IMG/VR virus record: IMGVR_UViG_3300038416_000116
Coordinates: 1-54,333 of that record
Length of the DNA stretch: 54,333 nucleotides
Source of the DNA: a virus
Reading direction: 5' to 3' (one strand)
Part shown: one piece after another, positions 1 to 54,333 of the stretch
Numbering within the stretch: the first letter of the stretch is position 1
Layout: each line of letters begins with the position of its first letter
Translations under genes and position numbers: made by a program
Notes under the pieces: model-generated
The model's input: the letters and a program-made list of their open reading frames with translations, nothing else
What the model was told of the DNA's origin: nothing
The model's database searches: none

Positions 1-677
1 GCTAATAACTCAGTAACAGTACCATCTCCTGAATTTGAGGTCCAAATATTAGTGCCATCGAAACATATGAACTGAGGAGCACTACCAACAGTAATAGGCT
101 CGGAAGTTGTAAGAACGTAATTGAATCCGAGTAAGGTATCTCCACCAAGAACCGCAACGAACATCCCGGTTTGAATGTTAGAATTAGTGTTCGCATCTGT
201 CGCGCGAGTAAGAACGTAATCATGCGAACCATCACCAGCTACTGTAACAGTGTAGATACCATTATAAGGAGCATTTCCACCTGTTTCATTGGAAACTAGA
301 ATTCTTTGTCCAGGTGATACAAGATGACCATCAACAGTTAGTGCGCCAAAAGAAGTACCTGTAAGAGTCGCACCTACACCTAGTACACCGTTAAAGTATG
401 TGTACGCAGGAAGAGCCGCGGCAGTAGCATAATCAACTGGAGCGTGTACACTAAGACCAACCGCAACAGAGTCAACATATTCTTTGTCTACAAGGTCTAG
501 TGCTGAGAAATTACCTAACTGAGAACTAGGGTAAGATATTAAAGCACCATCTGCAATACTGTGTGAAGAGAAGGTAGCTAGCTTTGAAGTCGCAATATCT
601 GCTGCAACGTTAATAAGCGCATCAGATATGGAACCAGCTTCTCCCTGCTCATTTAAGTCAATATAAGTTTTTGCCAT
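1..677 (-). CDS. Tail-fibre or virion surface protein, 3' part missing (runs off the left edge)
   Basis: Open reading frame beginning at an ATG (677-675) preceded by a GGAG ribosome site, with no stop before the window edge. About 225 residues are visible. The sequence is Gly/Thr/Asn-rich and beta-strand-like. It includes an ALDLVDKEYVDS segment and a VDYATAAALPAYTYFNGVLG segment of the kind often found in phage tail-fibre and neck proteins. The last visible residues, FDGTNIWTSNSGDGTVTELL, match a repeat that occurs three times in the protein at 2278-2793, so the unseen part probably continues as a propeller of such repeats. It is the last visible gene of the leftward virion transcript. A structural role is inferred from composition and context; receptor binding is a guess. 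Confidence 0.8.
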   Translation of the reverse strand, partial: MAKTYIDLNEQGEAGSISDALINVAADIATSKLATFSSHSIADGALISYPSSQLGNFSALDLVDKEYVDSVAVGLSVHAPVDYATAAALPAYTYFNGVLGVGATLTGTSFGALTVDGHLVSPGQRILVSNETGGNAPYNGIYTVTVAGDGSHDYVLTRATDANTNSNIQTGMFVAVLGGDTLLGFNYVLTTSEPITVGSAPQFICFDGTNIWTSNSGDGTVTELL

Positions 678-744
678 TAGAGTTTCTCCATAAATTTTAA
701 TTTAAGATAACTTACTTATTTAAAACTCTTTTCTAGGCTGTACG

Positions 745-1200
745 TTATGACGTAATACGATATGAAGCGAGTAATACTCCCGCTACTTCAGGAGCAGTCG
801 TTGTTGTAATAGTAGTAGATGAAATTGTGTAATCATTACCGATACCACTTCTTTGAAGAACACCATTGAGCCAGAAATAAACACTTCCTGCATCAGGAGT
901 ACTCGGTAAAGTAAAAGTAACATTTGACCCATCGATTACCCCAAAAGGAGTAATTTGATCTACAAACGTAATTGCAGAAGGGGCTGCTTGCCAATCAGCG
1001 GTAGTACCGGAAGTAGCTACTAAAGTTTCTCCGACAGTAGGTGTTCCTGTAATAAGTATACCATTAATAGCTTCCGCTTCGCTAGCTGTTCCAATTAAAG
1101 TAGCTGTAATAGTTCCAGCAGCAAAGTTTCCAGAAGAATCCCTTTCAACAATAGCATTTGGAACATCTGTACTAGTTCCTCGTTTAACAATGGCAGACAT
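745..1200 (-). CDS. Tail-fibre-like structural protein
   Basis: 151 aa, Thr/Ala/Gly-rich. The N-terminal part (about residues 15-40) carries the IVERDSSGNFAAGTITATL motif, a recurrent module in phage tail-fibre and neck proteins (V-x-R-D-x-S-G-N-F-x-A-G-T-I). The middle (about 85-125) reads like a beta-sandwich with GSVYFWLNGVLQRSG, a common tail-appendage sequence. A GGAG ribosome site precedes the start. It sits 2 bp downstream of the gene at 1203-1640 on the same transcript. Role in the tail tip or fibre is inferred. Confidence 0.75.
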   Translation of the reverse strand: MSAIVKRGTSTDVPNAIVERDSSGNFAAGTITATLIGTASEAEAINGILITGTPTVGETLVATSGTTADWQAAPSAITFVDQITPFGVIDGSNVTFTLPSTPDAGSVYFWLNGVLQRSGIGNDYTISSTTITTTTAPEVAGVLLASYRITS

Positions 1201-1202
1201 AA

Positions 1203-1640
1203 TTAATAGCTCCAGAGTCTATAATTACCGGGAGTTCCGGTTGCTTTTATCCAGATACCTGGTTGACCTCTCCAATCCATTGAGATAGCTTCCTCAGGCA
1301 ATACTGTACCATGAAGATGAGTGCCATCAAAACTAAATTGAACAATTTGTGAAGGGTCATCATTAGTTACACTAATGCTAACGCTAGTAAACCCAAACAC
1401 GTAGTGAGTGTAAGTTCCAGTTAGAGCACCTGCAGATTGATCTATGTAGAAAGAATTAGATGAAGGAGGTGTTGATCCACCTCCGCCACCACCACCTGAT
1501 GTAGCTACAACACCACTATTATCAATCTGAATCGGAATTATATCTCCATCAGGAGCACGTCCATAAATTACCGATATAGCTTTATCATTAGTAGTTAGTA
1601 CGCTTACATCAGGATATGAGGTTTGAAGATTATATGTCAT
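1203..1640 (-). CDS. Structural protein with MTYNL N-terminal module
   Basis: 145 aa. The N-terminal module (residues 1-47) ends in VIYGRAPDGDIIPIQIDNSG and is followed by a poly-Gly linker (about 50-57) and a beta-rich C-terminal domain (about 62-145), a short adhesin or collar-like layout. The first 30 residues are clearly related to the frame starting at 14257 on the same strand, so the module has been duplicated within the virion operon. No good Shine-Dalgarno sequence is seen. Function is not recognised beyond a probable virion role. Confidence 0.75.
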   Translation of the reverse strand: MTYNLQTSYPDVSVLTTNDKAISVIYGRAPDGDIIPIQIDNSGVVATSGGGGGGGSTPPSSNSFYIDQSAGALTGTYTHYVFGFTSVSISVTNDDPSQIVQFSFDGTHLHGTVLPEEAISMDWRGQPGIWIKATGTPGNYRLWSY

Positions 1641-1655
1641 AAGTCGAGGTGCCCC

Positions 1656-2150
1656 TTACTTGTTTTTTGGGAGAAGAGATGTTTCAGTTATAGCTAAGGC
1701 GTTATGCGTTTTAGAATCTTCATCACTAATGAGAGTTACTACAGGCAAATCAACATCCTTAGGCCAGGGATAACTTTCTTTTAACGATTTAGAAGCTGAA
1801 ATAGGGCTAGTCAGCTGATCCTGTCGTACAATTCCTGCAGCTACTTCAGTAATAGTTGTAGCTGACGTCATAGGCTGCTTAGGTGCTTCAACGCTCTTTG
1901 TATCGCAAGGTAGTGCCGAATTTTCAACGATCATCCAGCCCATCTTAATAGATCTACCTAAAGATCCACTTAAACGAGATTTAACAGCTTCTGCGGAATC
2001 AACTAAATCCAAAGGTAAATACTGATCCTTCTGTAATCGTACTGGACGTAAAGATTTGCCTTCAGCTGACTTAATAAAAAGATCCGTCAGAATAAGTCCT
2101 TCAAGACCACTTTGTACGACACATTTATACTTTTCTTTGCTTAAATCCAT
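1656..2150 (-). CDS. Virion-region protein of unknown function
   Basis: 164 aa with a strong AAGGAGAAAT site before its ATG. The first 60 residues (VQSGLEGLILTDLFIKSAEG) look like a small folded domain. Residues 85-164 are low-complexity, rich in Ser/Thr/Pro/Lys and probably disordered. No enzyme motif is visible. Its place between tail-like genes suggests a minor structural or assembly role, which is inference only. Confidence 0.7.
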   Translation of the reverse strand: MDLSKEKYKCVVQSGLEGLILTDLFIKSAEGKSLRPVRLQKDQYLPLDLVDSAEAVKSRLSGSLGRSIKMGWMIVENSALPCDTKSVEAPKQPMTSATTITEVAAGIVRQDQLTSPISASKSLKESYPWPKDVDLPVVTLISDEDSKTHNALAITETSLLPKNK

Positions 2151-2277
2151 TTTATTTCTCCTTGCTTTCCTACATCTCTTTAAAACGACCTACACTATAA
2201 AATAATAATTCTACGGGTCATTACGATAACTACGTAAATTGTACTAGCCTACAAAGCCGACTAGCGGGCGATCTTAT

Positions 2278-2793
2278 TTAGAACGATGATAGTGCTGCTC
2301 GTACCCACGTATTAGTTGCTACACAGATGTAAAGATAGGTTGCGTCGAAGTCTACTTGTCCAAGAGTTCCAGGTGACGTTGACGTAGGTGCAGTACCGCC
2401 AATACCATCGGAATACTTCGTTACGGAATTACCTCCGTTATTTGTTACCCAAACATTGGCACCATCGTAGGCAACAAAAGATGGATAAGTGCCATGTTCA
2501 TAGGTGGTTCCTACTAGTGCCCCTGACGAAGCTAGAATCCATGATATGCTAGTGGATCCGGCATAACCAACTACCCATATATAAGTTCCATCATAGCACA
2601 TCCCAAGAACACCATTAGGACCTGCACTAAATGGAGAACCAATAGCAGGAGTCCCATTAGAGGCTAGAAGTTTACTTAGGGTAGAATCAAGAGTATTCCC
2701 AACCCAGATGTAAGTTCCATCGAATCCTCTTACGTCATCTAGCACAATAGGATTGTTGATTAAGCTAGTTATAACTTTAGGAATTAAAGCCAT
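2278..2793 (-). CDS. Beta-propeller-repeat virion protein
   Basis: 171 aa with an internal repeat of about 38-45 residues. Units begin FDGTYIWVGN, YDGTYIWVVGY and YDGANVWVTNN, and a fourth degenerate unit begins FDATYLYIC. The pattern D-G-x-x-[IV]-W-V-x-N followed by S-V-x-K-[LY] resembles NHL/Vgb-type propeller blades. The same blade appears at the visible end of the gene at 1-677, indicating module sharing between surface proteins. A CGGAGAAC site precedes the ATG. It is the first gene after the capsid terminator. Four blades are too few for a closed propeller, so it may oligomerise or form part of a larger assembly. Confidence 0.75.
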   Translation of the reverse strand: MALIPKVITSLINNPIVLDDVRGFDGTYIWVGNTLDSTLSKLLASNGTPAIGSPFSAGPNGVLGMCYDGTYIWVVGYAGSTSISWILASSGALVGTTYEHGTYPSFVAYDGANVWVTNNGGNSVTKYSDGIGGTAPTSTSPGTLGQVDFDATYLYICVATNTWVRAALSSF

Positions 2794-2948
2794 TTTAGTT
2801 CTCCGAGAAAATTAAATTAAACGCATTTTAAGTTACGGCGTCCCGTTACTTTTTACGTAGATATAAGATAAATTTCGTAACATACATCCACGAAGCGATT
2901 AATGGACAACAATGTATTTACGAACGAAATTTGATATACAAACAAATA

Positions 2949-2980
2949 GGGGAGTTGGGAGATTTACTTCCCAACTCCCC
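2949..2980 (-). terminator. Rho-independent terminator after the capsid gene
   Basis: Perfect 12-bp inverted repeat (2949-2960 with 2969-2980, 8-nt loop), GC-rich at the base. On the minus strand it is followed by a moderately T-rich stretch (CTATTTGTTTG). It lies 38 bp beyond the stop of the major capsid gene, where a strong terminator would protect or stop the head transcript. Confidence 0.75.
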
Positions 2981-3017
2981 CGTTTGAGGTAATCTTTGGT
3001 TAAGCCAACGACTAAGC

Positions 3018-3986
3018 TTAAGAAACTGTGATCTGTACAATACCCTTCGCGAAACGAATCACGAAGCCCACGTCTTCCCAGATCGCAAATACATCTGCGA
3101 ACTTGTTGGAATCCTTTAGGGTTTCGACGGATAGATCCGTACGAACGGCTAGTACACCAAGGTAATCTGCCGGAGCGAGGACGTACACCTGAGCGGAAGG
3201 GACGATAATGTCCTCGAGAACTTCTACACCCCAAATATTTCCAACGCGGCCAGCCTTAAGAGCCTGATCCTGGAAATTAGGTGCGAAGATACCAGCACCA
3301 CCTGCAGAACCGATAACCGTATTGAACAACATAAGGTCGGCGGAGCGTAGAGGGTTCAAGAAAATCTTGCTGCAAGGGACTAGCTTAGAACGAAGCGTAA
3401 CGATTGCATTGACAAGAGTTTCCTGAGACAACTTACCCGACGTATCGGTAAGAAGTGATGGATTACTTGAAGCCGCAGAAGTGCCCGCTAGGGACGCTAC
3501 ATTCGGCTGATTTGTTAGACTTGCGGCATATTGCAACAGATTAAAACCTCTAGAATCTTCCTGGAGCTGGATAGACGCTTTAGCGCGTTCCTGTGCCCGA
3601 TTCAGAATGTCGAACTTACGGAAATTCGATTCATTCCAACGAACTAAGGGGCGAACAGTAATAGGCGAAGTTTCAACGCGAATACGATCTGACTTAACTT
3701 CTAGTTGCTGCGGCAAGCCTTCTACCGAAATACTAGCTGCTGGAACGTCCAGATCTGCGTCGAATACGGCTTCCTCACCCATTGCGAGCTTATACGTCTG
3801 ATACAACTGGCGAATCCGACCCTCAAACAGCAAGTCTCTCTTTAGCGGCGAGAGCATCTGCTGAGCGATTGTCTGACGCCCACCAGGAGAATTCATGAGA
3901 CGAGTAAGTCTTTCCTCAACCTGCGAAGCAGTAAGGTTAAGACCAAAAATCTGCTCATCTGCAGGAACTGCATTCATGTCACTCAT
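3018..3986 (-). CDS. Major capsid protein, HK97-fold type
   Basis: About 322 aa. Residues 20-100 contain a helical N-arm and a long acidic segment. Residues 185-322 carry LRSKLVPCSKIFLNPLRSAD, VPSAQVYVLAPADYLGVLAV and a final beta-strand FVIRFAKGIVQITVS, the arrangement seen in capsid proteins of large myovirus-like phages. The open frame has an earlier ATG at 3992, but AGGAG lies only 2 nt from it and 8 nt from the ATG at 3986, so the latter start is preferred. It follows the decoration-like gene and is closed by a terminator. The call rests on sequence feel, size and position downstream of the protease; no alignment could be run. Confidence 0.85.
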   Translation of the reverse strand: MSDMNAVPADEQIFGLNLTASQVEERLTRLMNSPGGRQTIAQQMLSPLKRDLLFEGRIRQLYQTYKLAMGEEAVFDADLDVPAASISVEGLPQQLEVKSDRIRVETSPITVRPLVRWNESNFRKFDILNRAQERAKASIQLQEDSRGFNLLQYAASLTNQPNVASLAGTSAASSNPSLLTDTSGKLSQETLVNAIVTLRSKLVPCSKIFLNPLRSADLMLFNTVIGSAGGAGIFAPNFQDQALKAGRVGNIWGVEVLEDIIVPSAQVYVLAPADYLGVLAVRTDLSVETLKDSNKFADVFAIWEDVGFVIRFAKGIVQITVS

Positions 3987-4019
3987 TTGCATTTCTCCTA
4001 ATATGTTTTACTATTTAAC

Positions 4020-4526
4020 TTACGCGTTAAGTAGCTTGATTTGTAGCAGCGTTACGGGCGAAGAGCCTGTTACTGCCATAACTGTACCAACTGCCGCGAC
4101 TGTAGCCGAGGGCGGATTAGCGACTCCGTCTCTGATTAGTCCCGATGAATCGACAGTGACTAGAGCATTCAGCGTGTACGTATCGGTAGGATTGTAAGGG
4201 TAAACTGTTCCCGTAGGCGCAGCGTACGTATCCCCTGCTAGAGCGAACTCCCCACCATTTACGAACGCGCCAACTAGACCACCGCGATCGAAATTAGTAT
4301 AGTCATAACCTGCACCAGCTGTTAAACCATTGGCACCCTGTAAAGGGAACATAAGGTTGCTATCAGACGCGAGACCGAGAGGTTTCCATCCCGACGTGCC
4401 TGAAAAGGGCCGAACATGCTGGGAGTCAGGGTATAGCTCGAGAGGCTGACCGGCGATAATGGTTGCGCCACTAGCAACGGTGTAACCGGCATCTCGATTG
4501 ACTTCCTTAATAACTTGAATAGCCAT
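4020..4526 (-). CDS. Probable capsid decoration or head-stabilising protein
   Basis: 168 aa, beta-rich, Gly/Ala/Thr-rich. It begins MAIQVIKEVNRDAGYTVASG and contains GLASDSNLMFPLQGANG. It lies between the maturation protease and the major capsid gene, the classical position of a decoration protein or capsid-associated partner. AGGAGAAAAACAAG precedes the ATG. Function is inferred from size, composition and order. Confidence 0.7.
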   Translation of the reverse strand: MAIQVIKEVNRDAGYTVASGATIIAGQPLELYPDSQHVRPFSGTSGWKPLGLASDSNLMFPLQGANGLTAGAGYDYTNFDRGGLVGAFVNGGEFALAGDTYAAPTGTVYPYNPTDTYTLNALVTVDSSGLIRDGVANPPSATVAAVGTVMAVTGSSPVTLLQIKLLNA

Positions 4527-4661
4527 CTTGTTTTTCTCCTATTTGAATGTAACTTAGATTTACGATTCTTTTACTTTTACTTTACTTTGCGTTCCCAAGC
4601 AATCTATCTTGGGTAGCTATTACCTTATCAGCCGCTTTGCAAACCCTAAATTGTAGATGGG

Positions 4662-7600
4662 TTAGCGTCCCTTCTGGGAGCCCATTGAATCACAGATTCC
4701 TTTGAGCCAATCAGATTCCGAACCACCTGAATAAGGAAGGTTATTTAGTCTGTATGACGCAGTAGTATTTGTCCCAGCGGGTTTTGCGATCCTCTCAATA
4801 GATTCTGCGAACGCCTTTAACGAAGATGAATCCATCTTGAGTAACAGCGCGTGCTGGCGATCAGCGGCTAGCTTGAAAGCTTGGGCACGTGCATCAAACA
4901 ACGGCGTACCATCTGTTGTTAACTTCTGAACATCGGTTTCATCGGCGGATACAAGTCTCTTGTCAATCATAGTAGAGACAACTTGCTTACAGAACTCCGC
5001 CTTTGCACGCATAGATTTTTCAGCGCGAAGAGTAGATAACTCAGCCTCAAGCTGTAGTTCCCGGTCAGATTTCTCTGCCTTGACTTCAACCTTTGGCTCT
5101 AAAGTAGTTAGATGTACTTGGATAGGCTCTTTTTCCATCTCTTTAACTTCTTCCTTCTCATGCTTTGCAAGCTCAGTAACATCTTTCTTAGCATGTTCAG
5201 CAAGAGCTACATCCTTTTTCTCGGCGTCAAGTTTAGGATCGGTAGAAGCTTCCTTCTCTTCTTTCTTAGGAGCTTCTTCTTTAGGAGCAGCTTTTTCAGC
5301 TTTAGCCTCTTCTTTGGCTTCAGCTTTAGCAGCTTTTTCCTCTTCCTTCTCCGCCTTCTCTTCTTCCTTTTTAGCAGCAGCCTCTTCCTTCTCGGCTACC
5401 TTTGCATCGGCTTCCATTTGTTTTTCCATGGCAGCCTGAAATTTTTCAAGAGCTTTGCACATAGCTTCCATAGGCTTCTTCAGTTTATCCGCAGGAGTCA
5501 TAGCCTCAAGCATCTTTTCGATATGCTCTAGCTTTTCTTCATCGGACATATCTTCAGGAGCTTTATGTTCGGGCTTATGTTCAGCAGGAGCTTTATGCTC
5601 TTCTTTAGGAGCTTTATGCTCTTCTTTAGGAGCTTCAGGAGCCTTATGTTCCTTCTTTGGAGCCATATCCTTAGGCATATCCATAGGAGGCTTCATATCC
5701 ATTGGAGCTTCCATCTTAGGAGCCGCTTCTGCCATAGGAGCAGCAGCTTCAACTTTATGACTCATACACTCACAGGTTGGAGGGCACATCTTAGAACACT
5801 TCATGGCACACATACACGCACCAGATTTATCTTCATGAGATTCCTCATGAGAATGACTCATACCATCTGTACCATCAAGTCCTTCCATAGGGCCAGCTTT
5901 AACTTCAAGGGTACCTTCCTCTGAAGCTTTCTTACCCTTACCAACGGGCTTGTACTGATCCTTACCAATAGACTTCTGTGAAGGCCACTCTTTACCGGAA
6001 CCTGCGCCAGGAGCGGCAGGGAATCCCCCACCATCCATATCTTTGCCCTCTTCTAACTTTTTGATATGTGACGGAGCATGAGGAGCCTGAAGCTTATACT
6101 GATCTTTACCTACAGCACCAGCAGCTTCTTTAGTTAGTACAGTTGCGTCTAAAATAGAGGCAACTTTTTCAACGCCGTCAGCAGCCAGGCGGGATAGGAG
6201 ATAATTACCGTACTCCCATGATGCTGCGTACGTAGCGCGAGTTGGGAGCATGTCCCCCCAAATTTTGTCAAGAGTTGCCTTTAATACAGGTAGACCCTTA
6301 TCTGTTACAACCCAATAGGATTCCTTTATGGAAGGCTTAGAAACAAAGATTGCGCGATACTCAGCTTTCTTATCGTGCTCTTTTTCTGCCTTATCAGCAG
6401 CTTTCTCTTTAGCCTCTTCCTTCGCTTCAGCTTTAGCTTCGGCCTTGTCTTCCTTCTTGTCCTTAGCTTCCTCTTTATCAGCAGACTTAGAATCAGCTTC
6501 GACTTTAACTTCAGCTTTAGCTACAACTTCAACTACAGGAACTGCAGCAGCCTCGTGATGCTTCTCCTTATTAGCAGGAGTTTTATCTTCAGCTTTTTCG
6601 GCTTCAGATTCGTCCTTTTTCTTAGGAGCCATGTCAGGCTTTACCTTATCCTCTTTATAACCATCTGGTTCAGCTTTCTCTGCTTTGGCTTCCATCTTAG
6701 GAGTCTCCTCAGCTTTAATCTCGGCTTTCTTGGCACGAGTTGTAATAAAATCTACTAGATCGAGATACTCAAATGCAGAGAGCTTCTCACTTAAAATCTT
6801 TTTTAACGTATTTTCAGCAGCAGCTTCAACCTTAGGCTCGGTCTTAACTTCAACAGGGACTATAATAGGTGCGGCTACAGCTTCTGGCGTTGCAACAGGG
6901 GCTTGTAAATCGGCTTTCTTGGGAATCATTTTGAGTAAATCCTCCAACTCGTTGGTTAGGTGAGCAGGTACCTCTTTCTTATCAGAAGCAAACTTCTGAA
7001 TCTCATCTTTAAGCTGTGAGATTACCTGAACGATCTTAGCATTGCTCCAGGCTGGAACATTTACGACAGACAGTTCCGTAAAATTAAGTCCCTGGTTAAT
7101 TGCGTAGGCCTGAGTTCGATTTCCTTTCTTAATATTAAAATCAGGAAGATCAATCTCAGCTAAATAGTCTCTTAATAGTCCCCTACCAAGATGAATACAC
7201 TTCTCATCTTGGTCTGAGTGGATTGTATGACCGCAAATAGAACAAGTAGATGTCATAACAGAACAACCCATACTAACTGAATCTAAAATTGCTGTAGACA
7301 ATTGACGAGCTAACTCAGGGTTAGCAATAGCATCAATCTTACATAAACATTCAATGTACTTCTCTCCAGAGTCAGGATCAACTACAGGATAAGCGTCAAG
7401 TACCTTTCCAATAGCATTGCGAGGATCACTAGACGCATGATTTAAAAACATACTCCGACCAACGAAGGTCGAATGTGATTTTAAAAGCTGTGACCAAGGA
7501 AAGAAGTCGCCATTACCATTAGGTTCGTCGCCGGCAATTGCTTTTGCGGCGAAGTAAAGAAATTCGTTTTTATCTGACGCGATCTTTTCAGAGTCGCGAG

Positions 7601-7685
7601 TATCAACAATAGTACGACCGGAGGCTACTGTATCTAAAGAACCTACTTTAGAAATTATGAGTGTTACTCCGACTTTGTTAATCAT
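4662..7685 (-). CDS. Prohead maturation protease with very long scaffold-like C-terminal tail
   Basis: 1007 aa. Residues 35-235 form the protease part: NGNGDFFPWSQLLKSHSTFV leads to His83 in MFLNHASS, and Ser138 lies in LDSVSMG. This is the His...Ser arrangement of herpesvirus/HK97-type assembly proteases. An insertion has C148-x2-C151, H153/H156, C163 and H165, a likely zinc site. Residues 250-480 and 690-930 are extremely Lys/Glu/Ala-rich and helical, like an internal scaffold expected to be cut and expelled during maturation. Between them lie a folded stretch (about 455-560) and a Cys/Met cluster (CMCAMKCSKMCPPTCECM, about 645). Typical proteases of this class are 200-300 aa, so a protease-scaffold fusion is inferred. 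Confidence 0.85.
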   Translation of the reverse strand: MINKVGVTLIISKVGSLDTVASGRTIVDTRDSEKIASDKNEFLYFAAKAIAGDEPNGNGDFFPWSQLLKSHSTFVGRSMFLNHASSDPRNAIGKVLDAYPVVDPDSGEKYIECLCKIDAIANPELARQLSTAILDSVSMGCSVMTSTCSICGHTIHSDQDEKCIHLGRGLLRDYLAEIDLPDFNIKKGNRTQAYAINQGLNFTELSVVNVPAWSNAKIVQVISQLKDEIQKFASDKKEVPAHLTNELEDLLKMIPKKADLQAPVATPEAVAAPIIVPVEVKTEPKVEAAAENTLKKILSEKLSAFEYLDLVDFITTRAKKAEIKAEETPKMEAKAEKAEPDGYKEDKVKPDMAPKKKDESEAEKAEDKTPANKEKHHEAAAVPVVEVVAKAEVKVEADSKSADKEEAKDKKEDKAEAKAEAKEEAKEKAADKAEKEHDKKAEYRAIFVSKPSIKESYWVVTDKGLPVLKATLDKIWGDMLPTRATYAASWEYGNYLLSRLAADGVEKVASILDATVLTKEAAGAVGKDQYKLQAPHAPSHIKKLEEGKDMDGGGFPAAPGAGSGKEWPSQKSIGKDQYKPVGKGKKASEEGTLEVKAGPMEGLDGTDGMSHSHEESHEDKSGACMCAMKCSKMCPPTCECMSHKVEAAAPMAEAAPKMEAPMDMKPPMDMPKDMAPKKEHKAPEAPKEEHKAPKEEHKAPAEHKPEHKAPEDMSDEEKLEHIEKMLEAMTPADKLKKPMEAMCKALEKFQAAMEKQMEADAKVAEKEEAAAKKEEEKAEKEEEKAAKAEAKEEAKAEKAAPKEEAPKKEEKEASTDPKLDAEKKDVALAEHAKKDVTELAKHEKEEVKEMEKEPIQVHLTTLEPKVEVKAEKSDRELQLEAELSTLRAEKSMRAKAEFCKQVVSTMIDKRLVSADETDVQKLTTDGTPLFDARAQAFKLAADRQHALLLKMDSSSLKAFAESIERIAKPAGTNTTASYRLNNLPYSGGSESDWLKGICDSMGSQKGR

Positions 7686-7688
7686 AGT

Positions 7689-7913
7689 TTATGATCGGTT
7701 GTTTGCTTGCTTTAATTCGTTAAAAAGTTTCAAAAAGTTGTCAAGTGTACTATAATAGTCATCTTTAAGATTTTTCTTATACTGATCGAAGCTACGGTCG
7801 CTCATTCCAGATATACGCGCATAATCTAATGCACGGCCCATTAGTTTCTGAGTAAAAATCTTAAGTAGCTCTTCCTCATTCTGAGCAATTAATGGCTTTT
7901 CTTTGTCATCCAT
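7689..7913 (-). CDS. Small head-region protein, unknown
   Basis: 74 aa, strongly charged and predicted helical (EELLKIFTQKLMGRALDYARI, then YSTLDNFLKLFNELKQANN). It lies 3 bp upstream of the protease-scaffold gene, which has no good ribosome site of its own, so the two are probably translationally coupled. It could be a small assembly chaperone or protease partner. No family recognised. Confidence 0.7.
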   Translation of the reverse strand: MDDKEKPLIAQNEEELLKIFTQKLMGRALDYARISGMSDRSFDQYKKNLKDDYYSTLDNFLKLFNELKQANNRS

Positions 7914-8009
7914 ATCTTTCCTTTTCGTTACAGGGGTAGAGACGTTCTTCTATATTAATAAGGCAAGGATTATAGTAATGGGCGATTGTAACCGACGGTC
8001 GAACCGAAA

Positions 8010-8549
8010 TTAAGCATCTTTTAGATACTCAAGCCCTTCTTCTTCAGAATGAAAATTTCTAACCGAGCGCTCAGTGACGATTGCTTGCCACGTATCTAGA
8101 CGTTCATTATATCTAGATTCTTTCCACTTACTTACACTAGGCTCAGGAAGTCTACCATCTTCACGTCCTGTATCAACTTTGCCAAGCTCTTTAGAAGGAG
8201 CTTCTTCATTCTTATCAGGCTTCTCCATCTTAGGAGTCTTTTCTTCCGGAACTTCTTTAGCCTTAGGAGCTTCAGGTTCTTTCTTCTTATCGTCAGCAGA
8301 AAGTTTATTTTGCATAGCTGAAATTAATTTGGCTGTGGCTTGATTAGTAACGTCACGTAAAAATTCTATTTCATCTACAGCAGAAGCTTCTGACTCTTCT
8401 AATTGGCCAGTAATATATTTACTATATAATTCGGCGTAAAGAGGATCATCGAAATTAATAGTAGGCCCATTAGGCGCCTTGTAGCCTTTAGTAGCAAACT
8501 CTGGAGCGCTTCCAGCTGCATCTGTAATCCAACGAGGAATTGCCATCAT
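8010..8549 (-). CDS. Head-region protein with acidic disordered linker, unknown
   Basis: About 179 aa starting MMAIPRWITDAAGSAPEFA. The open frame extends 7 codons further upstream, but GGAGAGGG lies correctly spaced before the ATG at 8549. A helical N-terminal half (to about residue 85) is followed by a Lys/Glu/Pro-rich linker resembling the tail of the protease gene, and a C-terminal domain (about 125-179) ending YNERLDTWQAIVTERSVRNF and a helix. Its place between portal and protease suggests a head assembly role. Confidence 0.7.
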   Translation of the reverse strand: MMAIPRWITDAAGSAPEFATKGYKAPNGPTINFDDPLYAELYSKYITGQLEESEASAVDEIEFLRDVTNQATAKLISAMQNKLSADDKKKEPEAPKAKEVPEEKTPKMEKPDKNEEAPSKELGKVDTGREDGRLPEPSVSKWKESRYNERLDTWQAIVTERSVRNFHSEEEGLEYLKDA

Positions 8550-8551
8550 AA

Positions 8552-8818
8552 TTAGTTGCCCTCTCCACACTTTAAAGTATTAACTTCCCTACAGACTGGA
8601 CAAGCGATAGTAAGTTTAGATACTTTCGCTACCAGATCTACATCTTTACGCTTTATACTAATCATAGAATCGTCAGTTGTTTTGCAGAGCAACTTCCCGC
8701 ACCTAATACACCGAACTAACTGATTCTCCTTAATAATTTTCTCTTTTAATAGTTCAAAGTCCTCTGCAGTGGAAGCTACCGTAAGAATTTTTTGAATATC
8801 GCCAGTTTTATTAATCAT
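8552..8818 (-). CDS. Small zinc-ribbon protein in the portal-protease interval
   Basis: 88 aa with two cysteine pairs: C-x2-C at CIRCGKLLC (about residues 37-40) and C-x2-C at CPVCREVN (about 73-76), a classic zinc-ribbon arrangement. AAGGA precedes the ATG and the stop lies within the ribosome-site-to-start interval of the next gene. Such small ribbons often sit next to terminase and portal genes of large phages; a nucleic-acid or assembly role is inference. Confidence 0.75.
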   Translation of the reverse strand: MINKTGDIQKILTVASTAEDFELLKEKIIKENQLVRCIRCGKLLCKTTDDSMISIKRKDVDLVAKVSKLTIACPVCREVNTLKCGEGN

Positions 8819-8826
8819 AATAATCC

Positions 8827-10449
8827 TTACTTTGCAGGTTCAGTCGGAGGAGTTGGAGGTGCAATAGGTACTTCAGGCATACCCGGTAGCTCAGGCATCA
8901 CTTCGGCTTTAGGGCCTTCACCCATCCCTGCTCCACCCATTTCTTCGCCGATTCCAGCGCCTGGAGCTCTCTCACCTAAGTTACCTCCCCCACCGACGGG
9001 TTTAGAAACCATAGGTAATCTACCTTTACCCACTCCCTTATCAAAGACTGTACCCCTTTCTTTTTCAAGATTGAGAGACTCTGTGACGTAATCAAGATCA
9101 GGAAACTTACCAAATAAAGTCTGAGTACTAATAATACCATCTTTCCAAAAATCATAATAAAGCTTTCTTTCTACATCTCTTTCTTCGATATCTAAAGACT
9201 TATACCAAGAAATAGTAGGAAGAATATATTCTTTCTTTCCTCTAACAGTCTTATATAAATTGTTCTTTACTGCTAGAGGCATAAAGAAATGTCTTAGCAT
9301 CCAATTTTCAAATTCGTCTCTGATAGTCTTATAGACCATCATTAACTTATGTAGAGACATTGTTTTAGCGTTACTAAAGCTAGGACCTTCTCCTAAGATT
9401 ACATTCTTATTAACTCCAAGACCTACCATAATCTGGTCTTGAATGTAAGTATATTCATTCGTAATAGGGAAGAACGATTTACCGCTTGTACTCAAAGCAT
9501 CGTACTTAACGATGGGGGGGAATACGAGCGAAAATGGAGGATTCTGAACAGCTAAGTTAATAGTGTTCTTAAACTTTTCAAGATCTGCTTCATTGGGCCA
9601 AATATCTTTAGCGGCGTCTCCAATCTGCCATAGTTCCACAGGATAAACGTATCTCTGGGCAAAAGACGATTGAGCCATGCGAATCCAATCTTGATAAATT
9701 AAAATCTTAAATAGTCTCTGAATAACAGGAGTACCTCGAGTAGCTGAAGGATCGGTAATACGTGCAATCATACTCACACGATCAGGATCTAGAGGAATCA
9801 TACGATTATTCTTAACACTTTCCATAACTACATCTGGAATAGCTTTCTGTCTTTCTAAAGCTACCGGATCAACAGATCTAACTAGCTTTTTGAGCTCTTC
9901 AGTGGGTACCAACTCAAATCGAGGATTATCTTCGAATACTTCCTGACGAATTTCAATTAACTCAGGCTCTAACAAAATAAAACTATGCCACTTCCACATA
10001 TTGTCTTTTTCATCATGAATCAAATTACCGAAAGGAATAGCTTCTCCGAACTTCCAGTAAGAAAGACTAGCACGCCTTAAAAAGGTATATAGATCAAAAG
10101 AAGGGCTAGAAGCTGCTTCTTTATAAAATTGAGTAACAGAAGGATCTGATGTAATAATATCAAACTTTGAAAGAGGATAGTCTGCGTGCATGTCAATGAT
10201 ACTGGATACATAAGGATCCAAGTTATAAAAGATTCTGCACCACTTGAGAATCTCTACGCGCGACTTAGGCAGTAGGAAAGATTCTGTGGTTAGTTCAGGA
10301 CTATAGAAGAAAGAAGAGGTGTTAGAGGAAGGAAATGCTACGCCACCGAGGCCGCCTTGAGCCTCTCTAGTTATACCTCCAGAGGAGATACTTTTGGCGG
10401 AGACACCTGTCTTTACGATACGAGGTTCACTAACTTTTCGCTTACCCAT
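8827..10449 (-). CDS. Portal protein
   Basis: 540 aa. It has the length and layout of a dodecameric portal: a flexible N-terminus, then FYSPELTTESFLLPKSRVEI, IFYNLDPYVSSIIDMHADYPLSKF, a long mixed alpha/beta core with LEPELIEIRQEV and PIVKYDALSTSGKSFFPITNEYTY (clip/stem area), GLGVNKNVILGEGPSFSNAK, and a Gly/Pro-rich C-terminal tail (about 480-540). It lies two small genes downstream of the large terminase. The sequence style matches portals of large Gram-positive and environmental myoviruses. It would form the DNA entry ring at one capsid vertex. Confidence 0.88.
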   Translation of the reverse strand: MGKRKVSEPRIVKTGVSAKSISSGGITREAQGGLGGVAFPSSNTSSFFYSPELTTESFLLPKSRVEILKWCRIFYNLDPYVSSIIDMHADYPLSKFDIITSDPSVTQFYKEAASSPSFDLYTFLRRASLSYWKFGEAIPFGNLIHDEKDNMWKWHSFILLEPELIEIRQEVFEDNPRFELVPTEELKKLVRSVDPVALERQKAIPDVVMESVKNNRMIPLDPDRVSMIARITDPSATRGTPVIQRLFKILIYQDWIRMAQSSFAQRYVYPVELWQIGDAAKDIWPNEADLEKFKNTINLAVQNPPFSLVFPPIVKYDALSTSGKSFFPITNEYTYIQDQIMVGLGVNKNVILGEGPSFSNAKTMSLHKLMMVYKTIRDEFENWMLRHFFMPLAVKNNLYKTVRGKKEYILPTISWYKSLDIEERDVERKLYYDFWKDGIISTQTLFGKFPDLDYVTESLNLEKERGTVFDKGVGKGRLPMVSKPVGGGGNLGERAPGAGIGEEMGGAGMGEGPKAEVMPELPGMPEVPIAPPTPPTEPAK

Positions 10450-10452
10450 ATT

Positions 10453-10686
10453 TTATTGCTCCATAGCTGGCACTAGTTCTTGTGCTTTTAATTGGGCTGC
10501 TTCTAAAATACTTAATTGAGTAAGTAGATTTTGTCTACTGTATAGAAGAGCATCAATAACACCCTCAAGGGGCTTACTATTTAAAGTAATAGAGTCTATA
10601 GAAGTATGAATGTTACTGGTACCTTCTATAAGTACATCTAAAGCGTTAATGGCTGTCTTGAGCTGGTCGATTTCCTTGCTGTACAT
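10453..10686 (-). CDS. Small coiled-coil protein, unknown
   Basis: 77 aa, nearly all helix with heptad-like spacing (MYSKEIDQLKTAINALDVLI, and a C-terminal helix ALLYSRQNLLTQLSILEAAQ). CAGGA precedes the ATG. The start overlaps the end of the zinc-ribbon gene by 41 bp. It lies 3 bp upstream of the portal gene. A small-terminase role is possible for a helical protein here but there is no recognisable DNA-binding domain. Confidence 0.65.
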   Translation of the reverse strand: MYSKEIDQLKTAINALDVLIEGTSNIHTSIDSITLNSKPLEGVIDALLYSRQNLLTQLSILEAAQLKAQELVPAMEQ

Positions 10687-10858
10687 TTTTAGATTCCTGA
10701 ATCATTTCGTTACCTTTCCGGAGGTAGTAATCACTAATACACTTCTTCATTGCCGGTGCACACCGATCGCACCACGCAAAACGTACTCCAGGTATATCAG
10801 ATAGCTGTCCACAAACACCACAAGCTTCCGGAATAGGACGCTCTACTTTTATCTTCAA
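10646..10858 (-). CDS. Small zinc-finger protein between terminase and portal
   Basis: 70 aa with ACGVCGQL (C-x2-C, about residues 13-16) and WCDRCAP (C-x2-C, about 30-33), then a basic helical C-terminus. Its ATG overlaps the terminase stop by 4 bp, so it is translationally coupled to the terminase. Function unknown; DNA or terminase binding is conceivable. Confidence 0.7.
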   Translation of the reverse strand: MKIKVERPIPEACGVCGQLSDIPGVRFAWCDRCAPAMKKCISDYYLRKGNEMIQESKNVQQGNRPAQDSH

Positions 10859-12450
10859 GGGGTATCCATCCCAAAAATGCGCTTACCATAATCGGACATA
10901 CCTGGTCTAGCACTGTAAAGACCTCTATTTATTCCACTCATTGGTATTTTATACAGTGGTCGATTCATTCCCAGAGTCTCTGACTTATCTGCGGCCCACA
11001 CAGCTAACATATCGGAAAAGACTCCATCATCATGACTGCCACTAGGAGCTCTAATCAAATCGTTAAGACCTACACCACTATGTCTTTCTAAAGAGCACCA
11101 TTCATAAAAATGTTTTCTCATTATACGATGTTTTTCCATGGACTCAAAGGAAGGCATTTTAACTCTATCTGCCTGGAGTTCGAATTTAAAGTGGTGAGCC
11201 ATCGCATTCTTGTAATTTTTATGAGAAGAAGGCTCCGTCTGCGCGAACATGATACCTGCGACAGCAATCTTATTATTCTTAAAAATTTCAACGGCAGTGA
11301 TACCTACATTACTATAGTCAACGCAACCGAAGGCACAAGGAAATAATCCTCCAATAGGATTAACAATCTCTAGGACGTCTTTTAATTGTCCCAGAGTTTC
11401 GCCTCCTTGCCACTCAAAGCAACAAATTTTTTCTTTAATTCCAGTACCTGACTTTCTCCAAATAGAAAGAGAAGTAAAGTCCAAATCACTCTTACCTGGA
11501 ATAATAGAACCTGAAGCTGTGTCAAGGCCGAAGAAGTAAGTTTCTCCTGTCTGAGGAGACTCCATGATTTTGTGAGTACCTAAAATCTTTTCTTGTTCTT
11601 CACTAGACAAGAAAGTATTTAAGTCGTCTACCCAAGTCATATTGTACTGAGTCTGGAATTCTAACTCCGTCATATCTCCGTCGTAGTGAAGTTCAGGATT
11701 ATTTGGAAACATTTTCTGCTTGATAGACATAGGTACTCTATCCAAAACAGTAGAAGGGTATTTTTTACCTTCTATTTCTTTAAATCCAGATCTCAAAAGG
11801 AGAGGAGATTCTGTCCAGTTGTGTTGAAGAATCTTATATTTAGGATCACCATAACTTCTATAAAAGTGATTTTTATAGAGAGGGATTCCAATTTTAATTA
11901 ACTTATAAATCTTTTTACTACCTAACATAGGTAGTATTCTCTGGGTCATAGCGATATCAGTAACTCTATGAGCCTCATCGACTGCTATTACATCGAAGTG
12001 CCAGCCTTCCTGTTGAGACGTTTCCGCAGCAGACAAGGCTAACATATACGAACCATTCTTAAACATTAATCTATGAGCAGTTGTTCTAACCCAGTCTACT
12101 TGTTCATGGAGTTTAGTTCCTGTTAGTAAAGTACGTGCTTCAGAAATAATACGTCCAGCCTGATCGGTACGAGGACCAAATATACCTATTTCAAGATTAG
12201 GGTTGTCTACAGCCATTTTAATAAGTCCCGCGCATACACCCCAAGTTTTACCCGAACCACGTGAGCCAATCACCACCATATATCTAGTATTAAGATCTGC
12301 AACAGCTTTCATGATATCATTCTGGTTACTAAAAACTTCAGCACTTAGAAAAGCTTTTGCCCAGAGTTTAGGATCGTTAGCTTGCATTACATAGTCTTTA
12401 GATCTCTTAGCAATCTCAGACCAGATTTGTTTTTGTAACTGATTATCCAT
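10855..12450 (-). CDS. Terminase large subunit (ATPase-nuclease DNA packaging motor)
   Basis: 531 aa. Walker A GSRGSGKT at residues 62-69, and Walker B DVIAVDEA with D158/E159. The RNase H-like nuclease domain shows D310 in FFGLDTASGS, D378 in FGCVDYS, and an acidic cluster SHDDGVFSDML (D474, D475, D480). It cuts concatemeric DNA and pumps it through the portal. The start is coupled to the upstream papain-like gene (TAATG). It is complete, with no intein or intron. Confidence 0.95.
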   Translation of the reverse strand: MDNQLQKQIWSEIAKRSKDYVMQANDPKLWAKAFLSAEVFSNQNDIMKAVADLNTRYMVVIGSRGSGKTWGVCAGLIKMAVDNPNLEIGIFGPRTDQAGRIISEARTLLTGTKLHEQVDWVRTTAHRLMFKNGSYMLALSAAETSQQEGWHFDVIAVDEAHRVTDIAMTQRILPMLGSKKIYKLIKIGIPLYKNHFYRSYGDPKYKILQHNWTESPLLLRSGFKEIEGKKYPSTVLDRVPMSIKQKMFPNNPELHYDGDMTELEFQTQYNMTWVDDLNTFLSSEEQEKILGTHKIMESPQTGETYFFGLDTASGSIIPGKSDLDFTSLSIWRKSGTGIKEKICCFEWQGGETLGQLKDVLEIVNPIGGLFPCAFGCVDYSNVGITAVEIFKNNKIAVAGIMFAQTEPSSHKNYKNAMAHHFKFELQADRVKMPSFESMEKHRIMRKHFYEWCSLERHSGVGLNDLIRAPSGSHDDGVFSDMLAVWAADKSETLGMNRPLYKIPMSGINRGLYSARPGMSDYGKRIFGMDTP

Positions 12451-12977
12451 TATGATTGCAGTTTAGGATGTTGCGATAAATAGTTATAGACATCTGTAGG
12501 AGTCATACACTTAACTTGATCTGAAGTAAAATCTGCGCCGAGATAATCTTCCAGTATAATAGCCGCTAGTTCGGAGCAAAAATAACCTTGTTGGCTAATA
12601 GGATTCTTAATCTTACGACCGGCTAAAGCAGCTATTTTAACAGCTAAGATACCTAAAGCTGCTCCCAAGCTATAAGGTATACCTACGTTATCAATAGCAA
12701 ATTGAACAACCTTCATCTTTGTAGCTTCCGACACGGGGATAGTAAATTCCTTTACTATAACCTCTTGTGATTGAAATAAAGGAAGGCCGATAAAATTGAC
12801 CCTTAAACCACTTGCTTGATAAACAAGATCTCTATCATAAGAGTCAGAATGAAAACGAATATACGAATGAGAAAAATTACTTCCATCTACGAGCATTATT
12901 GCCCAAGCAAAAAATGGGGGTGGAAGATATGATGTTATTGGACGAGAAAATCCAAAAACAATATTATCTACACTCAT
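12450..12977 (-). CDS. Permuted papain-like (YiiX/NlpC-P60 superfamily) peptidase or amidase
   Basis: About 175 aa. The open frame reaches 13007, but the ATG at 12977 overlaps the upstream TGA (ATGA) and has GGAG at good spacing. His37 in FSHSYIRF precedes Cys134 in GYFCSELAA, the circularly permuted His-before-Cys order of YaeF/YiiX-type enzymes. The N-terminal VDNIVFGFSRP resembles the G-D-[IV]-V strand of the fold. A hydrophobic Ala-rich helix (about 104-118) precedes the Cys. In a phage this may cleave peptidoglycan peptides or lipids at the tail tip; substrate unknown. Confidence 0.75.
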   Translation of the reverse strand: MSVDNIVFGFSRPITSYLPPPFFAWAIMLVDGSNFSHSYIRFHSDSYDRDLVYQASGLRVNFIGLPLFQSQEVIVKEFTIPVSEATKMKVVQFAIDNVGIPYSLGAALGILAVKIAALAGRKIKNPISQQGYFCSELAAIILEDYLGADFTSDQVKCMTPTDVYNYLSQHPKLQS

Positions 12978-13798
12978 TGCTTGTAGATCTCCATAAGAAT
13001 AGCGCACCAGAATTGATAACCTGCTGTATGAGTGAATTGAAATCTAAATTTATTTGTGTGAAGAGTAGCACTATAATTCAGCAGTTTAGCTGCTCTACCA
13101 TCAGCGTCAAGACCTACCGAACCATCAATATATGACAGATTAACATTCTGAATAAAATTTTTAGATCCTCCATATACAGCGGGAATATCTGGAACAGCAA
13201 TAACGTTTAAAAATACATCTGAAGTCGGCTGCGTATCCATACGAAGACATCCACCTGCCACACAAATATTATAAGGAGGTTCAATATCTAAAACCGTCTT
13301 AACACAATTTCCTTGTAATGAAGGATTCGTAATAAGAGTTCCTGAAGCATCGTAAAGACTAATTGTTGCATCGCCAACAGGATTTCCATTTAGATCATTA
13401 TTAATTAGCCCACCTACTGTAGCCAACTGAACCTCTATCATGCGATAGTTAAAGTTCCAGCCAGTAGGGGCAACCTTTACACGACTTAATTGGGCTCCAT
13501 CTGTATCTATCTGAGCAGTTGTTTGAATTATTGTAGGGGGTTGGGGTCCAGCAGGTGTAATAGTTGGAAGTGTTAGATCCATTGTTCCTGTAGGAATAGT
13601 AGAAGAAAAAGTCCATAACGCGTTAAGTTCCGCGAGTTTGTTTGCAATTTGTGCCTTAAGCCAATTCATATCTTGGTTAGCAGATGACGCGGTAAAGCTA
13701 TCACTAAAGGTGATAGTACTATCAGGACTAGTGTAGTTGATTAGGATTCGAATTTGACTTCCAATATTTTCAGTTCCTATAATATTATATGTCCACAT
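12974..13798 (-). CDS. Virion protein of unknown function
   Basis: 274 aa, beta-rich with many Thr/Asn/Ile. Residues 1-85 contain a strand-helix-strand module (MNWLKAQIANKLAELNALWT), then a Pro-rich linker (about 80-95), then a carbohydrate-binding-like region with FNYRMIEVQLATVGGLINND and YDASGTLITNPSLQGNC. It ends at the ATGA overlap with the papain-like gene. A tail or fibre component is plausible; no family recognised. Confidence 0.7.
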   Translation of the reverse strand: MWTYNIIGTENIGSQIRILINYTSPDSTITFSDSFTASSANQDMNWLKAQIANKLAELNALWTFSSTIPTGTMDLTLPTITPAGPQPPTIIQTTAQIDTDGAQLSRVKVAPTGWNFNYRMIEVQLATVGGLINNDLNGNPVGDATISLYDASGTLITNPSLQGNCVKTVLDIEPPYNICVAGGCLRMDTQPTSDVFLNVIAVPDIPAVYGGSKNFIQNVNLSYIDGSVGLDADGRAAKLLNYSATLHTNKFRFQFTHTAGYQFWCAILMEIYKQ

Positions 13799-13806
13799 AA
13801 GATCTC

Positions 13807-14257
13807 CTAAATACCTACACCAGTCATCATTTGTCTAGTATTATCTTTCGTAAATGTAATAGCTGGAAAAAATGCGGCCGCGGAAACACAATACCCATTA
13901 GCCGTACCTGTAAATGTAGGGGTATAACTACCTGTAGCTCCAGGTAAATAATCAGCGTCCGCTGATTCATTGTTTGGATTTCCTTCACTAACAAAGGGAG
14001 CAGTAACTGCCGTAACCTGATTAACAACATTACACACTGCCACAACCACATCGCCTGAATTTGTTGTAGTTAAAGTAGGACCTGTAAGAGTAGTCGCAGC
14101 AGCACTTCCTAAAGTAACTACGCCTGAAACATCAATAGGATTGCTTAATGCCGCTCCTGAATATTCAAGGACGCCTCCCATAAATGGTGGCAAGAGACTT
14201 GTCGTTAGTTATCAGTTCACTACAAGTAGTATATAGTGGTTTAAGATTGTATGTCAT
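13807..14257 (-). CDS. MTYNL-module virion protein spanning two frames, probable +1 frameshift
   Basis: Frame A starts at the ATG at 14257 and reads 30 codons (MTYNLKPLY... SLATIYGRRP) to TGA at 14167-14165. Frame B, +1 relative to it, continues EYSGAALSNPIDVSGVVTLG... to the stop at 13807. Joined after the Pro codon the product is about 149 aa and aligns with the 145-aa protein at 1203-1640 (IYGRAPDGD... IDNSGVV) across the junction. GGGAGG lies 3 nt before CCT-TGA, the geometry of the RF2 (prfB) frameshift site. A one-base indel making a pseudogene is the alternative. The first in-frame start in B alone is a TTG at 14193 without a ribosome site. Confidence 0.6.
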
Positions 14258-14260
14258 AAT

Positions 14261-14488
14261 TTAAGGAAGGTCAACAAACTGATCTTTACGACACTTAACA
14301 CATGAAAGAAGATTAGTTAATTTAAAAGTAATTCCCGGGGGAGATTGTCTAACCCATACCTGACGAGTACTTTTATATTCATGAGAACAATTAACTTTTG
14401 ATAATAAAGGAACTAAACTTGAAGGTAATACTGTTTCTAATATAGGAGATACTTTAAATCGAAAAAAATCTTTTATAGCTTTCCACAT
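14261..14488 (-). CDS. Small zinc-binding protein, unknown
   Basis: 75 aa. The N-terminal half is an amphipathic helix. The C-terminal half has CSHEY (Cys and His about residues 34-36) and CVKCRKDQF (C-x2-C about 63-66), a plausible single zinc site. AGAGG is 7 nt from the ATG. It ends 3 bp before the frame-shifted virion gene. Similar small Cys-His proteins occur scattered in large phage genomes, without known function. Confidence 0.65.
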   Translation of the reverse strand: MWKAIKDFFRFKVSPILETVLPSSLVPLLSKVNCSHEYKSTRQVWVRQSPPGITFKLTNLLSCVKCRKDQFVDLP

Positions 14489-14512
14489 TTAGGTACCTCT
14501 ATAAAAAGAGGA

Positions 14513-14543
14513 GACTACTTTCTTTAAAGAAAGAAAAGTAGTC
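14513..14543 (-). terminator. Hairpin terminator inside the virion operon
   Basis: Inverted repeat GACTACTTT / AAAGTAGTC (14513-14521 with 14535-14543) with an inner CTTT/AAAG pairing. On the minus strand it is followed by TCTCCTCTTTTTATAG. It lies directly after the stop of the gene at 14545-14751, suggesting that part of the transcript from the 18.7-kb promoter ends here. Confidence 0.55.
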
Positions 14544-14544
14544 A

Positions 14545-14751
14545 TTAGGCTGCAGGTGTATCTGTTGGAGGTACTACTGGAGCAGGTGGAGGAGTAGACC
14601 CTTTAAGCTCTAGCAGAGCAGCTATAGCACCTTGGAGTTCAAGTCCTCGCTGTAAAAGCGCCCTTTTAACGTCTTCAAGTCTATTTAATTCTGCTTTAAT
14701 CTTTTCAAGTTCTGCAGCTTTTAATGCATGTAGTTCGTCTAATGCTGACAT
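14545..14751 (-). CDS. Short coiled-coil protein with Pro-rich tail
   Basis: 68 aa. Residues 3-48 form an uninterrupted charged helix with heptads (ALDELHALKAAELEKIKAEL), and the last 18 residues are Pro/Thr/Ala-rich. GGAG lies upstream of the ATG. It follows the 866-aa virion-region protein by 16 bp. Likely a small oligomeric structural or scaffold component; no family recognised. Confidence 0.65.
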   Translation of the reverse strand: MSALDELHALKAAELEKIKAELNRLEDVKRALLQRGLELQGAIAALLELKGSTPPPAPVVPPTDTPAA

Positions 14752-14767
14752 AGTAATCTCCTAATCT

Positions 14768-17368
14768 TTACTTTTTAAATATCTCTGCAATCATGTTAAG
14801 GGAAGATACGACCCCGACCTGATCCATGAGAATATTTTTCTTCTTTTCTAGAGCAGCCATTTCTTCTTCTAGCTTTCTAGCTGTCTCCCAATCTTTCGAC
14901 TTCATTAAGTCGTCCTGCAGCTGATGTATCTCTTGAATAGTGTTGTCTGCTTTCGCTTGCTGCGACTCGGGAAGCTTTACAGTCTTCAGAGCTGCAGCCC
15001 TTTCTTTCTCTAGCTTTTCAATAAGATTTTGAAACTTTTCAATACCTTGAGAAGTAGTTACAGGACCTTCTTGAGCTAAGTATCTAGAAAATAGATCATC
15101 AACTTGCATCATTTTCTGTGATACCGCTGCAGCTTGGGCCGCTTGTTCATCTTCACTCGGAAGACCTTTAAACATTTCCCACAATTCCTCTTCTTTAGCA
15201 GATACGGCCTGTGTCAGCTGAGTCAACTTAGATCTAATGCCATCTAATTCTGTTTGCATCTTGTGCTCATCTTCCAACAGCTTACGAAGTTCCTTAGAAC
15301 CCTTAGCTATTTCTACAGGATCCTTGAAAGGATCTTCCGTGGACTTACGAGCAGATAGATGTGCAAATTCTTTAAACTTAGCTATAAGAGCAGCTTTATA
15401 AGCATCATCAGAGACGGAACCTCTTTTCATTTCCTTACGAATAGTTTCCATCTCTTCTTTACGCTTAGCTTGCTGTTTTTCTAACTGAGCTTTTGTATGC
15501 TCGTCATGAGTACCATCAATTTCACTTTGAGCATTTTCAACAATGGTCTCTAGCTCTAAGAGCTTGTCATGCTTCTCCCTAGACTTCTTCCAATTATCGT
15601 GAATTGTATGAACTTGTTTTCGAAGATCATTTCGAAAATTAACAAGCATATGATTATAAATTTCTTGCATCTCTTTAGTAGGAAGACCTGCTGGCCAATC
15701 ATCTTTTAGCCAAGACAGTAATCCCGCTTCGACGTAGATGTTTGAATCAGCTAGAGCTTGAAGAAAAGGGTGCTGAGCAGAAGCATGTTCGGCCAATCCA
15801 GCGTCTTCAGATTCACCAAGATCTTCTTTAGCAATCTGACCCTCTTGTTCACCAGCAGCTTCCTCTTCCTTTTCAAGCTCTTCTTCTGTTTTCTCAACAA
15901 TCTCGTCGACAGTCTTAGGAGCGTCAGCGGGAGCCTCTCGAGTATCGAACTCGGGCCCCATCGCTTTCTCTTTCTCGCGCTCTTGTTTCTTATGAGCCGA
16001 CTCTCTTTCCTTAAGACCCCTGTATTCGCCAGGAGATACGAATACGCTAATACCTTCTTCTTCAGTAAGATGACTATGATCGCTCTTACCATCATTTAAA
16101 GTTATAACACCATTTTCATTCTTAACTACCTTACCTTTAACTTCCCCTTCATCAGATATATAAATGACATCTTGCCCTTCCTTTAAGTCTTTAGCAGGAA
16201 TAGCTGATACCTTTTCAATTTGATTCTTCAAAGAAGACGTCGCAGGTACTTCCGCAGGAGCTGGAGCAGATGTTGCAGCTCCTTCACCTTCTGCAGGACC
16301 TTCATTCATTAAGTCTTCCAACGAAATAGAGGGGGCTGGTTCTAATTTTTCTTCCTCGGATTCAGGTGCTTCTCCCCCTTTAGGCTCTTTTAGGAGCTCT
16401 TTCTTTGCACCTTCCCCGACATTTTTTGTATTTTTCCAAAAATCCTCGAGATCCTCTCTGGACTCAAAAAAGATATTTTGAATTACGGCTTTTCCAGAAG
16501 TCTTAGTCCATTTAGCTGTAACGCTATCGTATTGTAATCCATACTGATTAGCGTCGGGTGTTAGACTGCTGCAAATCTGATTAAAATCTTTAAAAGATAT
16601 TTCCTCTAAAATAAGGGTAGGGGTAGCATTTCCTACACGTGTTATAGTAGCTGCGTTCCTTAAAATGTCCCCTTCTAAAGTATAGGCCCTAGACCAAAAT
16701 GAAATTGTGTAGTTATCAGTACCACAATGAGTTCTAGAGTCGGTAGAAAACGAAGAAGTAGGGTTACCTAAAGGATTTTCAGTAGCTACTTTAAATTTGC
16801 GTAGAGCTACTTTTAGAAATTCGTCACTAAATTTAACTTTGATTTGATTTTTAGAACTAACTAAATCCCATCCTGGAACAAAAGAAGACATGGTATGACT
16901 ATCAAAAGTTTTAGTAACTTCTTCAGGGGTAGCAAATGACTGTACACCCTTGAAAAAATCTTCTGTCTGAGCTGCAGCTATATCAGGGCTAACTGAGTGT
17001 AGCGCGTCAATTTTATGGAGCTGTGTTTCCATCCCATCAAATAACCGCTGAGCCTCCTCAATACTCTTGCACTGTTTAGAGAAAACGCTGCGACCTTGTG
17101 AATCGCCTTTCCAAAAAGCCCCTACTTCACACTTTAAAGGAGGCTCTTGTTCATCACTGCTCTTATCCTGAGATGCGTCCATAAAAAGAACTAGTGGACG
17201 AGCTTCTTTATTAGCAGCTTGTAAGTCAGGTACCTGAAAAGTAGTCTCGTGATGTTCGCCTTTATAACTCTTGTACTCTGCGTCAGCTTCCTTAGCAATA
17301 TCTTCTCCAGCTACGTGCTTAAGCCATTCGGGGACAAGATCACCTTGAGTAATGAAATCTTTTGACAT
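14768..17368 (-). CDS. Large virion-region protein with extended coiled coils, unknown
   Basis: 866 aa. Residues 1-330 appear globular (for example NPTSSFSTDSRTHCGTDNYT and NQYGLQYDSVTAKWTKTSG). Residues 340-400 are a Glu/Pro/Ala-rich linker. Residues 410-465 resemble a small SH3/KOW-like barrel (GQDVIYISDEGEVKGKVVKN). Residues 560-850 are long charged helices including LEKQQAKRKEEMETIRKEMK. A GAGGAG site precedes the ATG. No enzymatic motif is seen. It may be an internal head or tail-tube-associated protein; like the downstream protease it is rich in Lys/Glu/Ala. Confidence 0.75.
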   Translation of the reverse strand: MSKDFITQGDLVPEWLKHVAGEDIAKEADAEYKSYKGEHHETTFQVPDLQAANKEARPLVLFMDASQDKSSDEQEPPLKCEVGAFWKGDSQGRSVFSKQCKSIEEAQRLFDGMETQLHKIDALHSVSPDIAAAQTEDFFKGVQSFATPEEVTKTFDSHTMSSFVPGWDLVSSKNQIKVKFSDEFLKVALRKFKVATENPLGNPTSSFSTDSRTHCGTDNYTISFWSRAYTLEGDILRNAATITRVGNATPTLILEEISFKDFNQICSSLTPDANQYGLQYDSVTAKWTKTSGKAVIQNIFFESREDLEDFWKNTKNVGEGAKKELLKEPKGGEAPESEEEKLEPAPSISLEDLMNEGPAEGEGAATSAPAPAEVPATSSLKNQIEKVSAIPAKDLKEGQDVIYISDEGEVKGKVVKNENGVITLNDGKSDHSHLTEEEGISVFVSPGEYRGLKERESAHKKQEREKEKAMGPEFDTREAPADAPKTVDEIVEKTEEELEKEEEAAGEQEGQIAKEDLGESEDAGLAEHASAQHPFLQALADSNIYVEAGLLSWLKDDWPAGLPTKEMQEIYNHMLVNFRNDLRKQVHTIHDNWKKSREKHDKLLELETIVENAQSEIDGTHDEHTKAQLEKQQAKRKEEMETIRKEMKRGSVSDDAYKAALIAKFKEFAHLSARKSTEDPFKDPVEIAKGSKELRKLLEDEHKMQTELDGIRSKLTQLTQAVSAKEEELWEMFKGLPSEDEQAAQAAAVSQKMMQVDDLFSRYLAQEGPVTTSQGIEKFQNLIEKLEKERAAALKTVKLPESQQAKADNTIQEIHQLQDDLMKSKDWETARKLEEEMAALEKKKNILMDQVGVVSSLNMIAEIFKK

Positions 17369-17386
17369 GGTAAAATTCTCCTCGAA

Positions 17387-18742
17387 TTACTGGTTGCGTG
17401 GCTTATAGTCAGCTGCATCATCCTTAGCAACATTTCTAACTTTTTTAAAAGTCCAATGAGGATCAGAATCTTTTTGAGTACTTAACTGATCATCAGACTT
17501 AGAGGTAAGTTCCCATCGATCATCATCTAATTCAATTATATCGCCAACGTTAAGAGACTTAGGAAGAGTTTCTCTGTTAACTCGAAGAGTATCCGGAGGT
17601 AATACTGTTGAACCGATACCTCCGTCAGCTTTCTTTGTAACCGGAACAACTGCATCAGAAGTCATATACGCCGGAACAGATGTACTCTTAATTTCGCGAT
17701 CAATACTTTTTGCACTCTTTAACAGCGCCGTGATCTGTTCGAAGGTAGGTAATTTCATACCATCCCCTGAAACAAAAACTTCTAGAGGAACCATCTTATA
17801 ATCTTTACCATCCATCATTTCTGCTTCGAGACACACTTTACCTGCACGAGTTTCAAGATCATATTCCGTAGAAATATGTTTGAGCTTTAATGCGGCAGCC
17901 TTTGACTTAAGAGAATCGGTTAAGCTAACCATAGCTCTCTGAGAGATGCGATCTTTTAGATCATCTAAAGACTTCTTATGAGCTTCCAGTGCGAATCGAG
18001 TACCTTCAAAAGTTTTATAACTTGTTGCTAGAGGAGACTCTTCAGGGGTCTTAGGAGATTCCGTAGTCCACGCCTTAACCTTATAAATTTCTTCGTCTCT
18101 AGAAATCTTATCTACAATAGTAGGTTCTTTAAAAGTTCCTTTAAAATTAACAGTGGCAGGCCAACCCTGGGCTTCATCAGAAAACATATCCTTTAGTAAA
18201 GCTTCTTTATTAACACACTCGGTATACTCACTCTTAGAAACAGCCCCAATAGGACTAATATCCCCGTAGGCAGCACTATGGTAAATTTTTAGATACTTAC
18301 TACCATCATTAACTACTTTAAAATCTTCTAGAGATGCCTTTACATTAGAAGACTTAGCTTCAGAGATAGACGCCTCAACAGCTGGGGCCGCTTTTAGCTC
18401 AGTGTCTAAAACTTTGTCGTTAATTACTAAATCGTTATCTATAAGAGCGACCGATAAATCTGCTTTCTTGATTTGTCGCCCATCTGTAAAAGTGGCGACA
18501 ACTTTTAACTTGCCCGAGTAAAGAAGAGCACTAGATTTAGTATCTTCTTTAGCGACAAGATCTGTCAGAGTGGAGGCGACAATCTTAATGCCCTCAGCAC
18601 GCTTCTTTTGTAACTTGGCTATAACTAGCTTCTCAGCCTTGTTACAAAAGTCCTTCTGGGCGAGTTCTTTCTTGAACTCCGCATTGGTTTCCGAGAAGTT
18701 GGTCGGCCGAAAAAGTCTCTGTTTGTCATCATTATGTGCCAT
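17387..18742 (-). CDS. First gene of the leftward virion operon, unknown
   Basis: 451 aa, charged, mixed alpha/beta. Residues 40-125 and 280-360 both contain the pattern K-x-K-x(2-3)-[AV]-x-F/Y-D-G-[RK] with similar context (VVATFTDGRQIKKADLSVAL; CLEAEMMDGKDYKMVPLEVF), suggesting an internally repeated domain. The C-terminal 60 residues include LNVGDIIELDDDRWELTSKS, a small beta-barrel-like segment. It pairs with the 866-aa gene (19-bp gap). Both probably build or fill the virion, but no homologue is recognised. Confidence 0.7.
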   Translation of the reverse strand: MAHNDDKQRLFRPTNFSETNAEFKKELAQKDFCNKAEKLVIAKLQKKRAEGIKIVASTLTDLVAKEDTKSSALLYSGKLKVVATFTDGRQIKKADLSVALIDNDLVINDKVLDTELKAAPAVEASISEAKSSNVKASLEDFKVVNDGSKYLKIYHSAAYGDISPIGAVSKSEYTECVNKEALLKDMFSDEAQGWPATVNFKGTFKEPTIVDKISRDEEIYKVKAWTTESPKTPEESPLATSYKTFEGTRFALEAHKKSLDDLKDRISQRAMVSLTDSLKSKAAALKLKHISTEYDLETRAGKVCLEAEMMDGKDYKMVPLEVFVSGDGMKLPTFEQITALLKSAKSIDREIKSTSVPAYMTSDAVVPVTKKADGGIGSTVLPPDTLRVNRETLPKSLNVGDIIELDDDRWELTSKSDDQLSTQKDSDPHWTFKKVRNVAKDDAADYKPRNQ

Positions 18743-18877
18743 TGTTAAGCCCTCTTATACTAATTAAAATTACTAAAGCGTACGACTGTCTATTTAAAAA
18801 CAACAGGATAATAGATCCTCATACGTTTCCGCAAGTATATACCCATTGTCGCCAAAAAGATTTTGTATTAATGATGT
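18743..18877. promoter_or_regulatory. Divergent promoter region between virion and early-type genes
   Basis: 135 bp separating genes read in opposite directions, so it should hold promoters for both. CTTATACTA (18754-18762) matches the core of the longer sequence found at 26345 and 41526. Read on the minus strand the same site gives TAGTATAAG, a -10-like box about 20-25 bp from the ATG at 18742. AT-rich tracts flank it. No -35 consensus is clear, so a phage-specific factor may be needed. Confidence 0.45.
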
Positions 18878-19375
18878 ATGGATTTAAAATCATTTTACAA
18901 AACCAACAAACAAAAGTTAATCTACGACCTAAAAGATATCCCTGTCGACATTCTTAGATTTCGTAAATCTCATCGGAGACTTACTTCCATCGAAAGGATG
19001 GTATCAGCCTTTCTACAAGATTGCGTCCGTTACGAAATTATACAAGGGTGCTCTACCCAAGAAATCATTAAAATAGGGAAGACAGGAAATTTCATTATAG
19101 TTGATTTTTATATTAAAGAACCTTCTCTGGTTATTGAAGTAGATGGTCCTGAACATAACGTGATGCGCGATGAAAAAAGAGACAAGGCTCTTTTCAAGTT
19201 GTTCGGAATAAAAGTTATTCGCGTGACAAATAAAGATGTGGAAGAAAATAATAAAAAGACGCGAGAATTTTTACTCAGAGAAATTTTATCTGCAAAAGAC
19301 TTTTCCTCGAGACAAATTGCATCAGCTATTAAAAAATATTGGATTACTAAAGATAGCGAGCGAAATTCTCTATGA
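18878..19375 (+). CDS. PD-(D/E)XK nuclease, DUF559/Vsr-like
   Basis: 165 aa. The core reads NFIIVDFYIKEPSLVIEVDG (D76, E87, D89), then PEHN and a helix DEKRDKALFKLFGIKVIRVT, matching the DUF559/very-short-patch-repair-like fold in which D...E-x-D-G coordinates metal for DNA cleavage. The N-terminal 60 residues are basic. This is a common phage accessory nuclease, free-standing and possibly homing. It is the first gene right of the divergent promoter and its stop overlaps the next start (ATGA). Confidence 0.8.
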   Translation: MDLKSFYKTNKQKLIYDLKDIPVDILRFRKSHRRLTSIERMVSAFLQDCVRYEIIQGCSTQEIIKIGKTGNFIIVDFYIKEPSLVIEVDGPEHNVMRDEKRDKALFKLFGIKVIRVTNKDVEENNKKTREFLLREILSAKDFSSRQIASAIKKYWITKDSERNSL

Positions 19376-19563
19376 GTTATTCAGCAGCAGATCCTCATGA
19401 GGAAAAACTTTGTTGTGTGGTACAATCCATTGGGAAACTTTATGGAAAAAATATTTGCAAACAATGTTTAAAAAATATTATTAATAAAAAAGGAGTTAAT
19501 GAAAATACATTCCCAGATATTTTAGCATTACTAAACGCATTCACGCTACATGGTAAAACTTAA
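19372..19563 (+). CDS. LCC-family protein, partial finger
   Basis: 63 aa. The LCC signature is at residues 13-15 (EEKLCCVVQ) but only one later pair is present (CKQC), so the finger lacks one Cys pair. The rest is a Lys/Asn-rich helix and a hydrophobic C-terminus. Start overlaps the nuclease stop by 4 bp. It is the first of the long series described in the summary; function unknown. Confidence 0.75.
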   Translation: MSYSAADPHEEKLCCVVQSIGKLYGKNICKQCLKNIINKKGVNENTFPDILALLNAFTLHGKT

Positions 19564-19870
19564 AAAAGATAGCGCTCAAAAATTATTAGATGGTGTATGC
19601 CATTTAACAGGTCATAGACTTTTTCCACAGAAAGATGTTTGTGAAAGATGTCGTAGGCCCCTGATATACTATGCTATTAGTCTCAATAATAACTATGTAA
19701 AGACAGAAGCACAGGTGCTTAAGACATCAAAATTAATTATTGAATTAAATGTATACCAAGGAGACAGAGTAGAGATAACTGCTCTATCTCGACGAGGCAC
19801 GAAGTACCGTAAATTCCATAAAAAACTTAAAATAAGAAAGCCTCGTCGTACTCTAGTCTTTAAGTTTTAG
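19550..19870 (+). CDS. GH-family zinc protein with basic C-terminal domain
   Basis: 106 aa, the longest member of the second small family. GVCHLTGHRL (residues 16-25) corresponds to the C-L-x-x-G-H core and is followed by CERCRRPL. Residues 45-106 are strongly basic and beta-rich (VYQGDRVEITALSRRGTKYR), unlike other members, which suggests RNA or DNA binding. Overlaps the preceding gene by 14 bp. Confidence 0.7.
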   Translation: MVKLKKDSAQKLLDGVCHLTGHRLFPQKDVCERCRRPLIYYAISLNNNYVKTEAQVLKTSKLIIELNVYQGDRVEITALSRRGTKYRKFHKKLKIRKPRRTLVFKF

Positions 19871-19943
19871 GCACCATTATCAAGAACAACTTATAGGTTT
19901 ATTTATTAAATAATCCATGAAATGTTCTTAGTGTATTATAAAA

Positions 19944-20279
19944 GTGATTAATAAATTTCGAGATATTGTAGTTCATCGTATTACCCAATCTGACTATATA
20001 GCCCCTCTTTGCTGCGTCCTCAATAAAATGGACGTCTATCCTGAAGGATTTATTTGTGGGGAACATCTAGGGGAAATGTACGAGACGTTCGAAAATCAAG
20101 AATCATACTTCAAACATTGGGATCTTACAACATGGTTAAGCGATCCTTTTAATAAATTAGGTGAACCATGTCCGACCTCTGCTGCGTCCTCAATCCCTCC
20201 AATAAATGCTTCTCCTGTAAGCAGCCCGTCTGCGACTTCCATTACTGGGCAGAAGAAGGACACTTCCTCTGGGAAATAA
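19944..20279 (+). CDS. LCC-family protein with long out-of-frame tail
   Basis: 111 aa from a GTG that directly follows a TATTAT box, so the transcript may be leaderless. APLCCVLNK is at residues 21-29 and a C-x2-H pair (ICGEH) at about 37-41. The last 37 residues (PCPTSAASSIPPINASPVSS) are the out-of-frame shadow of the next LCC gene, which starts 112 bp before this stop. A lost stop codon is the likely reason, so the functional product may be shorter. Confidence 0.55.
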   Translation: MINKFRDIVVHRITQSDYIAPLCCVLNKMDVYPEGFICGEHLGEMYETFENQESYFKHWDLTTWLSDPFNKLGEPCPTSAASSIPPINASPVSSPSATSITGQKKDTSSGK

Positions 20280-20362
20280 CCTGGAGTGCTACCAAACTGA
20301 AGTGTCTCAAAACAAACGAAAGCTGTTACACTACAGTTAACTCGTATTTACTATACGAATAA
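20168..20362 (+). CDS. LCC-family protein
   Basis: 64 aa with a complete finger: SDLCCVLNP, then CFSC, CDFH and a later Cys pair region (LKCLKTNESCY). The codons for Leu-Cys-Cys are CTC-TGC-TGC. It lies wholly downstream of or within the tail of the previous gene and 43 bp before nrdJ, so it may be expressed from the same transcript as the reductase. Confidence 0.8.
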   Translation: MSDLCCVLNPSNKCFSCKQPVCDFHYWAEEGHFLWEITWSATKLKCLKTNESCYTTVNSYLLYE

Positions 20363-20405
20363 CCTGATTAGCTGTATAAATTAATATCATTGTAAGGAGT
20401 ATATA

Positions 20406-22175
20406 ATGTTCGTCCCCGAAAATTTTTCTCTCGAAATTTTTAAGAAGCGTTACGCGTTCACTGAAGAAGAGACATGGGTAGAAGCTTGTAGCAGAGTCGC
20501 CCGTCAAATGAGTTTGGCGGAAGTACCTGAAAAACAAAAAGCTTACTATGATAAATTTTTAGAAGTGCTACAAGCTAACTTGTTTGTACCGGGGGGAAGA
20601 ATTTGGTATAACTCGGGGAGAAATAGCCCTCAACTTCTTAATTGTTTTGTGCTAGATCCTAACAAAGATTCTAAAGAAGGGTGGGGTAAGTCAGCCTACA
20701 ACATGATAGTAACTTCTATGACCGGAGGAGGTTGTGGAGATGACTTTTCAGATATTCGTCCTAAAGGGGCGGCTATTGAAGGACAAAAGGGCGTAGCCCC
20801 TGGTTCTGTAGAGCTTATGAGACTCATTGACGGATGTGCTAAGCCCGTTAAAGCAGGGGGTCAACGAAGAGTTGCTTTAATGTTTAGTCTCGATCTTGAT
20901 CACCCTGATGTAGAAGAATTTTTAAATGCTAAATTAGTTAAGGGGGAACTTACTCACGCAAATGTATCTGTTCGTAGTAAGAGGACAAAAGAATTTATTA
21001 AAGCTGTTAAGAATGATGGTGACTGGGATCTTAGTTGGAAAGGTAAATATAAAAAGACTGTAAAGGCTAAAGAAATTTGGCAAACTATTGTACGTAATGC
21101 TTATAACTCTGCAGAACCAGGCTTCTTAAATTGGGAGTTGGTTGAAAGTGAGAGTAACATTAGCTACATTGAGCCCTTAACTACAACTAACCCTTGTGGA
21201 GAGATTGCTTTATCCGCTTACGATTGTTGCTGCTTAGGACACATAGTTCTCCCTAGATTTGTTTCTAATGGCGAAGTAGACTGGTCAGCTATAGGTAATA
21301 CCATTAGAACGTCCGTAAGATTTTTAGATAATGTTTTAACAGTTAATCATTATCCCTTAAATGAAATGAAAACTAAATCACATAATCTACGACGGATTGG
21401 TTTAGGTACTACAGGATTAGCCGACATGTTAGCTACTCTAGGCTACAAGTACGGCTCTAAAGAAGGGAATCAATTCGTTGATAAACTTTTTAGATTTATT
21501 TCTAAAGCTGCCTACGAAGCGTCTATTATGTTAGCTGTCGAAAAAGGGCCATTTCCTATGTGTATCCCTTCCAAACATGTGGAATCAGGCTTCATGAAAA
21601 GAATGCCTGAGAAAATTAAATCTCTAGTTCTTGAGCAAGGCATTCGTAACTGCGCCATCTTAACACAAGCTCCTACAGGAACAGTTTCTATTCTATCAGG
21701 GAACTGCTCTAGTGGAATTGAACCAATGTTTGCTCCTGCGTACGAAAGACGTTATTGGGATGGAGACTCAAGAAAAATGGAATTAGTTTTTCATCCCTTA
21801 TTCGAACAATTTATGGCTGAAGGTAAAAGCGTAGATCATTTTGTAGGATCTAGAGACATTTCTGTAGAAAATCATATGGAAGTTCAAAAGATTATCCAGA
21901 AGCATGTCGACAACGCTGTATCAAAAACAATCAACATCCCTGAAGATTATCCTATGGAAGATGTTGAAAAGTTGTGGCTGCAATATCTTCCCTTCTTAAA
22001 AGGTACTACATTTTATAGAGAGAATACGAGAGGATATATTGGAGAAGGAGGAGTTGTTGAGGAGCCTCCATTAAAAGCTATTTCATTAAAAGAGGCTAAG
22101 GCAAGATTTGCAGAGAAGCATTCTACTGAAAATAAAACTGTAAATGATTGCCCTAAAGGCGTTTGTGAAATTTAA
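20406..22175 (+). CDS. nrdJ: Adenosylcobalamin-dependent (class II) ribonucleoside-diphosphate/triphosphate reductase
   Basis: 589 aa. Reduces ribonucleotides to deoxyribonucleotides for phage DNA synthesis using a B12-derived radical. Key residues: Cys80 in LLNCFVLDP, the N-x-C-x-E active site TNPCGEI (N262, C264, E266), the P-T-G-T-x-S glycyl/phosphate loop APTGTVSILSGNCSSGIEP, and a C-terminal redox pair CPKGVC (C582, C587) that re-reduces the active site. The class II assignment fits the compact length, lack of a class I partner nearby and the VPGGRIWYNSG motif. AAGGAG precedes the ATG. It has an LCC gene on each side. Confidence 0.93.
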   Translation: MFVPENFSLEIFKKRYAFTEEETWVEACSRVARQMSLAEVPEKQKAYYDKFLEVLQANLFVPGGRIWYNSGRNSPQLLNCFVLDPNKDSKEGWGKSAYNMIVTSMTGGGCGDDFSDIRPKGAAIEGQKGVAPGSVELMRLIDGCAKPVKAGGQRRVALMFSLDLDHPDVEEFLNAKLVKGELTHANVSVRSKRTKEFIKAVKNDGDWDLSWKGKYKKTVKAKEIWQTIVRNAYNSAEPGFLNWELVESESNISYIEPLTTTNPCGEIALSAYDCCCLGHIVLPRFVSNGEVDWSAIGNTIRTSVRFLDNVLTVNHYPLNEMKTKSHNLRRIGLGTTGLADMLATLGYKYGSKEGNQFVDKLFRFISKAAYEASIMLAVEKGPFPMCIPSKHVESGFMKRMPEKIKSLVLEQGIRNCAILTQAPTGTVSILSGNCSSGIEPMFAPAYERRYWDGDSRKMELVFHPLFEQFMAEGKSVDHFVGSRDISVENHMEVQKIIQKHVDNAVSKTINIPEDYPMEDVEKLWLQYLPFLKGTTFYRENTRGYIGEGGVVEEPPLKAISLKEAKARFAEKHSTENKTVNDCPKGVCEI

Positions 22176-22359
22176 ATCATTTAAAGTACCCTGTTGCGAC
22201 GCTAAGCCTTTCGCCAAATGTAACGTTTGTAATAAAATTGTTTGTAAACGTTGTATGCGAAAGGAGCACATGAAGATGGAGCACGATCAGCAAATTTGTA
22301 CTGTTAGAAATTTTGTCGCGGGATGGGATCCTGTTATACTTCCAGATGAGCGAGATTAA
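22144..22359 (+). CDS. LCC-family protein, most B-box-like member
   Basis: 71 aa from the ATG at 22144; a GTG at 22165 would cut the overlap with nrdJ from 32 to 11 bp. The signature is VPCCDAKP (Leu replaced by Pro), then CNVC-x4-CKRC-MRKEHMKMEH. The double His after the last pair reproduces the C-x2-C-x4-C-x2-C-x4-H-x4-H spacing of B-box zinc fingers more closely than other members. Confidence 0.75.
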   Translation: MIALKAFVKFKSFKVPCCDAKPFAKCNVCNKIVCKRCMRKEHMKMEHDQQICTVRNFVAGWDPVILPDERD

Positions 22360-22576
22360 ACTTTGTTGTCTAATAGATCCCATGAGTTTAGAAACAGGGA
22401 TTATGAAATTATTTGATATCGAAAAATTCGGAAGGCCTACTATTTGTAAAAAATGCTACGACGACTTGATTGACGGAATCCCTGAAGCTATAAGAGGCAC
22501 TAGCACAAAAGGTGTATGGGAAGCGATTATTGAACATGTACATTTTAAAATTAAGCAAGAGCATTTACAAAAATGA
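22346..22576 (+). CDS. LCC-family protein, long spacer
   Basis: 76 aa starting MSEIKLCCLIDP at the ATG inside the last codons of the previous gene. A 24-residue spacer separates the CC from the only later pair (TICKKC), after which an amphipathic helix follows (GVWEAIIEHVHFKIKQEHL). One finger half is therefore missing. The longer open frame begins 11 codons upstream but lacks a ribosome site. Confidence 0.75.
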   Translation: MSEIKLCCLIDPMSLETGIMKLFDIEKFGRPTICKKCYDDLIDGIPEAIRGTSTKGVWEAIIEHVHFKIKQEHLQK

Positions 22577-22785
22577 CTGAAACTACTACATTTAATTTGT
22601 GCTGTGCTCTTAACGCAGCTACAGAATGTGTCTTTTGTAGAGCAAGATTTTGTAGCATATGTAGATACGACCCTAATCATTCAATAGAAGCTTTTGTTAC
22701 TCTTCCCTATAAAACTAGGGCTAAGGTTCAGGTAAGATGTAAAAATACAGATAGACTATGTATGCTAGTACCTTTAATGAGATGA
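22573..22785 (+). CDS. LCC-family protein
   Basis: 70 aa. FNLCCALNAATECVFCRARFCSICRYDPNH contains the complete CC, C-x2-C, x4, C-x2-C and His series. A basic, Cys-containing C-terminus follows. ATGA overlap with the upstream stop; no ribosome site. Confidence 0.8.
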   Translation: MTETTTFNLCCALNAATECVFCRARFCSICRYDPNHSIEAFVTLPYKTRAKVQVRCKNTDRLCMLVPLMR

Positions 22786-23018
22786 TTAGACTTTGTTGTA
22801 CCTTAGATAGTAGAATTTCTTGTACCTCTTGTAATGAAGTATGGTGCTCCACATGCTGGAAATCGCTAGGAGTATTAGATCATAAGCCCTCTGTAACTAG
22901 GGGACAAGATATGAGTCATACGGACACCTGGCATTGTAATATTTCAAATGAATATGTATGCTTTGATTTTAAATCGCAAGACGAGGTAATATTTAGAGTT
23001 TGTCCCCACAGATCTTAA
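22782..23018 (+). CDS. LCC-family protein with extra His/Cys region
   Basis: 78 aa. Starts MIRLCCTLDSRISC at the ATGA overlap. The open frame has a further ATG 8 codons upstream, which is less likely. It has the complete finger (CTSC, CSTCW), LDH eight residues after, and a C-terminal part with WHC, VCF and VCPH that could hold a second metal. Confidence 0.8.
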   Translation: MIRLCCTLDSRISCTSCNEVWCSTCWKSLGVLDHKPSVTRGQDMSHTDTWHCNISNEYVCFDFKSQDEVIFRVCPHRS

Positions 23019-23039
23019 CAATTAATTTGTATTATTTGT

Positions 23040-23288
23040 ATGGCTCGAATTCATCACCCTTCTAGTCTATGCTGTCTTCTAAATCCCCATGGTAGATGTT
23101 CTGCCTGCACGCTCAAACTATGTCAGGACTGCTTTTCAGATCACCTCGAAAAGAACGATTGCGAAGTACAATTAAAATTTAGTAGTAAGCACGACGAGGG
23201 TCCTTATACTTTTCATACCTCTATGAAATGTTCTCTTCTCGGAAAGCCCGCCATCTACGTCGAAGTAGATACTGATTTAAATCTATAA
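23040..23288 (+). CDS. LCC-family protein
   Basis: 82 aa. SSLCCLLNPHGRCSACTLKLCQDCFSDHLEKND shows the full finger with His four residues after the last Cys. The C-terminal half (KFSSKHDEGPYTFHTSMKCS) is beta-like and unrelated to neighbours. One of the few members separated from its predecessor (22 bp gap). Confidence 0.82.
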   Translation: MARIHHPSSLCCLLNPHGRCSACTLKLCQDCFSDHLEKNDCEVQLKFSSKHDEGPYTFHTSMKCSLLGKPAIYVEVDTDLNL

Positions 23289-23509
23289 TGGATCCTAAAC
23301 TTTGTTGTATGCTCCATGCATTATTCATGTGTGATGCATGTGGAGAAAAATGGTGTTCAGTCCATTATAAAGAATTTGATGATCTACACCCTGCAATTAT
23401 GTACTATGAAGGAGTAATCTGGTCTGTGGCGTGTAAAAAAACACATATTAGGGTAGAGCTTCAAGAAAATAATGGATTAGCCGGTGAAGGGCACTACGTA
23501 ATTCCATGA
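23288..23509 (+). CDS. LCC-family protein
   Basis: 73 aa, start in TAATG shared with the previous stop. MDPKLCCMLHALFMCDACGEKWCSVHYKEF: the final pair is C-x2-H rather than C-x2-C. The C-terminal half has a beta-strand pattern (GVIWSVACKKTHIRVELQEN) ending in a Gly-rich turn. Confidence 0.82.
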   Translation: MDPKLCCMLHALFMCDACGEKWCSVHYKEFDDLHPAIMYYEGVIWSVACKKTHIRVELQENNGLAGEGHYVIP

Positions 23510-23691
23510 GTAATCTATGTTGTGTACTAAATCCTTATAAATGTAATGCATGTAACACTTTCTTAACATTAAATGGGAAAATTCAAGAAGGTTCTCTTTG
23601 CAGTGCACATTATGTACCTGTACAAGGTACTATGTGTGAACAACATTATTACAAATCTTTAAGAAGAGCTTTTCGAAGATCTAAAAAATGA
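23506..23691 (+). CDS. LCC-family protein with three later pairs
   Basis: 61 aa. The spacer after LCC is one residue short (NPYKCNAC). Then CSAHY and CEQHYY follow at wider spacing, giving C-x2-C plus two C-x2-H pairs. The C-terminus is basic (RRAFRRSKK). ATGA overlap at the start. Confidence 0.78.
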   Translation: MSNLCCVLNPYKCNACNTFLTLNGKIQEGSLCSAHYVPVQGTMCEQHYYKSLRRAFRRSKK

Positions 23692-23861
23692 ACAATCTCT
23701 GCTGTGTCCTAGATCCATGGTTAATATGTAAAAATTGTGATTGGAGATCTTGTTATAAATGTAGTTATGCAGACGTAAAAGATATGACCACTTCTATGAA
23801 AACACATAAAATCAAATGTGTTAAACCTGAAATAGTAATGAATGTGATGTATAATGGATAA
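23688..23861 (+). CDS. LCC-family protein, 57 aa
   Basis: Starts MNNLCCVLDP within the last codon of the preceding gene and ends TAA at 23859-23861, overlapping the next start. It has CKNC, CYKC and a later single Cys. It is shorter than a 60-codon cutoff but has the complete signature, so it is a real member missed by length filters. Confidence 0.8.
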   Translation: MNNLCCVLDPWLICKNCDWRSCYKCSYADVKDMTTSMKTHKIKCVKPEIVMNVMYNG

Positions 23862-24087
23862 TCTTTGTTGCGTCTTAGATAAAGTATACCAATGTACGGC
23901 TTGTGACAGAGTGTTTTGTCAAAAATGTTTTGAGATCTCCGACCATACGTGGAAGTCAGGACCTTCAATAAAAGATTTTAGTTATCTCACTCACAGATGG
24001 TGGAGATGTATTCAAGCTCATACTAACGTAGCACCTAGAACTTCTATTCCTACTAAACCTCTAATACTAGAGCCTATAGATGACTAA
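23854..24087 (+). CDS. LCC-family protein
   Basis: 77 aa. MDNLCCVLDKVYQCTACDRVFCQKCFEISDH has the complete finger with His six residues after the last Cys. The C-terminal half has an aromatic stretch (HRWWRCIQAHTN) and then a Pro-rich tail. Confidence 0.82.
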   Translation: MDNLCCVLDKVYQCTACDRVFCQKCFEISDHTWKSGPSIKDFSYLTHRWWRCIQAHTNVAPRTSIPTKPLILEPIDD

Positions 24088-24295
24088 ACTTTGCTGTATC
24101 TTAAATAAGGCAATTCATTCTAACTGGAAAGGAGATGAACAATTTTATTGTATTAATTGTGCTACAGATCTTCTTACAGAAGAATACGGCGACGATTTTA
24201 GACGAAAACATAAAAACAGTGAGCTAGGTGATCGACTAAGAAAAGATTTTTCATTCTTTCATCCGGTTCAAGATTGTTCAAAGGCATGTTCATGA
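24080..24295 (+). CDS. LCC-family protein, degenerate finger
   Basis: 71 aa. MTKLCCILNK is followed by an 18-residue spacer without Cys and then a single pair CINC. The remainder is a charged helix. The C-terminus has DCSKACS. Eight-base overlap with the upstream gene. Confidence 0.75.
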   Translation: MTKLCCILNKAIHSNWKGDEQFYCINCATDLLTEEYGDDFRRKHKNSELGDRLRKDFSFFHPVQDCSKACS

Positions 24296-24489
24296 TTGAT
24301 TGTAAAGGGACGCTTATCGAAAAATGCGATATAGCAACTTATTCCCTTTGCTGTGTTCTAAATCCCCACTGGATTTGTGACGTATGTGATCACAGAGAAT
24401 GTCTATTGCACGTAGGCCAAAAAAATAATGTTTGGTACACTTACGCAAAAAAATATTATTGTTATAGCTGTTATCAAAATTTACTATGA
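24292..24489 (+). CDS. LCC-family protein with N-terminal extension
   Basis: 65 aa from the ATGA overlap at 24292 (MIDCKGTLIEKCDIATYSLC). Two extra Cys precede the signature. The finger is SLCCVLNPHWICDVCDHRECLLH and a second Tyr-rich pair CYSCY ends the protein. Confidence 0.8.
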   Translation: MIDCKGTLIEKCDIATYSLCCVLNPHWICDVCDHRECLLHVGQKNNVWYTYAKKYYCYSCYQNLL

Positions 24490-24665
24490 GTGAAACTTCT
24501 GTCGCCATAGCTGAATGTCTACCCTGTTTATTAAAACCTCGAAAGGTTTGTCATCGATGTAAAAAGAAATATTGCCTCTATCATTTTACGACGGACAACG
24601 GATCCATTGTGAGAACAAAAGGTTATAACAATTGGGTTTGTCATAAATGTACACATCCAAAATAA
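24486..24665 (+). CDS. LCC-family variant (CLPC type), 59 aa
   Basis: Start at the ATGA overlap. The signature becomes ECLPCLLKP (C-L-P-C instead of L-C-C), followed by CHRC, x4, CLYH and a final CHKC. The same CLPCLL variant opens the partial gene at 54237, so this is a recurring sub-type rather than decay. Confidence 0.75.
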   Translation: MSETSVAIAECLPCLLKPRKVCHRCKKKYCLYHFTTDNGSIVRTKGYNNWVCHKCTHPK

Positions 24666-24667
24666 TT

Positions 24668-24889
24668 ATGAAATTACTTTGTTGTATGTTAAAAGCTTTC
24701 GCTAAATGTTCTTTTTGTAATGAACAATGGTGTGCATCTCACTGGTTACCAAATCCTCATGATCATCGTGCTGGAGGAGAATTTGAAACAAGTTGGATAT
24801 GTCCTAAGTATAATAAATCTCTTACCTGGAAACTACGAGTCGCAAATCCTGGCATCTTAATTGACGTCAATGACAAAGAAGCCTGCTGA
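24668..24889 (+). CDS. LCC-family protein
   Basis: 73 aa starting MKLLCCMLKAFAKC; an upstream in-frame ATG would overlap the previous gene. The finger is CSFCNEQWCASHW with a His-rich follow-up (PHDHRAGG). The C-terminal half has a WICPKYNKSLTWKL motif that recurs, altered, in several members as C-P-x-x-x-K-[RK]. Confidence 0.82.
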   Translation: MKLLCCMLKAFAKCSFCNEQWCASHWLPNPHDHRAGGEFETSWICPKYNKSLTWKLRVANPGILIDVNDKEAC

Positions 24890-25112
24890 AGAAGGTGACG
24901 TAACCAAATTTAAAGAACAACTCAAGAGAGTTGAATTCATACCTAGACCTTCTTTATGTTGTGTTTTAAACTCTTGGCTTAAATGTAAAAACTGTACTTG
25001 GACACTATGTGAGGAGTGTTTGAATTTAGGACGTCCAAAAGATATGTATCATTACGCAGCATATTTGTCACATGAAATTTATGGATGCAAAGAACATTTC
25101 CAACTCGATTAG
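24870..25112 (+). CDS. LCC-family protein with N-terminal helix
   Basis: 80 aa from the ATG at 24870 (a TTG three codons upstream is disfavoured). About 26 charged residues precede SLCCVLNSWLKCKNCTWTLC, then CEEC. The C-terminus YGCKEHF adds a possible C-x2-H. Overlaps the previous gene by 20 bp. Confidence 0.78.
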   Translation: MTKKPAEEGDVTKFKEQLKRVEFIPRPSLCCVLNSWLKCKNCTWTLCEECLNLGRPKDMYHYAAYLSHEIYGCKEHFQLD

Positions 25113-25128
25113 GCCTATAATTGGTACC

Positions 25129-25338
25129 ATGGCGACCGCCGCGGCCTTACCAAAAACGCGCGATTGTCGCCTTTGCTGCTTACTCTCTCCGGAACATAAA
25201 TGTGATACCTGTCTCATGCAAGTTTGTAAAGTATGCTGGAAAGATCCTGATATAAATCCTGGAGTAACTTATTTTGTATTTGAAAAGGAAGGTAAGGTAT
25301 CTTATTGCTCTAACTGCAACCCTAAAAAGAGTTTCTAA
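25129..25338 (+). CDS. LCC-family protein
   Basis: 69 aa. The ATG at 25129 follows GGTACC rather than a ribosome site. MATAAALPKTRDCRLCC is followed by CDTC, CKVCW and a C-terminal CSNCNPKK, giving four pairs. The open frame upstream to 25072 overlaps the preceding gene and is not family-like. Confidence 0.78.
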   Translation: MATAAALPKTRDCRLCCLLSPEHKCDTCLMQVCKVCWKDPDINPGVTYFVFEKEGKVSYCSNCNPKKSF

Positions 25339-25357
25339 AAAAATTTTATAATTTAAA

Positions 25358-25540
25358 ATGAAAGTTAAAAGATTATGTTGTGTTCTCAATCCTGCCAATC
25401 ACTGCAGCCAATGTATGGATCAAGTTTGTAATGAGTGCTACTGGATTATGGGTAAGACCCAAGTGATGTCTAAAATGGATTCTGATGGTGTACATATTTG
25501 GGAACAACGTTACTTATGTGATGACTGCCATGGATCCTAA
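25358..25540 (+). CDS. LCC-family protein, 60 aa
   Basis: MKVKRLCCVLNPANHCSQCM then CNECYW, and a C-terminal pair CDDCHGS. It follows a 19-bp AT-only gap, one of the few places in this stretch where a promoter could sit. Confidence 0.8.
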   Translation: MKVKRLCCVLNPANHCSQCMDQVCNECYWIMGKTQVMSKMDSDGVHIWEQRYLCDDCHGS

Positions 25541-25721
25541 AGATTTACTTTCTGACGATCGCAAACTGTGTTGCATCTTGGAACCTTATGATCGATGTGA
25601 CAAGTGCAGTCAAGAATTTTGTGACTCTTGTTTAATATTTGACGGAGGTCATCAATATGACCATCCAATGTTATATTGTCGCAGATGTTTTAAAAAATCA
25701 TATGGAAAATATTTATCATAA
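25530..25721 (+). CDS. LCC-family protein
   Basis: 63 aa from the ATG overlapping the previous stop by 11 bp. RKLCCILEPYDRCDKCSQEFCDSC has ideal spacing, followed by GGHQYDH and a second pair CRRC. The longer open frame begins 15 codons earlier inside the neighbour. Confidence 0.8.
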   Translation: MDPKDLLSDDRKLCCILEPYDRCDKCSQEFCDSCLIFDGGHQYDHPMLYCRRCFKKSYGKYLS

Positions 25722-25899
25722 CAATTTGTGTTGTCTAATACAGCCTCAAATTATTTGTGAGGTATGTGATTTTAAAGTATGTCGGGAATGTGACATAGCT
25801 TTTGGATATTGGACAATGAAAACACATAATCCTGTTTGCACTGCAGAGTTCTCTAACTGGGAAGATTCTTCTATGACCATAAGGATGTATTATGAATAG
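25702..25899 (+). CDS. LCC-family protein
   Basis: 65 aa. Starts MENIYHNNLCCLIQP, overlapping its predecessor by 20 bp. Finger CEVCDFKVCREC, then KTHNPVC. The C-terminus is Trp/Met-rich without obvious domain. Confidence 0.78.
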   Translation: MENIYHNNLCCLIQPQIICEVCDFKVCRECDIAFGYWTMKTHNPVCTAEFSNWEDSSMTIRMYYE

Positions 25900-25919
25900 G
25901 GGCTTACGAAAACCGCGAT

Positions 25920-26168
25920 ATGAAACCTAAACTGTGCTGTCTTATATCGCCCGAATGGGTATGTGATACATGTAAATTCCAGACATGCAACGTATGCTGG
26001 TCGATCGACTATCCTGATAAGGCCGCAAACACCTATACAACTTATCCAGGTAAAACTTTTTGTAATGAGTGTTATCCTAAAAATATGGTTTTTAAGACCT
26101 CTACATATATAATCGGATCGATGCAAGAGATATATCTTCGCAGCGTACAAGCAACAGCCACAGAATAA
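25920..26168 (+). CDS. LCC-family protein, last of the first array
   Basis: 82 aa. MKPKLCCLISPEWVCDTCKFQTCNVCW, then TTYPGKTFCNECYPKN, a second pair also found in the member at 25129. It ends the first cluster; beyond it lie 420 bp of non-coding sequence and a module with a different gene style. Confidence 0.82.
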   Translation: MKPKLCCLISPEWVCDTCKFQTCNVCWSIDYPDKAANTYTTYPGKTFCNECYPKNMVFKTSTYIIGSMQEIYLRSVQATATE

Positions 26169-26221
26169 TAGGGTAAAACAGCAGCAACAGCGCCGACATT
26201 CGGCCTTCCTTCCTGAAGTAT

Positions 26222-26248
26222 CCTAAGACTCAGTCTACCTATCTTAGG
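26222..26248. other. Hairpin after the first LCC array
   Basis: CCTAAGA (26222-26228) pairs perfectly with TCTTAGG (26242-26248) across a 13-nt loop. No U-tract follows, so it would be a weak terminator or an mRNA end-protecting hairpin. The rest of 26169-26587 contains no gene-like frame; it holds a promoter candidate and a G-rich element listed separately. Confidence 0.4.
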
Positions 26249-26344
26249 GAATGTACGATCAATTATAGCTCTATTTGAGCCCATCTATAGGAGTAGTATG
26301 GCCTAATCAAGGGTCATCTTCTGCGTTATATTAGAGATAGATTA

Positions 26345-26359
26345 GATCTTATACTATAA
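26345..26359 (+). promoter_or_regulatory. Promoter candidate, GATCTTATACTATAA
   Basis: A 15-base sequence containing a TATACT -10-like box, repeated exactly at 41526-41540 and partly at 18754. Both full copies lie upstream of a gene group that starts after a non-coding stretch. CTTATA-C-TATAA is close to palindromic, so it could equally be an operator. Here it would drive the 26588-34663 module through a long leader. Confidence 0.45.
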
Positions 26360-26491
26360 ACTGATCTAGATATACCCCGACAAATTTTTTTAGAAATGAA
26401 TATATTCGTAAAAGTCGGGTACAGCAGTATTTTAAGGCACTTAGTATATTCACGGTACTAGGCCTAGGGGTATACCCCGTAGCCCCTGTCC

Positions 26492-26560
26492 CCCGGGAGG
26501 GGGGGAGGGGGGAGGGGGGAGGGGGAGGGGGAGGGCCGGTCGGGGATACTCCCTCCCGGG
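26492..26560 (+). repeat. G-quadruplex-prone tract inside an inverted repeat
   Basis: Seven G-tracts of 3-7 bases separated by single A residues (26495-26535). CCCGGGAGGG (26492-26501) is matched by its exact complement CCCTCCCGGG (26551-26560). The element lies in the leader between the promoter candidate at 26345 and the first gene at 26588. Both DNA and RNA forms could fold; possible roles are transcription pausing, replication control or a boundary. Confidence 0.6.
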
Positions 26561-26587
26561 TACGTACATAGACGACAAGGAGGTGTC

Positions 26588-26686
26588 ATGCATACATGTC
26601 CTATGGAGATCGTTGCACTCGTGGTAGCGTTGCCTGGAGTAGGAGCTATCGTGCACGTAGCCAAGATGTACTTAGGTAAGTCATAG
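26588..26686 (+). CDS. 32-aa single-pass membrane peptide
   Basis: ATG four bases after a perfect AAGGAGG. MHTCPMEIVALVVALPGVGA continues as one hydrophobic helix to about residue 25. First gene of the second module. The strong ribosome site supports it; function unknown. Confidence 0.55.
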   Translation: MHTCPMEIVALVVALPGVGAIVHVAKMYLGKS

Positions 26687-26697
26687 GAGGAGATAAC

Positions 26698-27030
26698 ATG
26701 TTATCACTTGGAGTTAAACTAACTAAGGATGGAGGACATATCAAGACCAATGGAGAGTTGCATCTTGAGATCATAGCAGGAGAGATCATGGAGTCAGGTA
26801 AGGCTATCACTCACTACCTGAGAGTAGGTAATATCCCTTACGACCATCTCAATAGGTTAAGAGGACATATCATATCAGTAGGGGCAATAAGGGAGTACAG
26901 ACATATGGAGAGCGTCAAGAGAATGAATGGCTCCGTCTATATGCAAGGCTGGAAGACATGGTACACTAGACTACTTAAGTTCCGAATGGATCCTAAGAAC
27001 GATGATAAGGACTTCACGGTACCTCGATGA
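26698..27030 (+). CDS. Unknown protein of the Shine-Dalgarno-rich module
   Basis: 110 aa behind AGGAGGAGATAAC. Mixed alpha/beta with repeated His and Arg (LRVGNIPYDHLNRLRGHIIS), two predicted strands at the N-terminus and a basic C-terminus. No motif recognised. Its stop overlaps the next small membrane gene (ATGA). Confidence 0.75.
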   Translation: MLSLGVKLTKDGGHIKTNGELHLEIIAGEIMESGKAITHYLRVGNIPYDHLNRLRGHIISVGAIREYRHMESVKRMNGSVYMQGWKTWYTRLLKFRMDPKNDDKDFTVPR

Positions 27031-27140
27031 AGAAAGGGTTAGCCTTTATATTAGGACTTGTGGTACTGATAGCTGCTGGATGGATCGTGATCTTATCCCA
27101 AGCGGATAAGTTTCTCGAAGCGTTCAACGTGACAAAGTAA
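27027..27140 (+). CDS. 37-aa membrane peptide
   Basis: MKKGLAFILGLVVLIAAGWI forms a signal-anchor-like helix, followed by a short soluble tail (LSQADKFLEAFNVTK). ATGA overlap with the gene upstream. Possibly a spanin, holin-accessory or inner-membrane modulator; unproven. Confidence 0.6.
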   Translation: MKKGLAFILGLVVLIAAGWIVILSQADKFLEAFNVTK

Positions 27141-27150
27141 AGGAGATCAT

Positions 27151-27330
27151 ATGACCATTGGACAACTGCTCGCTGGACAGAAGGGTCTACTGTATAAGGT
27201 TGCTTCAACGAACGAGAAGGCATTGAGAGAGGATAAGCGAATGAAGATAGAAGAGCTTAAGAAACAAAGACAGTTGAGAGAGTCTCAACGTCTTCCTAAG
27301 GCGTGGAGCTCGGACAAGGTGATCTCCTAA
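27151..27330 (+). CDS. Small basic protein, unknown
   Basis: 59 aa behind AAGGAGATCAT. Residues 20-50 form a highly charged helix (REDKRMKIEELKKQRQLRES). The stop shares a base with the next start (TAATG). No family recognised. Confidence 0.65.
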   Translation: MTIGQLLAGQKGLLYKVASTNEKALREDKRMKIEELKKQRQLRESQRLPKAWSSDKVIS

Positions 27331-27443
27331 TGCCTGCTATAGCGGCGGGAGTCATCTTCGTCCTGTGTTGGTTGTACGCTGCTACTAATCAGAACGTACA
27401 CACTCCAAAGGATAAGCCTGCAATTGTTAAGGAGGTCAAATGA
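27330..27443 (+). CDS. 37-aa membrane peptide
   Basis: MPAIAAGVIFVLCWLYAATN is a single transmembrane helix, with a Lys/Val-rich tail. Start overlaps the preceding stop by one base and its end overlaps the next ATG by four, so it sits in a tightly coupled string. Confidence 0.55.
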   Translation: MPAIAAGVIFVLCWLYAATNQNVHTPKDKPAIVKEVK

Positions 27444-27601
27444 ATACGGATACTAGCTTCATAGGAGTGTCTTTCGTTCGACTCGAGAGGCTGAAGCTGA
27501 TCGCGGACAAGAAGGATCGGATTGAAGACAGAGCTCGCAAGGTCTATATCTTCAAGCAGAAGGTTCTTAAGTCGTTGAGCGTTAGCTTCACATGGAGATA
27601 A
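27440..27601 (+). CDS. Small basic protein, unknown
   Basis: 53 aa, Lys/Arg-rich helix in the middle (LERLKLIADKKDRIEDRARK) and a hydrophobic C-terminus. GGAGGTCAA precedes its ATGA-overlapping start. Seven bases separate it from the 218-aa gene. Confidence 0.6.
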   Translation: MNTDTSFIGVSFVRLERLKLIADKKDRIEDRARKVYIFKQKVLKSLSVSFTWR

Positions 27602-27607
27602 AATAAT

Positions 27608-28264
27608 ATGAACAAAGAACTGATAGAGCATCTGTTGACGTTCGATGTGATCAAAGAGGCTGAGAAGATGACGATGCAGCCATACGGAAAGGATGACACG
27701 ACGCAGAGGCTGGCTGCTCTTAACTTCATTAAGAGAAGTCAGAAGCTAGCAAAAGAGTTGAAGCTTAGTTCAGATACACACAGAGGAATGTCGTATCTAG
27801 ACTTCATCAATGTAGTAGTGTCAGAAGGATTTGTTCCAGTTCTCAACGAATCCTTCCAAGGAAAAGGTTACGAGAGCAAGCCAGTCACGGAGGTGTACTT
27901 AGTCTTCTATCATCAGAGTAAAGGAATACTGTTGACAGCTGAATCGTTCGGAGGATCGATGGTCAATCGAGCCGTGATGTATTACAACTGGGTGCCTAAT
28001 CCTTTAGATAAAGAATGGCATCGAGCAACAGCATCAGGACGACTGCATGGACAAGTGTGGGCAGGATACCATGACGTCAACGAAGCGTTGAGATACAAGT
28101 TAGACTTGTTACAACACAAAGGTTACTTCTGCAAATGGATTCAACAACCGTCGGTGTATCTGTTGAACTATATGGAAGGAAGAACCTTGACTCAGGTAGA
28201 GAGCCTTAACAAAGCTAAGATGCAGAAGCTGCCAGAGCTCGTTCGCAATGCCATACTAGCGTAA
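27608..28264 (+). CDS. Unknown 218-aa protein
   Basis: N-terminal 60 residues helical; the central part (about 85-165) is beta-rich and aromatic: PVTEVYLVFYHQSKGILLTA, then NRAVMYYNWVPNPLDKEWHR and HGQVWAGYHDVNEALRYKLD. The strand-turn-strand pattern with conserved-looking W/Y and His residues suggests a small enzyme or binding domain. No specific family recognised. Start ATG is preceded by GGAGATAAAATA, overlapping the upstream stop. Confidence 0.75.
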   Translation: MNKELIEHLLTFDVIKEAEKMTMQPYGKDDTTQRLAALNFIKRSQKLAKELKLSSDTHRGMSYLDFINVVVSEGFVPVLNESFQGKGYESKPVTEVYLVFYHQSKGILLTAESFGGSMVNRAVMYYNWVPNPLDKEWHRATASGRLHGQVWAGYHDVNEALRYKLDLLQHKGYFCKWIQQPSVYLLNYMEGRTLTQVESLNKAKMQKLPELVRNAILA

Positions 28265-28273
28265 GGAGATCAA

Positions 28274-28678
28274 ATGAAGAAGATGATACTGGCTACATTG
28301 TTCATGACAGTAGCGAATACATTGGCTTCATCATTGATGTACAAGCACAAGAAGTTAATTCCGTTAGGAATGGTTCGCGTAACAAAGTATACACACAACG
28401 AAGGAGGTTGGTGGACTAGTAGTGGCTACCGTATGAAAGAGAAGGATGCTATGAGCGTGTGTGCCATCTCACGAGACTGGTGGAGGCGACGTGTCAAACC
28501 TGGTGATGCCATTCAAGTGGATGGAATCATTTGTCGAGCCCTTGATACGATGGCCCTGAAAAATAGAAAGGGGTTCAGACAACGTAAGTGGATAGATATC
28601 TTCAACGGGTCAAAGGTTGAAGAGAGTCTTGACTACGGAATACAAAAGCATCAGGCATACATCGTAAAAGAAATGTAG
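28274..28678 (+). CDS. Exported 3D-domain (double-psi barrel) protein
   Basis: 134 aa. A signal peptide (MKKMILATLFMTVANTLASS) is followed by VRVTKYTHNEGGWWTSSGYR, VKPGDAIQVDGIICRALDTM and RKWIDIFNG. This resembles the 3D domain, a double-psi beta-barrel in which spaced Asp residues form the active centre of peptidoglycan-lytic transglycosylases. A cell-wall role at entry or lysis is inferred. AAGGAGATCAA precedes the ATG. Confidence 0.65.
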   Translation: MKKMILATLFMTVANTLASSLMYKHKKLIPLGMVRVTKYTHNEGGWWTSSGYRMKEKDAMSVCAISRDWWRRRVKPGDAIQVDGIICRALDTMALKNRKGFRQRKWIDIFNGSKVEESLDYGIQKHQAYIVKEM

Positions 28679-28690
28679 CGTCGTGCTCTT

Positions 28691-28757
28691 CTATCCTTCA
28701 GCGATCGGTGGAGAGTCCGGCGTTGGAGGATAGGTAAAGCCTGATGATACAATCAGG
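28691..28757 (+). other. Two intergenic hairpins upstream of the winged-helix gene
   Basis: CTATCCT (28691-28697) pairs with AGGATAG (28727-28733). A second small hairpin, CCTGAT/ATCAGG (28740-28757, loop GATACA), follows. They occupy the 105-bp gap between the 3D-domain gene and the winged-helix gene and could act as terminator or mRNA processing signals. No U-tract follows. Confidence 0.4.
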
Positions 28758-28783
28758 TAGACGTTAAATAAAAGGAGAACAAA

Positions 28784-29083
28784 ATGAACACTGAGAAGAT
28801 CGAAGCGACTCCGTGCCGTATCGTGGTCCTCAACGTCCTTCGCAATGGACCTTCGACGTGGCGAGACATTCGGATCGCTTACTACGGACCAGTTCGTTCG
28901 CAGAGCAAGAGCAACACTTCGTTCCAGAATCAGTTGGGACGAATGATCGATAAGGGACTCATCAAGAAGGAAGATGGGCATTACGAGATCACTTCGCTCG
29001 GCCGAGAGATGATCGAGAGCTTGACTCCCGAAGCAATCGAAGGAGCGAAGAGCAAAGCGCACACGATGGCGGAGGTGAAATAG
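28784..29083 (+). CDS. Winged-helix DNA-binding protein
   Basis: 99 aa. Residues 10-80 show the winged helix-turn-helix layout: helix CRIVVLNVLRNGPSTWRDIR, recognition helix QNQLGRMIDKGLIKK, wing EDGHYEITSLGREMIES. A diverged paralogue is at 36716-37078 (same N-terminal P-x-R-x-V-[IV]-L-N-x-L-R-N-G pattern). Strong AAAAGGAGAAC site. Likely regulates phage transcription; target unknown. Confidence 0.75.
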   Translation: MNTEKIEATPCRIVVLNVLRNGPSTWRDIRIAYYGPVRSQSKSNTSFQNQLGRMIDKGLIKKEDGHYEITSLGREMIESLTPEAIEGAKSKAHTMAEVK

Positions 29084-29197
29084 ATGAAAATCAAAAACGT
29101 CAGCTGGGTGATCTTCATAACAGGATGCATGACTATCCTTGCGGTAGACATTGTGTCTTGGACGATCGTCGCTGATGAACTGGCTCGTTACTTCTAA
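29084..29197 (+). CDS. 37-aa membrane peptide
   Basis: MKIKNVSWVIFITGCMTILA begins a hydrophobic helix of about 22 residues followed by a short acidic end (VADELARYF). GGAGG lies within the previous gene's end. Too short for family recognition. Confidence 0.55.
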   Translation: MKIKNVSWVIFITGCMTILAVDIVSWTIVADELARYF

Positions 29198-29207
29198 AGG
29201 AGATAAC

Positions 29208-29402
29208 ATGAACGACCAACTGTACGCTGCGTACGTTAAGCAAGCTCGTCTGTGTCAGCGTCCGTTGTTGGATCAGGATCACTTCTTCAAAGCAGTGAAG
29301 ATGATCGCTGACATGTGCCAAGAAGATCCTATGAGCACAGGGATCTTAGAAGCGGATGCAATGGAAATGATAGTGATGTTGAATGCAAAGGAGGTAGCAT
29401 AA
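29208..29402 (+). CDS. Small helical protein, unknown
   Basis: 64 aa from an ATG behind AAAGGAGATAAC (the open frame extends upstream but without a ribosome site). Helical, moderately acidic, with CQRP and MCQED Cys residues that do not form a zinc pattern. Confidence 0.7.
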   Translation: MNDQLYAAYVKQARLCQRPLLDQDHFFKAVKMIADMCQEDPMSTGILEADAMEMIVMLNAKEVA

Positions 29403-29403
29403 C

Positions 29404-29691
29404 ATGTATCATGAGAGCGAGCAGGAGAAGAAAGTAGGTGAGAAGATGAAAAAGATAATGCATGTGCGAAGCTTGGTGAAGACGATGGTAGCTTCGTATC
29501 CGGATTATCAAATCAGAGCTTGGTGCAAAGCAAGTCAGCCTGAGCTGGCAGGTGACATCTCCATGGATTGGATAAAGCATAAGGAGACGTTAGCTTTGCC
29601 AGATCAAGAACTGGTACTCGAACTCTGGAAAGAGACACTCCAGATGGCTACCAATGAAGTCTCAGTACTCGTCAAGAACTACGGCAAGTAA
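29404..29691 (+). CDS. Small charged protein, unknown
   Basis: 95 aa, mostly helical (MYHESEQEKKVGEKMKKIMH; LALPDQELVLELWKETLQMA). An alternative ATG at residue 15 exists. GGAGG lies 8 bases before the first ATG. No motif recognised. Confidence 0.65.
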   Translation: MYHESEQEKKVGEKMKKIMHVRSLVKTMVASYPDYQIRAWCKASQPELAGDISMDWIKHKETLALPDQELVLELWKETLQMATNEVSVLVKNYGK

Positions 29692-29703
29692 AGGAGAAAT
29701 GAA

Positions 29704-29856
29704 ATGATCATCCGTCATTACGATGACGACATGACTGGCGATGACGTTGTGTTCGAAGAGAAGCGGAAGAAGATGAATCAGTTCAAAGAGAAGAGGCATA
29801 CGCAAGCTATCTCTTTGAACAAGCTGCCTATCCAAAATGATCAGGAGGCCAAATGA
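29704..29856 (+). CDS. 50-aa charged peptide
   Basis: MIIRHYDDDMTGDDVVFEEK followed by a Lys/Arg-rich helix. AAGGAGAAATGAA precedes the ATG and the stop overlaps the next start by four bases. Function unknown. Confidence 0.6.
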   Translation: MIIRHYDDDMTGDDVVFEEKRKKMNQFKEKRHTQAISLNKLPIQNDQEAK

Positions 29857-30080
29857 ACACAGCTACTAAAGAAGTGAAAGAGATCGTACAGACGTTGCAA
29901 AGGGTATACGAAGAAGATCCGTTCGCTGAAGCATTCGATACGGATCTGAAATCGTTTCGCATCGGTAAAGTGCCCTTCGAAGGAGTTCAGTTCGGACAGC
30001 TGCTGTGGGAAACGAACGGTAGATTAGAGTACTATCATGATAAAGAAGAGGGGGTGATATACTATCGCAAAGCTTCCTAA
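29853..30080 (+). CDS. Unknown 75-aa protein
   Basis: Starts with ATGA overlap and CAGGAGG upstream. The C-terminal part RLEYYHDKEEGVIYYRKAS resembles the C-terminus of the 101-aa protein at 33870-34175 (WDMYTHSEEGVIYAKEI), so the two may share a small domain. Confidence 0.65.
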   Translation: MNTATKEVKEIVQTLQRVYEEDPFAEAFDTDLKSFRIGKVPFEGVQFGQLLWETNGRLEYYHDKEEGVIYYRKAS

Positions 30081-30087
30081 GTCTAAG

Positions 30088-30240
30088 ATGTGTTGTATCC
30101 TAGATCCACATTGGGTATGGGAAGAAACAGGTGAAGGCCCTTTGTGCGAAGCTTGTTCGATAGTATATTGGAAGTCGGGAACTCATGGTGAATCCATGCT
30201 ACCTCGACCTCGCACTACGTCGTCAGAGAATAGGAGATAA
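30088..30240 (+). CDS. LCC-family protein isolated in the second module, 50 aa
   Basis: MCCILDPHWVWEETGEGPLC: the signature starts at residue 2 with Met in place of Leu, and only one later pair (CEAC) is present. TAAG stop-start neighbourhood, no ribosome site, in contrast to all its neighbours. It ends in AATAGGAGATAA, so its last codons supply the ribosome site for the ATPase gene that follows. Confidence 0.65.
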   Translation: MCCILDPHWVWEETGEGPLCEACSIVYWKSGTHGESMLPRPRTTSSENRR

Positions 30241-30246
30241 CCTCAT

Positions 30247-31359
30247 ATGGCCAAAGTACACGAAGCTAAGCTCCAGCTGTTCAAAATCATCAAGGCTGGG
30301 CTCACGGAAGCCGTACTAGGACTGGAAGGAGGCCCTGGAATCGGTAAGTCCGCGATCGTGAAAGCCGTTGCGAAAGAGATCGCAGCGGAGTCGGGAAGAC
30401 CGTTCGGATGCATCGACATTAGGTTGAGTCAGATGGCCGATGCATCGGACTTCGTTGGTATGCCTCGAACGGATACTGCATCAGGAACAACGGTGTTCTG
30501 TAAGCCGGATTGGTGGCCGGCAGAAGGAACGCAAGGCATTCTGTTCCTCGATGAGCCTAATCGTGGTGCGCCAGACGTCATGCAGGGAGTGTTTCAGTTA
30601 CTTACGGATCGGAGGATCCACACTCACAAGCTGCCTGATGGTTGGTTCATCGTCATGGCATTCAATCCGGGAGATGATACAGCACTGTCGATGAACGTGA
30701 GTACGACGGATGCGGCTTGGAACAGTCGCTTCATTCGTCTTCACGTGACTCATGATGTCGAAGCGTGGATGGATTGGGGGAAGAAGAACAACATCCATCC
30801 GACGGTGCTTCGCTTCATCGCAGTGCATCCGGAACTGTTGTATGCTCCAAAGGAATCGGGAAGCTTTCCTTGCCCGAGATCTTGGGAGTTCGTCTCCGCC
30901 TTCCTGGCTAAGGATGCATTCAGCCTGGAGATCCAAGGAGACATGATCAGAGGAATGGTGGGAATGGAAGCTGCTGCTACGTTCATCAGCTTCATGGATA
31001 AGGCAACCATCAAGCCTCTGGGAGCAAAGGAAGTCTTGGCCGGCTACGCCAACGGCGAAGTCGAACGAGATGGAAGGAAGATCAAGATGAGGGAGGTGTT
31101 GAAGGCTCAGCAGAATGATGCTACTGCTGCGACGTGCCGTGAGTTGGGAATGGAGTTGGGAGACGAGACAGGAACGACTGTCAGCAAGGAGGCAGAAGCT
31201 AACATGATCGCGTTCATGTTGGATCTGTCCGACGAGCAGAACATCGCCCTGTTGAAGAAGTTCAAGCGGCCTTGGCTTGCAGTGCTTGGACAAAGGTCTC
31301 CTGAGTTGATGAAGAGGATCACGACTCTTCTCAACAGCCTGAAGCCTAAGGCGAAGTAA
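30247..31359 (+). CDS. MoxR-type AAA+ ATPase
   Basis: 370 aa. Walker A GGPGIGKSA (about residues 28-36), Walker B GILFLDEPNRG (D102, E103), then VFQLLTDRRIHTHKLPDGWF and sensor-1-like FIVMAFNPGDD, and arginine finger region WNSRFIRLHV. MoxR ATPases remodel or activate VWA-domain partners. The partner is probably the gene at 32626. AGGAGATAACC precedes the ATG. Typical length for the family. Confidence 0.88.
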   Translation: MAKVHEAKLQLFKIIKAGLTEAVLGLEGGPGIGKSAIVKAVAKEIAAESGRPFGCIDIRLSQMADASDFVGMPRTDTASGTTVFCKPDWWPAEGTQGILFLDEPNRGAPDVMQGVFQLLTDRRIHTHKLPDGWFIVMAFNPGDDTALSMNVSTTDAAWNSRFIRLHVTHDVEAWMDWGKKNNIHPTVLRFIAVHPELLYAPKESGSFPCPRSWEFVSAFLAKDAFSLEIQGDMIRGMVGMEAAATFISFMDKATIKPLGAKEVLAGYANGEVERDGRKIKMREVLKAQQNDATAATCRELGMELGDETGTTVSKEAEANMIAFMLDLSDEQNIALLKKFKRPWLAVLGQRSPELMKRITTLLNSLKPKAK

Positions 31360-31367
31360 TGATAGTG

Positions 31368-31397
31368 CCTACTAAAGGTCCAATCCCTTTAGATAGG
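31368..31397 (+). ncRNA. Intergenic RNA hairpin motif, copy 1
   Basis: CCTA-CT-AAAGG-TCCAATC-CCTTT-AGA-TAGG: a 5-bp upper stem closes the 7-nt loop TCCAATC, an asymmetric internal loop follows, then a 4-bp lower stem. It sits between the MoxR gene stop and the next ribosome site. See copies at 31701 and 33816. Confidence 0.6.
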
Positions 31398-31422
31398 TCG
31401 TACAAAATAGAACGGAGGTAAT

Positions 31423-31680
31423 GTGAAACAGAAAAGGCATCAAATAGGAAGAAAGTGCAAGCCGCTGTGCGATCTATGTGGTTATGAAGAGATGGGAGCA
31501 CGCATTGCCAAAGAGCCTATCATCATCAAAGAAGTTAAAAGATTATCATCTCTACCAGCCAAGAAGTTATGGGTAGAGTTAAAGAAGAAAGATAGCCTTT
31601 GGTTGATGACGTTAGGCATGTCGCGGGGAGGATTGGAACTTCGTAACAAGATACTAAAGTACAAACAGGAGGTGCTATGA
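31423..31680 (+). CDS. Small Cys-containing protein, unknown
   Basis: 85 aa from a GTG behind CGGAGGTAAT. CKPLCDLCGYEEMG (C-x3-C-x2-C, about residues 12-19) may bind metal. The rest is basic and helical. It is between the ATPase and the VWA partner, so may belong to that complex. Just downstream, ATG at 31677 opens a seven-codon frame (MIEGEVK) that echoes the start of the VWA gene (MIEGEDK). Confidence 0.65.
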   Translation: MKQKRHQIGRKCKPLCDLCGYEEMGARIAKEPIIIKEVKRLSSLPAKKLWVELKKKDSLWLMTLGMSRGGLELRNKILKYKQEVL

Positions 31681-31700
31681 TCGAAGGCGAAGTAAAATAA

Positions 31701-31739
31701 GTAACAACAAAGAAGGTCCGATCCCTTCCGAGTTGTTAC
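31701..31739 (+). ncRNA. Intergenic RNA hairpin motif, copy 2
   Basis: GTAACAAC-AAA-GAAGG-TCCGATC-CCTTC-CGA-GTTGTTAC. Same architecture as copy 1 with compensating changes in both stems and one loop change (A to G). The lower stem is 8 bp. It lies 16 bp before the ATG at 31756. Confidence 0.6.
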
Positions 31740-31755
31740 ATCTAAGGAGGATACA

Positions 31756-31920
31756 ATGAGAAAACCTGAGGAGTGGGAATGTGGTGCGATTAAACGAATA
31801 GGAATGTCTGAAGAGTTCTACGTATGCTCTAGACCTTCTGATCATCTTGGCCTATGTCAAGACAACATGGGCTCATGGAAGAAAGAAGAACTTATTCCAA
31901 TTAGCAAGGAGATCAAATGA
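31756..31920 (+). CDS. 54-aa Cys-containing protein
   Basis: MRKPEEWECGAIKRIGMSEE, then VCSRPSDHLGLCQDN. Three spaced Cys and one His could form one metal site. TAAGGAGGATACA precedes the ATG; the stop overlaps the next start. Function unknown. Confidence 0.65.
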   Translation: MRKPEEWECGAIKRIGMSEEFYVCSRPSDHLGLCQDNMGSWKKEELIPISKEIK

Positions 31921-32174
31921 CTAACACTGAAAAGATGTTAAATCAGATTGATGACTTAGTTATCAATGAAGCTGACCAGGATGTCGTTGATCCACGGAGA
32001 CTTGTAACGTCTGAGATCACGTTGTCTTATGCTAAAGAACTTCTTAAGAAGGAGGTAGCATTAAGACTTGCGTACACGACAATCAGAGGTCTTAACAACA
32101 AGTGGTACGCAAAGTATTCTAACGATACTGCGTACATCCAGACGTTAAAAGATCAGCTACGAGCCTGTCGATAA
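31917..32174 (+). CDS. Helical protein, unknown
   Basis: 85 aa, helical and charged (MLNQIDDLVINEADQDVVDP; YAKELLKKEVALRLAYTTIR), ending LKDQLRACR. CAAGGAGATCAA precedes the ATG. No motif recognised. A small CTAACT/AGTTAG hairpin (32175-32191) follows the gene. Confidence 0.7.
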   Translation: MTNTEKMLNQIDDLVINEADQDVVDPRRLVTSEITLSYAKELLKKEVALRLAYTTIRGLNNKWYAKYSNDTAYIQTLKDQLRACR

Positions 32175-32209
32175 CTAACTGTATTAGTTAGAAGAACGAA
32201 GGAGCTCAC

Positions 32210-32629
32210 ATGCCTTGGAATCAAAAGAAGAAAGAATACTCAGAACGGTATCGTAAAGAAGGTAGGCGTAAGAAGTACGACGAAAAGTATAACGCTGACT
32301 ACTTCCAGAAGCATAAGGAGAAGAGCGTTAAGAAGAGTACCAAGTATGCAGACGATAGACCTTTATATCGAACTTGGTATAGTATGAAGACGAGATGTCT
32401 TAACGAGAAACATGAAGCCTATCCTAACTATGGAGGAAGAGGTATCAAGGTGTGCGACCGTTGGATGAAGTTTGAAAACTTCGAGGAGGATATAAACAAA
32501 CTAATAGGACCTCGGCCAGAAGGAATGACTCTTGATAGAGTCAACAACGATGGTGACTACGCTCCTGGTAACGTTCGTTGGGCTACTAGGATCGAGCAGA
32601 GGGCTAATCGTCGTAAGGAGGTTATATGA
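32210..32629 (+). CDS. HNH-like homing endonuclease-type protein
   Basis: 139 aa. A basic N-terminus (about 1-48) is followed by the familiar phage sequence RTWYSMKTRCLNEKHEAYPN, YGGRGIKVCDRWMKFENF and RPEGMTLDRVNNDGDYAPGN then VRWATRIEQRANRR. This pattern is shared by HNH-type endonuclease-associated proteins of many phages. A classic H-N-H triad is not obvious, so catalytic status is open. It is inserted between helical gene and VWA gene. Confidence 0.75.
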   Translation: MPWNQKKKEYSERYRKEGRRKKYDEKYNADYFQKHKEKSVKKSTKYADDRPLYRTWYSMKTRCLNEKHEAYPNYGGRGIKVCDRWMKFENFEEDINKLIGPRPEGMTLDRVNNDGDYAPGNVRWATRIEQRANRRKEVI

Positions 32630-33810
32630 TTGAAGGGGAAGATAAGATTAGTAAGGCTCTTATCTACTTAATGCAATCGAATGGTGCATTCTACGCCGAA
32701 TTGTTTATCCGTATGATCAGGATCGAAGGCAAAGAGACGTTGCCTCCAGATGCCTTACTAGCTGTACTTCCAACGAACGGACGCATCTATCTGTACACTG
32801 ATGTGAATCGTTTGAAGGATATGTCCATCGAACAGGTAGCGAAGGGACTAGAGCACGAAGCACTACACATCGTAATGGATCACGCTTCCAGACGTTGTGA
32901 TCGTAATCCATTGGGATGGAACTACGCAGGTGATCTGGCAATCAATAGCCTGATCAAAGACATGGACATAGGATTAATACCTGGCAAAGGACAGTTCGCG
33001 AACTTCCCGAAGATGAAGTCAGCGGAAGAGTATTTCGAACTGTTGAAGCAGATGAGTCAGGATCAAGCGGGAAAGGGAAGTAAGTGTAATTCCCATTCCG
33101 CTCACGGCAAGAAAGCTCCTGGTCAAGGAGAGGGAGAAGATCAGGAGACGTCAGACTTCGATAAGGAGGTAATGCGAAAAGCAGCACAAGAAGCTAAAGA
33201 CTCAGCTGATAAGTACGATCAACGAGGCAGGCTTCCTGGAGACATCGAGAAGATCGTTAACGACTTCTTGAGACCTCCTACAGTGAACTGGAAGCAAGTC
33301 TTGAGACAGAAGATCGCAGCGACGGTCAAAGCGAACACGAAGAGGACGTGGCGCAAAGAGAATCGTCGCAAGCTGGATTACTTGAAGGGGAAGATGAAGG
33401 ATCGGATCCTTCGAGTAACGTTGGTGTTGGATACTTCCGGATCTATCTTCGGAGATCCTGAGTTGCTATCAGAGTTCTACGGAGAGATCAATGGCATCCA
33501 GAAGGTATACAACAGTGAAATGTTAGTCATCGAATGCGATGCAATGGTGGCTAATACGTACACACTAAGGAGTGGTCAAAGGCCTAATCCTTCACCGAAG
33601 GGTGGTGGAGGAACGAGCTTCAGACCTCCTTATCAGTGGCTGGCAGAGCATAAGAAGACAACAGACGTTGTTGTCTACCTGACAGACTTGTACGGAGACT
33701 TCCCTGAGAAGGAGCCCGTCAAGACTATCTGGTGCGTCTGTCCTGGAGGAGCGGATAAGGTTCCTTGGGGACAAATAGTTAAGATGACTCCGTCAGCGAA
33801 GAAGAAGTAA
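32626..33810 (+). CDS. DUF2201-like metallopeptidase/VWA-domain protein, likely MoxR partner
   Basis: 394 aa. Residues 1-140 hold a zincin-like motif HEALH (H77, E78, H81) with further acidic residues downstream (AGDLAINSLI). Residues 145-200 are a disordered linker. Residues 262-394 form a VWA-like domain with the MIDAS-type LVLDTSGSI (D269, S271, S273) and later VVVYLTDLYGDFP. This metallopeptidase-VWA pairing next to a MoxR ATPase is a known bacterial association. Its role in a phage may be remodelling or inactivating host complexes. AAGGAGGTTAT precedes the ATG. Confidence 0.85.
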   Translation: MIEGEDKISKALIYLMQSNGAFYAELFIRMIRIEGKETLPPDALLAVLPTNGRIYLYTDVNRLKDMSIEQVAKGLEHEALHIVMDHASRRCDRNPLGWNYAGDLAINSLIKDMDIGLIPGKGQFANFPKMKSAEEYFELLKQMSQDQAGKGSKCNSHSAHGKKAPGQGEGEDQETSDFDKEVMRKAAQEAKDSADKYDQRGRLPGDIEKIVNDFLRPPTVNWKQVLRQKIAATVKANTKRTWRKENRRKLDYLKGKMKDRILRVTLVLDTSGSIFGDPELLSEFYGEINGIQKVYNSEMLVIECDAMVANTYTLRSGQRPNPSPKGGGGTSFRPPYQWLAEHKKTTDVVVYLTDLYGDFPEKEPVKTIWCVCPGGADKVPWGQIVKMTPSAKKK

Positions 33811-33815
33811 ACTAA

Positions 33816-33853
33816 GATAAGGTAGCAAGGTCCAATCCCTTGCGAACCTTATC
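33816..33853 (+). ncRNA. Intergenic RNA hairpin motif, copy 3
   Basis: GATAAGGT-AG-CAAGG-TCCAATC-CCTTG-CGA-ACCTTATC. Same 7-nt loop, 5-bp upper stem, CGA on the 3' side of the internal loop, and an 8-bp lower stem with different bases from the other copies. It lies between the VWA gene stop and the ribosome site of the next gene. Confidence 0.62.
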
Positions 33854-33869
33854 ATATAAAGGAGGTAGG

Positions 33870-34175
33870 ATGAAAAAGAAATTAGCTCCGGAAGATTGTC
33901 TTGCTTGCGTCTTGCACCAACGAATTTCAGTCAAAGATATAATTGAACCGTTGATAGCTCGACGAGATAAAGCGTTAGAGAGAGCGGAGCGAGCGCCTAC
34001 CAATGATCATATCGAGAGTGCAGTTGTAAAAGCTTGGGATGACTTCTATGAAGCTGTAAATAAGACTGATGTCGAAAGAGTTTCATTCACTGACGACCCG
34101 AAAGAATGGAACGGATTATGGGATATGTATACCCATTCAGAAGAAGGAGTCATCTACGCAAAGGAGATCATATGA
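33870..34175 (+). CDS. Unknown protein with LAC-type signature
   Basis: 101 aa, start chosen behind AAAGGAGGTAGG (the open frame begins 10 codons upstream). PEDCLACVLHQRI at residues 7-19 looks like a C-L-x-C variant of the LCC signature but no later Cys pair follows. The remainder is helical, ending WDMYTHSEEGVIYAKEI, similar to the protein at 29853. Confidence 0.7.
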   Translation: MKKKLAPEDCLACVLHQRISVKDIIEPLIARRDKALERAERAPTNDHIESAVVKAWDDFYEAVNKTDVERVSFTDDPKEWNGLWDMYTHSEEGVIYAKEII

Positions 34176-34663
34176 CTATGAAGCCAATCATACCCGCACT
34201 TGTTAAGGCTATGAGTGATGAATACAAGAAGGATGCTCGAGAGAAAGGTCTTATGCATGATGACCTAGAAAAGAAGCTTCAACATCATAAGAGGTTCGAA
34301 AGCTTGAGAGCTGACTGGGCAGAGAAGAGAGTCAACAGTATCTTCCGAGAGGTAGAGAGATATGGAATTACTATCAAGAAAGCTGAAGTTACAGGAGGAT
34401 GGAGAGGGACTACTCTTAAGGCGATATACCAAGGTGTAACGATGGAAGGAGAATTACAGTATCGATCGATGGATATGGTGAGACCTTACAAGCCTTGGAG
34501 AAGACCTAAGATTGTAGCCACCTTCTGGATCTTAGATAGCAATGGCAATAAGTGTTATCTAGAAGGACATATCCCATCAGCGTTCATGATTGTCTTCGGA
34601 GCAAAGCGAATGCTGACGTACAATCGGTTAATGCCTGCAGTCTTGAATGCAATGGCGAGGTGA
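34172..34663 (+). CDS. Unknown 163-aa protein
   Basis: Start at the ATGA overlap, with AAAGGAGATCAT upstream. Residues 1-70 are helical and charged; 75-163 are beta-rich (RYGITIKKAEVTGGWRGTTL, KIVATFWILDSNGNKCYLEG). No family recognised. It is the last gene of the Shine-Dalgarno-rich module before LCC genes resume. Confidence 0.7.
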   Translation: MTMKPIIPALVKAMSDEYKKDAREKGLMHDDLEKKLQHHKRFESLRADWAEKRVNSIFREVERYGITIKKAEVTGGWRGTTLKAIYQGVTMEGELQYRSMDMVRPYKPWRRPKIVATFWILDSNGNKCYLEGHIPSAFMIVFGAKRMLTYNRLMPAVLNAMAR

Positions 34664-34665
34664 TT

Positions 34666-35049
34666 ATGGAAAATAAACTGTGCTGTGTTCTAAGTCCTTG
34701 GAGCCCTAAAGCTAAGACATGCGCTTATCATACTCGTATGTGGGCGTATGGAAGTCTACATGGCTCACCTGAAGCAATGCAAGGATGGGTTCCTGGAGAG
34801 AAGTCTCTTCCAGCTAGGTTCATAAAAGTAATAGAGATAGTAGGTAAGGTTAAGCGGAATGCTTTCTACGACTCCGCGCAAGTATCTAACCTATCTACTA
34901 AGAAGGCAGGCTACATAGTAAGGGTCGAAGGAGGTTATGTTCTTACAGAGAAGGGTAAGAAGTATCTTAAGGATCATCCAGCAATAACTGTAGATGTTAA
35001 AGAATGGATGGAAACAAAGTCCTCAAAGGGAAGAGGCTACAAACAATGA
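34666..35049 (+). CDS. LCC module fused to a winged-helix-like domain
   Basis: 127 aa. Starts MENKLCCVLSPWSPK two bases after the previous stop; the longer frame from 34552 is not used. Only CAYH follows, so the finger is incomplete. Residues 50-115 read RFIKVIEIVGKVKRNAFYDS, STKKAGYIVRVEGGYVLTEK, GKKYL, typical of a winged helix (the Y-x-L-T-E-K-G wing-helix). It links the family to DNA binding or transcription control. Confidence 0.72.
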   Translation: MENKLCCVLSPWSPKAKTCAYHTRMWAYGSLHGSPEAMQGWVPGEKSLPARFIKVIEIVGKVKRNAFYDSAQVSNLSTKKAGYIVRVEGGYVLTEKGKKYLKDHPAITVDVKEWMETKSSKGRGYKQ

Positions 35050-35274
35050 GCGAACATGGAAAGTCGTTACTTAGGTTGGTAGCAGCTTGAGAACAACATC
35101 CTATAACAAATGGGTGACTAAGATGAGGAGGGGTTTTCTTTAGCTACACTAACATAGAATATAAGATCGCGGGCCCGGGTCGGGCGGGGTCCCTCCCTTG
35201 CGGTAGCCCTGGTCATTTGAAACTCGCACCTCCACCGTCACTACGTTCCGGAGTCAAATATCGCTGGCTCGAGA
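35050..35274. other. Non-coding interval with GC-rich island
   Basis: No convincing gene. A GC-rich stretch (about 35168-35200, GCGGGCCCGGGTCGGGCGGG) follows an AT-rich run containing TAGAATATAAG. It resembles the context of the G-rich tract at 26492 and opens the operator-containing region. Confidence 0.4.
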
Positions 35275-35524
35275 ATGTTTTACCGTCTATCAAAAAGCTT
35301 TTAAGCGGCTTTATGTTTTACCCAGGATGGGCAAAAGGTGTGAAGCGGCAAAATGTTTTACCTCCTAATTATACTTTAAGATTGATCACGATGTTTTACC
35401 CAGGTCAAACGTTGGGTCTTTAAGAATGTATTTCCCCTCATAATCGTGATGATATGTTTTACCTAGGCAAAAGATATTGCTGAGGTAATACATTCTCTCC
35501 TTCTCTCCTTCCCTATGTTTTACC
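35275..35524 (+). promoter_or_regulatory. Operator/iteron array, six copies of ATGTTTTACC
   Basis: Exact 10-mers at 35275, 35313, 35353, 35391, 35454 and 35515, all on the plus strand with uneven spacing (38-63 bp). Several are followed by an imperfect complement (YRGG then CAAA), making them half-perfect versions of the palindrome at 35854. The last copy lies about 26 bp before the -10 box of the LCC gene at 35562. Probably the binding sites of a repressor or replication initiator. Confidence 0.7.
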
Positions 35525-35550
35525 TCCGAAACAAAAAGCGTTCTTTGGAG

Positions 35551-35556
35551 TATAAT
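35551..35556 (+). promoter_or_regulatory. Consensus -10 box of an apparently leaderless LCC gene
   Basis: TATAAT five bases before the ATG at 35562, so transcription should begin at or next to the start codon. The -35 position falls just after the last operator copy; no TTGACA is present. Confidence 0.55.
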
Positions 35557-35561
35557 AAATC

Positions 35562-35756
35562 ATGCCCTACAGTCTATGCTGTGCAATGGGTGAAGCACCT
35601 TGGATGTGTCGTTACTGTAAGACCGCGTACTGTGGTGACTGTACCATGCAAAAGGATAGGCCTGGCTACTGGGACCCACTGTGTAAAAAGTGTCAGAAGG
35701 CCGGGTGGAGGATATACGTCGGACTGCCCTTAGACGAGTTCATGGATCCTAAGTAA
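35562..35756 (+). CDS. LCC-family protein under the operator array
   Basis: 64 aa. MPYSLCCAMGEAPWMCRYCK, then CGDC and a second pair CKKC. It has no ribosome site and sits directly after a TATAAT box. It is separated from neighbours by about 500 and 200 bp, so it has its own regulation. Confidence 0.8.
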   Translation: MPYSLCCAMGEAPWMCRYCKTAYCGDCTMQKDRPGYWDPLCKKCQKAGWRIYVGLPLDEFMDPK

Positions 35757-35853
35757 CTAAGCCGGGCCTATAGTCTTAATTTTATCCCTAGCCAGGAGTC
35801 TGCCTTGAAAAGGACCAAGGTAGCAAAGATATTATCTTTAAGCTGAAGATCTA

Positions 35854-35875
35854 ATGTTTTACCTGGGTAAAACAT
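35854..35875. promoter_or_regulatory. Perfect palindromic operator
   Basis: ATGTTTTACC-TG-GGTAAAACAT, a 10-bp perfect dyad with a 2-bp centre. It is the symmetric form of the six-copy repeat upstream. A one-base-shorter half-site, ATGTTTACC, follows at 35914. It lies 90-110 bp before the LCC gene at 35965. Dimeric helix-turn-helix binding is likely; the two winged-helix genes nearby are candidates for the binder. Confidence 0.7.
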
Positions 35876-35953
35876 AGTTTGTCAGATTTTAATAACTTTA
35901 AGCTTAGCCTTCAATGTTTACCCCGATCCCGAAACAATTTTGCGTCCAATTCG

Positions 35954-35966
35954 TATATTATATAAT
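35954..35966 (+). promoter_or_regulatory. Promoter overlapping an LCC start codon
   Basis: TATATTATATAAT includes two -10-like boxes and ends inside the ATG at 35965, again implying a leaderless mRNA. The surrounding CGTATAATATAT-like sequence recurs at 36146 and 36641. Confidence 0.45.
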
Positions 35967-36141
35967 GGAAGCTCGATTATGTTGCGTCCTGGCACCGACT
36001 AAAATTAGCAAGTGTGGAATGGTATGGTGTTGGGTCTGTTGGCTCGAAGATACAGACCATTGGGGCGTACTCGATGCCTCCGGATATACTGCCTCATGCA
36101 AAATTCGAGCTCCTTGCAACCCGCAACAAAAGTTGATTTGA
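35965..36141 (+). CDS. LCC-family protein, 58 aa
   Basis: MEARLCCVLAPTKISKCGMV, then CWVCWLEDTDH. The first pair is reduced to one Cys (SKCGMVW). The open frame extends 17 codons upstream into the operator half-site, but the start at 35965 fits the family. Confidence 0.75.
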   Translation: MEARLCCVLAPTKISKCGMVWCWVCWLEDTDHWGVLDASGYTASCKIRAPCNPQQKLI

Positions 36142-36145
36142 TTTG

Positions 36146-36151
36146 TATAAT
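36146..36151 (+). promoter_or_regulatory. -10 box, TATAAT
   Basis: Part of ATTTGTATAATATAAG, similar to ATTCGTATAATATATT at 36641. It is followed by the palindrome AAGAGCTCTT (36153-36162) and a short leader before the small genes at 36174-36234. Confidence 0.45.
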
Positions 36152-36233
36152 ATAAGAGCTCTTCGTCTATAATGGAGTTCCTATTAAAAAGAATAGATGC
36201 AGCAATCGGGACGGTTGCGTTTCTTGCCAGAAG

Positions 36234-36482
36234 ATGGGAGCCCTGTGTAAGGGTTACGCCTTCGTGAAGCTGGCAGGAGGGTACGAATACCCTCTGTGCT
36301 ATAAGTGCGTCCGGGACTGCTGCGGTGTAGGAAGACCCATACGCGGCGAGACCTATGAGTTGCTGAGCCCGTTCTCGTTAGGAGTTGCAGGGACCTTTTA
36401 TACTCCTAAGCCAATCACCATGGCTATCTATCCGGGAGTACCTAATGAAGATACCGCTAAAGTGGATAAGGAACCCTCTTAG
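36234..36482 (+). CDS. Cys-rich protein, start uncertain
   Basis: 82 aa from ATG 36234: GALC, then YEYPLCYKCVRDCCGVGRP and a C-terminal domain of unknown type. The same frame is open upstream and reads KKNRCSNRDGCVSCQKMGAL, rich in the expected Cys pairs. Its only plausible start is an ATT at 36183 preceded by GGAG. If used, the product is 99 aa with a four-pair zinc region. A competing 31-codon frame begins at ATG 36174. Confidence 0.6.
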   Translation: MGALCKGYAFVKLAGGYEYPLCYKCVRDCCGVGRPIRGETYELLSPFSLGVAGTFYTPKPITMAIYPGVPNEDTAKVDKEPS

Positions 36483-36612
36483 ACCGGTATCGATAGCTCT
36501 AACGGGTCTAGCTATAGGACTGTTCATCAGCGGCCAGAAAACAGATTCCGCGGAATTTATATTGCTATTAGCTATCTGGGTTGACGGGCGCTCAGGTATA
36601 TATAACGATTAA
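36445..36612 (+). CDS. Small membrane protein
   Basis: 55 aa, MKIPLKWIRNPLRPVSIALT with hydrophobic segments at about 15-30 and 38-46. Overlaps the previous gene by 38 bp in another frame. No ribosome site; low-confidence but the hydrophobic pattern is protein-like. Confidence 0.45.
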   Translation: MKIPLKWIRNPLRPVSIALTGLAIGLFISGQKTDSAEFILLLAIWVDGRSGIYND

Positions 36613-36640
36613 GACCCGTTACAAAAACCAATTTCATTCG

Positions 36641-36646
36641 TATAAT
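36641..36646 (+). promoter_or_regulatory. Promoter -10 box upstream of the GC-rich winged-helix gene
   Basis: TATAAT in CATTCGTATAATATATTAGC. About 70 bp of leader with AGAGGAGGT leads to the ATG at 36716. Third occurrence of this box in 700 bp. Confidence 0.5.
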
Positions 36647-36715
36647 ATATTAGCGCAATGTGAACGCGCAAAGATCTAGACTTGATAAGTAACTCAGGTC
36701 AGAGGAGGTAGTACA

Positions 36716-37078
36716 ATGAGCGAGAAGAAAGCGTTTAACATCACCCCGGCCCGCCAGGTTATCCTGAACGGTCTTCGGAACGGTGGATTGAAGTGGTCCG
36801 CCTTGCGGGTGGTTTATTTCGGTGAGAACCGTGCGAAGGGGGGAGCGTCCACTGCGTTCCATATGCAGTTGACGAAGATGATCGAGAACGGTCTGGTCCT
36901 GAAGGATGCGGCCACGGCGCTGTATTCGTTGACCGATGCCGGAACCCAGGCGATCATCGATCTCGAAGGCAAGGGCGTTGACCTGAGCCTCGCGGTCACC
37001 AATGCGTCCAAGAATGAGCCTACCATCAAGGTCAAGGCTCCCAAGGCTGCTGCGACTACGGTCGAGGTGCCTGCCTAA
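36716..37078 (+). CDS. Winged-helix DNA-binding protein, GC-rich paralogue
   Basis: 120 aa. PARQVILNGLRNGGLKWSAL, FHMQLTKMIENGLVLKDAA and ALYSLTDAGTQAIIDLEGKG correspond to the helices and wing of the protein at 28784. A C-terminal tail rich in Lys/Ala/Pro-Thr follows. Its base composition is far more GC-rich than neighbours (codons such as GCC, GTC, AAG), which suggests a different origin. GAGGAGG precedes the ATG. A plausible binder of the nearby operators. Confidence 0.78.
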   Translation: MSEKKAFNITPARQVILNGLRNGGLKWSALRVVYFGENRAKGGASTAFHMQLTKMIENGLVLKDAATALYSLTDAGTQAIIDLEGKGVDLSLAVTNASKNEPTIKVKAPKAAATTVEVPA

Positions 37079-37121
37079 CAGGACGTGGCCAAGGGCTGAG
37101 GCGTAAATCAACCCAGTTAGC

Positions 37122-37156
37122 CACGGAGTCCGAGAACCAGTTGGTTCTCCTCCGTG
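37122..37156 (+). terminator. Long hairpin after the winged-helix gene
   Basis: CACGGAG (37122-37128) pairs with CTCCGTG (37150-37156), and GAGAACC (37132-37138) with GGTTCTC (37143-37149), with a TCC bulge and AGTT loop. No strong U-tract follows (CACTATTTG), so it may be a terminator or a stable RNA structure. The gap 37079-37254 contains a further CTAGCC/GGCTAG hairpin and no gene. Confidence 0.5.
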
Positions 37157-37254
37157 CACTATTTGACCGAAATCTGACATCGCTGGAACGATAATCGGAG
37201 TGAAACCTTTCCAGAGGGACTAGCCCATTGGTGGCTAGCGGTCAATTAATTTAT

Positions 37255-37338
37255 AGCAGGGAGGTGGCTATTGGCTTGCCACGGGAGTCTCATAAGCTCC
37301 AGCCGAAAGGCGTGTCAGTTCGATTCTGACCCTTGCAA
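37255..37338 (+). tRNA. tRNA-like gene, anticodon CAT (Met or Ile-lysidine type), atypical
   Basis: D-arm GTGG/CCAC with a GG-containing loop, anticodon stem GGAGT/GCTCC around loop CTCATAA, and T-arm GTCAG-TTCGATT-CTGAC all fold normally. The acceptor pairs six of seven positions, with A1-A72 unpaired. The variable region is 13 nt and forms a small GCC-GAAA-GGC arm, longer than a normal Met tRNA. CCA is not fully encoded (A-CC). It may be a functional phage tRNA or a relic. Confidence 0.6.
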
Positions 37339-37350
37339 CCTTTACTCAAC

Positions 37351-37397
37351 GGAGGGCTAGGCTGTAGTCCGGAGGTGATGCCCGGAGTCTAGCCTTC
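37351..37397 (+). other. Compact RNA hairpin between the two tRNA-like genes
   Basis: GAGGGCTAG pairs with CTAGCCTTC (one G-U) and, above an internal loop, TCCGG pairs with CCGGA. About 47 nt in total. Could be a processing signal or part of a structured non-coding RNA; not a tRNA. Confidence 0.4.
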
Positions 37398-37408
37398 CAG
37401 AATTTGAT

Positions 37409-37475
37409 TCCCTAGTAGTTTAATGGAAAACACGAGGTCGCACCTCGGACGCAAGTTCAAACCTTGCCAAGGGAG
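37409..37475 (+). tRNA. Short tRNA-like gene, anticodon loop abnormal
   Basis: Acceptor TCCCTAG/CAAGGGA (one mismatch), D-arm GTTT-AATGGA-AAAC, and T-arm GCAAG-TTCAAAC-CTTGC are clear. The anticodon arm is 2 nt short: CGAGG-TCGCA-CCTCG leaves a 5-nt loop. Forcing a 7-nt loop gives anticodon CGC (Ala) with a mismatched stem. The D-arm resembles that of Gln tRNAs. Total 67 nt, so decoding function is doubtful. Confidence 0.5.
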
Positions 37476-37497
37476 CCGATTTGGTTCGGAGGTATCT

Positions 37498-37602
37498 ATG
37501 TGCATGGTCTGCGTAGATGAAGCTGCTATGGGCGTTGCTATCGTTATAGCATCGATGCCATGGTGGAAGGTTCTTTGGACAAAGCTATTCCATAGGAAGT
37601 AA
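37498..37602 (+). CDS. 34-aa membrane peptide
   Basis: MCMVCVDEAAMGVAIVIASM with a C-terminal WWKVLWTKLFHRK. CGGAGG is 7 bases before the ATG. One hydrophobic helix; the N-terminal C-x2-C is noteworthy. It opens the main array. Confidence 0.5.
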   Translation: MCMVCVDEAAMGVAIVIASMPWWKVLWTKLFHRK

Positions 37603-37603
37603 T

Positions 37604-37768
37604 ATGGAAGATAACCTAGGATGCCTAATAAATGGGCATCATATAGATATTGATAGGCTTAATGCCTATTGCGTAGACTGCGGCAAAGAATTGGTCTGCA
37701 TGTGCGACGTAGAAAAGGATGCCCTTTGTAAATGGGTTCTAATTGAAGAAGCTTTTCCAGGAGCCTGA
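37604..37768 (+). CDS. GH-family protein, 54 aa
   Basis: MEDNLGCLINGHHIDIDRLN then CVDCGKELVCMC. It is the canonical form of the second family: N-L-G-C-L-I-N-G-H, a spacer of 9-25 residues, then C-x2-C-x3-[LI]. One Cys, one His and a Cys pair would complete a single zinc site. Starts directly after the previous stop. Confidence 0.75.
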   Translation: MEDNLGCLINGHHIDIDRLNAYCVDCGKELVCMCDVEKDALCKWVLIEEAFPGA

Positions 37769-37769
37769 T

Positions 37770-38027
37770 GTGGAAACCAATCTAGGCTGTGTTCTAAATG
37801 GCCATGTAGCCCCTTCAGGACATTACCAAGGTAATGACGAGATAGGTTTCTGGTCTGTGTGCGAAAATTGCAGTAATTCCATCTATACACCCCCTAGTCG
37901 TATAGATCCGCAGTGGAACTGGGTAGAGGCGACGGTAGCTCCTCCCGCGGTAGCGGAGGCGATTGTCGATCTAACCCTAAAAGCTAATACAAATCGTGAC
38001 GTAAGAGACCGGGGACGCCGCCCTTGA
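37770..38027 (+). CDS. GH-family protein, GTG start
   Basis: 85 aa from GTG 37770, with AGGAG eight bases upstream. ETNLGCVLNGHVAPSGHYQG and later VCENCSNSIYT. The C-terminus (AEAIVDLTLKANTNRDVRDR) is an added helix. A TTG start at 37743 is possible. Confidence 0.7.
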   Translation: METNLGCVLNGHVAPSGHYQGNDEIGFWSVCENCSNSIYTPPSRIDPQWNWVEATVAPPAVAEAIVDLTLKANTNRDVRDRGRRP

Positions 38028-38254
38028 CTCCCAAAATCTATCTCTGTTGCCAGATCCTACCTCTTTACTATTGTCTAGCTTGTAATCGACAATGGTGTTG
38101 GGAACACTGGGTTAATAAAGATGGTCATATCCGGATGAGATGTGCTAGACGTAAACTTAAAGAAGTCGAGCGGGAAGAAACTGATAAAGCTTTCGACCCT
38201 CTTACCCAACAATCCTGTAGCACAATTACCAAGGTCGTATACGATTTAGTTTAG
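38024..38254 (+). CDS. LCC-family protein, TTG start
   Basis: 76 aa starting at a TTG that overlaps the preceding TGA. PKIYLCCQILPLYYCLACNR, then CWEHW, and GHIRMRC. The C-terminal half is Glu/Lys-rich then Ser/Thr-rich. Non-ATG start typical of stop-start re-initiation. Confidence 0.72.
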   Translation: MTPKIYLCCQILPLYYCLACNRQWCWEHWVNKDGHIRMRCARRKLKEVEREETDKAFDPLTQQSCSTITKVVYDLV

Positions 38255-38265
38255 CTCCCAAAACT

Positions 38266-38457
38266 ATGATAAAGGTTAGGAAGTTACGTTTCAAACTCTT
38301 CGACCATTCGATTTTGGTTCAACATGCCTTCGATCGGTCCTTAGGGCCTTTTCACTTTCAGTACGTCGGACATAGTTGTCAGGGAGACAATAGATCCAAG
38401 AGTCTCTTTGTAGTAATCCTTTACTACGCGATGACTATAGAGGTCTGGAAGAGATAA
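38266..38457 (+). CDS. Small hypothetical protein, weak support
   Basis: 63 aa, basic, aromatic (LFDHSILVQHAFDRSLGPFH). No ribosome site, no motif, but it fills a tightly packed stretch and ends 2 bp before the next gene. Confidence 0.4.
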   Translation: MIKVRKLRFKLFDHSILVQHAFDRSLGPFHFQYVGHSCQGDNRSKSLFVVILYYAMTIEVWKR

Positions 38458-38459
38458 CT

Positions 38460-38780
38460 ATGACTAACCCAAAGCCTTGTGGAGATACGACTATGACACC
38501 AGCTGATGTTCTAAAAGATTTGGATAAGGCCCTAGCTCGATTCGGAACCTATGACTATTATGATAAGGGTGTCGATGAAGTCTTTGATGCTAGTAAAGCG
38601 ACCAGTTATGTTAGAAGCTTGGAGCCTGCGGATGCTGTAAGGTTCTTAGTTAGTCTTAGTAATCATGAACACGGTAGTCATCTTGTAAGTCATATCGTTA
38701 ATTGTCTTGATGACACTCCAGAAGAATGGTTTGAAGTTGTGGTCGAAGAATGTAGGGAAGCAGGACTCGACGTTTACTAG
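38460..38780 (+). CDS. Acidic helical protein, unknown
   Basis: 106 aa, rich in Asp/Glu/Ala with repeated helices (PADVLKDLDKALARFGTYDY; PADAVRFLVSLSNHEHGSHL; WFEVVVEECREAGLDVY). An alternative ATG at residue 12. The charge pattern suggests a small DNA-mimic or adaptor fold, but no family is recognised. Confidence 0.65.
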   Translation: MTNPKPCGDTTMTPADVLKDLDKALARFGTYDYYDKGVDEVFDASKATSYVRSLEPADAVRFLVSLSNHEHGSHLVSHIVNCLDDTPEEWFEVVVEECREAGLDVY

Positions 38781-38788
38781 ACCAATCT

Positions 38789-38959
38789 ATGGCCGATAAC
38801 CTAGCCTGCTTAATCAAAGGTCATACTCCTGGTAGAATGGTAACCTATACCCGCTTCGGAGTTCAAGGCTATTGTCTTCTGTGCGACCGTAAACTTATTT
38901 GTGTGCAGATGTTCGATAGGGATGCAGAAGAGTGGGTCGGAGAGAACGACAATGGTTAA
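38789..38959 (+). CDS. GH-family protein, 56 aa
   Basis: MADNLACLIKGHTPGRMVTY, then GYCLLCDRKLICV. Ala replaces Gly in the N-L-x-C core. The C-terminus is acidic (DRDAEEWVGEND). Overlaps the next LCC gene by 8 bp. Confidence 0.75.
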   Translation: MADNLACLIKGHTPGRMVTYTRFGVQGYCLLCDRKLICVQMFDRDAEEWVGENDNG

Positions 38960-39128
38960 GCTTCTTTGTTGTACAATTAACCCAGAATTTGTTTGCGTTC
39001 AGTGTCGTCTAATAATTTGTCGCGAACATGACGAGAAGGAGCTAGAGTATTGTACGGCCTCATCTGCCAAAGGCTACATCAAAAGGCATTACTTCAAACC
39101 GATAACAAAAGATTGGGCACCATTTTAA
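38952..39128 (+). CDS. LCC-family protein, 58 aa
   Basis: MVKLLCCTINPEFVCVQCRL then CREH, with the last pair as C-x2-H. A basic aromatic C-terminus follows (YIKRHYFKPITKDW). Start chosen at the family-typical Met; the open frame extends 17 codons upstream through the neighbour. Confidence 0.8.
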   Translation: MVKLLCCTINPEFVCVQCRLIICREHDEKELEYCTASSAKGYIKRHYFKPITKDWAPF

Positions 39129-39129
39129 T

Positions 39130-39294
39130 ATGAATCATTGGACGACTTGGAGTGCGGAGTATATAGCCTACTGTAGGAATGGCTATAGAGTTAAGTATGT
39201 TTGTTGTCAAAGGTCTGACAAATGTCTTTGCGGGCATAATTGGAAAGATGAAATGAAGATAGTTCACGATGTCGTATCAGGATATAGGTTATGA
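39130..39294 (+). CDS. LCC-related small protein, signature displaced
   Basis: 54 aa. VCCQRSDKCLCGHNWKDEMK places the CC at residues 25-26, preceded by a 24-residue aromatic segment (MNHWTTWSAEYIAYCRNGYR). C-x-C-G-H replaces the usual pair. A possible diverged or recombined member. Stop overlaps the next start by 4 bp. Confidence 0.6.
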   Translation: MNHWTTWSAEYIAYCRNGYRVKYVCCQRSDKCLCGHNWKDEMKIVHDVVSGYRL

Positions 39295-39422
39295 CCAAAT
39301 CCCATTATTGTCGAGAAGGTTGGGGTCAGATCCGATGTAATCGTAACCGATGGCTTCTTGTTCGTAGAACAGATAAGTGGTCGAGGGTAACTTGTAAGTC
39401 GTGTATACGCTATGGAAAATAA
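39291..39422 (+). CDS. 43-aa basic Cys protein
   Basis: MTKSHYCREGWGQIRCNRNR, then VTCKSCIRYGK. Four Cys (C-x8-C and C-x2-C) with many Arg suggest a nucleic-acid-binding zinc knuckle. ATGA overlap upstream; its TAA overlaps the next gene. Confidence 0.6.
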   Translation: MTKSHYCREGWGQIRCNRNRWLLVRRTDKWSRVTCKSCIRYGK

Positions 39423-39621
39423 CCTTTGTTGTCATCTTAGTCCTGTTGTCATTTGTGAGGGTTGTGATAGTAAGTGGTGCGATCCTTGTTCTAATTTGCC
39501 TAGCACGAGACATCGACCTTGTAATGATGGCTCACTAAGATGGACATGTGATAAGTATAAGGGTAAGCTTTGGGTAAGTCGCGGCAGTAACTATGCTATT
39601 ACCTTTTCGAAAGATCCTTGA
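39412..39621 (+). CDS. LCC-family protein
   Basis: 69 aa. MENNLCCHLSPVVICEGCDS, then WCDPCSNLPSTRHRPC. Full finger with His nine residues on. The C-terminal half RWTCDKYKGKLWVSRGSNYA resembles the C-P-x(n)-K-[RK] strand region of other members. Confidence 0.8.
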   Translation: MENNLCCHLSPVVICEGCDSKWCDPCSNLPSTRHRPCNDGSLRWTCDKYKGKLWVSRGSNYAITFSKDP

Positions 39622-39622
39622 T

Positions 39623-39796
39623 ATGAATCCAAACAATCTCGGTTGCTTGATTAACGGCCATAGAATTGTTGAAAGGGATACGCCTGACTCGGTGCGTAAG
39701 TCGAAGATGCCTGACTATCCTTTTTGTATAGGCTGTCATCGTAGAATCATATGGTGGGATGGAAAGTTCATTTTGATTAGACCTTATAAGAGGTAA
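39623..39796 (+). CDS. GH-family protein, 57 aa
   Basis: MNPNNLGCLINGHRIVERDT, then FCIGCHRRIIWWDGKFILI. Spacer of 22 residues. Start chosen at the ATG next to the signature; the open frame has an earlier start 10 codons upstream in the neighbour. Confidence 0.75.
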   Translation: MNPNNLGCLINGHRIVERDTPDSVRKSKMPDYPFCIGCHRRIIWWDGKFILIRPYKR

Positions 39797-39801
39797 CGAC
39801 A

Positions 39802-40035
39802 ATGGCTTGGAAAACTGACGATCCTAAAGAATTACTACCTGACTTGCCGTTGACTAGAGCTTCGGTCGAAACGAATTGGGAGTCGGGCTATCCTAATTCT
39901 TTAGAGCGATGGATAAAAGATCTTAGTCCTACCTATACGTTAGATGCTGAGTACGACCTTGGAGATAACAAAACTCTCTATAGGTTTAAGTCTCTTGCAG
40001 GTCATTTTCAAAACGTTGTCATCGGGAATAAGTGA
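39802..40035 (+). CDS. Unknown 77-aa protein
   Basis: Acidic, no Cys (MAWKTDDPKELLPDLPLTRA; YTLDAEYDLGDNKTLYRFKS). GAGGTAACGACA precedes the ATG. Lies among small membrane peptides and GH genes; no family recognised. Confidence 0.65.
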   Translation: MAWKTDDPKELLPDLPLTRASVETNWESGYPNSLERWIKDLSPTYTLDAEYDLGDNKTLYRFKSLAGHFQNVVIGNK

Positions 40036-40037
40036 CT

Positions 40038-40142
40038 ATGGATGAAGAAATGATTAAGATACTAATCGCGGTCGCTTGCTTCGTTTATATGCCTTCGCCG
40101 TACGGAATTCTTGCTGCCCTAGTTGTTTTCTTTCTTCTATAG
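40038..40142 (+). CDS. 34-aa membrane peptide
   Basis: MDEEMIKILIAVACFVYMPS followed by LAALVVFFLL: two short hydrophobic stretches around a Pro turn. The start follows the upstream stop directly. First of a run of four small membrane peptides (40038, 40150, 40273, 40511). Confidence 0.5.
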   Translation: MDEEMIKILIAVACFVYMPSPYGILAALVVFFLL

Positions 40143-40149
40143 GAGACCT

Positions 40150-40269
40150 ATGAATAAGAAATTCGGATGGGCTTTTGTCGTAGCGTGGTTCGGAATGGTT
40201 CTTCTCCAGCTCACTTGGATAGGACTTTTCGTTTGGGCTGTCGTTCATTTCGTCCGTAAGTTTTGGTAG
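40150..40269 (+). CDS. 39-aa membrane peptide
   Basis: MNKKFGWAFVVAWFGMVLLQ and LTWIGLFVWAVVHFVRKFW form one long or two short transmembrane helices rich in Trp/Phe, positively charged at both ends. AGGAGACCT precedes the ATG. Confidence 0.55.
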   Translation: MNKKFGWAFVVAWFGMVLLQLTWIGLFVWAVVHFVRKFW

Positions 40270-40272
40270 TCT

Positions 40273-40347
40273 ATGACTAAGTTCCAGATGTTCGAGTGCG
40301 TCGTAGGATTCGTTTTTATGGTTTGGATGTTTGCGGATGTCGACTAA
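40273..40347 (+). CDS. 24-aa hydrophobic peptide
   Basis: MTKFQMFECVVGFVFMVWMF ending ADVD. It fits between neighbours with 2-3 bp gaps. Too short to prove from sequence alone. Confidence 0.4.
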   Translation: MTKFQMFECVVGFVFMVWMFADVD

Positions 40348-40349
40348 AT

Positions 40350-40508
40350 ATGAACGAGAATCTAGGTTGTTTAATTAAAGGTCACTATCCGGGAGATCCT
40401 GATCTTGGCTTCGGTAGTCTGAGACCTATTTACATTTGTAAGGGGTGCAGACAGCCTGTGACCTTCGATTGGAATCCTGAAGTAAGAGAGTGGGTCGTAA
40501 AGGAGTGA
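40350..40508 (+). CDS. GH-family protein, 52 aa
   Basis: MNENLGCLIKGHYPGDPDLG, then YICKGCRQPVTFDWNPEVRE. Nearly identical opening to the gene at 43686 (MNENLGCLVKGHHP), indicating a recent duplication or shared constraint. Confidence 0.75.
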   Translation: MNENLGCLIKGHYPGDPDLGFGSLRPIYICKGCRQPVTFDWNPEVREWVVKE

Positions 40509-40510
40509 CT

Positions 40511-40588
40511 ATGTTTTTACTTCCAGTAATAGCTCTAGGGTCAATAGCTTTGATGGCGACGTGGATGGTTAAGAAGATAGGTAAATGA
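40511..40588 (+). CDS. 25-aa membrane peptide
   Basis: MFLLPVIALGSIALMATWMV then KKIGK: one helix with basic end. AAGGAGTGACT precedes the ATG and the stop overlaps the next start (ATGA). Confidence 0.45.
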   Translation: MFLLPVIALGSIALMATWMVKKIGK

Positions 40589-40737
40589 GAAAGTATCTGT
40601 GGACGGAGCTGCTCGACATGTATCATAAGCCAGGCCCTTGTTGCTGGTTGGATCCTTGGACACTCATAAACTATAAGATTTGCGTTCCATGTCTAGAAAG
40701 GTTTATGGATAAGTATAGACATATGCGCTCACTATGA
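40585..40737 (+). CDS. LCC-family variant (PCC type), 50 aa
   Basis: MRKYLWTELLDMYHKPGPCC, then WLDPWTL and KICVPCLERF. The signature starts at residue 18 with Pro-Cys-Cys, as in the gene at 22144, and one pair follows. ATGA overlaps at both ends. Confidence 0.65.
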   Translation: MRKYLWTELLDMYHKPGPCCWLDPWTLINYKICVPCLERFMDKYRHMRSL

Positions 40738-40880
40738 TTACCATAAAGCTATCTCGTTACGACGCTAGACGACTAAAGTTCTATCTAGATGTAGGAATGC
40801 CTCTCAAAGATATCTACTTCAAGTGGGAACGTCGTCTTGCAGAACAGCTAGAGAAGGCCCTCAAAAGAAGACGGAGGTAA
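40734..40880 (+). CDS. 48-aa basic helical protein
   Basis: MITIKLSRYDARRLKFYLDV, then KDIYFKWERRLAEQLEKALK and a poly-Arg end. No Cys. Probably binds nucleic acid or ribosomes; speculative. Confidence 0.55.
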   Translation: MITIKLSRYDARRLKFYLDVGMPLKDIYFKWERRLAEQLEKALKRRRR

Positions 40881-40881
40881 C

Positions 40882-41031
40882 GTGATCCTACTGCTCTGGA
40901 CGGCTATAGGCCTCGTTATTCTTAATGGAATTTATCCGATACCTAAGCCAGAAGATCTATTAGTTATGACGATGCGACCAATAATAAATCTTACGATGGA
41001 TCTGAGAAACTTCATCCTAGAGGCGATATGA
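40882..41031 (+). CDS. 49-aa membrane-anchored peptide, GTG start
   Basis: GTG behind GGAGGTAAC. VILLLWTAIGLVILNGIYPI is a transmembrane helix and a soluble helix follows. The stop overlaps the start of the next gene by four bases. Confidence 0.55.
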   Translation: MILLLWTAIGLVILNGIYPIPKPEDLLVMTMRPIINLTMDLRNFILEAI

Positions 41032-41258
41032 ACGACTGTCTTGCCTGCCTTATCAAGCCGACTTGGATGTGTGAGAACTGCGATAAAGTAGGATGTTGTA
41101 GGGATCATACGAACACGTTTACTATCTTTCAGGCTAAGGATTGTGATGAGGGGGAAGTAGTCTCCTGCGCTCAGTGCCGTGCGCAAGTTTCGGACAATTT
41201 TAGAGGTAAGATGCATTGGTCGACCTGCTTAAAAAACTTCCTCGACAGGCCTTACTAA
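41028..41258 (+). CDS. LCC-family variant (LAC type)
   Basis: 76 aa. MNDCLACLIKPTWMCENCDK, then GCCRDH and CAQCRAQV. The opening blends both families: C-L-A-C-L-I-K as in the GH group, but Pro instead of Gly-His and a full LCC-type finger. It is an evolutionary link between the two. Confidence 0.75.
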   Translation: MNDCLACLIKPTWMCENCDKVGCCRDHTNTFTIFQAKDCDEGEVVSCAQCRAQVSDNFRGKMHWSTCLKNFLDRPY

Positions 41259-41527
41259 TGAACAATTTATGTTGTGTCATACAGCCGGCGAATATATGTT
41301 ATTACTGTGAAGGGGTGTGGTGTCTTTCTTGTTGGTCGAAGATGTTTGCAGGCAGAGGGCTTAACTTCGACAGATGTTCTTTAGGTAATTTTCCAGGTGG
41401 TGACGATCGCGGAGGGCACTACACCTATACATACGGTGGATCTATATACGACAAGTCCTACGTTGATCGTCATTGGATCAGCCGGGCTGCTGCGACCGTA
41501 GAAACGGACAAGAAAATTGCGGGCTGA
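41258..41527 (+). CDS. LCC-family protein
   Basis: 89 aa from the TAATG overlap. MNNLCCVIQPANICYYCEGV, then WCLSCW. A Gly/Tyr-rich C-terminal region (GGDDRGGHYTYTYGGSIYDK) is similar to the H-Y-T-M segment in the genes at 43432 and 48515. Confidence 0.82.
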   Translation: MNNLCCVIQPANICYYCEGVWCLSCWSKMFAGRGLNFDRCSLGNFPGGDDRGGHYTYTYGGSIYDKSYVDRHWISRAAATVETDKKIAG

Positions 41528-41540
41528 TCTTATACTATAA
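41526..41540 (+). promoter_or_regulatory. Promoter candidate, second exact copy of GATCTTATACTATAA
   Basis: Identical to 26345-26359 and overlapping the stop of the gene ending at 41527. The following 120 bp contain an AAGACCC/GGGTCTT pairing and two copies of CGGTCACTTTA (41618 and 41639) before the next gene. Confidence 0.45.
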
Positions 41541-41617
41541 GATGAAGACCCTAAAATTGAACCTCAAGCCGACCCGTATATCCTATTGAGCTTCGGGGTC
41601 TTTAGGGGATGTTCTTG

Positions 41618-41653
41618 CGGTCACTTTACGGGTAGCTTCCGGTCACTTTAAGG
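41618..41653 (+). repeat. Tandem copies of CGGTCACTTTA-N-GGG
   Basis: GCGGTCACTTTACGGG and CCGGTCACTTTAAGGG, spaced 20-21 bp start to start (two helical turns), ending just before the ATG at 41661. The second supplies AAGGGAGAG as ribosome site. Likely a regulator-binding pair. Confidence 0.5.
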
Positions 41654-41660
41654 GAGAGTT

Positions 41661-41870
41661 ATGGCCACTCAACGCTTTGGAGTCGGAGATATCGTTGTCG
41701 CGTCGCCTGCAAAAGGTATCCAAATTTATGGAACGGTATCTTGGGTAGGCTCTGACGGTTCAGTTGAAATTACAGAGCCTAGCGGCAGCGCAGGAATGTA
41801 TGCTCAGTATATGGTAACGCATCGTCAACCATCATGGCCGGGCGTAGCCAGCCGTAAGAAAAAGAAGTAA
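41661..41870 (+). CDS. Small SH3/KOW-like barrel protein
   Basis: 69 aa. RFGVGDIVVASPAKGIQIYG then TVSWVGSDGSVEITEPSGSA reads like a five-stranded small barrel, followed by a Lys tail (SRKKKK). AAGGGAGAG precedes the ATG. Possibly RNA- or DNA-binding. Confidence 0.65.
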   Translation: MATQRFGVGDIVVASPAKGIQIYGTVSWVGSDGSVEITEPSGSAGMYAQYMVTHRQPSWPGVASRKKKK

Positions 41871-41894
41871 GGGACGACAGGCTTGGAGAAACAA

Positions 41895-41990
41895 GTGACC
41901 AAACGAAAGCGAAAGAAGTCTACGTGGCGACCTCCTACGGCCAAAGAGCTTAAGGCTTTTGAGAAGAAGTACAAACCTAAATCGATATGA
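41895..41990 (+). CDS. 31-aa highly basic peptide, GTG start
   Basis: TKRKRKKSTWRPPTAKELKA and a further Lys-rich part. GGAG lies 7 bases before the GTG. Its last codons carry the first copy of the 16-bp repeat that flanks the following gene. Confidence 0.5.
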   Translation: MTKRKRKKSTWRPPTAKELKAFEKKYKPKSI

Positions 41991-42706
41991 ACAATCTATG
42001 CTGTCTCATCAGTCCATCTCTTAAAGACGAATCTGGAAGCGGTTGGTGCCCTGCCCATTGGTTTGAATCAGGGATCAAGTTTGTTACAATAAACGCAGGC
42101 ACCTTTAATATGGGTGAGGATGTGCAGCACGAAGTTACATTAACTCGTAACTATGATCTGGGAGTCTATCCTGTGACACAGCAGGAGTACCAGAGTGTTA
42201 TGAAGGTTAACCCTTCTCAATTTGAAAATCCTTTGTCTCCTGTCGAAACAGTATCCTGGGATGATTTGCAGAAGTTTATAGAGAAGCTAAACCAGATACA
42301 AAAGAAATACTTCTATCGATTGCCTACAGAAGGAGAATGGGAGTATGCCTGTAGAGCGGGCACTAACAAACCTTTTTCATTCAGTGAATCTAAATTGGAC
42401 TCGTACGCTTGGTTTGATAAAAATGCTAAAGGAACATCTCATCCTGTTGGTCAGAAGAAACCAAATAGATGGGGGCTCTATGATATGCACGGCAACATCT
42501 GGGAGTGGTGCCAAGACTGGTACGCAGACTATCCTATAGGTAAAGCGGTAGATCCTTTTGGACCTAAAACCGGCTCGCGCCGGGTCGTCCGGGGCGGCTC
42601 CTGGTACGACGATGCCAGGCTCCTCCGCTCCGCCCGCCGCAACTACGCCGTCCCGGGCTTTCGCTACCCCGGCTTGGGGGTCCGCCTCGTGAGGTCATGC
42701 TGTTGA
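41987..42706 (+). CDS. LCC module fused to an FGE-sulfatase/C-type-lectin domain, probable DGR target protein
   Basis: 239 aa. MNNLCCLISP and WCPAHW are a shortened LCC finger. Residues 33-239 form a formylglycine-generating-enzyme-like domain: FVTINAGTFNMG, YPVTQQEYQSVM, RLPTEGEWEYACRAG, GLYDMHGNIWEWCQDWY. The last 43 residues (RRVVRGGSWYDDARLLRSAR onward) are encoded by very GC-rich DNA. Positions that are usually Asn in such repeats carry Tyr, Asp, Leu, Arg, Ala, Val, Phe or Pro, nearly all as NNC codons, as expected from adenine mutagenesis of AAC. The fold displays variable ligand-binding residues. No reverse transcriptase or template repeat is visible here. Confidence 0.82.
   Translation: MNNLCCLISPSLKDESGSGWCPAHWFESGIKFVTINAGTFNMGEDVQHEVTLTRNYDLGVYPVTQQEYQSVMKVNPSQFENPLSPVETVSWDDLQKFIEKLNQIQKKYFYRLPTEGEWEYACRAGTNKPFSFSESKLDSYAWFDKNAKGTSHPVGQKKPNRWGLYDMHGNIWEWCQDWYADYPIGKAVDPFGPKTGSRRVVRGGSWYDDARLLRSARRNYAVPGFRYPGLGVRLVRSCC
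42570..42706 (+). repeat. Putative variable repeat (VR) of a diversity-generating retroelement
   Basis: The 3' end of the FGE fusion gene. GC content jumps sharply compared with the AT-rich body. Codons after GGC-GGC-TCC-TGG run TAC GAC GAT GCC AGG CTC CTC CGC, and later CGC CGC AAC TAC GCC GTC and TTT CGC TAC CCC. Invariant framework codons (RGGSW, RSA, G-x-RLV) lie between. The template repeat must be outside the window. Confidence 0.6.
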
Positions 42707-42739
42707 CCTTTGGTTTGTTGGACTCTTGGCTGTTGTTGT

Positions 42740-42780
42740 GGCGCCTCGCCCGAGTTGCTGTTGACCGGATGCGAGGCGCC
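42740..42780 (+). other. Hairpin downstream of the variable repeat
   Basis: GGCGCCTCGC (42740-42749) and GCGAGGCGCC (42771-42780) form a perfect 10-bp GC-rich stem with a 21-nt loop, 34 bp after the stop. Known DGRs have a DNA hairpin just beyond the mutagenic-homing start site. TGCTGTTGACC is repeated at 42698 and 42756. A terminator is an alternative but no U-tract follows. Confidence 0.6.
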
Positions 42781-42800
42781 AGCGAGGATGAACGTTAAAC

Positions 42801-42835
42801 GATCTTTGTTGTGTACTCAATCCTAAATCGATATG
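42801..42835 (+). pseudogene. Broken LCC gene start
   Basis: In one frame the sequence reads LNDLCCVLNPKSI then TGA, i.e. a perfect LCC opening that ends after 13 residues in the second 16-bp repeat and has no start codon. It is probably the remnant of the gene interrupted or copied when the FGE cassette arrived. Confidence 0.6.
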
Positions 42836-43063
42836 AAGAAGCAACTCTGTTGTGTTCTTAATACAAGTGCCATCTGTGATGAGTGTGGAAAGGTTTGGTG
42901 TCGCCCATGTTGGAATCGTTCCCCTAACAAACACCACTTCGGGGTTAATCCCGCGGAAGATGGAATCTTGTACAGAATGTGTCCTAAAACAAAAAGAAAG
43001 GTTATGGCAGAGAGAGACCTTACAACAATAATACATTTGTCGACGAAATGGTTTAAGACATGA
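42833..43063 (+). CDS. LCC-family protein, archetype
   Basis: 76 aa. MKKQLCCVLNTSAICDECGK, then VWCRPCWNRSPNKHH: CC-x7-C-x2-C-x4-C-x2-C-x7-H. Then MCPKTKRKVM, the C-P-x-T-K-[RK] motif shared with the two following members, and a C-terminal strand region. Represents the commonest full-length form. Confidence 0.87.
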   Translation: MKKQLCCVLNTSAICDECGKVWCRPCWNRSPNKHHFGVNPAEDGILYRMCPKTKRKVMAERDLTTIIHLSTKWFKT

Positions 43064-43272
43064 ACAACTTATGTTGTCTACTAGGTCACGTCTACATAAA
43101 GTGTACCCAATGTGATAGCCAATGGTGTTGGCAATGTTGGGTAGAAGACGAAGGTCATGCAGTTAAGTTAGATGAGTCCAGACAAGTATCTCGAAAATGT
43201 CCTGTAACTAAGAAACGTTTAAGTACCAATCGTACTGAGTATCCTGTTTATACCCTTGAGCTTCAACCATGA
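43060..43272 (+). CDS. LCC-family protein
   Basis: 70 aa. MNNLCCLLGHVYIKCTQCDS, then WCWQCWVEDEGH, and KCPVTKKRLSTNR. Closest visible relative of its upstream neighbour, suggesting local tandem duplication. GH follows LCC here as in the second family. Confidence 0.85.
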   Translation: MNNLCCLLGHVYIKCTQCDSQWCWQCWVEDEGHAVKLDESRQVSRKCPVTKKRLSTNRTEYPVYTLELQP

Positions 43273-43442
43273 ACAAGCTGTGCTGTGAAATTAATCCCTT
43301 CCAGATATGTACTAGATGCAAAGAAACTATTTGTGTTCCTTGCTGGAATGCAAATGATATCTGGGCCTGCGTAGAGCCTCACTCAGGACATAACTATCAA
43401 GTAGGAGGACACTTTTGGGTGTATTACAGAAATGACCTCTAA
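43269..43442 (+). CDS. LCC-family protein, 57 aa
   Basis: MNKLCCEINPFQICTRCKET, then ICVPCWNANDIWACVEPHSG and an aromatic C-terminus. ATGA overlap upstream and an 11-bp overlap with the next gene. Confidence 0.82.
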   Translation: MNKLCCEINPFQICTRCKETICVPCWNANDIWACVEPHSGHNYQVGGHFWVYYRNDL

Positions 43443-43689
43443 ACTTTGCTGTGCCTTAAATCCAGAAATGACTTGCGGGTTCTGTAAGGAAGAATGGTGT
43501 TCGACCTGCTACTACGCTTTAACAGATTGGCCAAATAATCCATGCAGCGTTCCTAACACATCGGGATCTGACCAAGGTAACCACTATACAATGGATATAG
43601 GGAGCGAGATGACCAATCCTAGTCGTGTTCGTCTTCTGCAGGACAACGAGAAAGTTACAGACTTCGATCAAATGAAATCAAGGATATGA
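43432..43689 (+). CDS. LCC-family protein
   Basis: 85 aa. MTSKLCCALNPEMTCGFCKE, then WCSTCYY. The region GNHYTMDIGSEMTNPSRVRL recalls GSHYTMRVGQEVDLYDV in the gene at 48515, so these two share a C-terminal domain as well as the finger. Confidence 0.83.
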   Translation: MTSKLCCALNPEMTCGFCKEEWCSTCYYALTDWPNNPCSVPNTSGSDQGNHYTMDIGSEMTNPSRVRLLQDNEKVTDFDQMKSRI

Positions 43690-43844
43690 ATGAAAATTTA
43701 GGTTGCTTGGTCAAAGGTCATCATCCTACTGACTATGGAATCTGTTACGACTATTCAACAGGCAGATATAGTGCGACTTGCGGTGGCTGTAAAGAAAAGA
43801 TTTGGATCGACACTGAAGGCGATCACCAATGGAAACTAATCTAA
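43686..43844 (+). CDS. GH-family protein, 52 aa
   Basis: MNENLGCLVKGHHPTDYGIC, then TCGGCKEKIWIDTEGDHQWK. Start overlaps the upstream TGA by four bases. Its stop overlaps the next LCC gene by 16 bp. Confidence 0.77.
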   Translation: MNENLGCLVKGHHPTDYGICYDYSTGRYSATCGGCKEKIWIDTEGDHQWKLI

Positions 43845-44062
43845 GCCTCTGCTGTATACTATCACCTTGGGCTATCTGTAAAGGATGCAGCGGAACATGG
43901 TGTGTACACTGTTGGGGATATGATAGAGGAGGCTCAACTCACCATCCCTATACTAGCGTAAGAGGTGGCTGGGTCAGAGATTGTAATGGCGTAAAGGTCT
44001 TTGAAGACAAAAATTTAAAGGGTCCTCCATATGTCTTAACTCTTTATGAAACTAAAATCTAA
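43829..44062 (+). CDS. LCC-family protein
   Basis: 77 aa. METNLSLCCILSPWAICKGC, then WCVHCWGYDRGGSTHHP and GGWVRDCNGVKVFED. Complete finger with double His. It overlaps the next gene by 17 bp. Confidence 0.83.
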   Translation: METNLSLCCILSPWAICKGCSGTWCVHCWGYDRGGSTHHPYTSVRGGWVRDCNGVKVFEDKNLKGPPYVLTLYETKI

Positions 44063-44261
44063 GCTTTGTTGCGTTCTTAATAGCAAAGTAAATTGTCCTG
44101 CCTGCGGGATACACTTTTGTCACGACTGTTGGATAGCGGATGCTATTCACTCTCCTACTCCTAGATCGCGTGGCGAGTTGTTCTGTAGTTCAACAGGCGT
44201 TAAAATTGAGTGGGTAGAAGTTGAATCGCTTGAAGATTTTAGACTCATAGCGAAAGAGTAG
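44046..44261 (+). CDS. LCC-family protein
   Basis: 71 aa. MKLKSKLCCVLNSKVNCPAC, then FCHDCWIADAIHSP and LFCSSTGVKIEW. The C-terminal part resembles that of the previous gene (C-x(2-3)-G-V-K-[VI]), again pointing to tandem duplication. Confidence 0.83.
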   Translation: MKLKSKLCCVLNSKVNCPACGIHFCHDCWIADAIHSPTPRSRGELFCSSTGVKIEWVEVESLEDFRLIAKE

Positions 44262-44263
44262 TT

Positions 44264-44476
44264 ATGGGGCTACCTCTTTGTTGTATCTTAAATGGGATCC
44301 AAAATGACGGACACTGCTGCGGGTTTAAATTATGTGAGCCCTGCACCGATAAGTATAGACAAATGAAATCTAAAATTTATAGGAATGATAGGTGCAATTA
44401 CATTGCAGATCTTCACGCCGTCTTTAGTCCAGAATGCGATGAGATACGAGCACGTATCCCTTACAGACTAAAATGA
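44264..44476 (+). CDS. LCC-family protein, altered first pair
   Basis: 70 aa. MGLPLCCILNGIQNDGHCCG, then LCEPCTDKYRQ. The first C-x2-C is replaced by adjacent CC after a 9-residue spacer. The C-terminal half is basic with SPECDEIRARIPYRLK. Confidence 0.78.
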   Translation: MGLPLCCILNGIQNDGHCCGFKLCEPCTDKYRQMKSKIYRNDRCNYIADLHAVFSPECDEIRARIPYRLK

Positions 44477-44703
44477 GACCTCTCGAGATGAACAAGAAAC
44501 TAATTGTATTAGGAATGATTGCAATAGCAAGCGTAATGTATCTACTTCGTACGCACTACACGGTTGGAGAAGAATCTTGGTGTGCTGTTGATCATTGGAA
44601 CAATACGCAATGCTACTACGAGTCTTACGAGGAATGCATGAAGGTAGTACAACTACCTGATAGCATATGGGTAAGCTGCAAGAAGACTAATCCAGGAGGC
44701 TAA
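44473..44703 (+). CDS. Membrane-anchored DUF3551-like Cys protein
   Basis: 76 aa. A signal-anchor (MNKKLIVLGMIAIASVMYLL) is followed by EESWCAVDHWNNTQCYYESY-EECM...VSCKK. The W-C-A-x(n)-C-x3-S-Y-E-[EQ]-C-M-x(n)-C pattern matches DUF3551, small secreted proteins frequent in Rhizobiales. Four Cys could form disulfides outside the cytoplasm. This is the main hint to host lineage. ATGA overlap upstream. Confidence 0.6.
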   Translation: MRPLEMNKKLIVLGMIAIASVMYLLRTHYTVGEESWCAVDHWNNTQCYYESYEECMKVVQLPDSIWVSCKKTNPGG

Positions 44704-44886
44704 ATGTTCTACACACTCGTTAGGCTTTCAGATCAAATTGTTCTTCGGTCTCTCGAATCGGAAGAAGAGATCAACTCAATCTTAGTCGAGCTCCACGGTG
44801 ACGGAGCAGATCTTCACGACTACGATATCATTCAGACGGACAAGTTGTATCAAGAAGACCAAGTGTTAGATGAAACCTATGCCTAA
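44704..44886 (+). CDS. Unknown 60-aa acidic protein
   Basis: No Cys; acidic with LRSLESEEEINSILVELHGD and YDIIQTDKLYQEDQVLDETY. It follows the membrane gene without gap and overlaps the next LCC gene by 17 bp. Beta-alpha-beta appearance; no family recognised. Confidence 0.65.
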   Translation: MFYTLVRLSDQIVLRSLESEEEINSILVELHGDGADLHDYDIIQTDKLYQEDQVLDETYA

Positions 44887-45124
44887 ACTTTGTTGCGTTC
44901 TTAATCCTCATCTTGAATGTGAAGCCTGTGGCATCAGAGTATGTATAGAGGAAAGAGACAAAGAAGGGAATTGGCTTACATGGAAGCTTCATGACTACGT
45001 GGATGACGAGACGTACACCAACGGAAAATTGATGAAAGAATTGATGTACGAGTGCCCTACAACAAAGATAAGAGTTATTACAGACTACAGCGTGAAGCAT
45101 CTTCGCTTCAAGAGGATACCATGA
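44870..45124 (+). CDS. LCC-family protein
   Basis: 84 aa. MKPMPKLCCVLNPHLECEAC, then VCIEERDKEGNW (last pair reduced to one Cys), later YECPTTKIRVITD, which matches the C-P-x-T-K motif of the group at 42833. Confidence 0.8.
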   Translation: MKPMPKLCCVLNPHLECEACGIRVCIEERDKEGNWLTWKLHDYVDDETYTNGKLMKELMYECPTTKIRVITDYSVKHLRFKRIP

Positions 45125-45438
45125 AACCGGTTGATGCTTCACCACTTCCTACGCTGTGCTGCGAACTGAATCCGCTAATGGCAACGTCAGGTAAGAGGAT
45201 CTATCAGGAAGATGGATTACCTACATACGTAGAACTAACGCCCCTACTATGTAGGTTTTGTGGTTGTAAGGTTTGTGAAGAGTGTTGGAAGAGTGGGAAG
45301 CACTTCGTCAAGAACTTCGTTGCTGGAGAAGAAGAGGACGTGTATGGATGGAAGCCGCTGCTAGAAGTTAAACGAGAAATGCCGTCATGTATCAATCCTT
45401 GGCACAATATGCTGCTGAGGACGAAAGCAAGCCTATAG
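45121..45438 (+). CDS. LCC-family protein, long spacer
   Basis: 105 aa from the ATGA overlap. TLCCELNPLMATSGKRIYQE, then LLCRFCGCKVCEECWKSGKH after a 26-residue insertion. The full set of pairs is intact. The C-terminus has SCINPWHN. Confidence 0.8.
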   Translation: MKPVDASPLPTLCCELNPLMATSGKRIYQEDGLPTYVELTPLLCRFCGCKVCEECWKSGKHFVKNFVAGEEEDVYGWKPLLEVKREMPSCINPWHNMLLRTKASL

Positions 45439-45559
45439 GCATCATAGGAGAACCTGTGAAAGATAGAGCGCCTCCGTATTAACTTCTAGGAGCGAACGAG
45501 AATTACTTATTGAGGTGCTGGCGTAGGTTCCTGGCGCCTCTAAAACAAACTAACAAAGA

Positions 45560-45634
45560 CCTGGAGTAAGATAGTACTAATTAGCTTCTAGGAGAACTCC
45601 TAGCTAGAGATTAATTAGGAACTCTTACTCCAGG
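45560..45634. other. Large nested inverted repeat
   Basis: CCTGGAGTAAGA (45560-45571) is complementary to TCTTACTCCAGG (45623-45634). Inside lie CTAATTA/TAATTAG (45577 and 45612) and CTAGGAG-AA-CTCCTAG (45588-45603). The whole could fold into one long stem. It occupies the middle of a 214-bp gap (45439-45652) that otherwise holds a GAGGTGC/GCGCCTC hairpin and no gene. Terminator, recombination site or structured RNA are all possible. Confidence 0.6.
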
Positions 45635-45652
45635 CACAATTTGAGAAATGCA

Positions 45653-45892
45653 ATGGATAAGAAATCTACTGACGAACGTAATCTCTGCTGTATTCTTAAT
45701 GCAAGGGGTAAAATGGTGTGCGGCCATTGCAACAGATGGCTATGTGAAAGTTGTGCCTTTGATGATAAATATTATGTAGCGTGTAGTTTGGGAGGCAGGA
45801 GACCTGAATCTACTTACTATCATTGCCCGAGACATATAAGGCTTTGTAAGACGAGACTAGAAAAAGGGGCCGTCATACAAGAAAGAAGATAA
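45653..45892 (+). CDS. LCC-family protein
   Basis: 79 aa from ATG 45653 (a TTG four codons upstream is disfavoured). MDKKSTDERNLCCILNARGK, then CGHC, CESC and YYHCPRHIRLC. First gene after the large inverted repeat, so it may start a transcript. Confidence 0.8.
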   Translation: MDKKSTDERNLCCILNARGKMVCGHCNRWLCESCAFDDKYYVACSLGGRRPESTYYHCPRHIRLCKTRLEKGAVIQERR

Positions 45893-45894
45893 AT

Positions 45895-46128
45895 ATGATA
45901 AAATATACTCATAAAGTTCGTGAGCAGCGCCTCTGCTGTGTACTAAATAGATCTTGTTTCATTACCAAACACCTTAAACCCTTTATCACTAGGCATCCTC
46001 ATATGATAGCAAAGATACTTCAAGATAAGTTCGTAACCTCAAGCTATCAGTTGTGGAAAGAAGACATTCTCTATACCCCTGGATACGTTGCAGGATACTT
46101 AGGAAGTATGCTTCTCAACCGAAAATAA
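45895..46128 (+). CDS. LCC-family protein lacking the finger
   Basis: 77 aa. QRLCCVLNRSCFITKHLKPF keeps the LCC opening and one extra Cys, but there is no C-x2-C pair. The rest is basic-aromatic (ITRHPHMIAKILQDKFVTSS, YTPGYVAGYLGSMLLNRK). Either a decayed copy or evidence that the LCC opening works without zinc. Confidence 0.65.
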   Translation: MIKYTHKVREQRLCCVLNRSCFITKHLKPFITRHPHMIAKILQDKFVTSSYQLWKEDILYTPGYVAGYLGSMLLNRK

Positions 46129-46129
46129 T

Positions 46130-46309
46130 ATGAACATACAAAAGAGCACCTGCACTTGCGGTAAGCTTCATACAGTGGTTGTCTTCTTAGGAAGACTAGT
46201 GATACACTGTTCTCCACGACTTTGTCGTTCTATAAAGGCTCATCCCTGTATAAAGGAAGGAGCTAAAGCATATCCATTATTCAAAGCGTACATGCGGGCG
46301 ATACCCTAA
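46130..46309 (+). CDS. 59-aa Cys protein, unclassified
   Basis: MNIQKSTCTCGKLHTVVVFL, then HCSPRLCRSIKAHPC. C-x-C-x3-H and three further Cys, basic. Not an LCC or GH member by signature but of the same size and context. Its stop overlaps the next start (TAATG). Confidence 0.6.
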   Translation: MNIQKSTCTCGKLHTVVVFLGRLVIHCSPRLCRSIKAHPCIKEGAKAYPLFKAYMRAIP

Positions 46310-46509
46310 TGGCATTAAAGCTTTGCTGTGTCTTAGAAGGTTTAGCGGAGCATTGCGCCTTCTGTAATAAGGAACTTAAATTTTGTAAGATCCATATAAC
46401 AGGAACCAACGATCATTTTCTAAATGGCAATTGTCGTTTGCGAAAAGAGGGATGTGTATGCTCAAGCGAAAAATTGTGCAAGTGCTTGGCAGCTTCTGCT
46501 GCCGAATGA
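46309..46509 (+). CDS. LCC-family protein
   Basis: 66 aa. MALKLCCVLEGLAEHCAFCN, then FCKIHITGTNDH and a Cys cluster GCVCSSEKLCKCL at the C-terminus, unusually Cys-dense. Confidence 0.8.
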   Translation: MALKLCCVLEGLAEHCAFCNKELKFCKIHITGTNDHFLNGNCRLRKEGCVCSSEKLCKCLAASAAE

Positions 46510-46703
46510 ATCCTACTATCATTTGTCATGGATGTGATAAGTATTGGTGTGAGAAATGTAATCCCTCAAACAACCCTGAATGGAACGATCCTAAAGGACA
46601 TAAGTGTCTTGGGAAGAATTGGATGTGTCCTGCTGGAGGATTTGTCTGGCTGCATAAAACGCGGGGCGATGGCATCTCACATCTAGAGCGTTATGTCGAA
46701 TAA
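46458..46703 (+). CDS. LCC-family variant (FCC type)
   Basis: 81 aa from ATG 46458; ATG 46452 is also possible. MLKRKIVQVLGSFCCRMNPT, then CHGC, CEKC and WMCPAGGFVW. Overlaps the preceding gene by 52 bp, an unusually long overlap. A start at 46506 (ATGA) would remove the FCC signature and is less likely. Confidence 0.72.
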   Translation: MLKRKIVQVLGSFCCRMNPTIICHGCDKYWCEKCNPSNNPEWNDPKGHKCLGKNWMCPAGGFVWLHKTRGDGISHLERYVE

Positions 46704-46863
46704 ACTTTGCTGTGTCTTAAATACCTATCTTAAATGTTCTACATGTGATTGGGTTCTTTGTATGGCTTGCAGATCAATAGAATCTGTAAATTGTTATGCG
46801 CTACACAGAAAACAACTTGGATGCAAAGGTCATACTATATTAGTTAACGTCTATGGAAAATAA
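46693..46863 (+). CDS. LCC-family protein, 56 aa
   Basis: MSNKLCCVLNTYLKCSTCDW, then LCMACRSIESVNC, and a C-terminal LGCKGHTILVNVYGK. Overlaps upstream by 11 bp and downstream by 11 bp. Confidence 0.8.
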   Translation: MSNKLCCVLNTYLKCSTCDWVLCMACRSIESVNCYALHRKQLGCKGHTILVNVYGK

Positions 46864-47020
46864 AGAGAACCTAGCCTGCTTAATTAAGGGTCACGAAGAG
46901 ATAGCAGGAACTTCAAATAACGTTACGTCGCGTTGTAAGTATTGCGGCAGAGAGATTGAGTGCAGAGCAATACATGGCGGCGGGGATAAGGATTGTATAT
47001 GGCAACTCTATGGCGAATGA
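46853..47020 (+). CDS. GH-family protein, 55 aa
   Basis: MENKENLACLIKGHEEIAGT, then SRCKYCGREIECRAIHGGGD. Single C-x2-C and an acidic Trp-containing end. It overlaps both neighbours by 11 bp. Confidence 0.77.
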   Translation: MENKENLACLIKGHEEIAGTSNNVTSRCKYCGREIECRAIHGGGDKDCIWQLYGE

Positions 47021-47216
47021 GAACCTAGCGTGCCTGTTAAATGGACACAAACCCACAGGTGTAACCCTTAATACAAGGACGACTTGCTGCTACTGTCACG
47101 AGCCGCTTTACTATGTGGGTGATATATTTTGGGACGAGCAATACTGTTGGAAAACTAAAGAAGAGATGGACAAAACAAATGATAGACCAACCGGATTCGA
47201 TCCAGATTATCCATAA
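47010..47216 (+). CDS. GH-family protein
   Basis: 68 aa from ATG 47010. MANENLACLLNGHKPTGVTL, then TCCYCHEPLYYVGDI. Directly follows another GH gene with the same N-terminal ENLAC, so the pair arose by duplication. The longer frame upstream to 46956 is an overlap artefact. Confidence 0.77.
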   Translation: MANENLACLLNGHKPTGVTLNTRTTCCYCHEPLYYVGDIFWDEQYCWKTKEEMDKTNDRPTGFDPDYP

Positions 47217-47490
47217 CGACTTATGTTGTGAGGTGTCGCCTTTCTTGTGCTGCTACGCGTGTGGTGCTAAGAAATGTGCAGATCATTACTACCGATTACA
47301 GGAACACTTAGCAGACACACACCTTAAGGTACTTCAAACCGATGATCACTACGTGACGCACTGCACGATCACAAATACTCTTTGCTGTCAAGTTACGCCG
47401 GGAAGACTAGACTTTGTTCAGAAGTGCACTCATGGAAAAAATCCAAATGGATCAACATCTGTCATATCGAAAGCTAGTAATGCCGGGTGA
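47179..47490 (+). CDS. Tandem LCC protein with two signatures
   Basis: 103 aa from ATG 47179. HNDLCCEVSPFLCCYACGAK then KCADHYY forms a full first unit. TNTLCCQVTPGRLDFVQKC begins a second, incomplete unit from about residue 74. It is the only member with two LCC openings and looks like a fusion of adjacent genes. It overlaps the GH gene by 38 bp and the thioesterase gene by 59 bp. Confidence 0.7.
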   Translation: MIDQPDSIQIIHNDLCCEVSPFLCCYACGAKKCADHYYRLQEHLADTHLKVLQTDDHYVTHCTITNTLCCQVTPGRLDFVQKCTHGKNPNGSTSVISKASNAG

Positions 47491-47833
47491 TCTCAATTCG
47501 GCTCATACCCTCTTTGGCGGCACAATAATGAAATGGGCCGACGAAGCTGTAAGCATTTACGTTATGTGCCAACTGGGTACTAAGAAGGTTGTTACATTAA
47601 AGGTCAGTGAGATCCTTTTTAAAGAACCTGTTCAAGAAGGAGACGTCCTCGAGTTCATGGCAAGCACTGTTAAGGTAGGCAACACATCTATTACAGTCAA
47701 GTTAGATGTGCAACGCAAGTCAATCGAAGACAAGACTATAGTAGCCCCAACTGTTCTGTCATGTGAGTTCGTCTTCGTTGCAGTCGACGATAAGGGTCGG
47801 CCCACGCAACATAAGCTTTCAAAACGAGTATAA
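47432..47833 (+). CDS. Hotdog-fold acyl-CoA thioesterase, YciA-like
   Basis: 133 aa from ATG 47432 (ATG 47447 possible). LVMPGDLNSAHTLFGGTIMK, then WADEAVSIYV matches the P-x-D-x-N-x(3-4)-[LI]-F-G-G-x-[LI]-M-x-W-x-D-E core of acyl-CoA thioesterases, with Asp/Asn as catalytic candidates. The C-terminal half has VGNTSITVKLDVQR. Would hydrolyse acyl-CoA; its use to a phage is unclear, perhaps membrane-lipid or host signalling change. No Cys-rich part of its own. Confidence 0.85.
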   Translation: MEKIQMDQHLSYRKLVMPGDLNSAHTLFGGTIMKWADEAVSIYVMCQLGTKKVVTLKVSEILFKEPVQEGDVLEFMASTVKVGNTSITVKLDVQRKSIEDKTIVAPTVLSCEFVFVAVDDKGRPTQHKLSKRV

Positions 47834-47834
47834 T

Positions 47835-47915
47835 ATGAATCACGCTGCTGAAGTTTGCTTGTTAGCAGGTATAGGGTGCTTAGTCTATGCTATTAGCCTG
47901 ATGAGGGAGAACTAG
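47835..47915 (+). CDS. 26-aa membrane peptide
   Basis: MNHAAEVCLLAGIGCLVYAI then SLMREN. One hydrophobic helix between the thioesterase and the next LCC gene, with gaps of 1 bp on both sides. Its end (GAGGGAGAACTAGA) may serve as ribosome site for the following gene. Confidence 0.45.
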   Translation: MNHAAEVCLLAGIGCLVYAISLMREN

Positions 47916-47916
47916 A

Positions 47917-48129
47917 ATGAGCGCTAAGCTTTGTTGTATCCTTAGCCCACGAGACTATTGCACATACTGCGAACAGCCTATGTGCGATGACTGTGGAAGA
48001 ATACGCGAACTTAAAAAGAAAGAGGCGTACAACTGGCATAAACTAGCTCCAGGATATAGTTCTTGTACCCCTCGAGATAGAAATTTTGTATTTGATGGAC
48101 ACTATTACGGCGGCAAGCCTGTAGTATGA
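47917..48129 (+). CDS. LCC-family protein
   Basis: 70 aa. MSAKLCCILSPRDYCTYCEQ, then MCDDCGRIRELKKKE. The C-terminal half is Gly/Tyr-rich with one Cys. Unusually for the family, GGGAG lies upstream. Confidence 0.82.
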   Translation: MSAKLCCILSPRDYCTYCEQPMCDDCGRIRELKKKEAYNWHKLAPGYSSCTPRDRNFVFDGHYYGGKPVV

Positions 48130-48299
48130 GAAAGCGTTGCACTCGTCTTTGCTGTGTTGTTAACCCTTTAGTTATGTGTGTCCATTGTAAAGAAAAACTT
48201 TGTCAGACGTGCGTCTGGAATACGGAATGCTTTCACAAGCTAGCTGAGGTAGGTCAAGATGGAAAACCAAGACACGCCTTTAGGATCTTCGACAACTAA
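48126..48299 (+). CDS. LCC-family protein, 57 aa
   Basis: MRKRCTRLCCVVNPLVMCVH, then CKEKLCQTCVWNTECFH. A basic N-terminus with one extra Cys precedes the full finger. Overlaps the next gene by 41 bp in a different frame. Confidence 0.8.
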   Translation: MRKRCTRLCCVVNPLVMCVHCKEKLCQTCVWNTECFHKLAEVGQDGKPRHAFRIFDN

Positions 48300-48525
48300 A
48301 CTTAAGTTGTGTTGCATCCTTAATGGTACAACGTATATGCCTGAGCTATGCAATTGCGGCTTCAGGGCTTGTGACGAGTGTATAGCGGTGGCGCAGAGAG
48401 CCGGCGATGGTTGGTACATTTCAAAATACTTTGATGGCCTAACAACTCTAGCAGATCTTCACTACGAGTATTCAAATAAGAAGTGCCCTAGATTTCACGT
48501 AGAGAAAAAATTAGATGGTGAATAA
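48259..48525 (+). CDS. LCC-family protein
   Basis: 88 aa. LKLCCILNGTTYMPELCNCG, then ACDECIAVAQRAG. First pair is C-x-C. The C-terminal half has YFDGLTTLADLHYEYSNKKC and a CPRFH. The LADLH segment recurs in the gene at 44264 (YIADLHAVF). Confidence 0.8.
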   Translation: MENQDTPLGSSTTKLKLCCILNGTTYMPELCNCGFRACDECIAVAQRAGDGWYISKYFDGLTTLADLHYEYSNKKCPRFHVEKKLDGE

Positions 48526-48730
48526 TAAACTTTGTTGTCTTCTAAACCCTAGCTACAAATGTTATTTGTGCAACTGGTTAAGGTGCAAAGACTGTTGGGA
48601 TGGGCTCGAACAAGGCTCGCACTATACAATGAGGGTCGGGCAAGAAGTAGATCTTTACGATGTCAAATATTTTAAGCGTAGACATAAAAAGGAAGGACGT
48701 ATATGTTGTCTGGAAGGAAAAACTCTATGA
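48515..48730 (+). CDS. LCC-family protein
   Basis: 71 aa. MVNNKLCCLLNPSYKCYLCN, then LRCKDCWDGLEQGSHYTMRV and a second CC near the C-terminus (GRICCLEGK). Complete finger. Confidence 0.82.
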   Translation: MVNNKLCCLLNPSYKCYLCNWLRCKDCWDGLEQGSHYTMRVGQEVDLYDVKYFKRRHKKEGRICCLEGKTL

Positions 48731-48957
48731 AAAAAATTCTGACGCTAGCTGCTTGGTGGGGCCTGTGCCCTTATCAATGGGGGCCTCTTCCTCCCTTCCA
48801 GGGAGATGCTCTCCACCAAGACTGTCCTACAGTTGCTGCAACAGAAGTAGAAGTAAATATTAGTACAGGAGGCGCATATGGCAAACATTATCTTGAACCT
48901 CTTATTCAAGACGCTCGTAGCTTGGACCGCATACCACATAACGCTTCACTTCGTTAA
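48727..48957 (+). CDS. Possible exported small protein
   Basis: 76 aa from the ATGA overlap. MKKILTLAAWWGLCPYQWGP looks like a short signal sequence; the rest is polar with two Cys. The last 80 bp overlap, in another frame, a membrane gene that has a much better ribosome site, so the 3' part may not be real. Confidence 0.4.
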   Translation: MKKILTLAAWWGLCPYQWGPLPPFQGDALHQDCPTVAATEVEVNISTGGAYGKHYLEPLIQDARSLDRIPHNASLR

Positions 48958-49036
48958 GAGTATGACTCCCGCTGAGATAGGCGCTGCAGCGATAGCGATA
49001 TACTTCTTCTGCGATTCTAAACTTACGTTCAAGTAG
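48878..49036 (+). CDS. 52-aa membrane protein
   Basis: MANIILNLLFKTLVAWTAYH with a second hydrophobic segment PAEIGAAAIAIYFFC. ACAGGAGGCGCAT precedes the ATG, one of the best ribosome sites in the array. Two short membrane helices suggest a holin-like or inner-membrane protein, unproven. Confidence 0.6.
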   Translation: MANIILNLLFKTLVAWTAYHITLHFVKSMTPAEIGAAAIAIYFFCDSKLTFK

Positions 49037-49043
49037 AGGCACT

Positions 49044-49331
49044 ATGGATTCAGTCGAAGAAAATATGGCGTGGATGCGTCTAGATTTAGAAAGAGGGCTG
49101 CTCGTAGAGACACACAATGAGCTCTGCTGTGAACTCAACCCTAGAATCTATTGCAAAGGTTGTGGTAAGAAATGGTGTGAAGAACATGATACACGCAGAT
49201 GGTCTGATGAGGACTTCGATCACCAGACTCTCGGAGGGAATTTTTATAAATGTCCTATAGCCGATAAGGTAAAGAATACCTACGATATGGGACCTCACCC
49301 AGCCATACTTATACCTCAGACACTAAAGTAG
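49044..49331 (+). CDS. LCC-family protein with N-terminal helix
   Basis: 95 aa. A 26-residue acidic helix (MDSVEENMAWMRLDLERGLL) precedes ELCCELNPRIYCKGCGKKWC, EEH. GNFYKCPIADKVKNTYD corresponds to the C-P-x(2)-[KD]-[KR] strand of other members. Followed by a 45-bp gap with a TATTAAT -10-like box for the next gene. Confidence 0.82.
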   Translation: MDSVEENMAWMRLDLERGLLVETHNELCCELNPRIYCKGCGKKWCEEHDTRRWSDEDFDHQTLGGNFYKCPIADKVKNTYDMGPHPAILIPQTLK

Positions 49332-49376
49332 TTCTTACCTCGAATAAGCTCGTTACAATTGATGTATTAATCTAAG

Positions 49377-50678
49377 ATGCCGAAAGTATATCCGCCACCT
49401 AGATCTAATTGGAGACCAACATATATGGGCGAAACCTTAGTTAAGACGACTGATTTGACCGAAAAGAAAACATCTGCACGAAATATTCTGAAACCGGTCA
49501 ATGTGCCTGAAGACCTGCCCACAGACAGATTCCAAAGGCTTCTAGATGTAGCTGCTGGTAAGATGAAAAATGGAAGCTACACTTTGTGGACACATGATAC
49601 ACCTAACCTCGATTCGTTGGACGTTACGTTAGTCAACGAAGGGATGGCTCCTCACCCCGAGGATAGTGGTGAAGCTACTCCTTGGGCTGGACTTTACGAG
49701 CTCAAGCACGAAGGCGAAGTGTACTACTTGATAGGCATCTTTCAGCAAGGAGACTATAAGTTCAGAAAGTGTTACGGTATCGTTGGACCTACAAAAGATA
49801 AGGTCCTTGCTCTGTCTGAGTCTTTTCAAAAGGGGCAATCTACTTCTAAAAGGCTTCTTGCCCCTAAGTACATCTTCACTCCGCGCAATGGAAGGACTCC
49901 TCGCCCTTCATATGATTGGAATAAAGTAGTTCTTCCGGATGAGATCCGTAAGCAACTTCAAACTAACTTCTCTACATTCTTTAAGGGACCTGAAGCCTTC
50001 AACAAGGCAGGAGTTGCTTATCGAAGAGGTATCCTACTCACAGGAGCTCCAGGAACAGGTAAGACCTCGATATTGAAAGCAGTGATGTCTCAATATCCTA
50101 CCATCCCTTTCTTTGTCTTCGAGAAGACCTACGACGATGTTTATGTTGAGGACCTTCGTTCGATGTTCGCGGAAGCCGCCAGACTTCAACCAGCTGTCGT
50201 TGTTATTGAAGATATCGATCGCCTTGTGGATAGCAATAGCTTTCCGTTGGCAGATCTTTTGAATGTGCTTGACGGTCTTGGTACAGCTCAAGGTGTTATG
50301 GTTCTCGCAACGGCAAATAACGAAGGAGACATAGATCCTGCTCTCGTAGAGCGGCCTAGTCGTTTCGATCTTGTAGTCCGCGTTCCAATGCCTGACAAAG
50401 AGCATCGCAAGGCTTATATTGTCGAAAGGTCAACTTCGTTAGAGATCAAGCTTGCCGATCCGGAACTCGAAAAGCTTCTAGAGGCCACAGATAAGTATAC
50501 TATGGCCCAATGTCAAGAAATGTTCACTAACGCCGTCTTGACATCATTCGCAGAAGACACTCAGGTCTCCTATGAGCACCTCTTGATAGGTATCAAGAAT
50601 ATGGATAACTCCTTGAAGGCAGCCCGCAAGGTTGATTCCAAGAAGAAGACAGGCTTCAATCCCTTAGCAGAACTTTAA
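49377..50678 (+). CDS. AAA+ ATPase, FtsH/BCS1/ClpA-like clade
   Basis: 433 aa. Residues 1-200 are a novel N-terminal domain. The AAA module starts near 205: Walker A LTGAPGTGKT (223-230), Walker B VVVIEDID (E278, D279), sensor 1 VLATANNEGDIDP (N314), and arginines R326/R329 in ERPSRFD of the second region of homology. A C-terminal lid follows. Probably a remodelling machine. It is followed by a SprT-like metallopeptidase, so the two may act together on a protein substrate. Confidence 0.88.
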   Translation: MPKVYPPPRSNWRPTYMGETLVKTTDLTEKKTSARNILKPVNVPEDLPTDRFQRLLDVAAGKMKNGSYTLWTHDTPNLDSLDVTLVNEGMAPHPEDSGEATPWAGLYELKHEGEVYYLIGIFQQGDYKFRKCYGIVGPTKDKVLALSESFQKGQSTSKRLLAPKYIFTPRNGRTPRPSYDWNKVVLPDEIRKQLQTNFSTFFKGPEAFNKAGVAYRRGILLTGAPGTGKTSILKAVMSQYPTIPFFVFEKTYDDVYVEDLRSMFAEAARLQPAVVVIEDIDRLVDSNSFPLADLLNVLDGLGTAQGVMVLATANNEGDIDPALVERPSRFDLVVRVPMPDKEHRKAYIVERSTSLEIKLADPELEKLLEATDKYTMAQCQEMFTNAVLTSFAEDTQVSYEHLLIGIKNMDNSLKAARKVDSKKKTGFNPLAEL

Positions 50679-50691
50679 GTCTGGAGGTCTT

Positions 50692-51195
50692 GTGGCTGCC
50701 GAGACTCGTGACAAAGACGGGCTCATCCTTATGGAGTATCCTTTTGAGACAGCTATTACTCTAGATAAGAAGTGCTGGGTAGATATCGCTCAGATGCTTC
50801 TTAAACAAGAGAATCTCAAAGGAATCAACATTGAGCTTCAACCAGGTAAATGGTATCAATCTAAAAGAAGTCGGGGTCCTTACCTAGGTAAACTGGTCGA
50901 CTTCGTGTTTGGTCCTGAGATTATATATCTTTATGGATCCCACGTAGCGTACTGGAAGTACAAGAAGAAGGTGCATGAAGTTATACATATCGCGGTTGAT
51001 AGAGAAGACAAAGATATTCTAAGTACTTTGCTTCACGAGATCGCTCATGCACATCACATAGGTGATGATCATGGTAAGAAGTGGGAAGCAGAGTATCTTC
51101 GTCTAATGGACGAATACTATGTTTCCAGTTCGGCAGGACAATTGTACGAGACGCTAGTAGATCTGTACGAACCATCTTATGCAAGTACAAAATAG
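50692..51195 (+). CDS. SprT-like zinc metallopeptidase
   Basis: 167 aa from GTG behind GGAGGTCTT. STLLHEIAHAHHIGDDHGKK carries HExxH (H115, E116, H119) and a third ligand candidate H127 in the H-G-x-x-W pattern typical of SprT-like proteases, which cut DNA-protein crosslinks in cells. No C-terminal zinc ribbon is present. Adjacent to the AAA+ gene (13-bp gap). Confidence 0.8.
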   Translation: MAAETRDKDGLILMEYPFETAITLDKKCWVDIAQMLLKQENLKGINIELQPGKWYQSKRSRGPYLGKLVDFVFGPEIIYLYGSHVAYWKYKKKVHEVIHIAVDREDKDILSTLLHEIAHAHHIGDDHGKKWEAEYLRLMDEYYVSSSAGQLYETLVDLYEPSYASTK

Positions 51196-51457
51196 ACTCT
51201 GTTGCATAATTAATTCCTTTGGATACTGCTACTACTGCGATGAGCAATGGTGTCGACCTTGTTGGAACGTCGTAGTAAATGGTGGGAATGAATGGCTGGG
51301 AAGTAAATGTCCTGTGGCAAATTCTCTTAACAGAAGCATCTCTTATGGTAGGAGAGGAGGACATTGTGATTGGGCTACAGGAGTTGACATGCCTAGAGAT
51401 AATGTTAAGAAGTTCAACGCGGCCATAATTGATCTAAAGAAACTAATGGAACCATAG
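51179..51457 (+). CDS. LCC-family protein
   Basis: 92 aa. MQVQNRLCCIINSFGYCYYC, then WCRPCWNVVVNGG, and a long C-terminal part with KCPVANSLNRSISYGRRGGH. Overlaps the metallopeptidase gene by 17 bp. Confidence 0.82.
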   Translation: MQVQNRLCCIINSFGYCYYCDEQWCRPCWNVVVNGGNEWLGSKCPVANSLNRSISYGRRGGHCDWATGVDMPRDNVKKFNAAIIDLKKLMEP

Positions 51458-51756
51458 TGTCTAAAAATCTTAAACTATGTTGCCTCTTATCAAGACATCC
51501 CGTCGCAAGGTATGCCTTAGATAACTACGACATGAGACATTCTGATTGGTGTACGTGCGGATTTGGACTATGTGATACGTGCGCACAAGCTATATCAAAA
51601 GGTAGCAAACCTTCTAGGCTTTGGCCTAAAGATAACACATCTGGACACGTAGGAGGATACTTATCCTACGTCGACGAACACTACCTCTACAATCGAGAGT
51701 GTCCTTGGACCAAAGCATTCGTTAAACAAGAAGGCGAGCCTAACTTAAATGGATAA
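51457..51756 (+). CDS. LCC-family protein, GTG start
   Basis: 99 aa from a GTG sharing one base with the previous TAG. KLCCLLSRHPVARYALDNYD, then WCTCGFGLCDTCAQAISKG, and ECPWTKAFVK. The first pair is C-x-C after a long spacer, as in the gene at 48259. Confidence 0.8.
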   Translation: MSKNLKLCCLLSRHPVARYALDNYDMRHSDWCTCGFGLCDTCAQAISKGSKPSRLWPKDNTSGHVGGYLSYVDEHYLYNRECPWTKAFVKQEGEPNLNG

Positions 51757-51970
51757 TAATCTTTGTTGCGTCTTAAATCCTAAGCTGAAGTGCTTCGATT
51801 GTAGAGCACAACTGTGTACTAATTGTAGTTGGGCAGGCAAGTTAAATACAAGAACGCATCTCAGAGTAGCAGGGATTTATGTTTTGTGTCGGAAGTGTTT
51901 AGATAAAGCAGAAGGATTTGAAGTAGACGAATTCATACTAGTCTCAACGTGGGAGGGAGATTTCCAATGA
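51749..51970 (+). CDS. LCC-family protein
   Basis: 73 aa. MDNNLCCVLNPKLKCFDCRA, then LCTNCSWAGK, and VLCRKCLDKAEGF. Four pairs in total. Eight-base overlap upstream. Confidence 0.82.
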   Translation: MDNNLCCVLNPKLKCFDCRAQLCTNCSWAGKLNTRTHLRVAGIYVLCRKCLDKAEGFEVDEFILVSTWEGDFQ

Positions 51971-52134
51971 TATTTTCATTTGCGGCATTCGCCGCATTGT
52001 GTGCCTTAATTGTTCCAGCGAGCTACATTAACTTCAAGCACCAAGTAAAGTTACACAGAGAGCCTATACGTGTTCTAAAAGAAGATCCGGCCTTAAAAGT
52101 GAAGGGAATTAATTTGCCTGGCTATAACCATTAG
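51967..52134 (+). CDS. 55-aa membrane-anchored protein
   Basis: MIFSFAAFAALCALIVPASY is a signal-anchor; a basic soluble tail follows. Start at the ATGA overlap. Confidence 0.6.
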   Translation: MIFSFAAFAALCALIVPASYINFKHQVKLHREPIRVLKEDPALKVKGINLPGYNH

Positions 52135-52142
52135 GAGATAAC

Positions 52143-52301
52143 ATGAGTCCAACTTACTACGTGCTTAACTTTGTAGTGACCTTATTCGTAGGTGGAGCGA
52201 TCTGTAAGTACTTGTTTAAGATAGAGCCTAACGTAGGACTTGTGATAGGCTCTATTTTAGGAACCATATTCTCTATGTGGTTGTTAGGAATTAAATATTA
52301 G
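52143..52301 (+). CDS. 52-aa two-helix membrane protein
   Basis: MSPTYYVLNFVVTLFVGGAI and a second hydrophobic segment VGLVIGSILGTIFSMWLLGI. TAGGAGATAAC precedes the ATG. Holin-like topology, but lysis function is not demonstrated. Confidence 0.6.
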   Translation: MSPTYYVLNFVVTLFVGGAICKYLFKIEPNVGLVIGSILGTIFSMWLLGIKY

Positions 52302-52341
52302 TAACCCGGCAGGGGACTAATGAGTTGTACAATGTCTCAGT

Positions 52342-52473
52342 CGTATCGGAGGAGCCAACCTCCTGAGATGCGAAAGCATCGGTAGTATCGTTGATTAGAT
52401 ACGGGCCCATAGATATACTAATAAAGGATCTCAAGGTAGTAATGATCTAGGGTACCTCCAAATCTTGCGGAGG
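52342..52473 (+). promoter_or_regulatory. Structured leader that can mask a ribosome site
   Basis: CGTATC (52342-52347) pairs with GATACG (52398-52403). It encloses GGAGG-AGCCAA-CCTCC (52348-52363) and GATGC-GAAA-GCATC (52367-52380), a three-way junction. Further on CCTCC (52455-52459) faces GGAGG (52469-52473), the ribosome site of the LCC gene at 52482. TCTCA (52334-52338) can also pair with TGAGA (52364-52368), an alternative fold. The arrangement is riboswitch- or attenuator-like. It fills the 180-bp gap 52302-52481. Confidence 0.45.
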
Positions 52474-52481
52474 ACAATTTT

Positions 52482-52757
52482 ATGAACAAATTGTGTTGTG
52501 CCATCAATGGTACTTCCTCTTGCGCCACGTGTGCTAAGCCCTTATGTGAAAAGCATACGCTAGGAAGAGGCAGTCATTATGGATACAATCACAAGGTACA
52601 AAGGTGTCTACAGTGTCATAGAAAATTCGTTCAATTTCATCGAACAGGGAAAGCAGGTGTCTCCTTTAAAGCCTGGCTTTCCCAGATTTCAAGACGTCGA
52701 AAGAAGCAAGGCAAGGTAGCTATGCCTCGGCCTCAAAGAGAGTGGTTTAGTTTTTAA
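52482..52757 (+). CDS. LCC-family protein with basic tail
   Basis: 91 aa. MNKLCCAINGTSSCATCAKP, then LCEKHTLGRGSHYG and RCLQCHRKFV. The C-terminal 35 residues are strongly basic (LSQISRRRKKQGKVAMPRPQ). It is one of very few members with a GGAGG ribosome site, which the upstream RNA structure can sequester. Confidence 0.83.
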   Translation: MNKLCCAINGTSSCATCAKPLCEKHTLGRGSHYGYNHKVQRCLQCHRKFVQFHRTGKAGVSFKAWLSQISRRRKKQGKVAMPRPQREWFSF

Positions 52758-52801
52758 CTCCGATTAAGTAATGGTATGACAAAGTAGAGACAAATCATAC
52801 G

Positions 52802-52836
52802 GCGTAAGCGCTTCTGCTCTACCAGAGCGCTTACGC
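52802..52836. other. Perfect 11-bp inverted repeat
   Basis: GCGTAAGCGCT (52802-52812) and AGCGCTTACGC (52826-52836), 13-nt loop. It ends 1 bp before the ATG at 52838. Could be a terminator for the preceding gene, an operator, or a translation-blocking hairpin. Confidence 0.55.
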
Positions 52837-52837
52837 A

Positions 52838-53146
52838 ATGCGACTCGTTCCCTCCAACGAAGCCGCCGGAGTTTCTTTATTTATGAAACATATCACTGAG
52901 AACAAATTTACGGGCAACTCTTTATGTTGCCTTCTTAATCCATTAGCATCGTGCACTAAATGTAATTGGACAATTTGTACCAAATGTTGGGATGCATACT
53001 CTGAAGTAGCACCCCCTCCTTTAGATGATGCTTTTAGTTCTTGTAGCATTGATGCAGTGCATAACGCTTGCATGAAGAGAAAGTGCTACATGAAAAGAGA
53101 TTGCCATAGAGGGGAAGACTTCAAAAGAACGGATTATGAAGACTGA
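52838..53146 (+). CDS. LCC-family protein with N-terminal extension
   Basis: 102 aa from ATG 52838; ATG 52883 gives an 87-aa form more typical of the family. GNSLCCLLNPLASCTKCNWT, then ICTKCWDAY, and a Cys/His-rich C-terminus (KRKCYMKRDCHRGED). The start lies directly against the inverted repeat. Confidence 0.78.
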   Translation: MRLVPSNEAAGVSLFMKHITENKFTGNSLCCLLNPLASCTKCNWTICTKCWDAYSEVAPPPLDDAFSSCSIDAVHNACMKRKCYMKRDCHRGEDFKRTDYED

Positions 53147-53351
53147 ACATTTAGATACCAAACTCTGTTGTATCTTAGATCCGATTAGGGCGTGCGCTAA
53201 ATGCGATTGGGCAATTTGTTGGACGTGCTACTACGCAGCATCAAAAAAGTTAAGAACAACGAGTATATTTCCTATGCATGATAAAGTATCAAATCATGCG
53301 ATGGCGGAAGGAAGAGTTCCATTCGGAGATATTATAGTATATACTTTCTAA
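53136..53351 (+). CDS. LCC-family protein
   Basis: 71 aa. MKTEHLDTKLCCILDPIRAC, AKC, then ICWTCYYAASKK. The finger CAKCDWAICWTC is nearly that of its upstream neighbour (CTKCNWTICTKC), a clear recent duplication. C-terminal halves differ. Confidence 0.83.
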   Translation: MKTEHLDTKLCCILDPIRACAKCDWAICWTCYYAASKKLRTTSIFPMHDKVSNHAMAEGRVPFGDIIVYTF

Positions 53352-53361
53352 GGAGATAATT

Positions 53362-53553
53362 ATGTCATGTAACGATGGCGGCGGATGCGGTAGCTGTGAA
53401 GACTGTCCGGAGAAGCAAGAAGCAAAGAAACAGATGGCTTTATGGAAGAGTATCTTTACAAAGGCGCTCCAGGCAGATGGTGGAGAAGGACGTCTCCTTT
53501 CTCCAGAAGAGGAAGCGCTAGTAAAGAAGACGCTTGAGGGCTTTCCAGAGTAA
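53362..53553 (+). CDS. Small Cys-cluster protein
   Basis: 63 aa behind AAGGAGATAATT. MSCNDGGGCGSCEDCPEKQE has four Cys in 13 residues (C-x5-C-x2-C-x2-C), possibly an Fe-S or zinc site, followed by two helices (ALWKSIFTKALQADGGEG; LSPEEEALVKKTLEGF). Not LCC by signature. Confidence 0.65.
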   Translation: MSCNDGGGCGSCEDCPEKQEAKKQMALWKSIFTKALQADGGEGRLLSPEEEALVKKTLEGFPE

Positions 53554-53555
53554 TT

Positions 53556-53729
53556 ATGATACGACTACATCTGCATAGACTTAACTTGTGGACATCGGGG
53601 GTGGAGCTAGGGATATCCATCATGTCCCTAGTAGACAAGCGCTATAGCATGTCAGCAGTATGTTTCTTCGTATCTATAATTCTTTATTGCCTCTACCACA
53701 TAACAGACGAAAAATTGTACGGTTTCTAA
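53556..53729 (+). CDS. 57-aa membrane protein
   Basis: MIRLHLHRLNLWTSGVELGI, then MSAVCFFVSIILYCLYHITD as a transmembrane helix. Fits exactly between neighbours (stop at 53729, next ATG at 53730). Confidence 0.55.
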   Translation: MIRLHLHRLNLWTSGVELGISIMSLVDKRYSMSAVCFFVSIILYCLYHITDEKLYGF

Positions 53730-54002
53730 ATGGCTAACCTTTGTTGTGTCCTAAGTCCAATCGTACACTGTAAGGCTTGTGGAATCAAATGGTGTGCTTC
53801 CTGTTGGACAGCAGCGTGCAAGCCTAGCAATACGTATGGAATATTCTTGAATAGAATCCATGACAAAGATATAGACTCGCACGCAAAGAGCCCTAGAGTA
53901 TGTAGTCTTACGAAGAGAATCGTTGGTGTCATAGAGAATCGCTATACTCCTTGGGAGACACGTGAAGGTAAAGTCGGACTAACCTTTGGGCCTATACCGT
54001 AA
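53730..54002 (+). CDS. LCC-family protein
   Basis: 90 aa. MANLCCVLSPIVHCKACGIK, then WCASCWTAACKPSN, and RVCSLTKRIVGVIENRYTPW. Archetypal finger and the C-x-L-T-K-R strand motif of the 42833 group. Confidence 0.84.
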   Translation: MANLCCVLSPIVHCKACGIKWCASCWTAACKPSNTYGIFLNRIHDKDIDSHAKSPRVCSLTKRIVGVIENRYTPWETREGKVGLTFGPIP

Positions 54003-54015
54003 GGAGAAAGAATCT

Positions 54016-54240
54016 ATGGGTAATTGGTACTTCATAGTAGGGCTTATGTTCGCTGGAGCTACGGGATATATTCTAGATAAAACTCTCCCTGAAGAGTTCC
54101 AAGTTCTCACTGTAGTATGCAGTTGGGGCATGATAGCTTTATGGGGCGTCGTATTAGGATTAGCTCTGCTAGCCTTACCAGTGGTCATCGGTGTCTACGT
54201 AGGCAAGCTTCTTTTCACCACATGGAAGGAGCTAACGTGA
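54016..54240 (+). CDS. 74-aa multi-pass membrane protein
   Basis: MGNWYFIVGLMFAGATGYIL, then LTVVCSWGMIALWGVVLGLA and ALPVVIGVYVGKLLF: three hydrophobic segments. AAGGAGAAAGAATCT precedes the ATG; the open frame begins 10 codons earlier without one. Holin-like size and topology; role unproven. Confidence 0.65.
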   Translation: MGNWYFIVGLMFAGATGYILDKTLPEEFQVLTVVCSWGMIALWGVVLGLALLALPVVIGVYVGKLLFTTWKELT

Positions 54241-54333
54241 CTGAAAATTGTCTTCCATGTCTATTAAGACAAGGGCATTCATACTGTGTTCATTGTGAAG
54301 AACCTATATGCGACGTATGTGTAACTAAAATGG
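54237..54333 (+). CDS. LCC-family variant (CLPC type), 3' end outside the window
   Basis: GTG overlapping the preceding TGA. TENCLPCLLRQGHSYCVHCE, then ICDVC, cut by the window edge. It combines the CLPCLL opening of the gene at 24486 with a GH pair after it. The array therefore continues to the right. Confidence 0.72.
   Translation, partial: MTENCLPCLLRQGHSYCVHCEEPICDVCVTKM

Follow-up and report, generated by a model that had tools for sequence, protein, structure and literature searches.

Why would a phage give over so much of its genome to dozens of versions of one very small protein, and what might those proteins do? The question is raised by a window of 54,333 bases, which is the whole of an IMG/VR virus record (G000 in our comparisons). 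Structural genes, namely those for the head protease, portal and terminase, lie on the minus strand in the first 18.7 kb. From 18.9 kb onward the plus strand carries genes for a ribonucleotide reductase, a tRNA, a MoxR-type ATPase near a DUF2201 metallopeptidase/VWA protein, a further AAA ATPase, and many small genes. The closest cultured terminase is gp1 of Bacillus phage G, to which that of the window is 31% identical, and related IMG/VR records reach 210 kb, which makes it almost certain that the window is one piece of a jumbo-phage genome.

Many of the small genes share a head motif built around Leu-Cys-Cys (LCC), and an earlier note on this DNA put their number at about 61 and described them as a hyper-expanded phage family of small proteins. 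Both the number and the description hold up. The DNA pattern TGYTGYNNNNTNNNNCC matches the window 37 times on the plus strand and never on the minus strand, and a reversed control pattern matches once per strand. A profile HMM built from the window finds 52 frames at E<0.01 (with Z=1000), all on the plus strand and none on the minus strand, and 54 once the model is iterated with relatives; five second-order Markov shuffles of the window gave 0, 1, 0, 0 and 0 matches. Our curated list holds 68 entries, eight of them genes of a sister type (L-[AG]-C-[LIV]-[ILV]-[NK]-G-H...C-x2-C), and the LCC-type members come to about 61, roughly seven of them weak, when the insertion variant at 35562-35756 is added (Table 1). 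The family also emerges with no profile at all: single-linkage clustering of all small ATG frames by all-against-all blastp yields one cluster of 40, of which 38 are LCC genes, and the next-largest cluster has 2. The first member starts at 19372, and the last is cut off by the right-hand end of the window. The frames stay open after the motif for a mean of 68 codons (minimum 48), and the L, C, C, N and P of the motif are encoded by mixed synonymous codons, which together argue that constraint acts on the protein. A nucleotide-level repeat or regulatory head is ruled out by those mixed codons and by the lack of excess codon sharing in the head; no motif upstream of the LCC genes rises above chance. 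In one orthologous pair from the relatives dS is 1.19 and dN 0.21, as under purifying selection; the sequences show selection on the family at the protein level.

Table 1. Members of the LCC family and of the sister type in the window.
Feature	Position	Strand	Evidence or remark
Weak LCC member (LCCVVQS..CKQC)	19372-19563	+	
Degenerate LCC head (LCCVLNK...CGEH) within longer frame	19944-20279	+	
LCC member	20168-20362	+	HMM 1.7e-13
First dense array, 19 LCC genes	22165-26168	+	near-continuous, many overlapping
Dense-array gene starts	22165, 22346, 22573, 22782, 23040, 23288, 23506, 23688, 23854, 24080	+	
Further dense-array gene starts	24274, 24486, 24668, 24861, 25129, 25358, 25521, 25702, 25920	+	
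LCC member with atypical spacing	30088-30240	+	HMM
LCC head on 127-aa protein, C-terminus different	34666-35049	+	
LCC member with insertions (LCCAMGEAPWMCRYCKTAYCGDC)	35562-35756	+	
LCC member	35965-36141	+	HMM
Sister-type pair (LGCLINGH / LGCVLNGH..CxxC)	37604-37768, 37770-38027	+	
LCC member	38024-38254	+	HMM
Sister type (LACLIKGH)	38789-38959	+	
LCC member	38952-39128	+	HMM
LCC member	39412-39621	+	HMM
Sister type (LGCLINGH)	39623-39796	+	
Sister type (LGCLIKGH)	40350-40508	+	
Degenerate LCC-like (PCCWLDP)	40618-40737	+	
C4-type member (CLAC)	41028-41258	+	
LCC member	41258-41527	+	HMM
LCC head fused to FGE-sulfatase-type domain, 239 aa	41987-42706	+	Pfam PF03781 E=1.9e-43
LCC head remnant, truncated (LCCVLNPKSI then stop)	42798-42832	+	beside 16-nt repeat common to 41976
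Four overlapping LCC genes	42833-43063, 43060-43272, 43269-43442, 43432-43689	+	42833 modelled
Sister type (LGCLVKGH)	43686-43844	+	
LCC genes	43829-44062, 44046-44261, 44264-44476	+	44046 modelled
LCC genes	44879-45124, 45121-45438 (latter with long insertion)	+	HMM
LCC gene; weak member	45653-45892; 45895-46128	+	
LCC genes	46309-46509, 46458-46703, 46693-46863	+	HMM
Sister-type pair (LACLIKGH, LACLLNGH)	46853-47020, 47010-47216	+	
LCC member plus second, partial LCC motif	47179-47490	+	
LCC genes	47917-48129, 48126-48299, 48259-48525 (alternative start 48307), 48515-48730	+	
LCC member, motif at 49122	49044-49331	+	HMM 7.5e-14
LCC genes	51179-51457, 51457-51756 (weak), 51749-51970	+	HMM
LCC member	52482-52757	+	HMM
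LCC genes	52883-53146, 53136-53351	+	HMM
LCC member	53730-54002	+	HMM
C4-type member (CLPC), cut at window end	54237-54333	+	

LCC proteins are about 50-105 aa long, typically ~70 aa, and 9% cysteine overall. Most consist of one continuous domain of ~60 aa, in which as many as eight ligand-type positions are conserved, with the consensus x-L-[C]-C-x-[LIV]-N-P-x3-C-x2-C-x4-C-x2-[CH]-(W)...H...C(P). In an alignment of 78 members C7, C18 and C23 are invariant and L5, C6, C15 and C50 are conserved in at least 90%, as is H35 in a tighter member set. The earlier note had pictured a common finger joined to unrelated C-terminal halves; for most members this picture is not supported, since in the better aligned sets conservation reaches at least 90% at both H~35 and C~50. 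Many members can be aligned over 50-70 aa, within and between phages, and the variable parts are loops. True fusions do exist as exceptions to the single-domain plan, namely the 239-aa protein with an FGE-sulfatase-type domain and a small number of long proteins. A metal site is best supported by an exchange of cysteines: the full core is present in 152 members, with C6 alone in 138, C4 alone in 12, both in one and neither in one, the last being an LECC variant whose CC pair is kept but lies one residue further on. C4 is present in 12 of the 13 members that lack C6 (Fisher p=8e-16, a value that overstates independence, as the exchange may reflect few evolutionary events), and the domain probably binds zinc. 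If the family did no more than sequester zinc or protect thiols by dose, as metallothionein does, a high cysteine content and a high copy number are what one might expect, but the exact ligand spacing, the relocation of a lost ligand and the conservation of the non-ligand L, N and P all speak against such buffering. A dose effect should also have kept the copies homogenised, whereas the rest of the protein diverges freely, and we regard this role as highly improbable.

The C4-type spacing, C-x2-C-x7-C-x2-C-x4-C-x2-[CH], restores that of a B-box (C-x2-[CH]-x7-C-x2-[CD]-x4-C-x2-[CH], which we take to be the consensus), in agreement with the suggestion made before that the spacing is of a B-box or treble-clef kind. 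The likeness to B-boxes (PF00643, PF22586) in ligand order and spacing is found chiefly in these members, with the spacing in register only in most of the 12-13 of C4 type; in the remaining 138 the first Cys falls two residues later. The main LCC type thus differs from a B-box in having C-C in place of C-x2-[CH], and its last ligand is a Cys far downstream. AN1-like domains (PF01428) share with LCC proteins a Cys/His ladder ending in His and Cys, but the spacing of the first and last LCC ligands is different and most members have no match. Weak matches to Pfam and PDB profiles are mainly to cross-brace fingers (AN1, B-box, TRIM, PML, ZZ and FYVE), those to the B-boxes of TRIM2, PML, TRIM28 and TRIM3 in the PDB having E values of 0.1-0.6. 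Across members, the AN1 profile matched 6 of 44 (best 1.7e-4), the B-box profile PF00643 2-3 members (best E 0.0039-0.0046) and the ANCHR B-box PF22586 4-5 members (best 3.6e-4); the protein encoded at 22165-22356 scored 14.2 bits against a B-box profile with a cut-off of 27. Because these profile tests failed, the LCC family is formally outside the B-box and AN1 families. One sister-type protein of the related record G020 matched DUF1660 (PF07874) weakly and below the curated cut-off (E=0.0053), so that any likeness to those prophage proteins is limited to the sister GH type and does not extend to the LCC type. AlphaFold models of two members (42833 and 44046) had pLDDT 76-78 and pTM 0.60-0.63, and Foldseek and other fold searches with the LCC models returned no significant structural neighbour. 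We infer that the conserved scaffold would be a compact two-metal zinc domain of B-box/AN1-like kind.

The family is abundant in a few related records and sparse or missing in others. There are 66-69 copies in G003 (210 kb), about 20 in G020 (27.6 kb) and about 22 in G021 (39 kb); G002, G004, G005, G010 and G022 have 1-5 each; and G011, G014 and G015, whose ribonucleotide reductases are 71-79% identical, lack the family. One borderline LCC frame appeared in G015 and was lost on re-iteration. Phage G, phage 121Q and five unrelated large records have no LCC member at E<=0.01 (the best match in 121Q is partial, with E 0.067). A strict DNA pattern, which would catch an expanded set and let many singletons escape, found no genuine copy in 84,980 prokaryote species genomes; its sole match there, antisense to a coding gene, is spurious and gives no support to a cellular origin. 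A single-member search of viral contigs found nothing, and tblastn with one member against cultured phages gave only E>=0.1. A frame, 'AVCCLLNPGLNCIFCKG', that recurs in several IMG/VR contigs proved to be an unrelated repeated element. At the sensitivity used, the family is restricted to phages.

Tandem arrays of more than 30 paralogues have been reported for the jumbo phages G and 121Q (Hua et al. 2017, PMC5646251). The LCC phages resemble them in having more than 30 paralogous genes in one jumbo genome (54 in the window and the still larger set of G003), but the very similar head-to-tail neighbours of such arrays are not seen, LCC neighbours being no closer than random pairs. LCC genes are partly dispersed and near-saturated in divergence, and they have no significant match to the array proteins of phage G or 121Q. 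Our clustering places 29 tandem genes of the phage G array at 352560-370998 and counts 36 in all, 32 of which encode C-x-[ILMV]-C...C-x2/3-C, a CPxC...CxxxC module of zinc type; the largest small-gene cluster of 121Q by this clustering (21 genes) has no CxxC. We know of no earlier mention that the array of phage G is of zinc type. Its members are about 200 aa long with one four-Cys module, as against the much shorter LCC proteins with their more numerous ligands. Searches of Pfam, PHROGs, the PDB and the literature did not turn up such a phage family, and among publications on phage zinc-finger or paralogue families there was no matching report, save a jumbo-phage review pointing to Hua et al. 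The earlier impression that no known system is involved was sound in that no known family fits significantly, though paralogue arrays of jumbo phages had already been reported: LCC is a new protein family within a known phenomenon.

How such diversity arose, and what it serves, can be approached through the pattern of divergence. Members are about 40% identical over the 23-residue core, and at core positions other than the ligands and L, N and P identity is 13%, against 6.5% when shuffled; outside the ligands and the L-N-P residues the paralogues are near-saturated. Recent tandem duplication is rejected, as adjacent members resemble one another no more than random pairs do. The nearest relative lies in the same phage for 57.5 of 116 members (34.0 +/- 4.8 expected), and the tree has 49 label changes between phages (61.6 +/- 2.6 shuffled, with 3 the minimum possible). 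These counts suggest that a large part of the diversity is older than the split of the phages or was exchanged between them, with some later duplication; the phages are mixed in the tree, so that there is no clear sign of each lineage running its own arms race. A particular C-terminus is retained by several members from one phage to another (e.g. G003:54194 and G020:24035). The earlier note had also read the family as modular adaptors or host-targeting effectors, and the second of these readings may be right. On the first, a common LCC-x-[LIV]-N-P face might dock a single partner, for instance an AAA+ machine of the phage, the RNA polymerase of the host or a protease, while the variable parts recruit different targets. 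It is true that the head is the most conserved stretch, that the sister type shares its L-x-C-[LIV]-[LIV]-[NK] head despite another metal layout, and that two AAA ATPases are encoded in the region, but the conserved positions can be put down to metal ligands, a single leucine of the core and a turn. Beyond these and other likely core residues almost nothing is conserved: there are no further conserved surface residues and identity elsewhere in the core is low, which weakens the adaptor reading to one we consider unlikely. Zinc fingers often bind nucleic acid, and numerous, diverged copies might be expected if the members were sequence-specific regulators that bind DNA or RNA to control phage or host genes. 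But cross-brace fingers of the B-box/AN1 type usually bind proteins, and the isoelectric points have 5th and 95th percentiles of 4.8 and 9.6, many members being neutral or acidic; so wide a range argues against one shared nucleic-acid role and makes regulation a distinctly unlikely function.

The layout of the genes bears on whether all of them are used. Successive members abut or overlap in 39 of 63 cases. In the window, G003 and G020, 13-28% of LCC genes have a Shine-Dalgarno motif upstream, close to the 10-16% of random ATG codons; the share is 43% in G021, against 44-55% among other small genes, a comparison group inflated by a gene caller that rewards such motifs. Many members are probably translated by coupling to the upstream gene instead of from a ribosome-binding site of their own, and, with Shine-Dalgarno motifs mostly missing in three of the four phages, some LCC genes may be poorly expressed. 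One might go further and propose a mostly silent store of cassettes that are shuffled into an expressed locus, for which the weak ribosome-binding sites of those three phages, and the truncated head at 42798 beside a 16-nt repeat with the FGE fusion nearby, could be cited. We give this proposal very little credence: nearly every gene has its own start codon, and codon sharing in the head is no higher than expected, so that recent gene conversion is not seen.

The reading that we favor, at a probability of about one half, is that the LCC proteins form a diversified, zinc-stabilised repertoire for host takeover or counter-defence. The LCC region would then be a lineage-specific family of independent, very small proteins, all on one zinc domain, whose metal-stabilised core may tolerate almost any surface and so let duplicates diverge until they make up a varied set of small binding proteins. 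They would be products of the non-structural gene clusters of the plus strand. Reasoning by analogy, each member would most likely work alone, against a host protein or a component of its defences as the phage takes over, possibly as an inhibitor, decoy or redirector, and gains and losses of members would track the host repertoire. More tentatively, we speculate that a jumbo-phage clade has evolved more than 60 effector-like small proteins per genome, all sharing a B-box-like zinc scaffold and each directed at its own target in the host or its defences. They would be the phage equivalent of the large effector families known from eukaryotic pathogens, and the CPxC array of phage G would be an independent case of the strategy. 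A new protein family occupies a large share of a phage genome, and the clean presence or absence among close relatives, together with near-saturated surfaces and fixed ligands, makes it possible to test why a phage should keep dozens of paralogues. Together with the zinc-type array of phage G, the family suggests that giant phages have repeatedly turned to metal-stabilised mini-scaffolds to build protein repertoires, and such scaffolds would be a likely source of new anti-defence proteins.

The LCC family shares the window with a smaller sister family of motif L-[AG]-C-[LIV]-[ILV]-[NK]-G-H...CxxC, which also occurs in the related virus records G003, G010, G020 and G021 and, among the records compared, is confined to those bearing LCC genes. 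The two families have the head motif in common, but the sister family is missing the second predicted metal site.

Shine-Dalgarno motifs precede LCC genes at about background frequency in the window, G003 and G020, in contrast to the heavy use that the remaining phage genes make of them. One LCC gene of G003, at 39837-40166 (pieces L107:19837-20000 and L108:1-166), appears split by an in-frame stop; the split may be a mere artefact of cutting into 20-kb pieces, because a search of the unbroken record shows the frame open. The matching region of G002 (3201-3530) likewise holds an open LCC frame of 110 aa.

The 16-nt repeat CCTAAATCGATATGAA lies on either side of the gene for the LCC-FGE fusion. 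Immediately upstream of 42833 is an LCC head cut short by a stop (truncated to LCCVLNPKSI). Repeat and truncated head (41976-42833) are possibly a recombination scar. Separately, a G-rich run (GGGGGGAGGGGGGAGGGGG and neighbours) closely follows the first LCC array. The top PHROG match of the gene at 32626-33810, near the MoxR-type ATPase, is named HNH endonuclease, a name that looks wrong here, as Pfam assigns the product to a DUF2201 metallopeptidase plus VWA-like protein. Each tRNA was called by one tool and neither by both.

Features of the window and of phage G
Feature	Position	Detail
G-rich run	26500-26535	
MoxR-type ATPase	30247-31359	
DUF2201 metallopeptidase + VWA-like protein	32626-33810	Pfam, 1.5e-24
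tRNA-Met (CAT)	37255-37340	ARAGORN
tRNA	37409-37475	Rfam
Sister family	37604-47216	8 genes
16-nt repeat	41976; 42822	2 copies
LCC-FGE fusion	41987-42706 (+)	
4HBT thioesterase-superfamily protein	47447-47833	7.5e-16; within LCC region
Phage G largest paralogue cluster	JN638751, 352560-370998 + scattered copies (L193-L217)	36 members, 29 tandem

Elsewhere, a near-identical frame, AVCCLLNPGLNCIFCKG, recurs across many IMG/VR contigs (L157, L159, L160, L163, L164, L167, L171, L176-L178) and looks like a repeated element, unrelated to the LCC family, that mimics its motif. Bacillus phage G is the closest cultured relative by terminase, and the proteins of its largest paralogue cluster carry a zinc-type C-x-[ILMV]-C...C-x2/3-C module; the cluster is an independent hyper-expanded zinc-type family.
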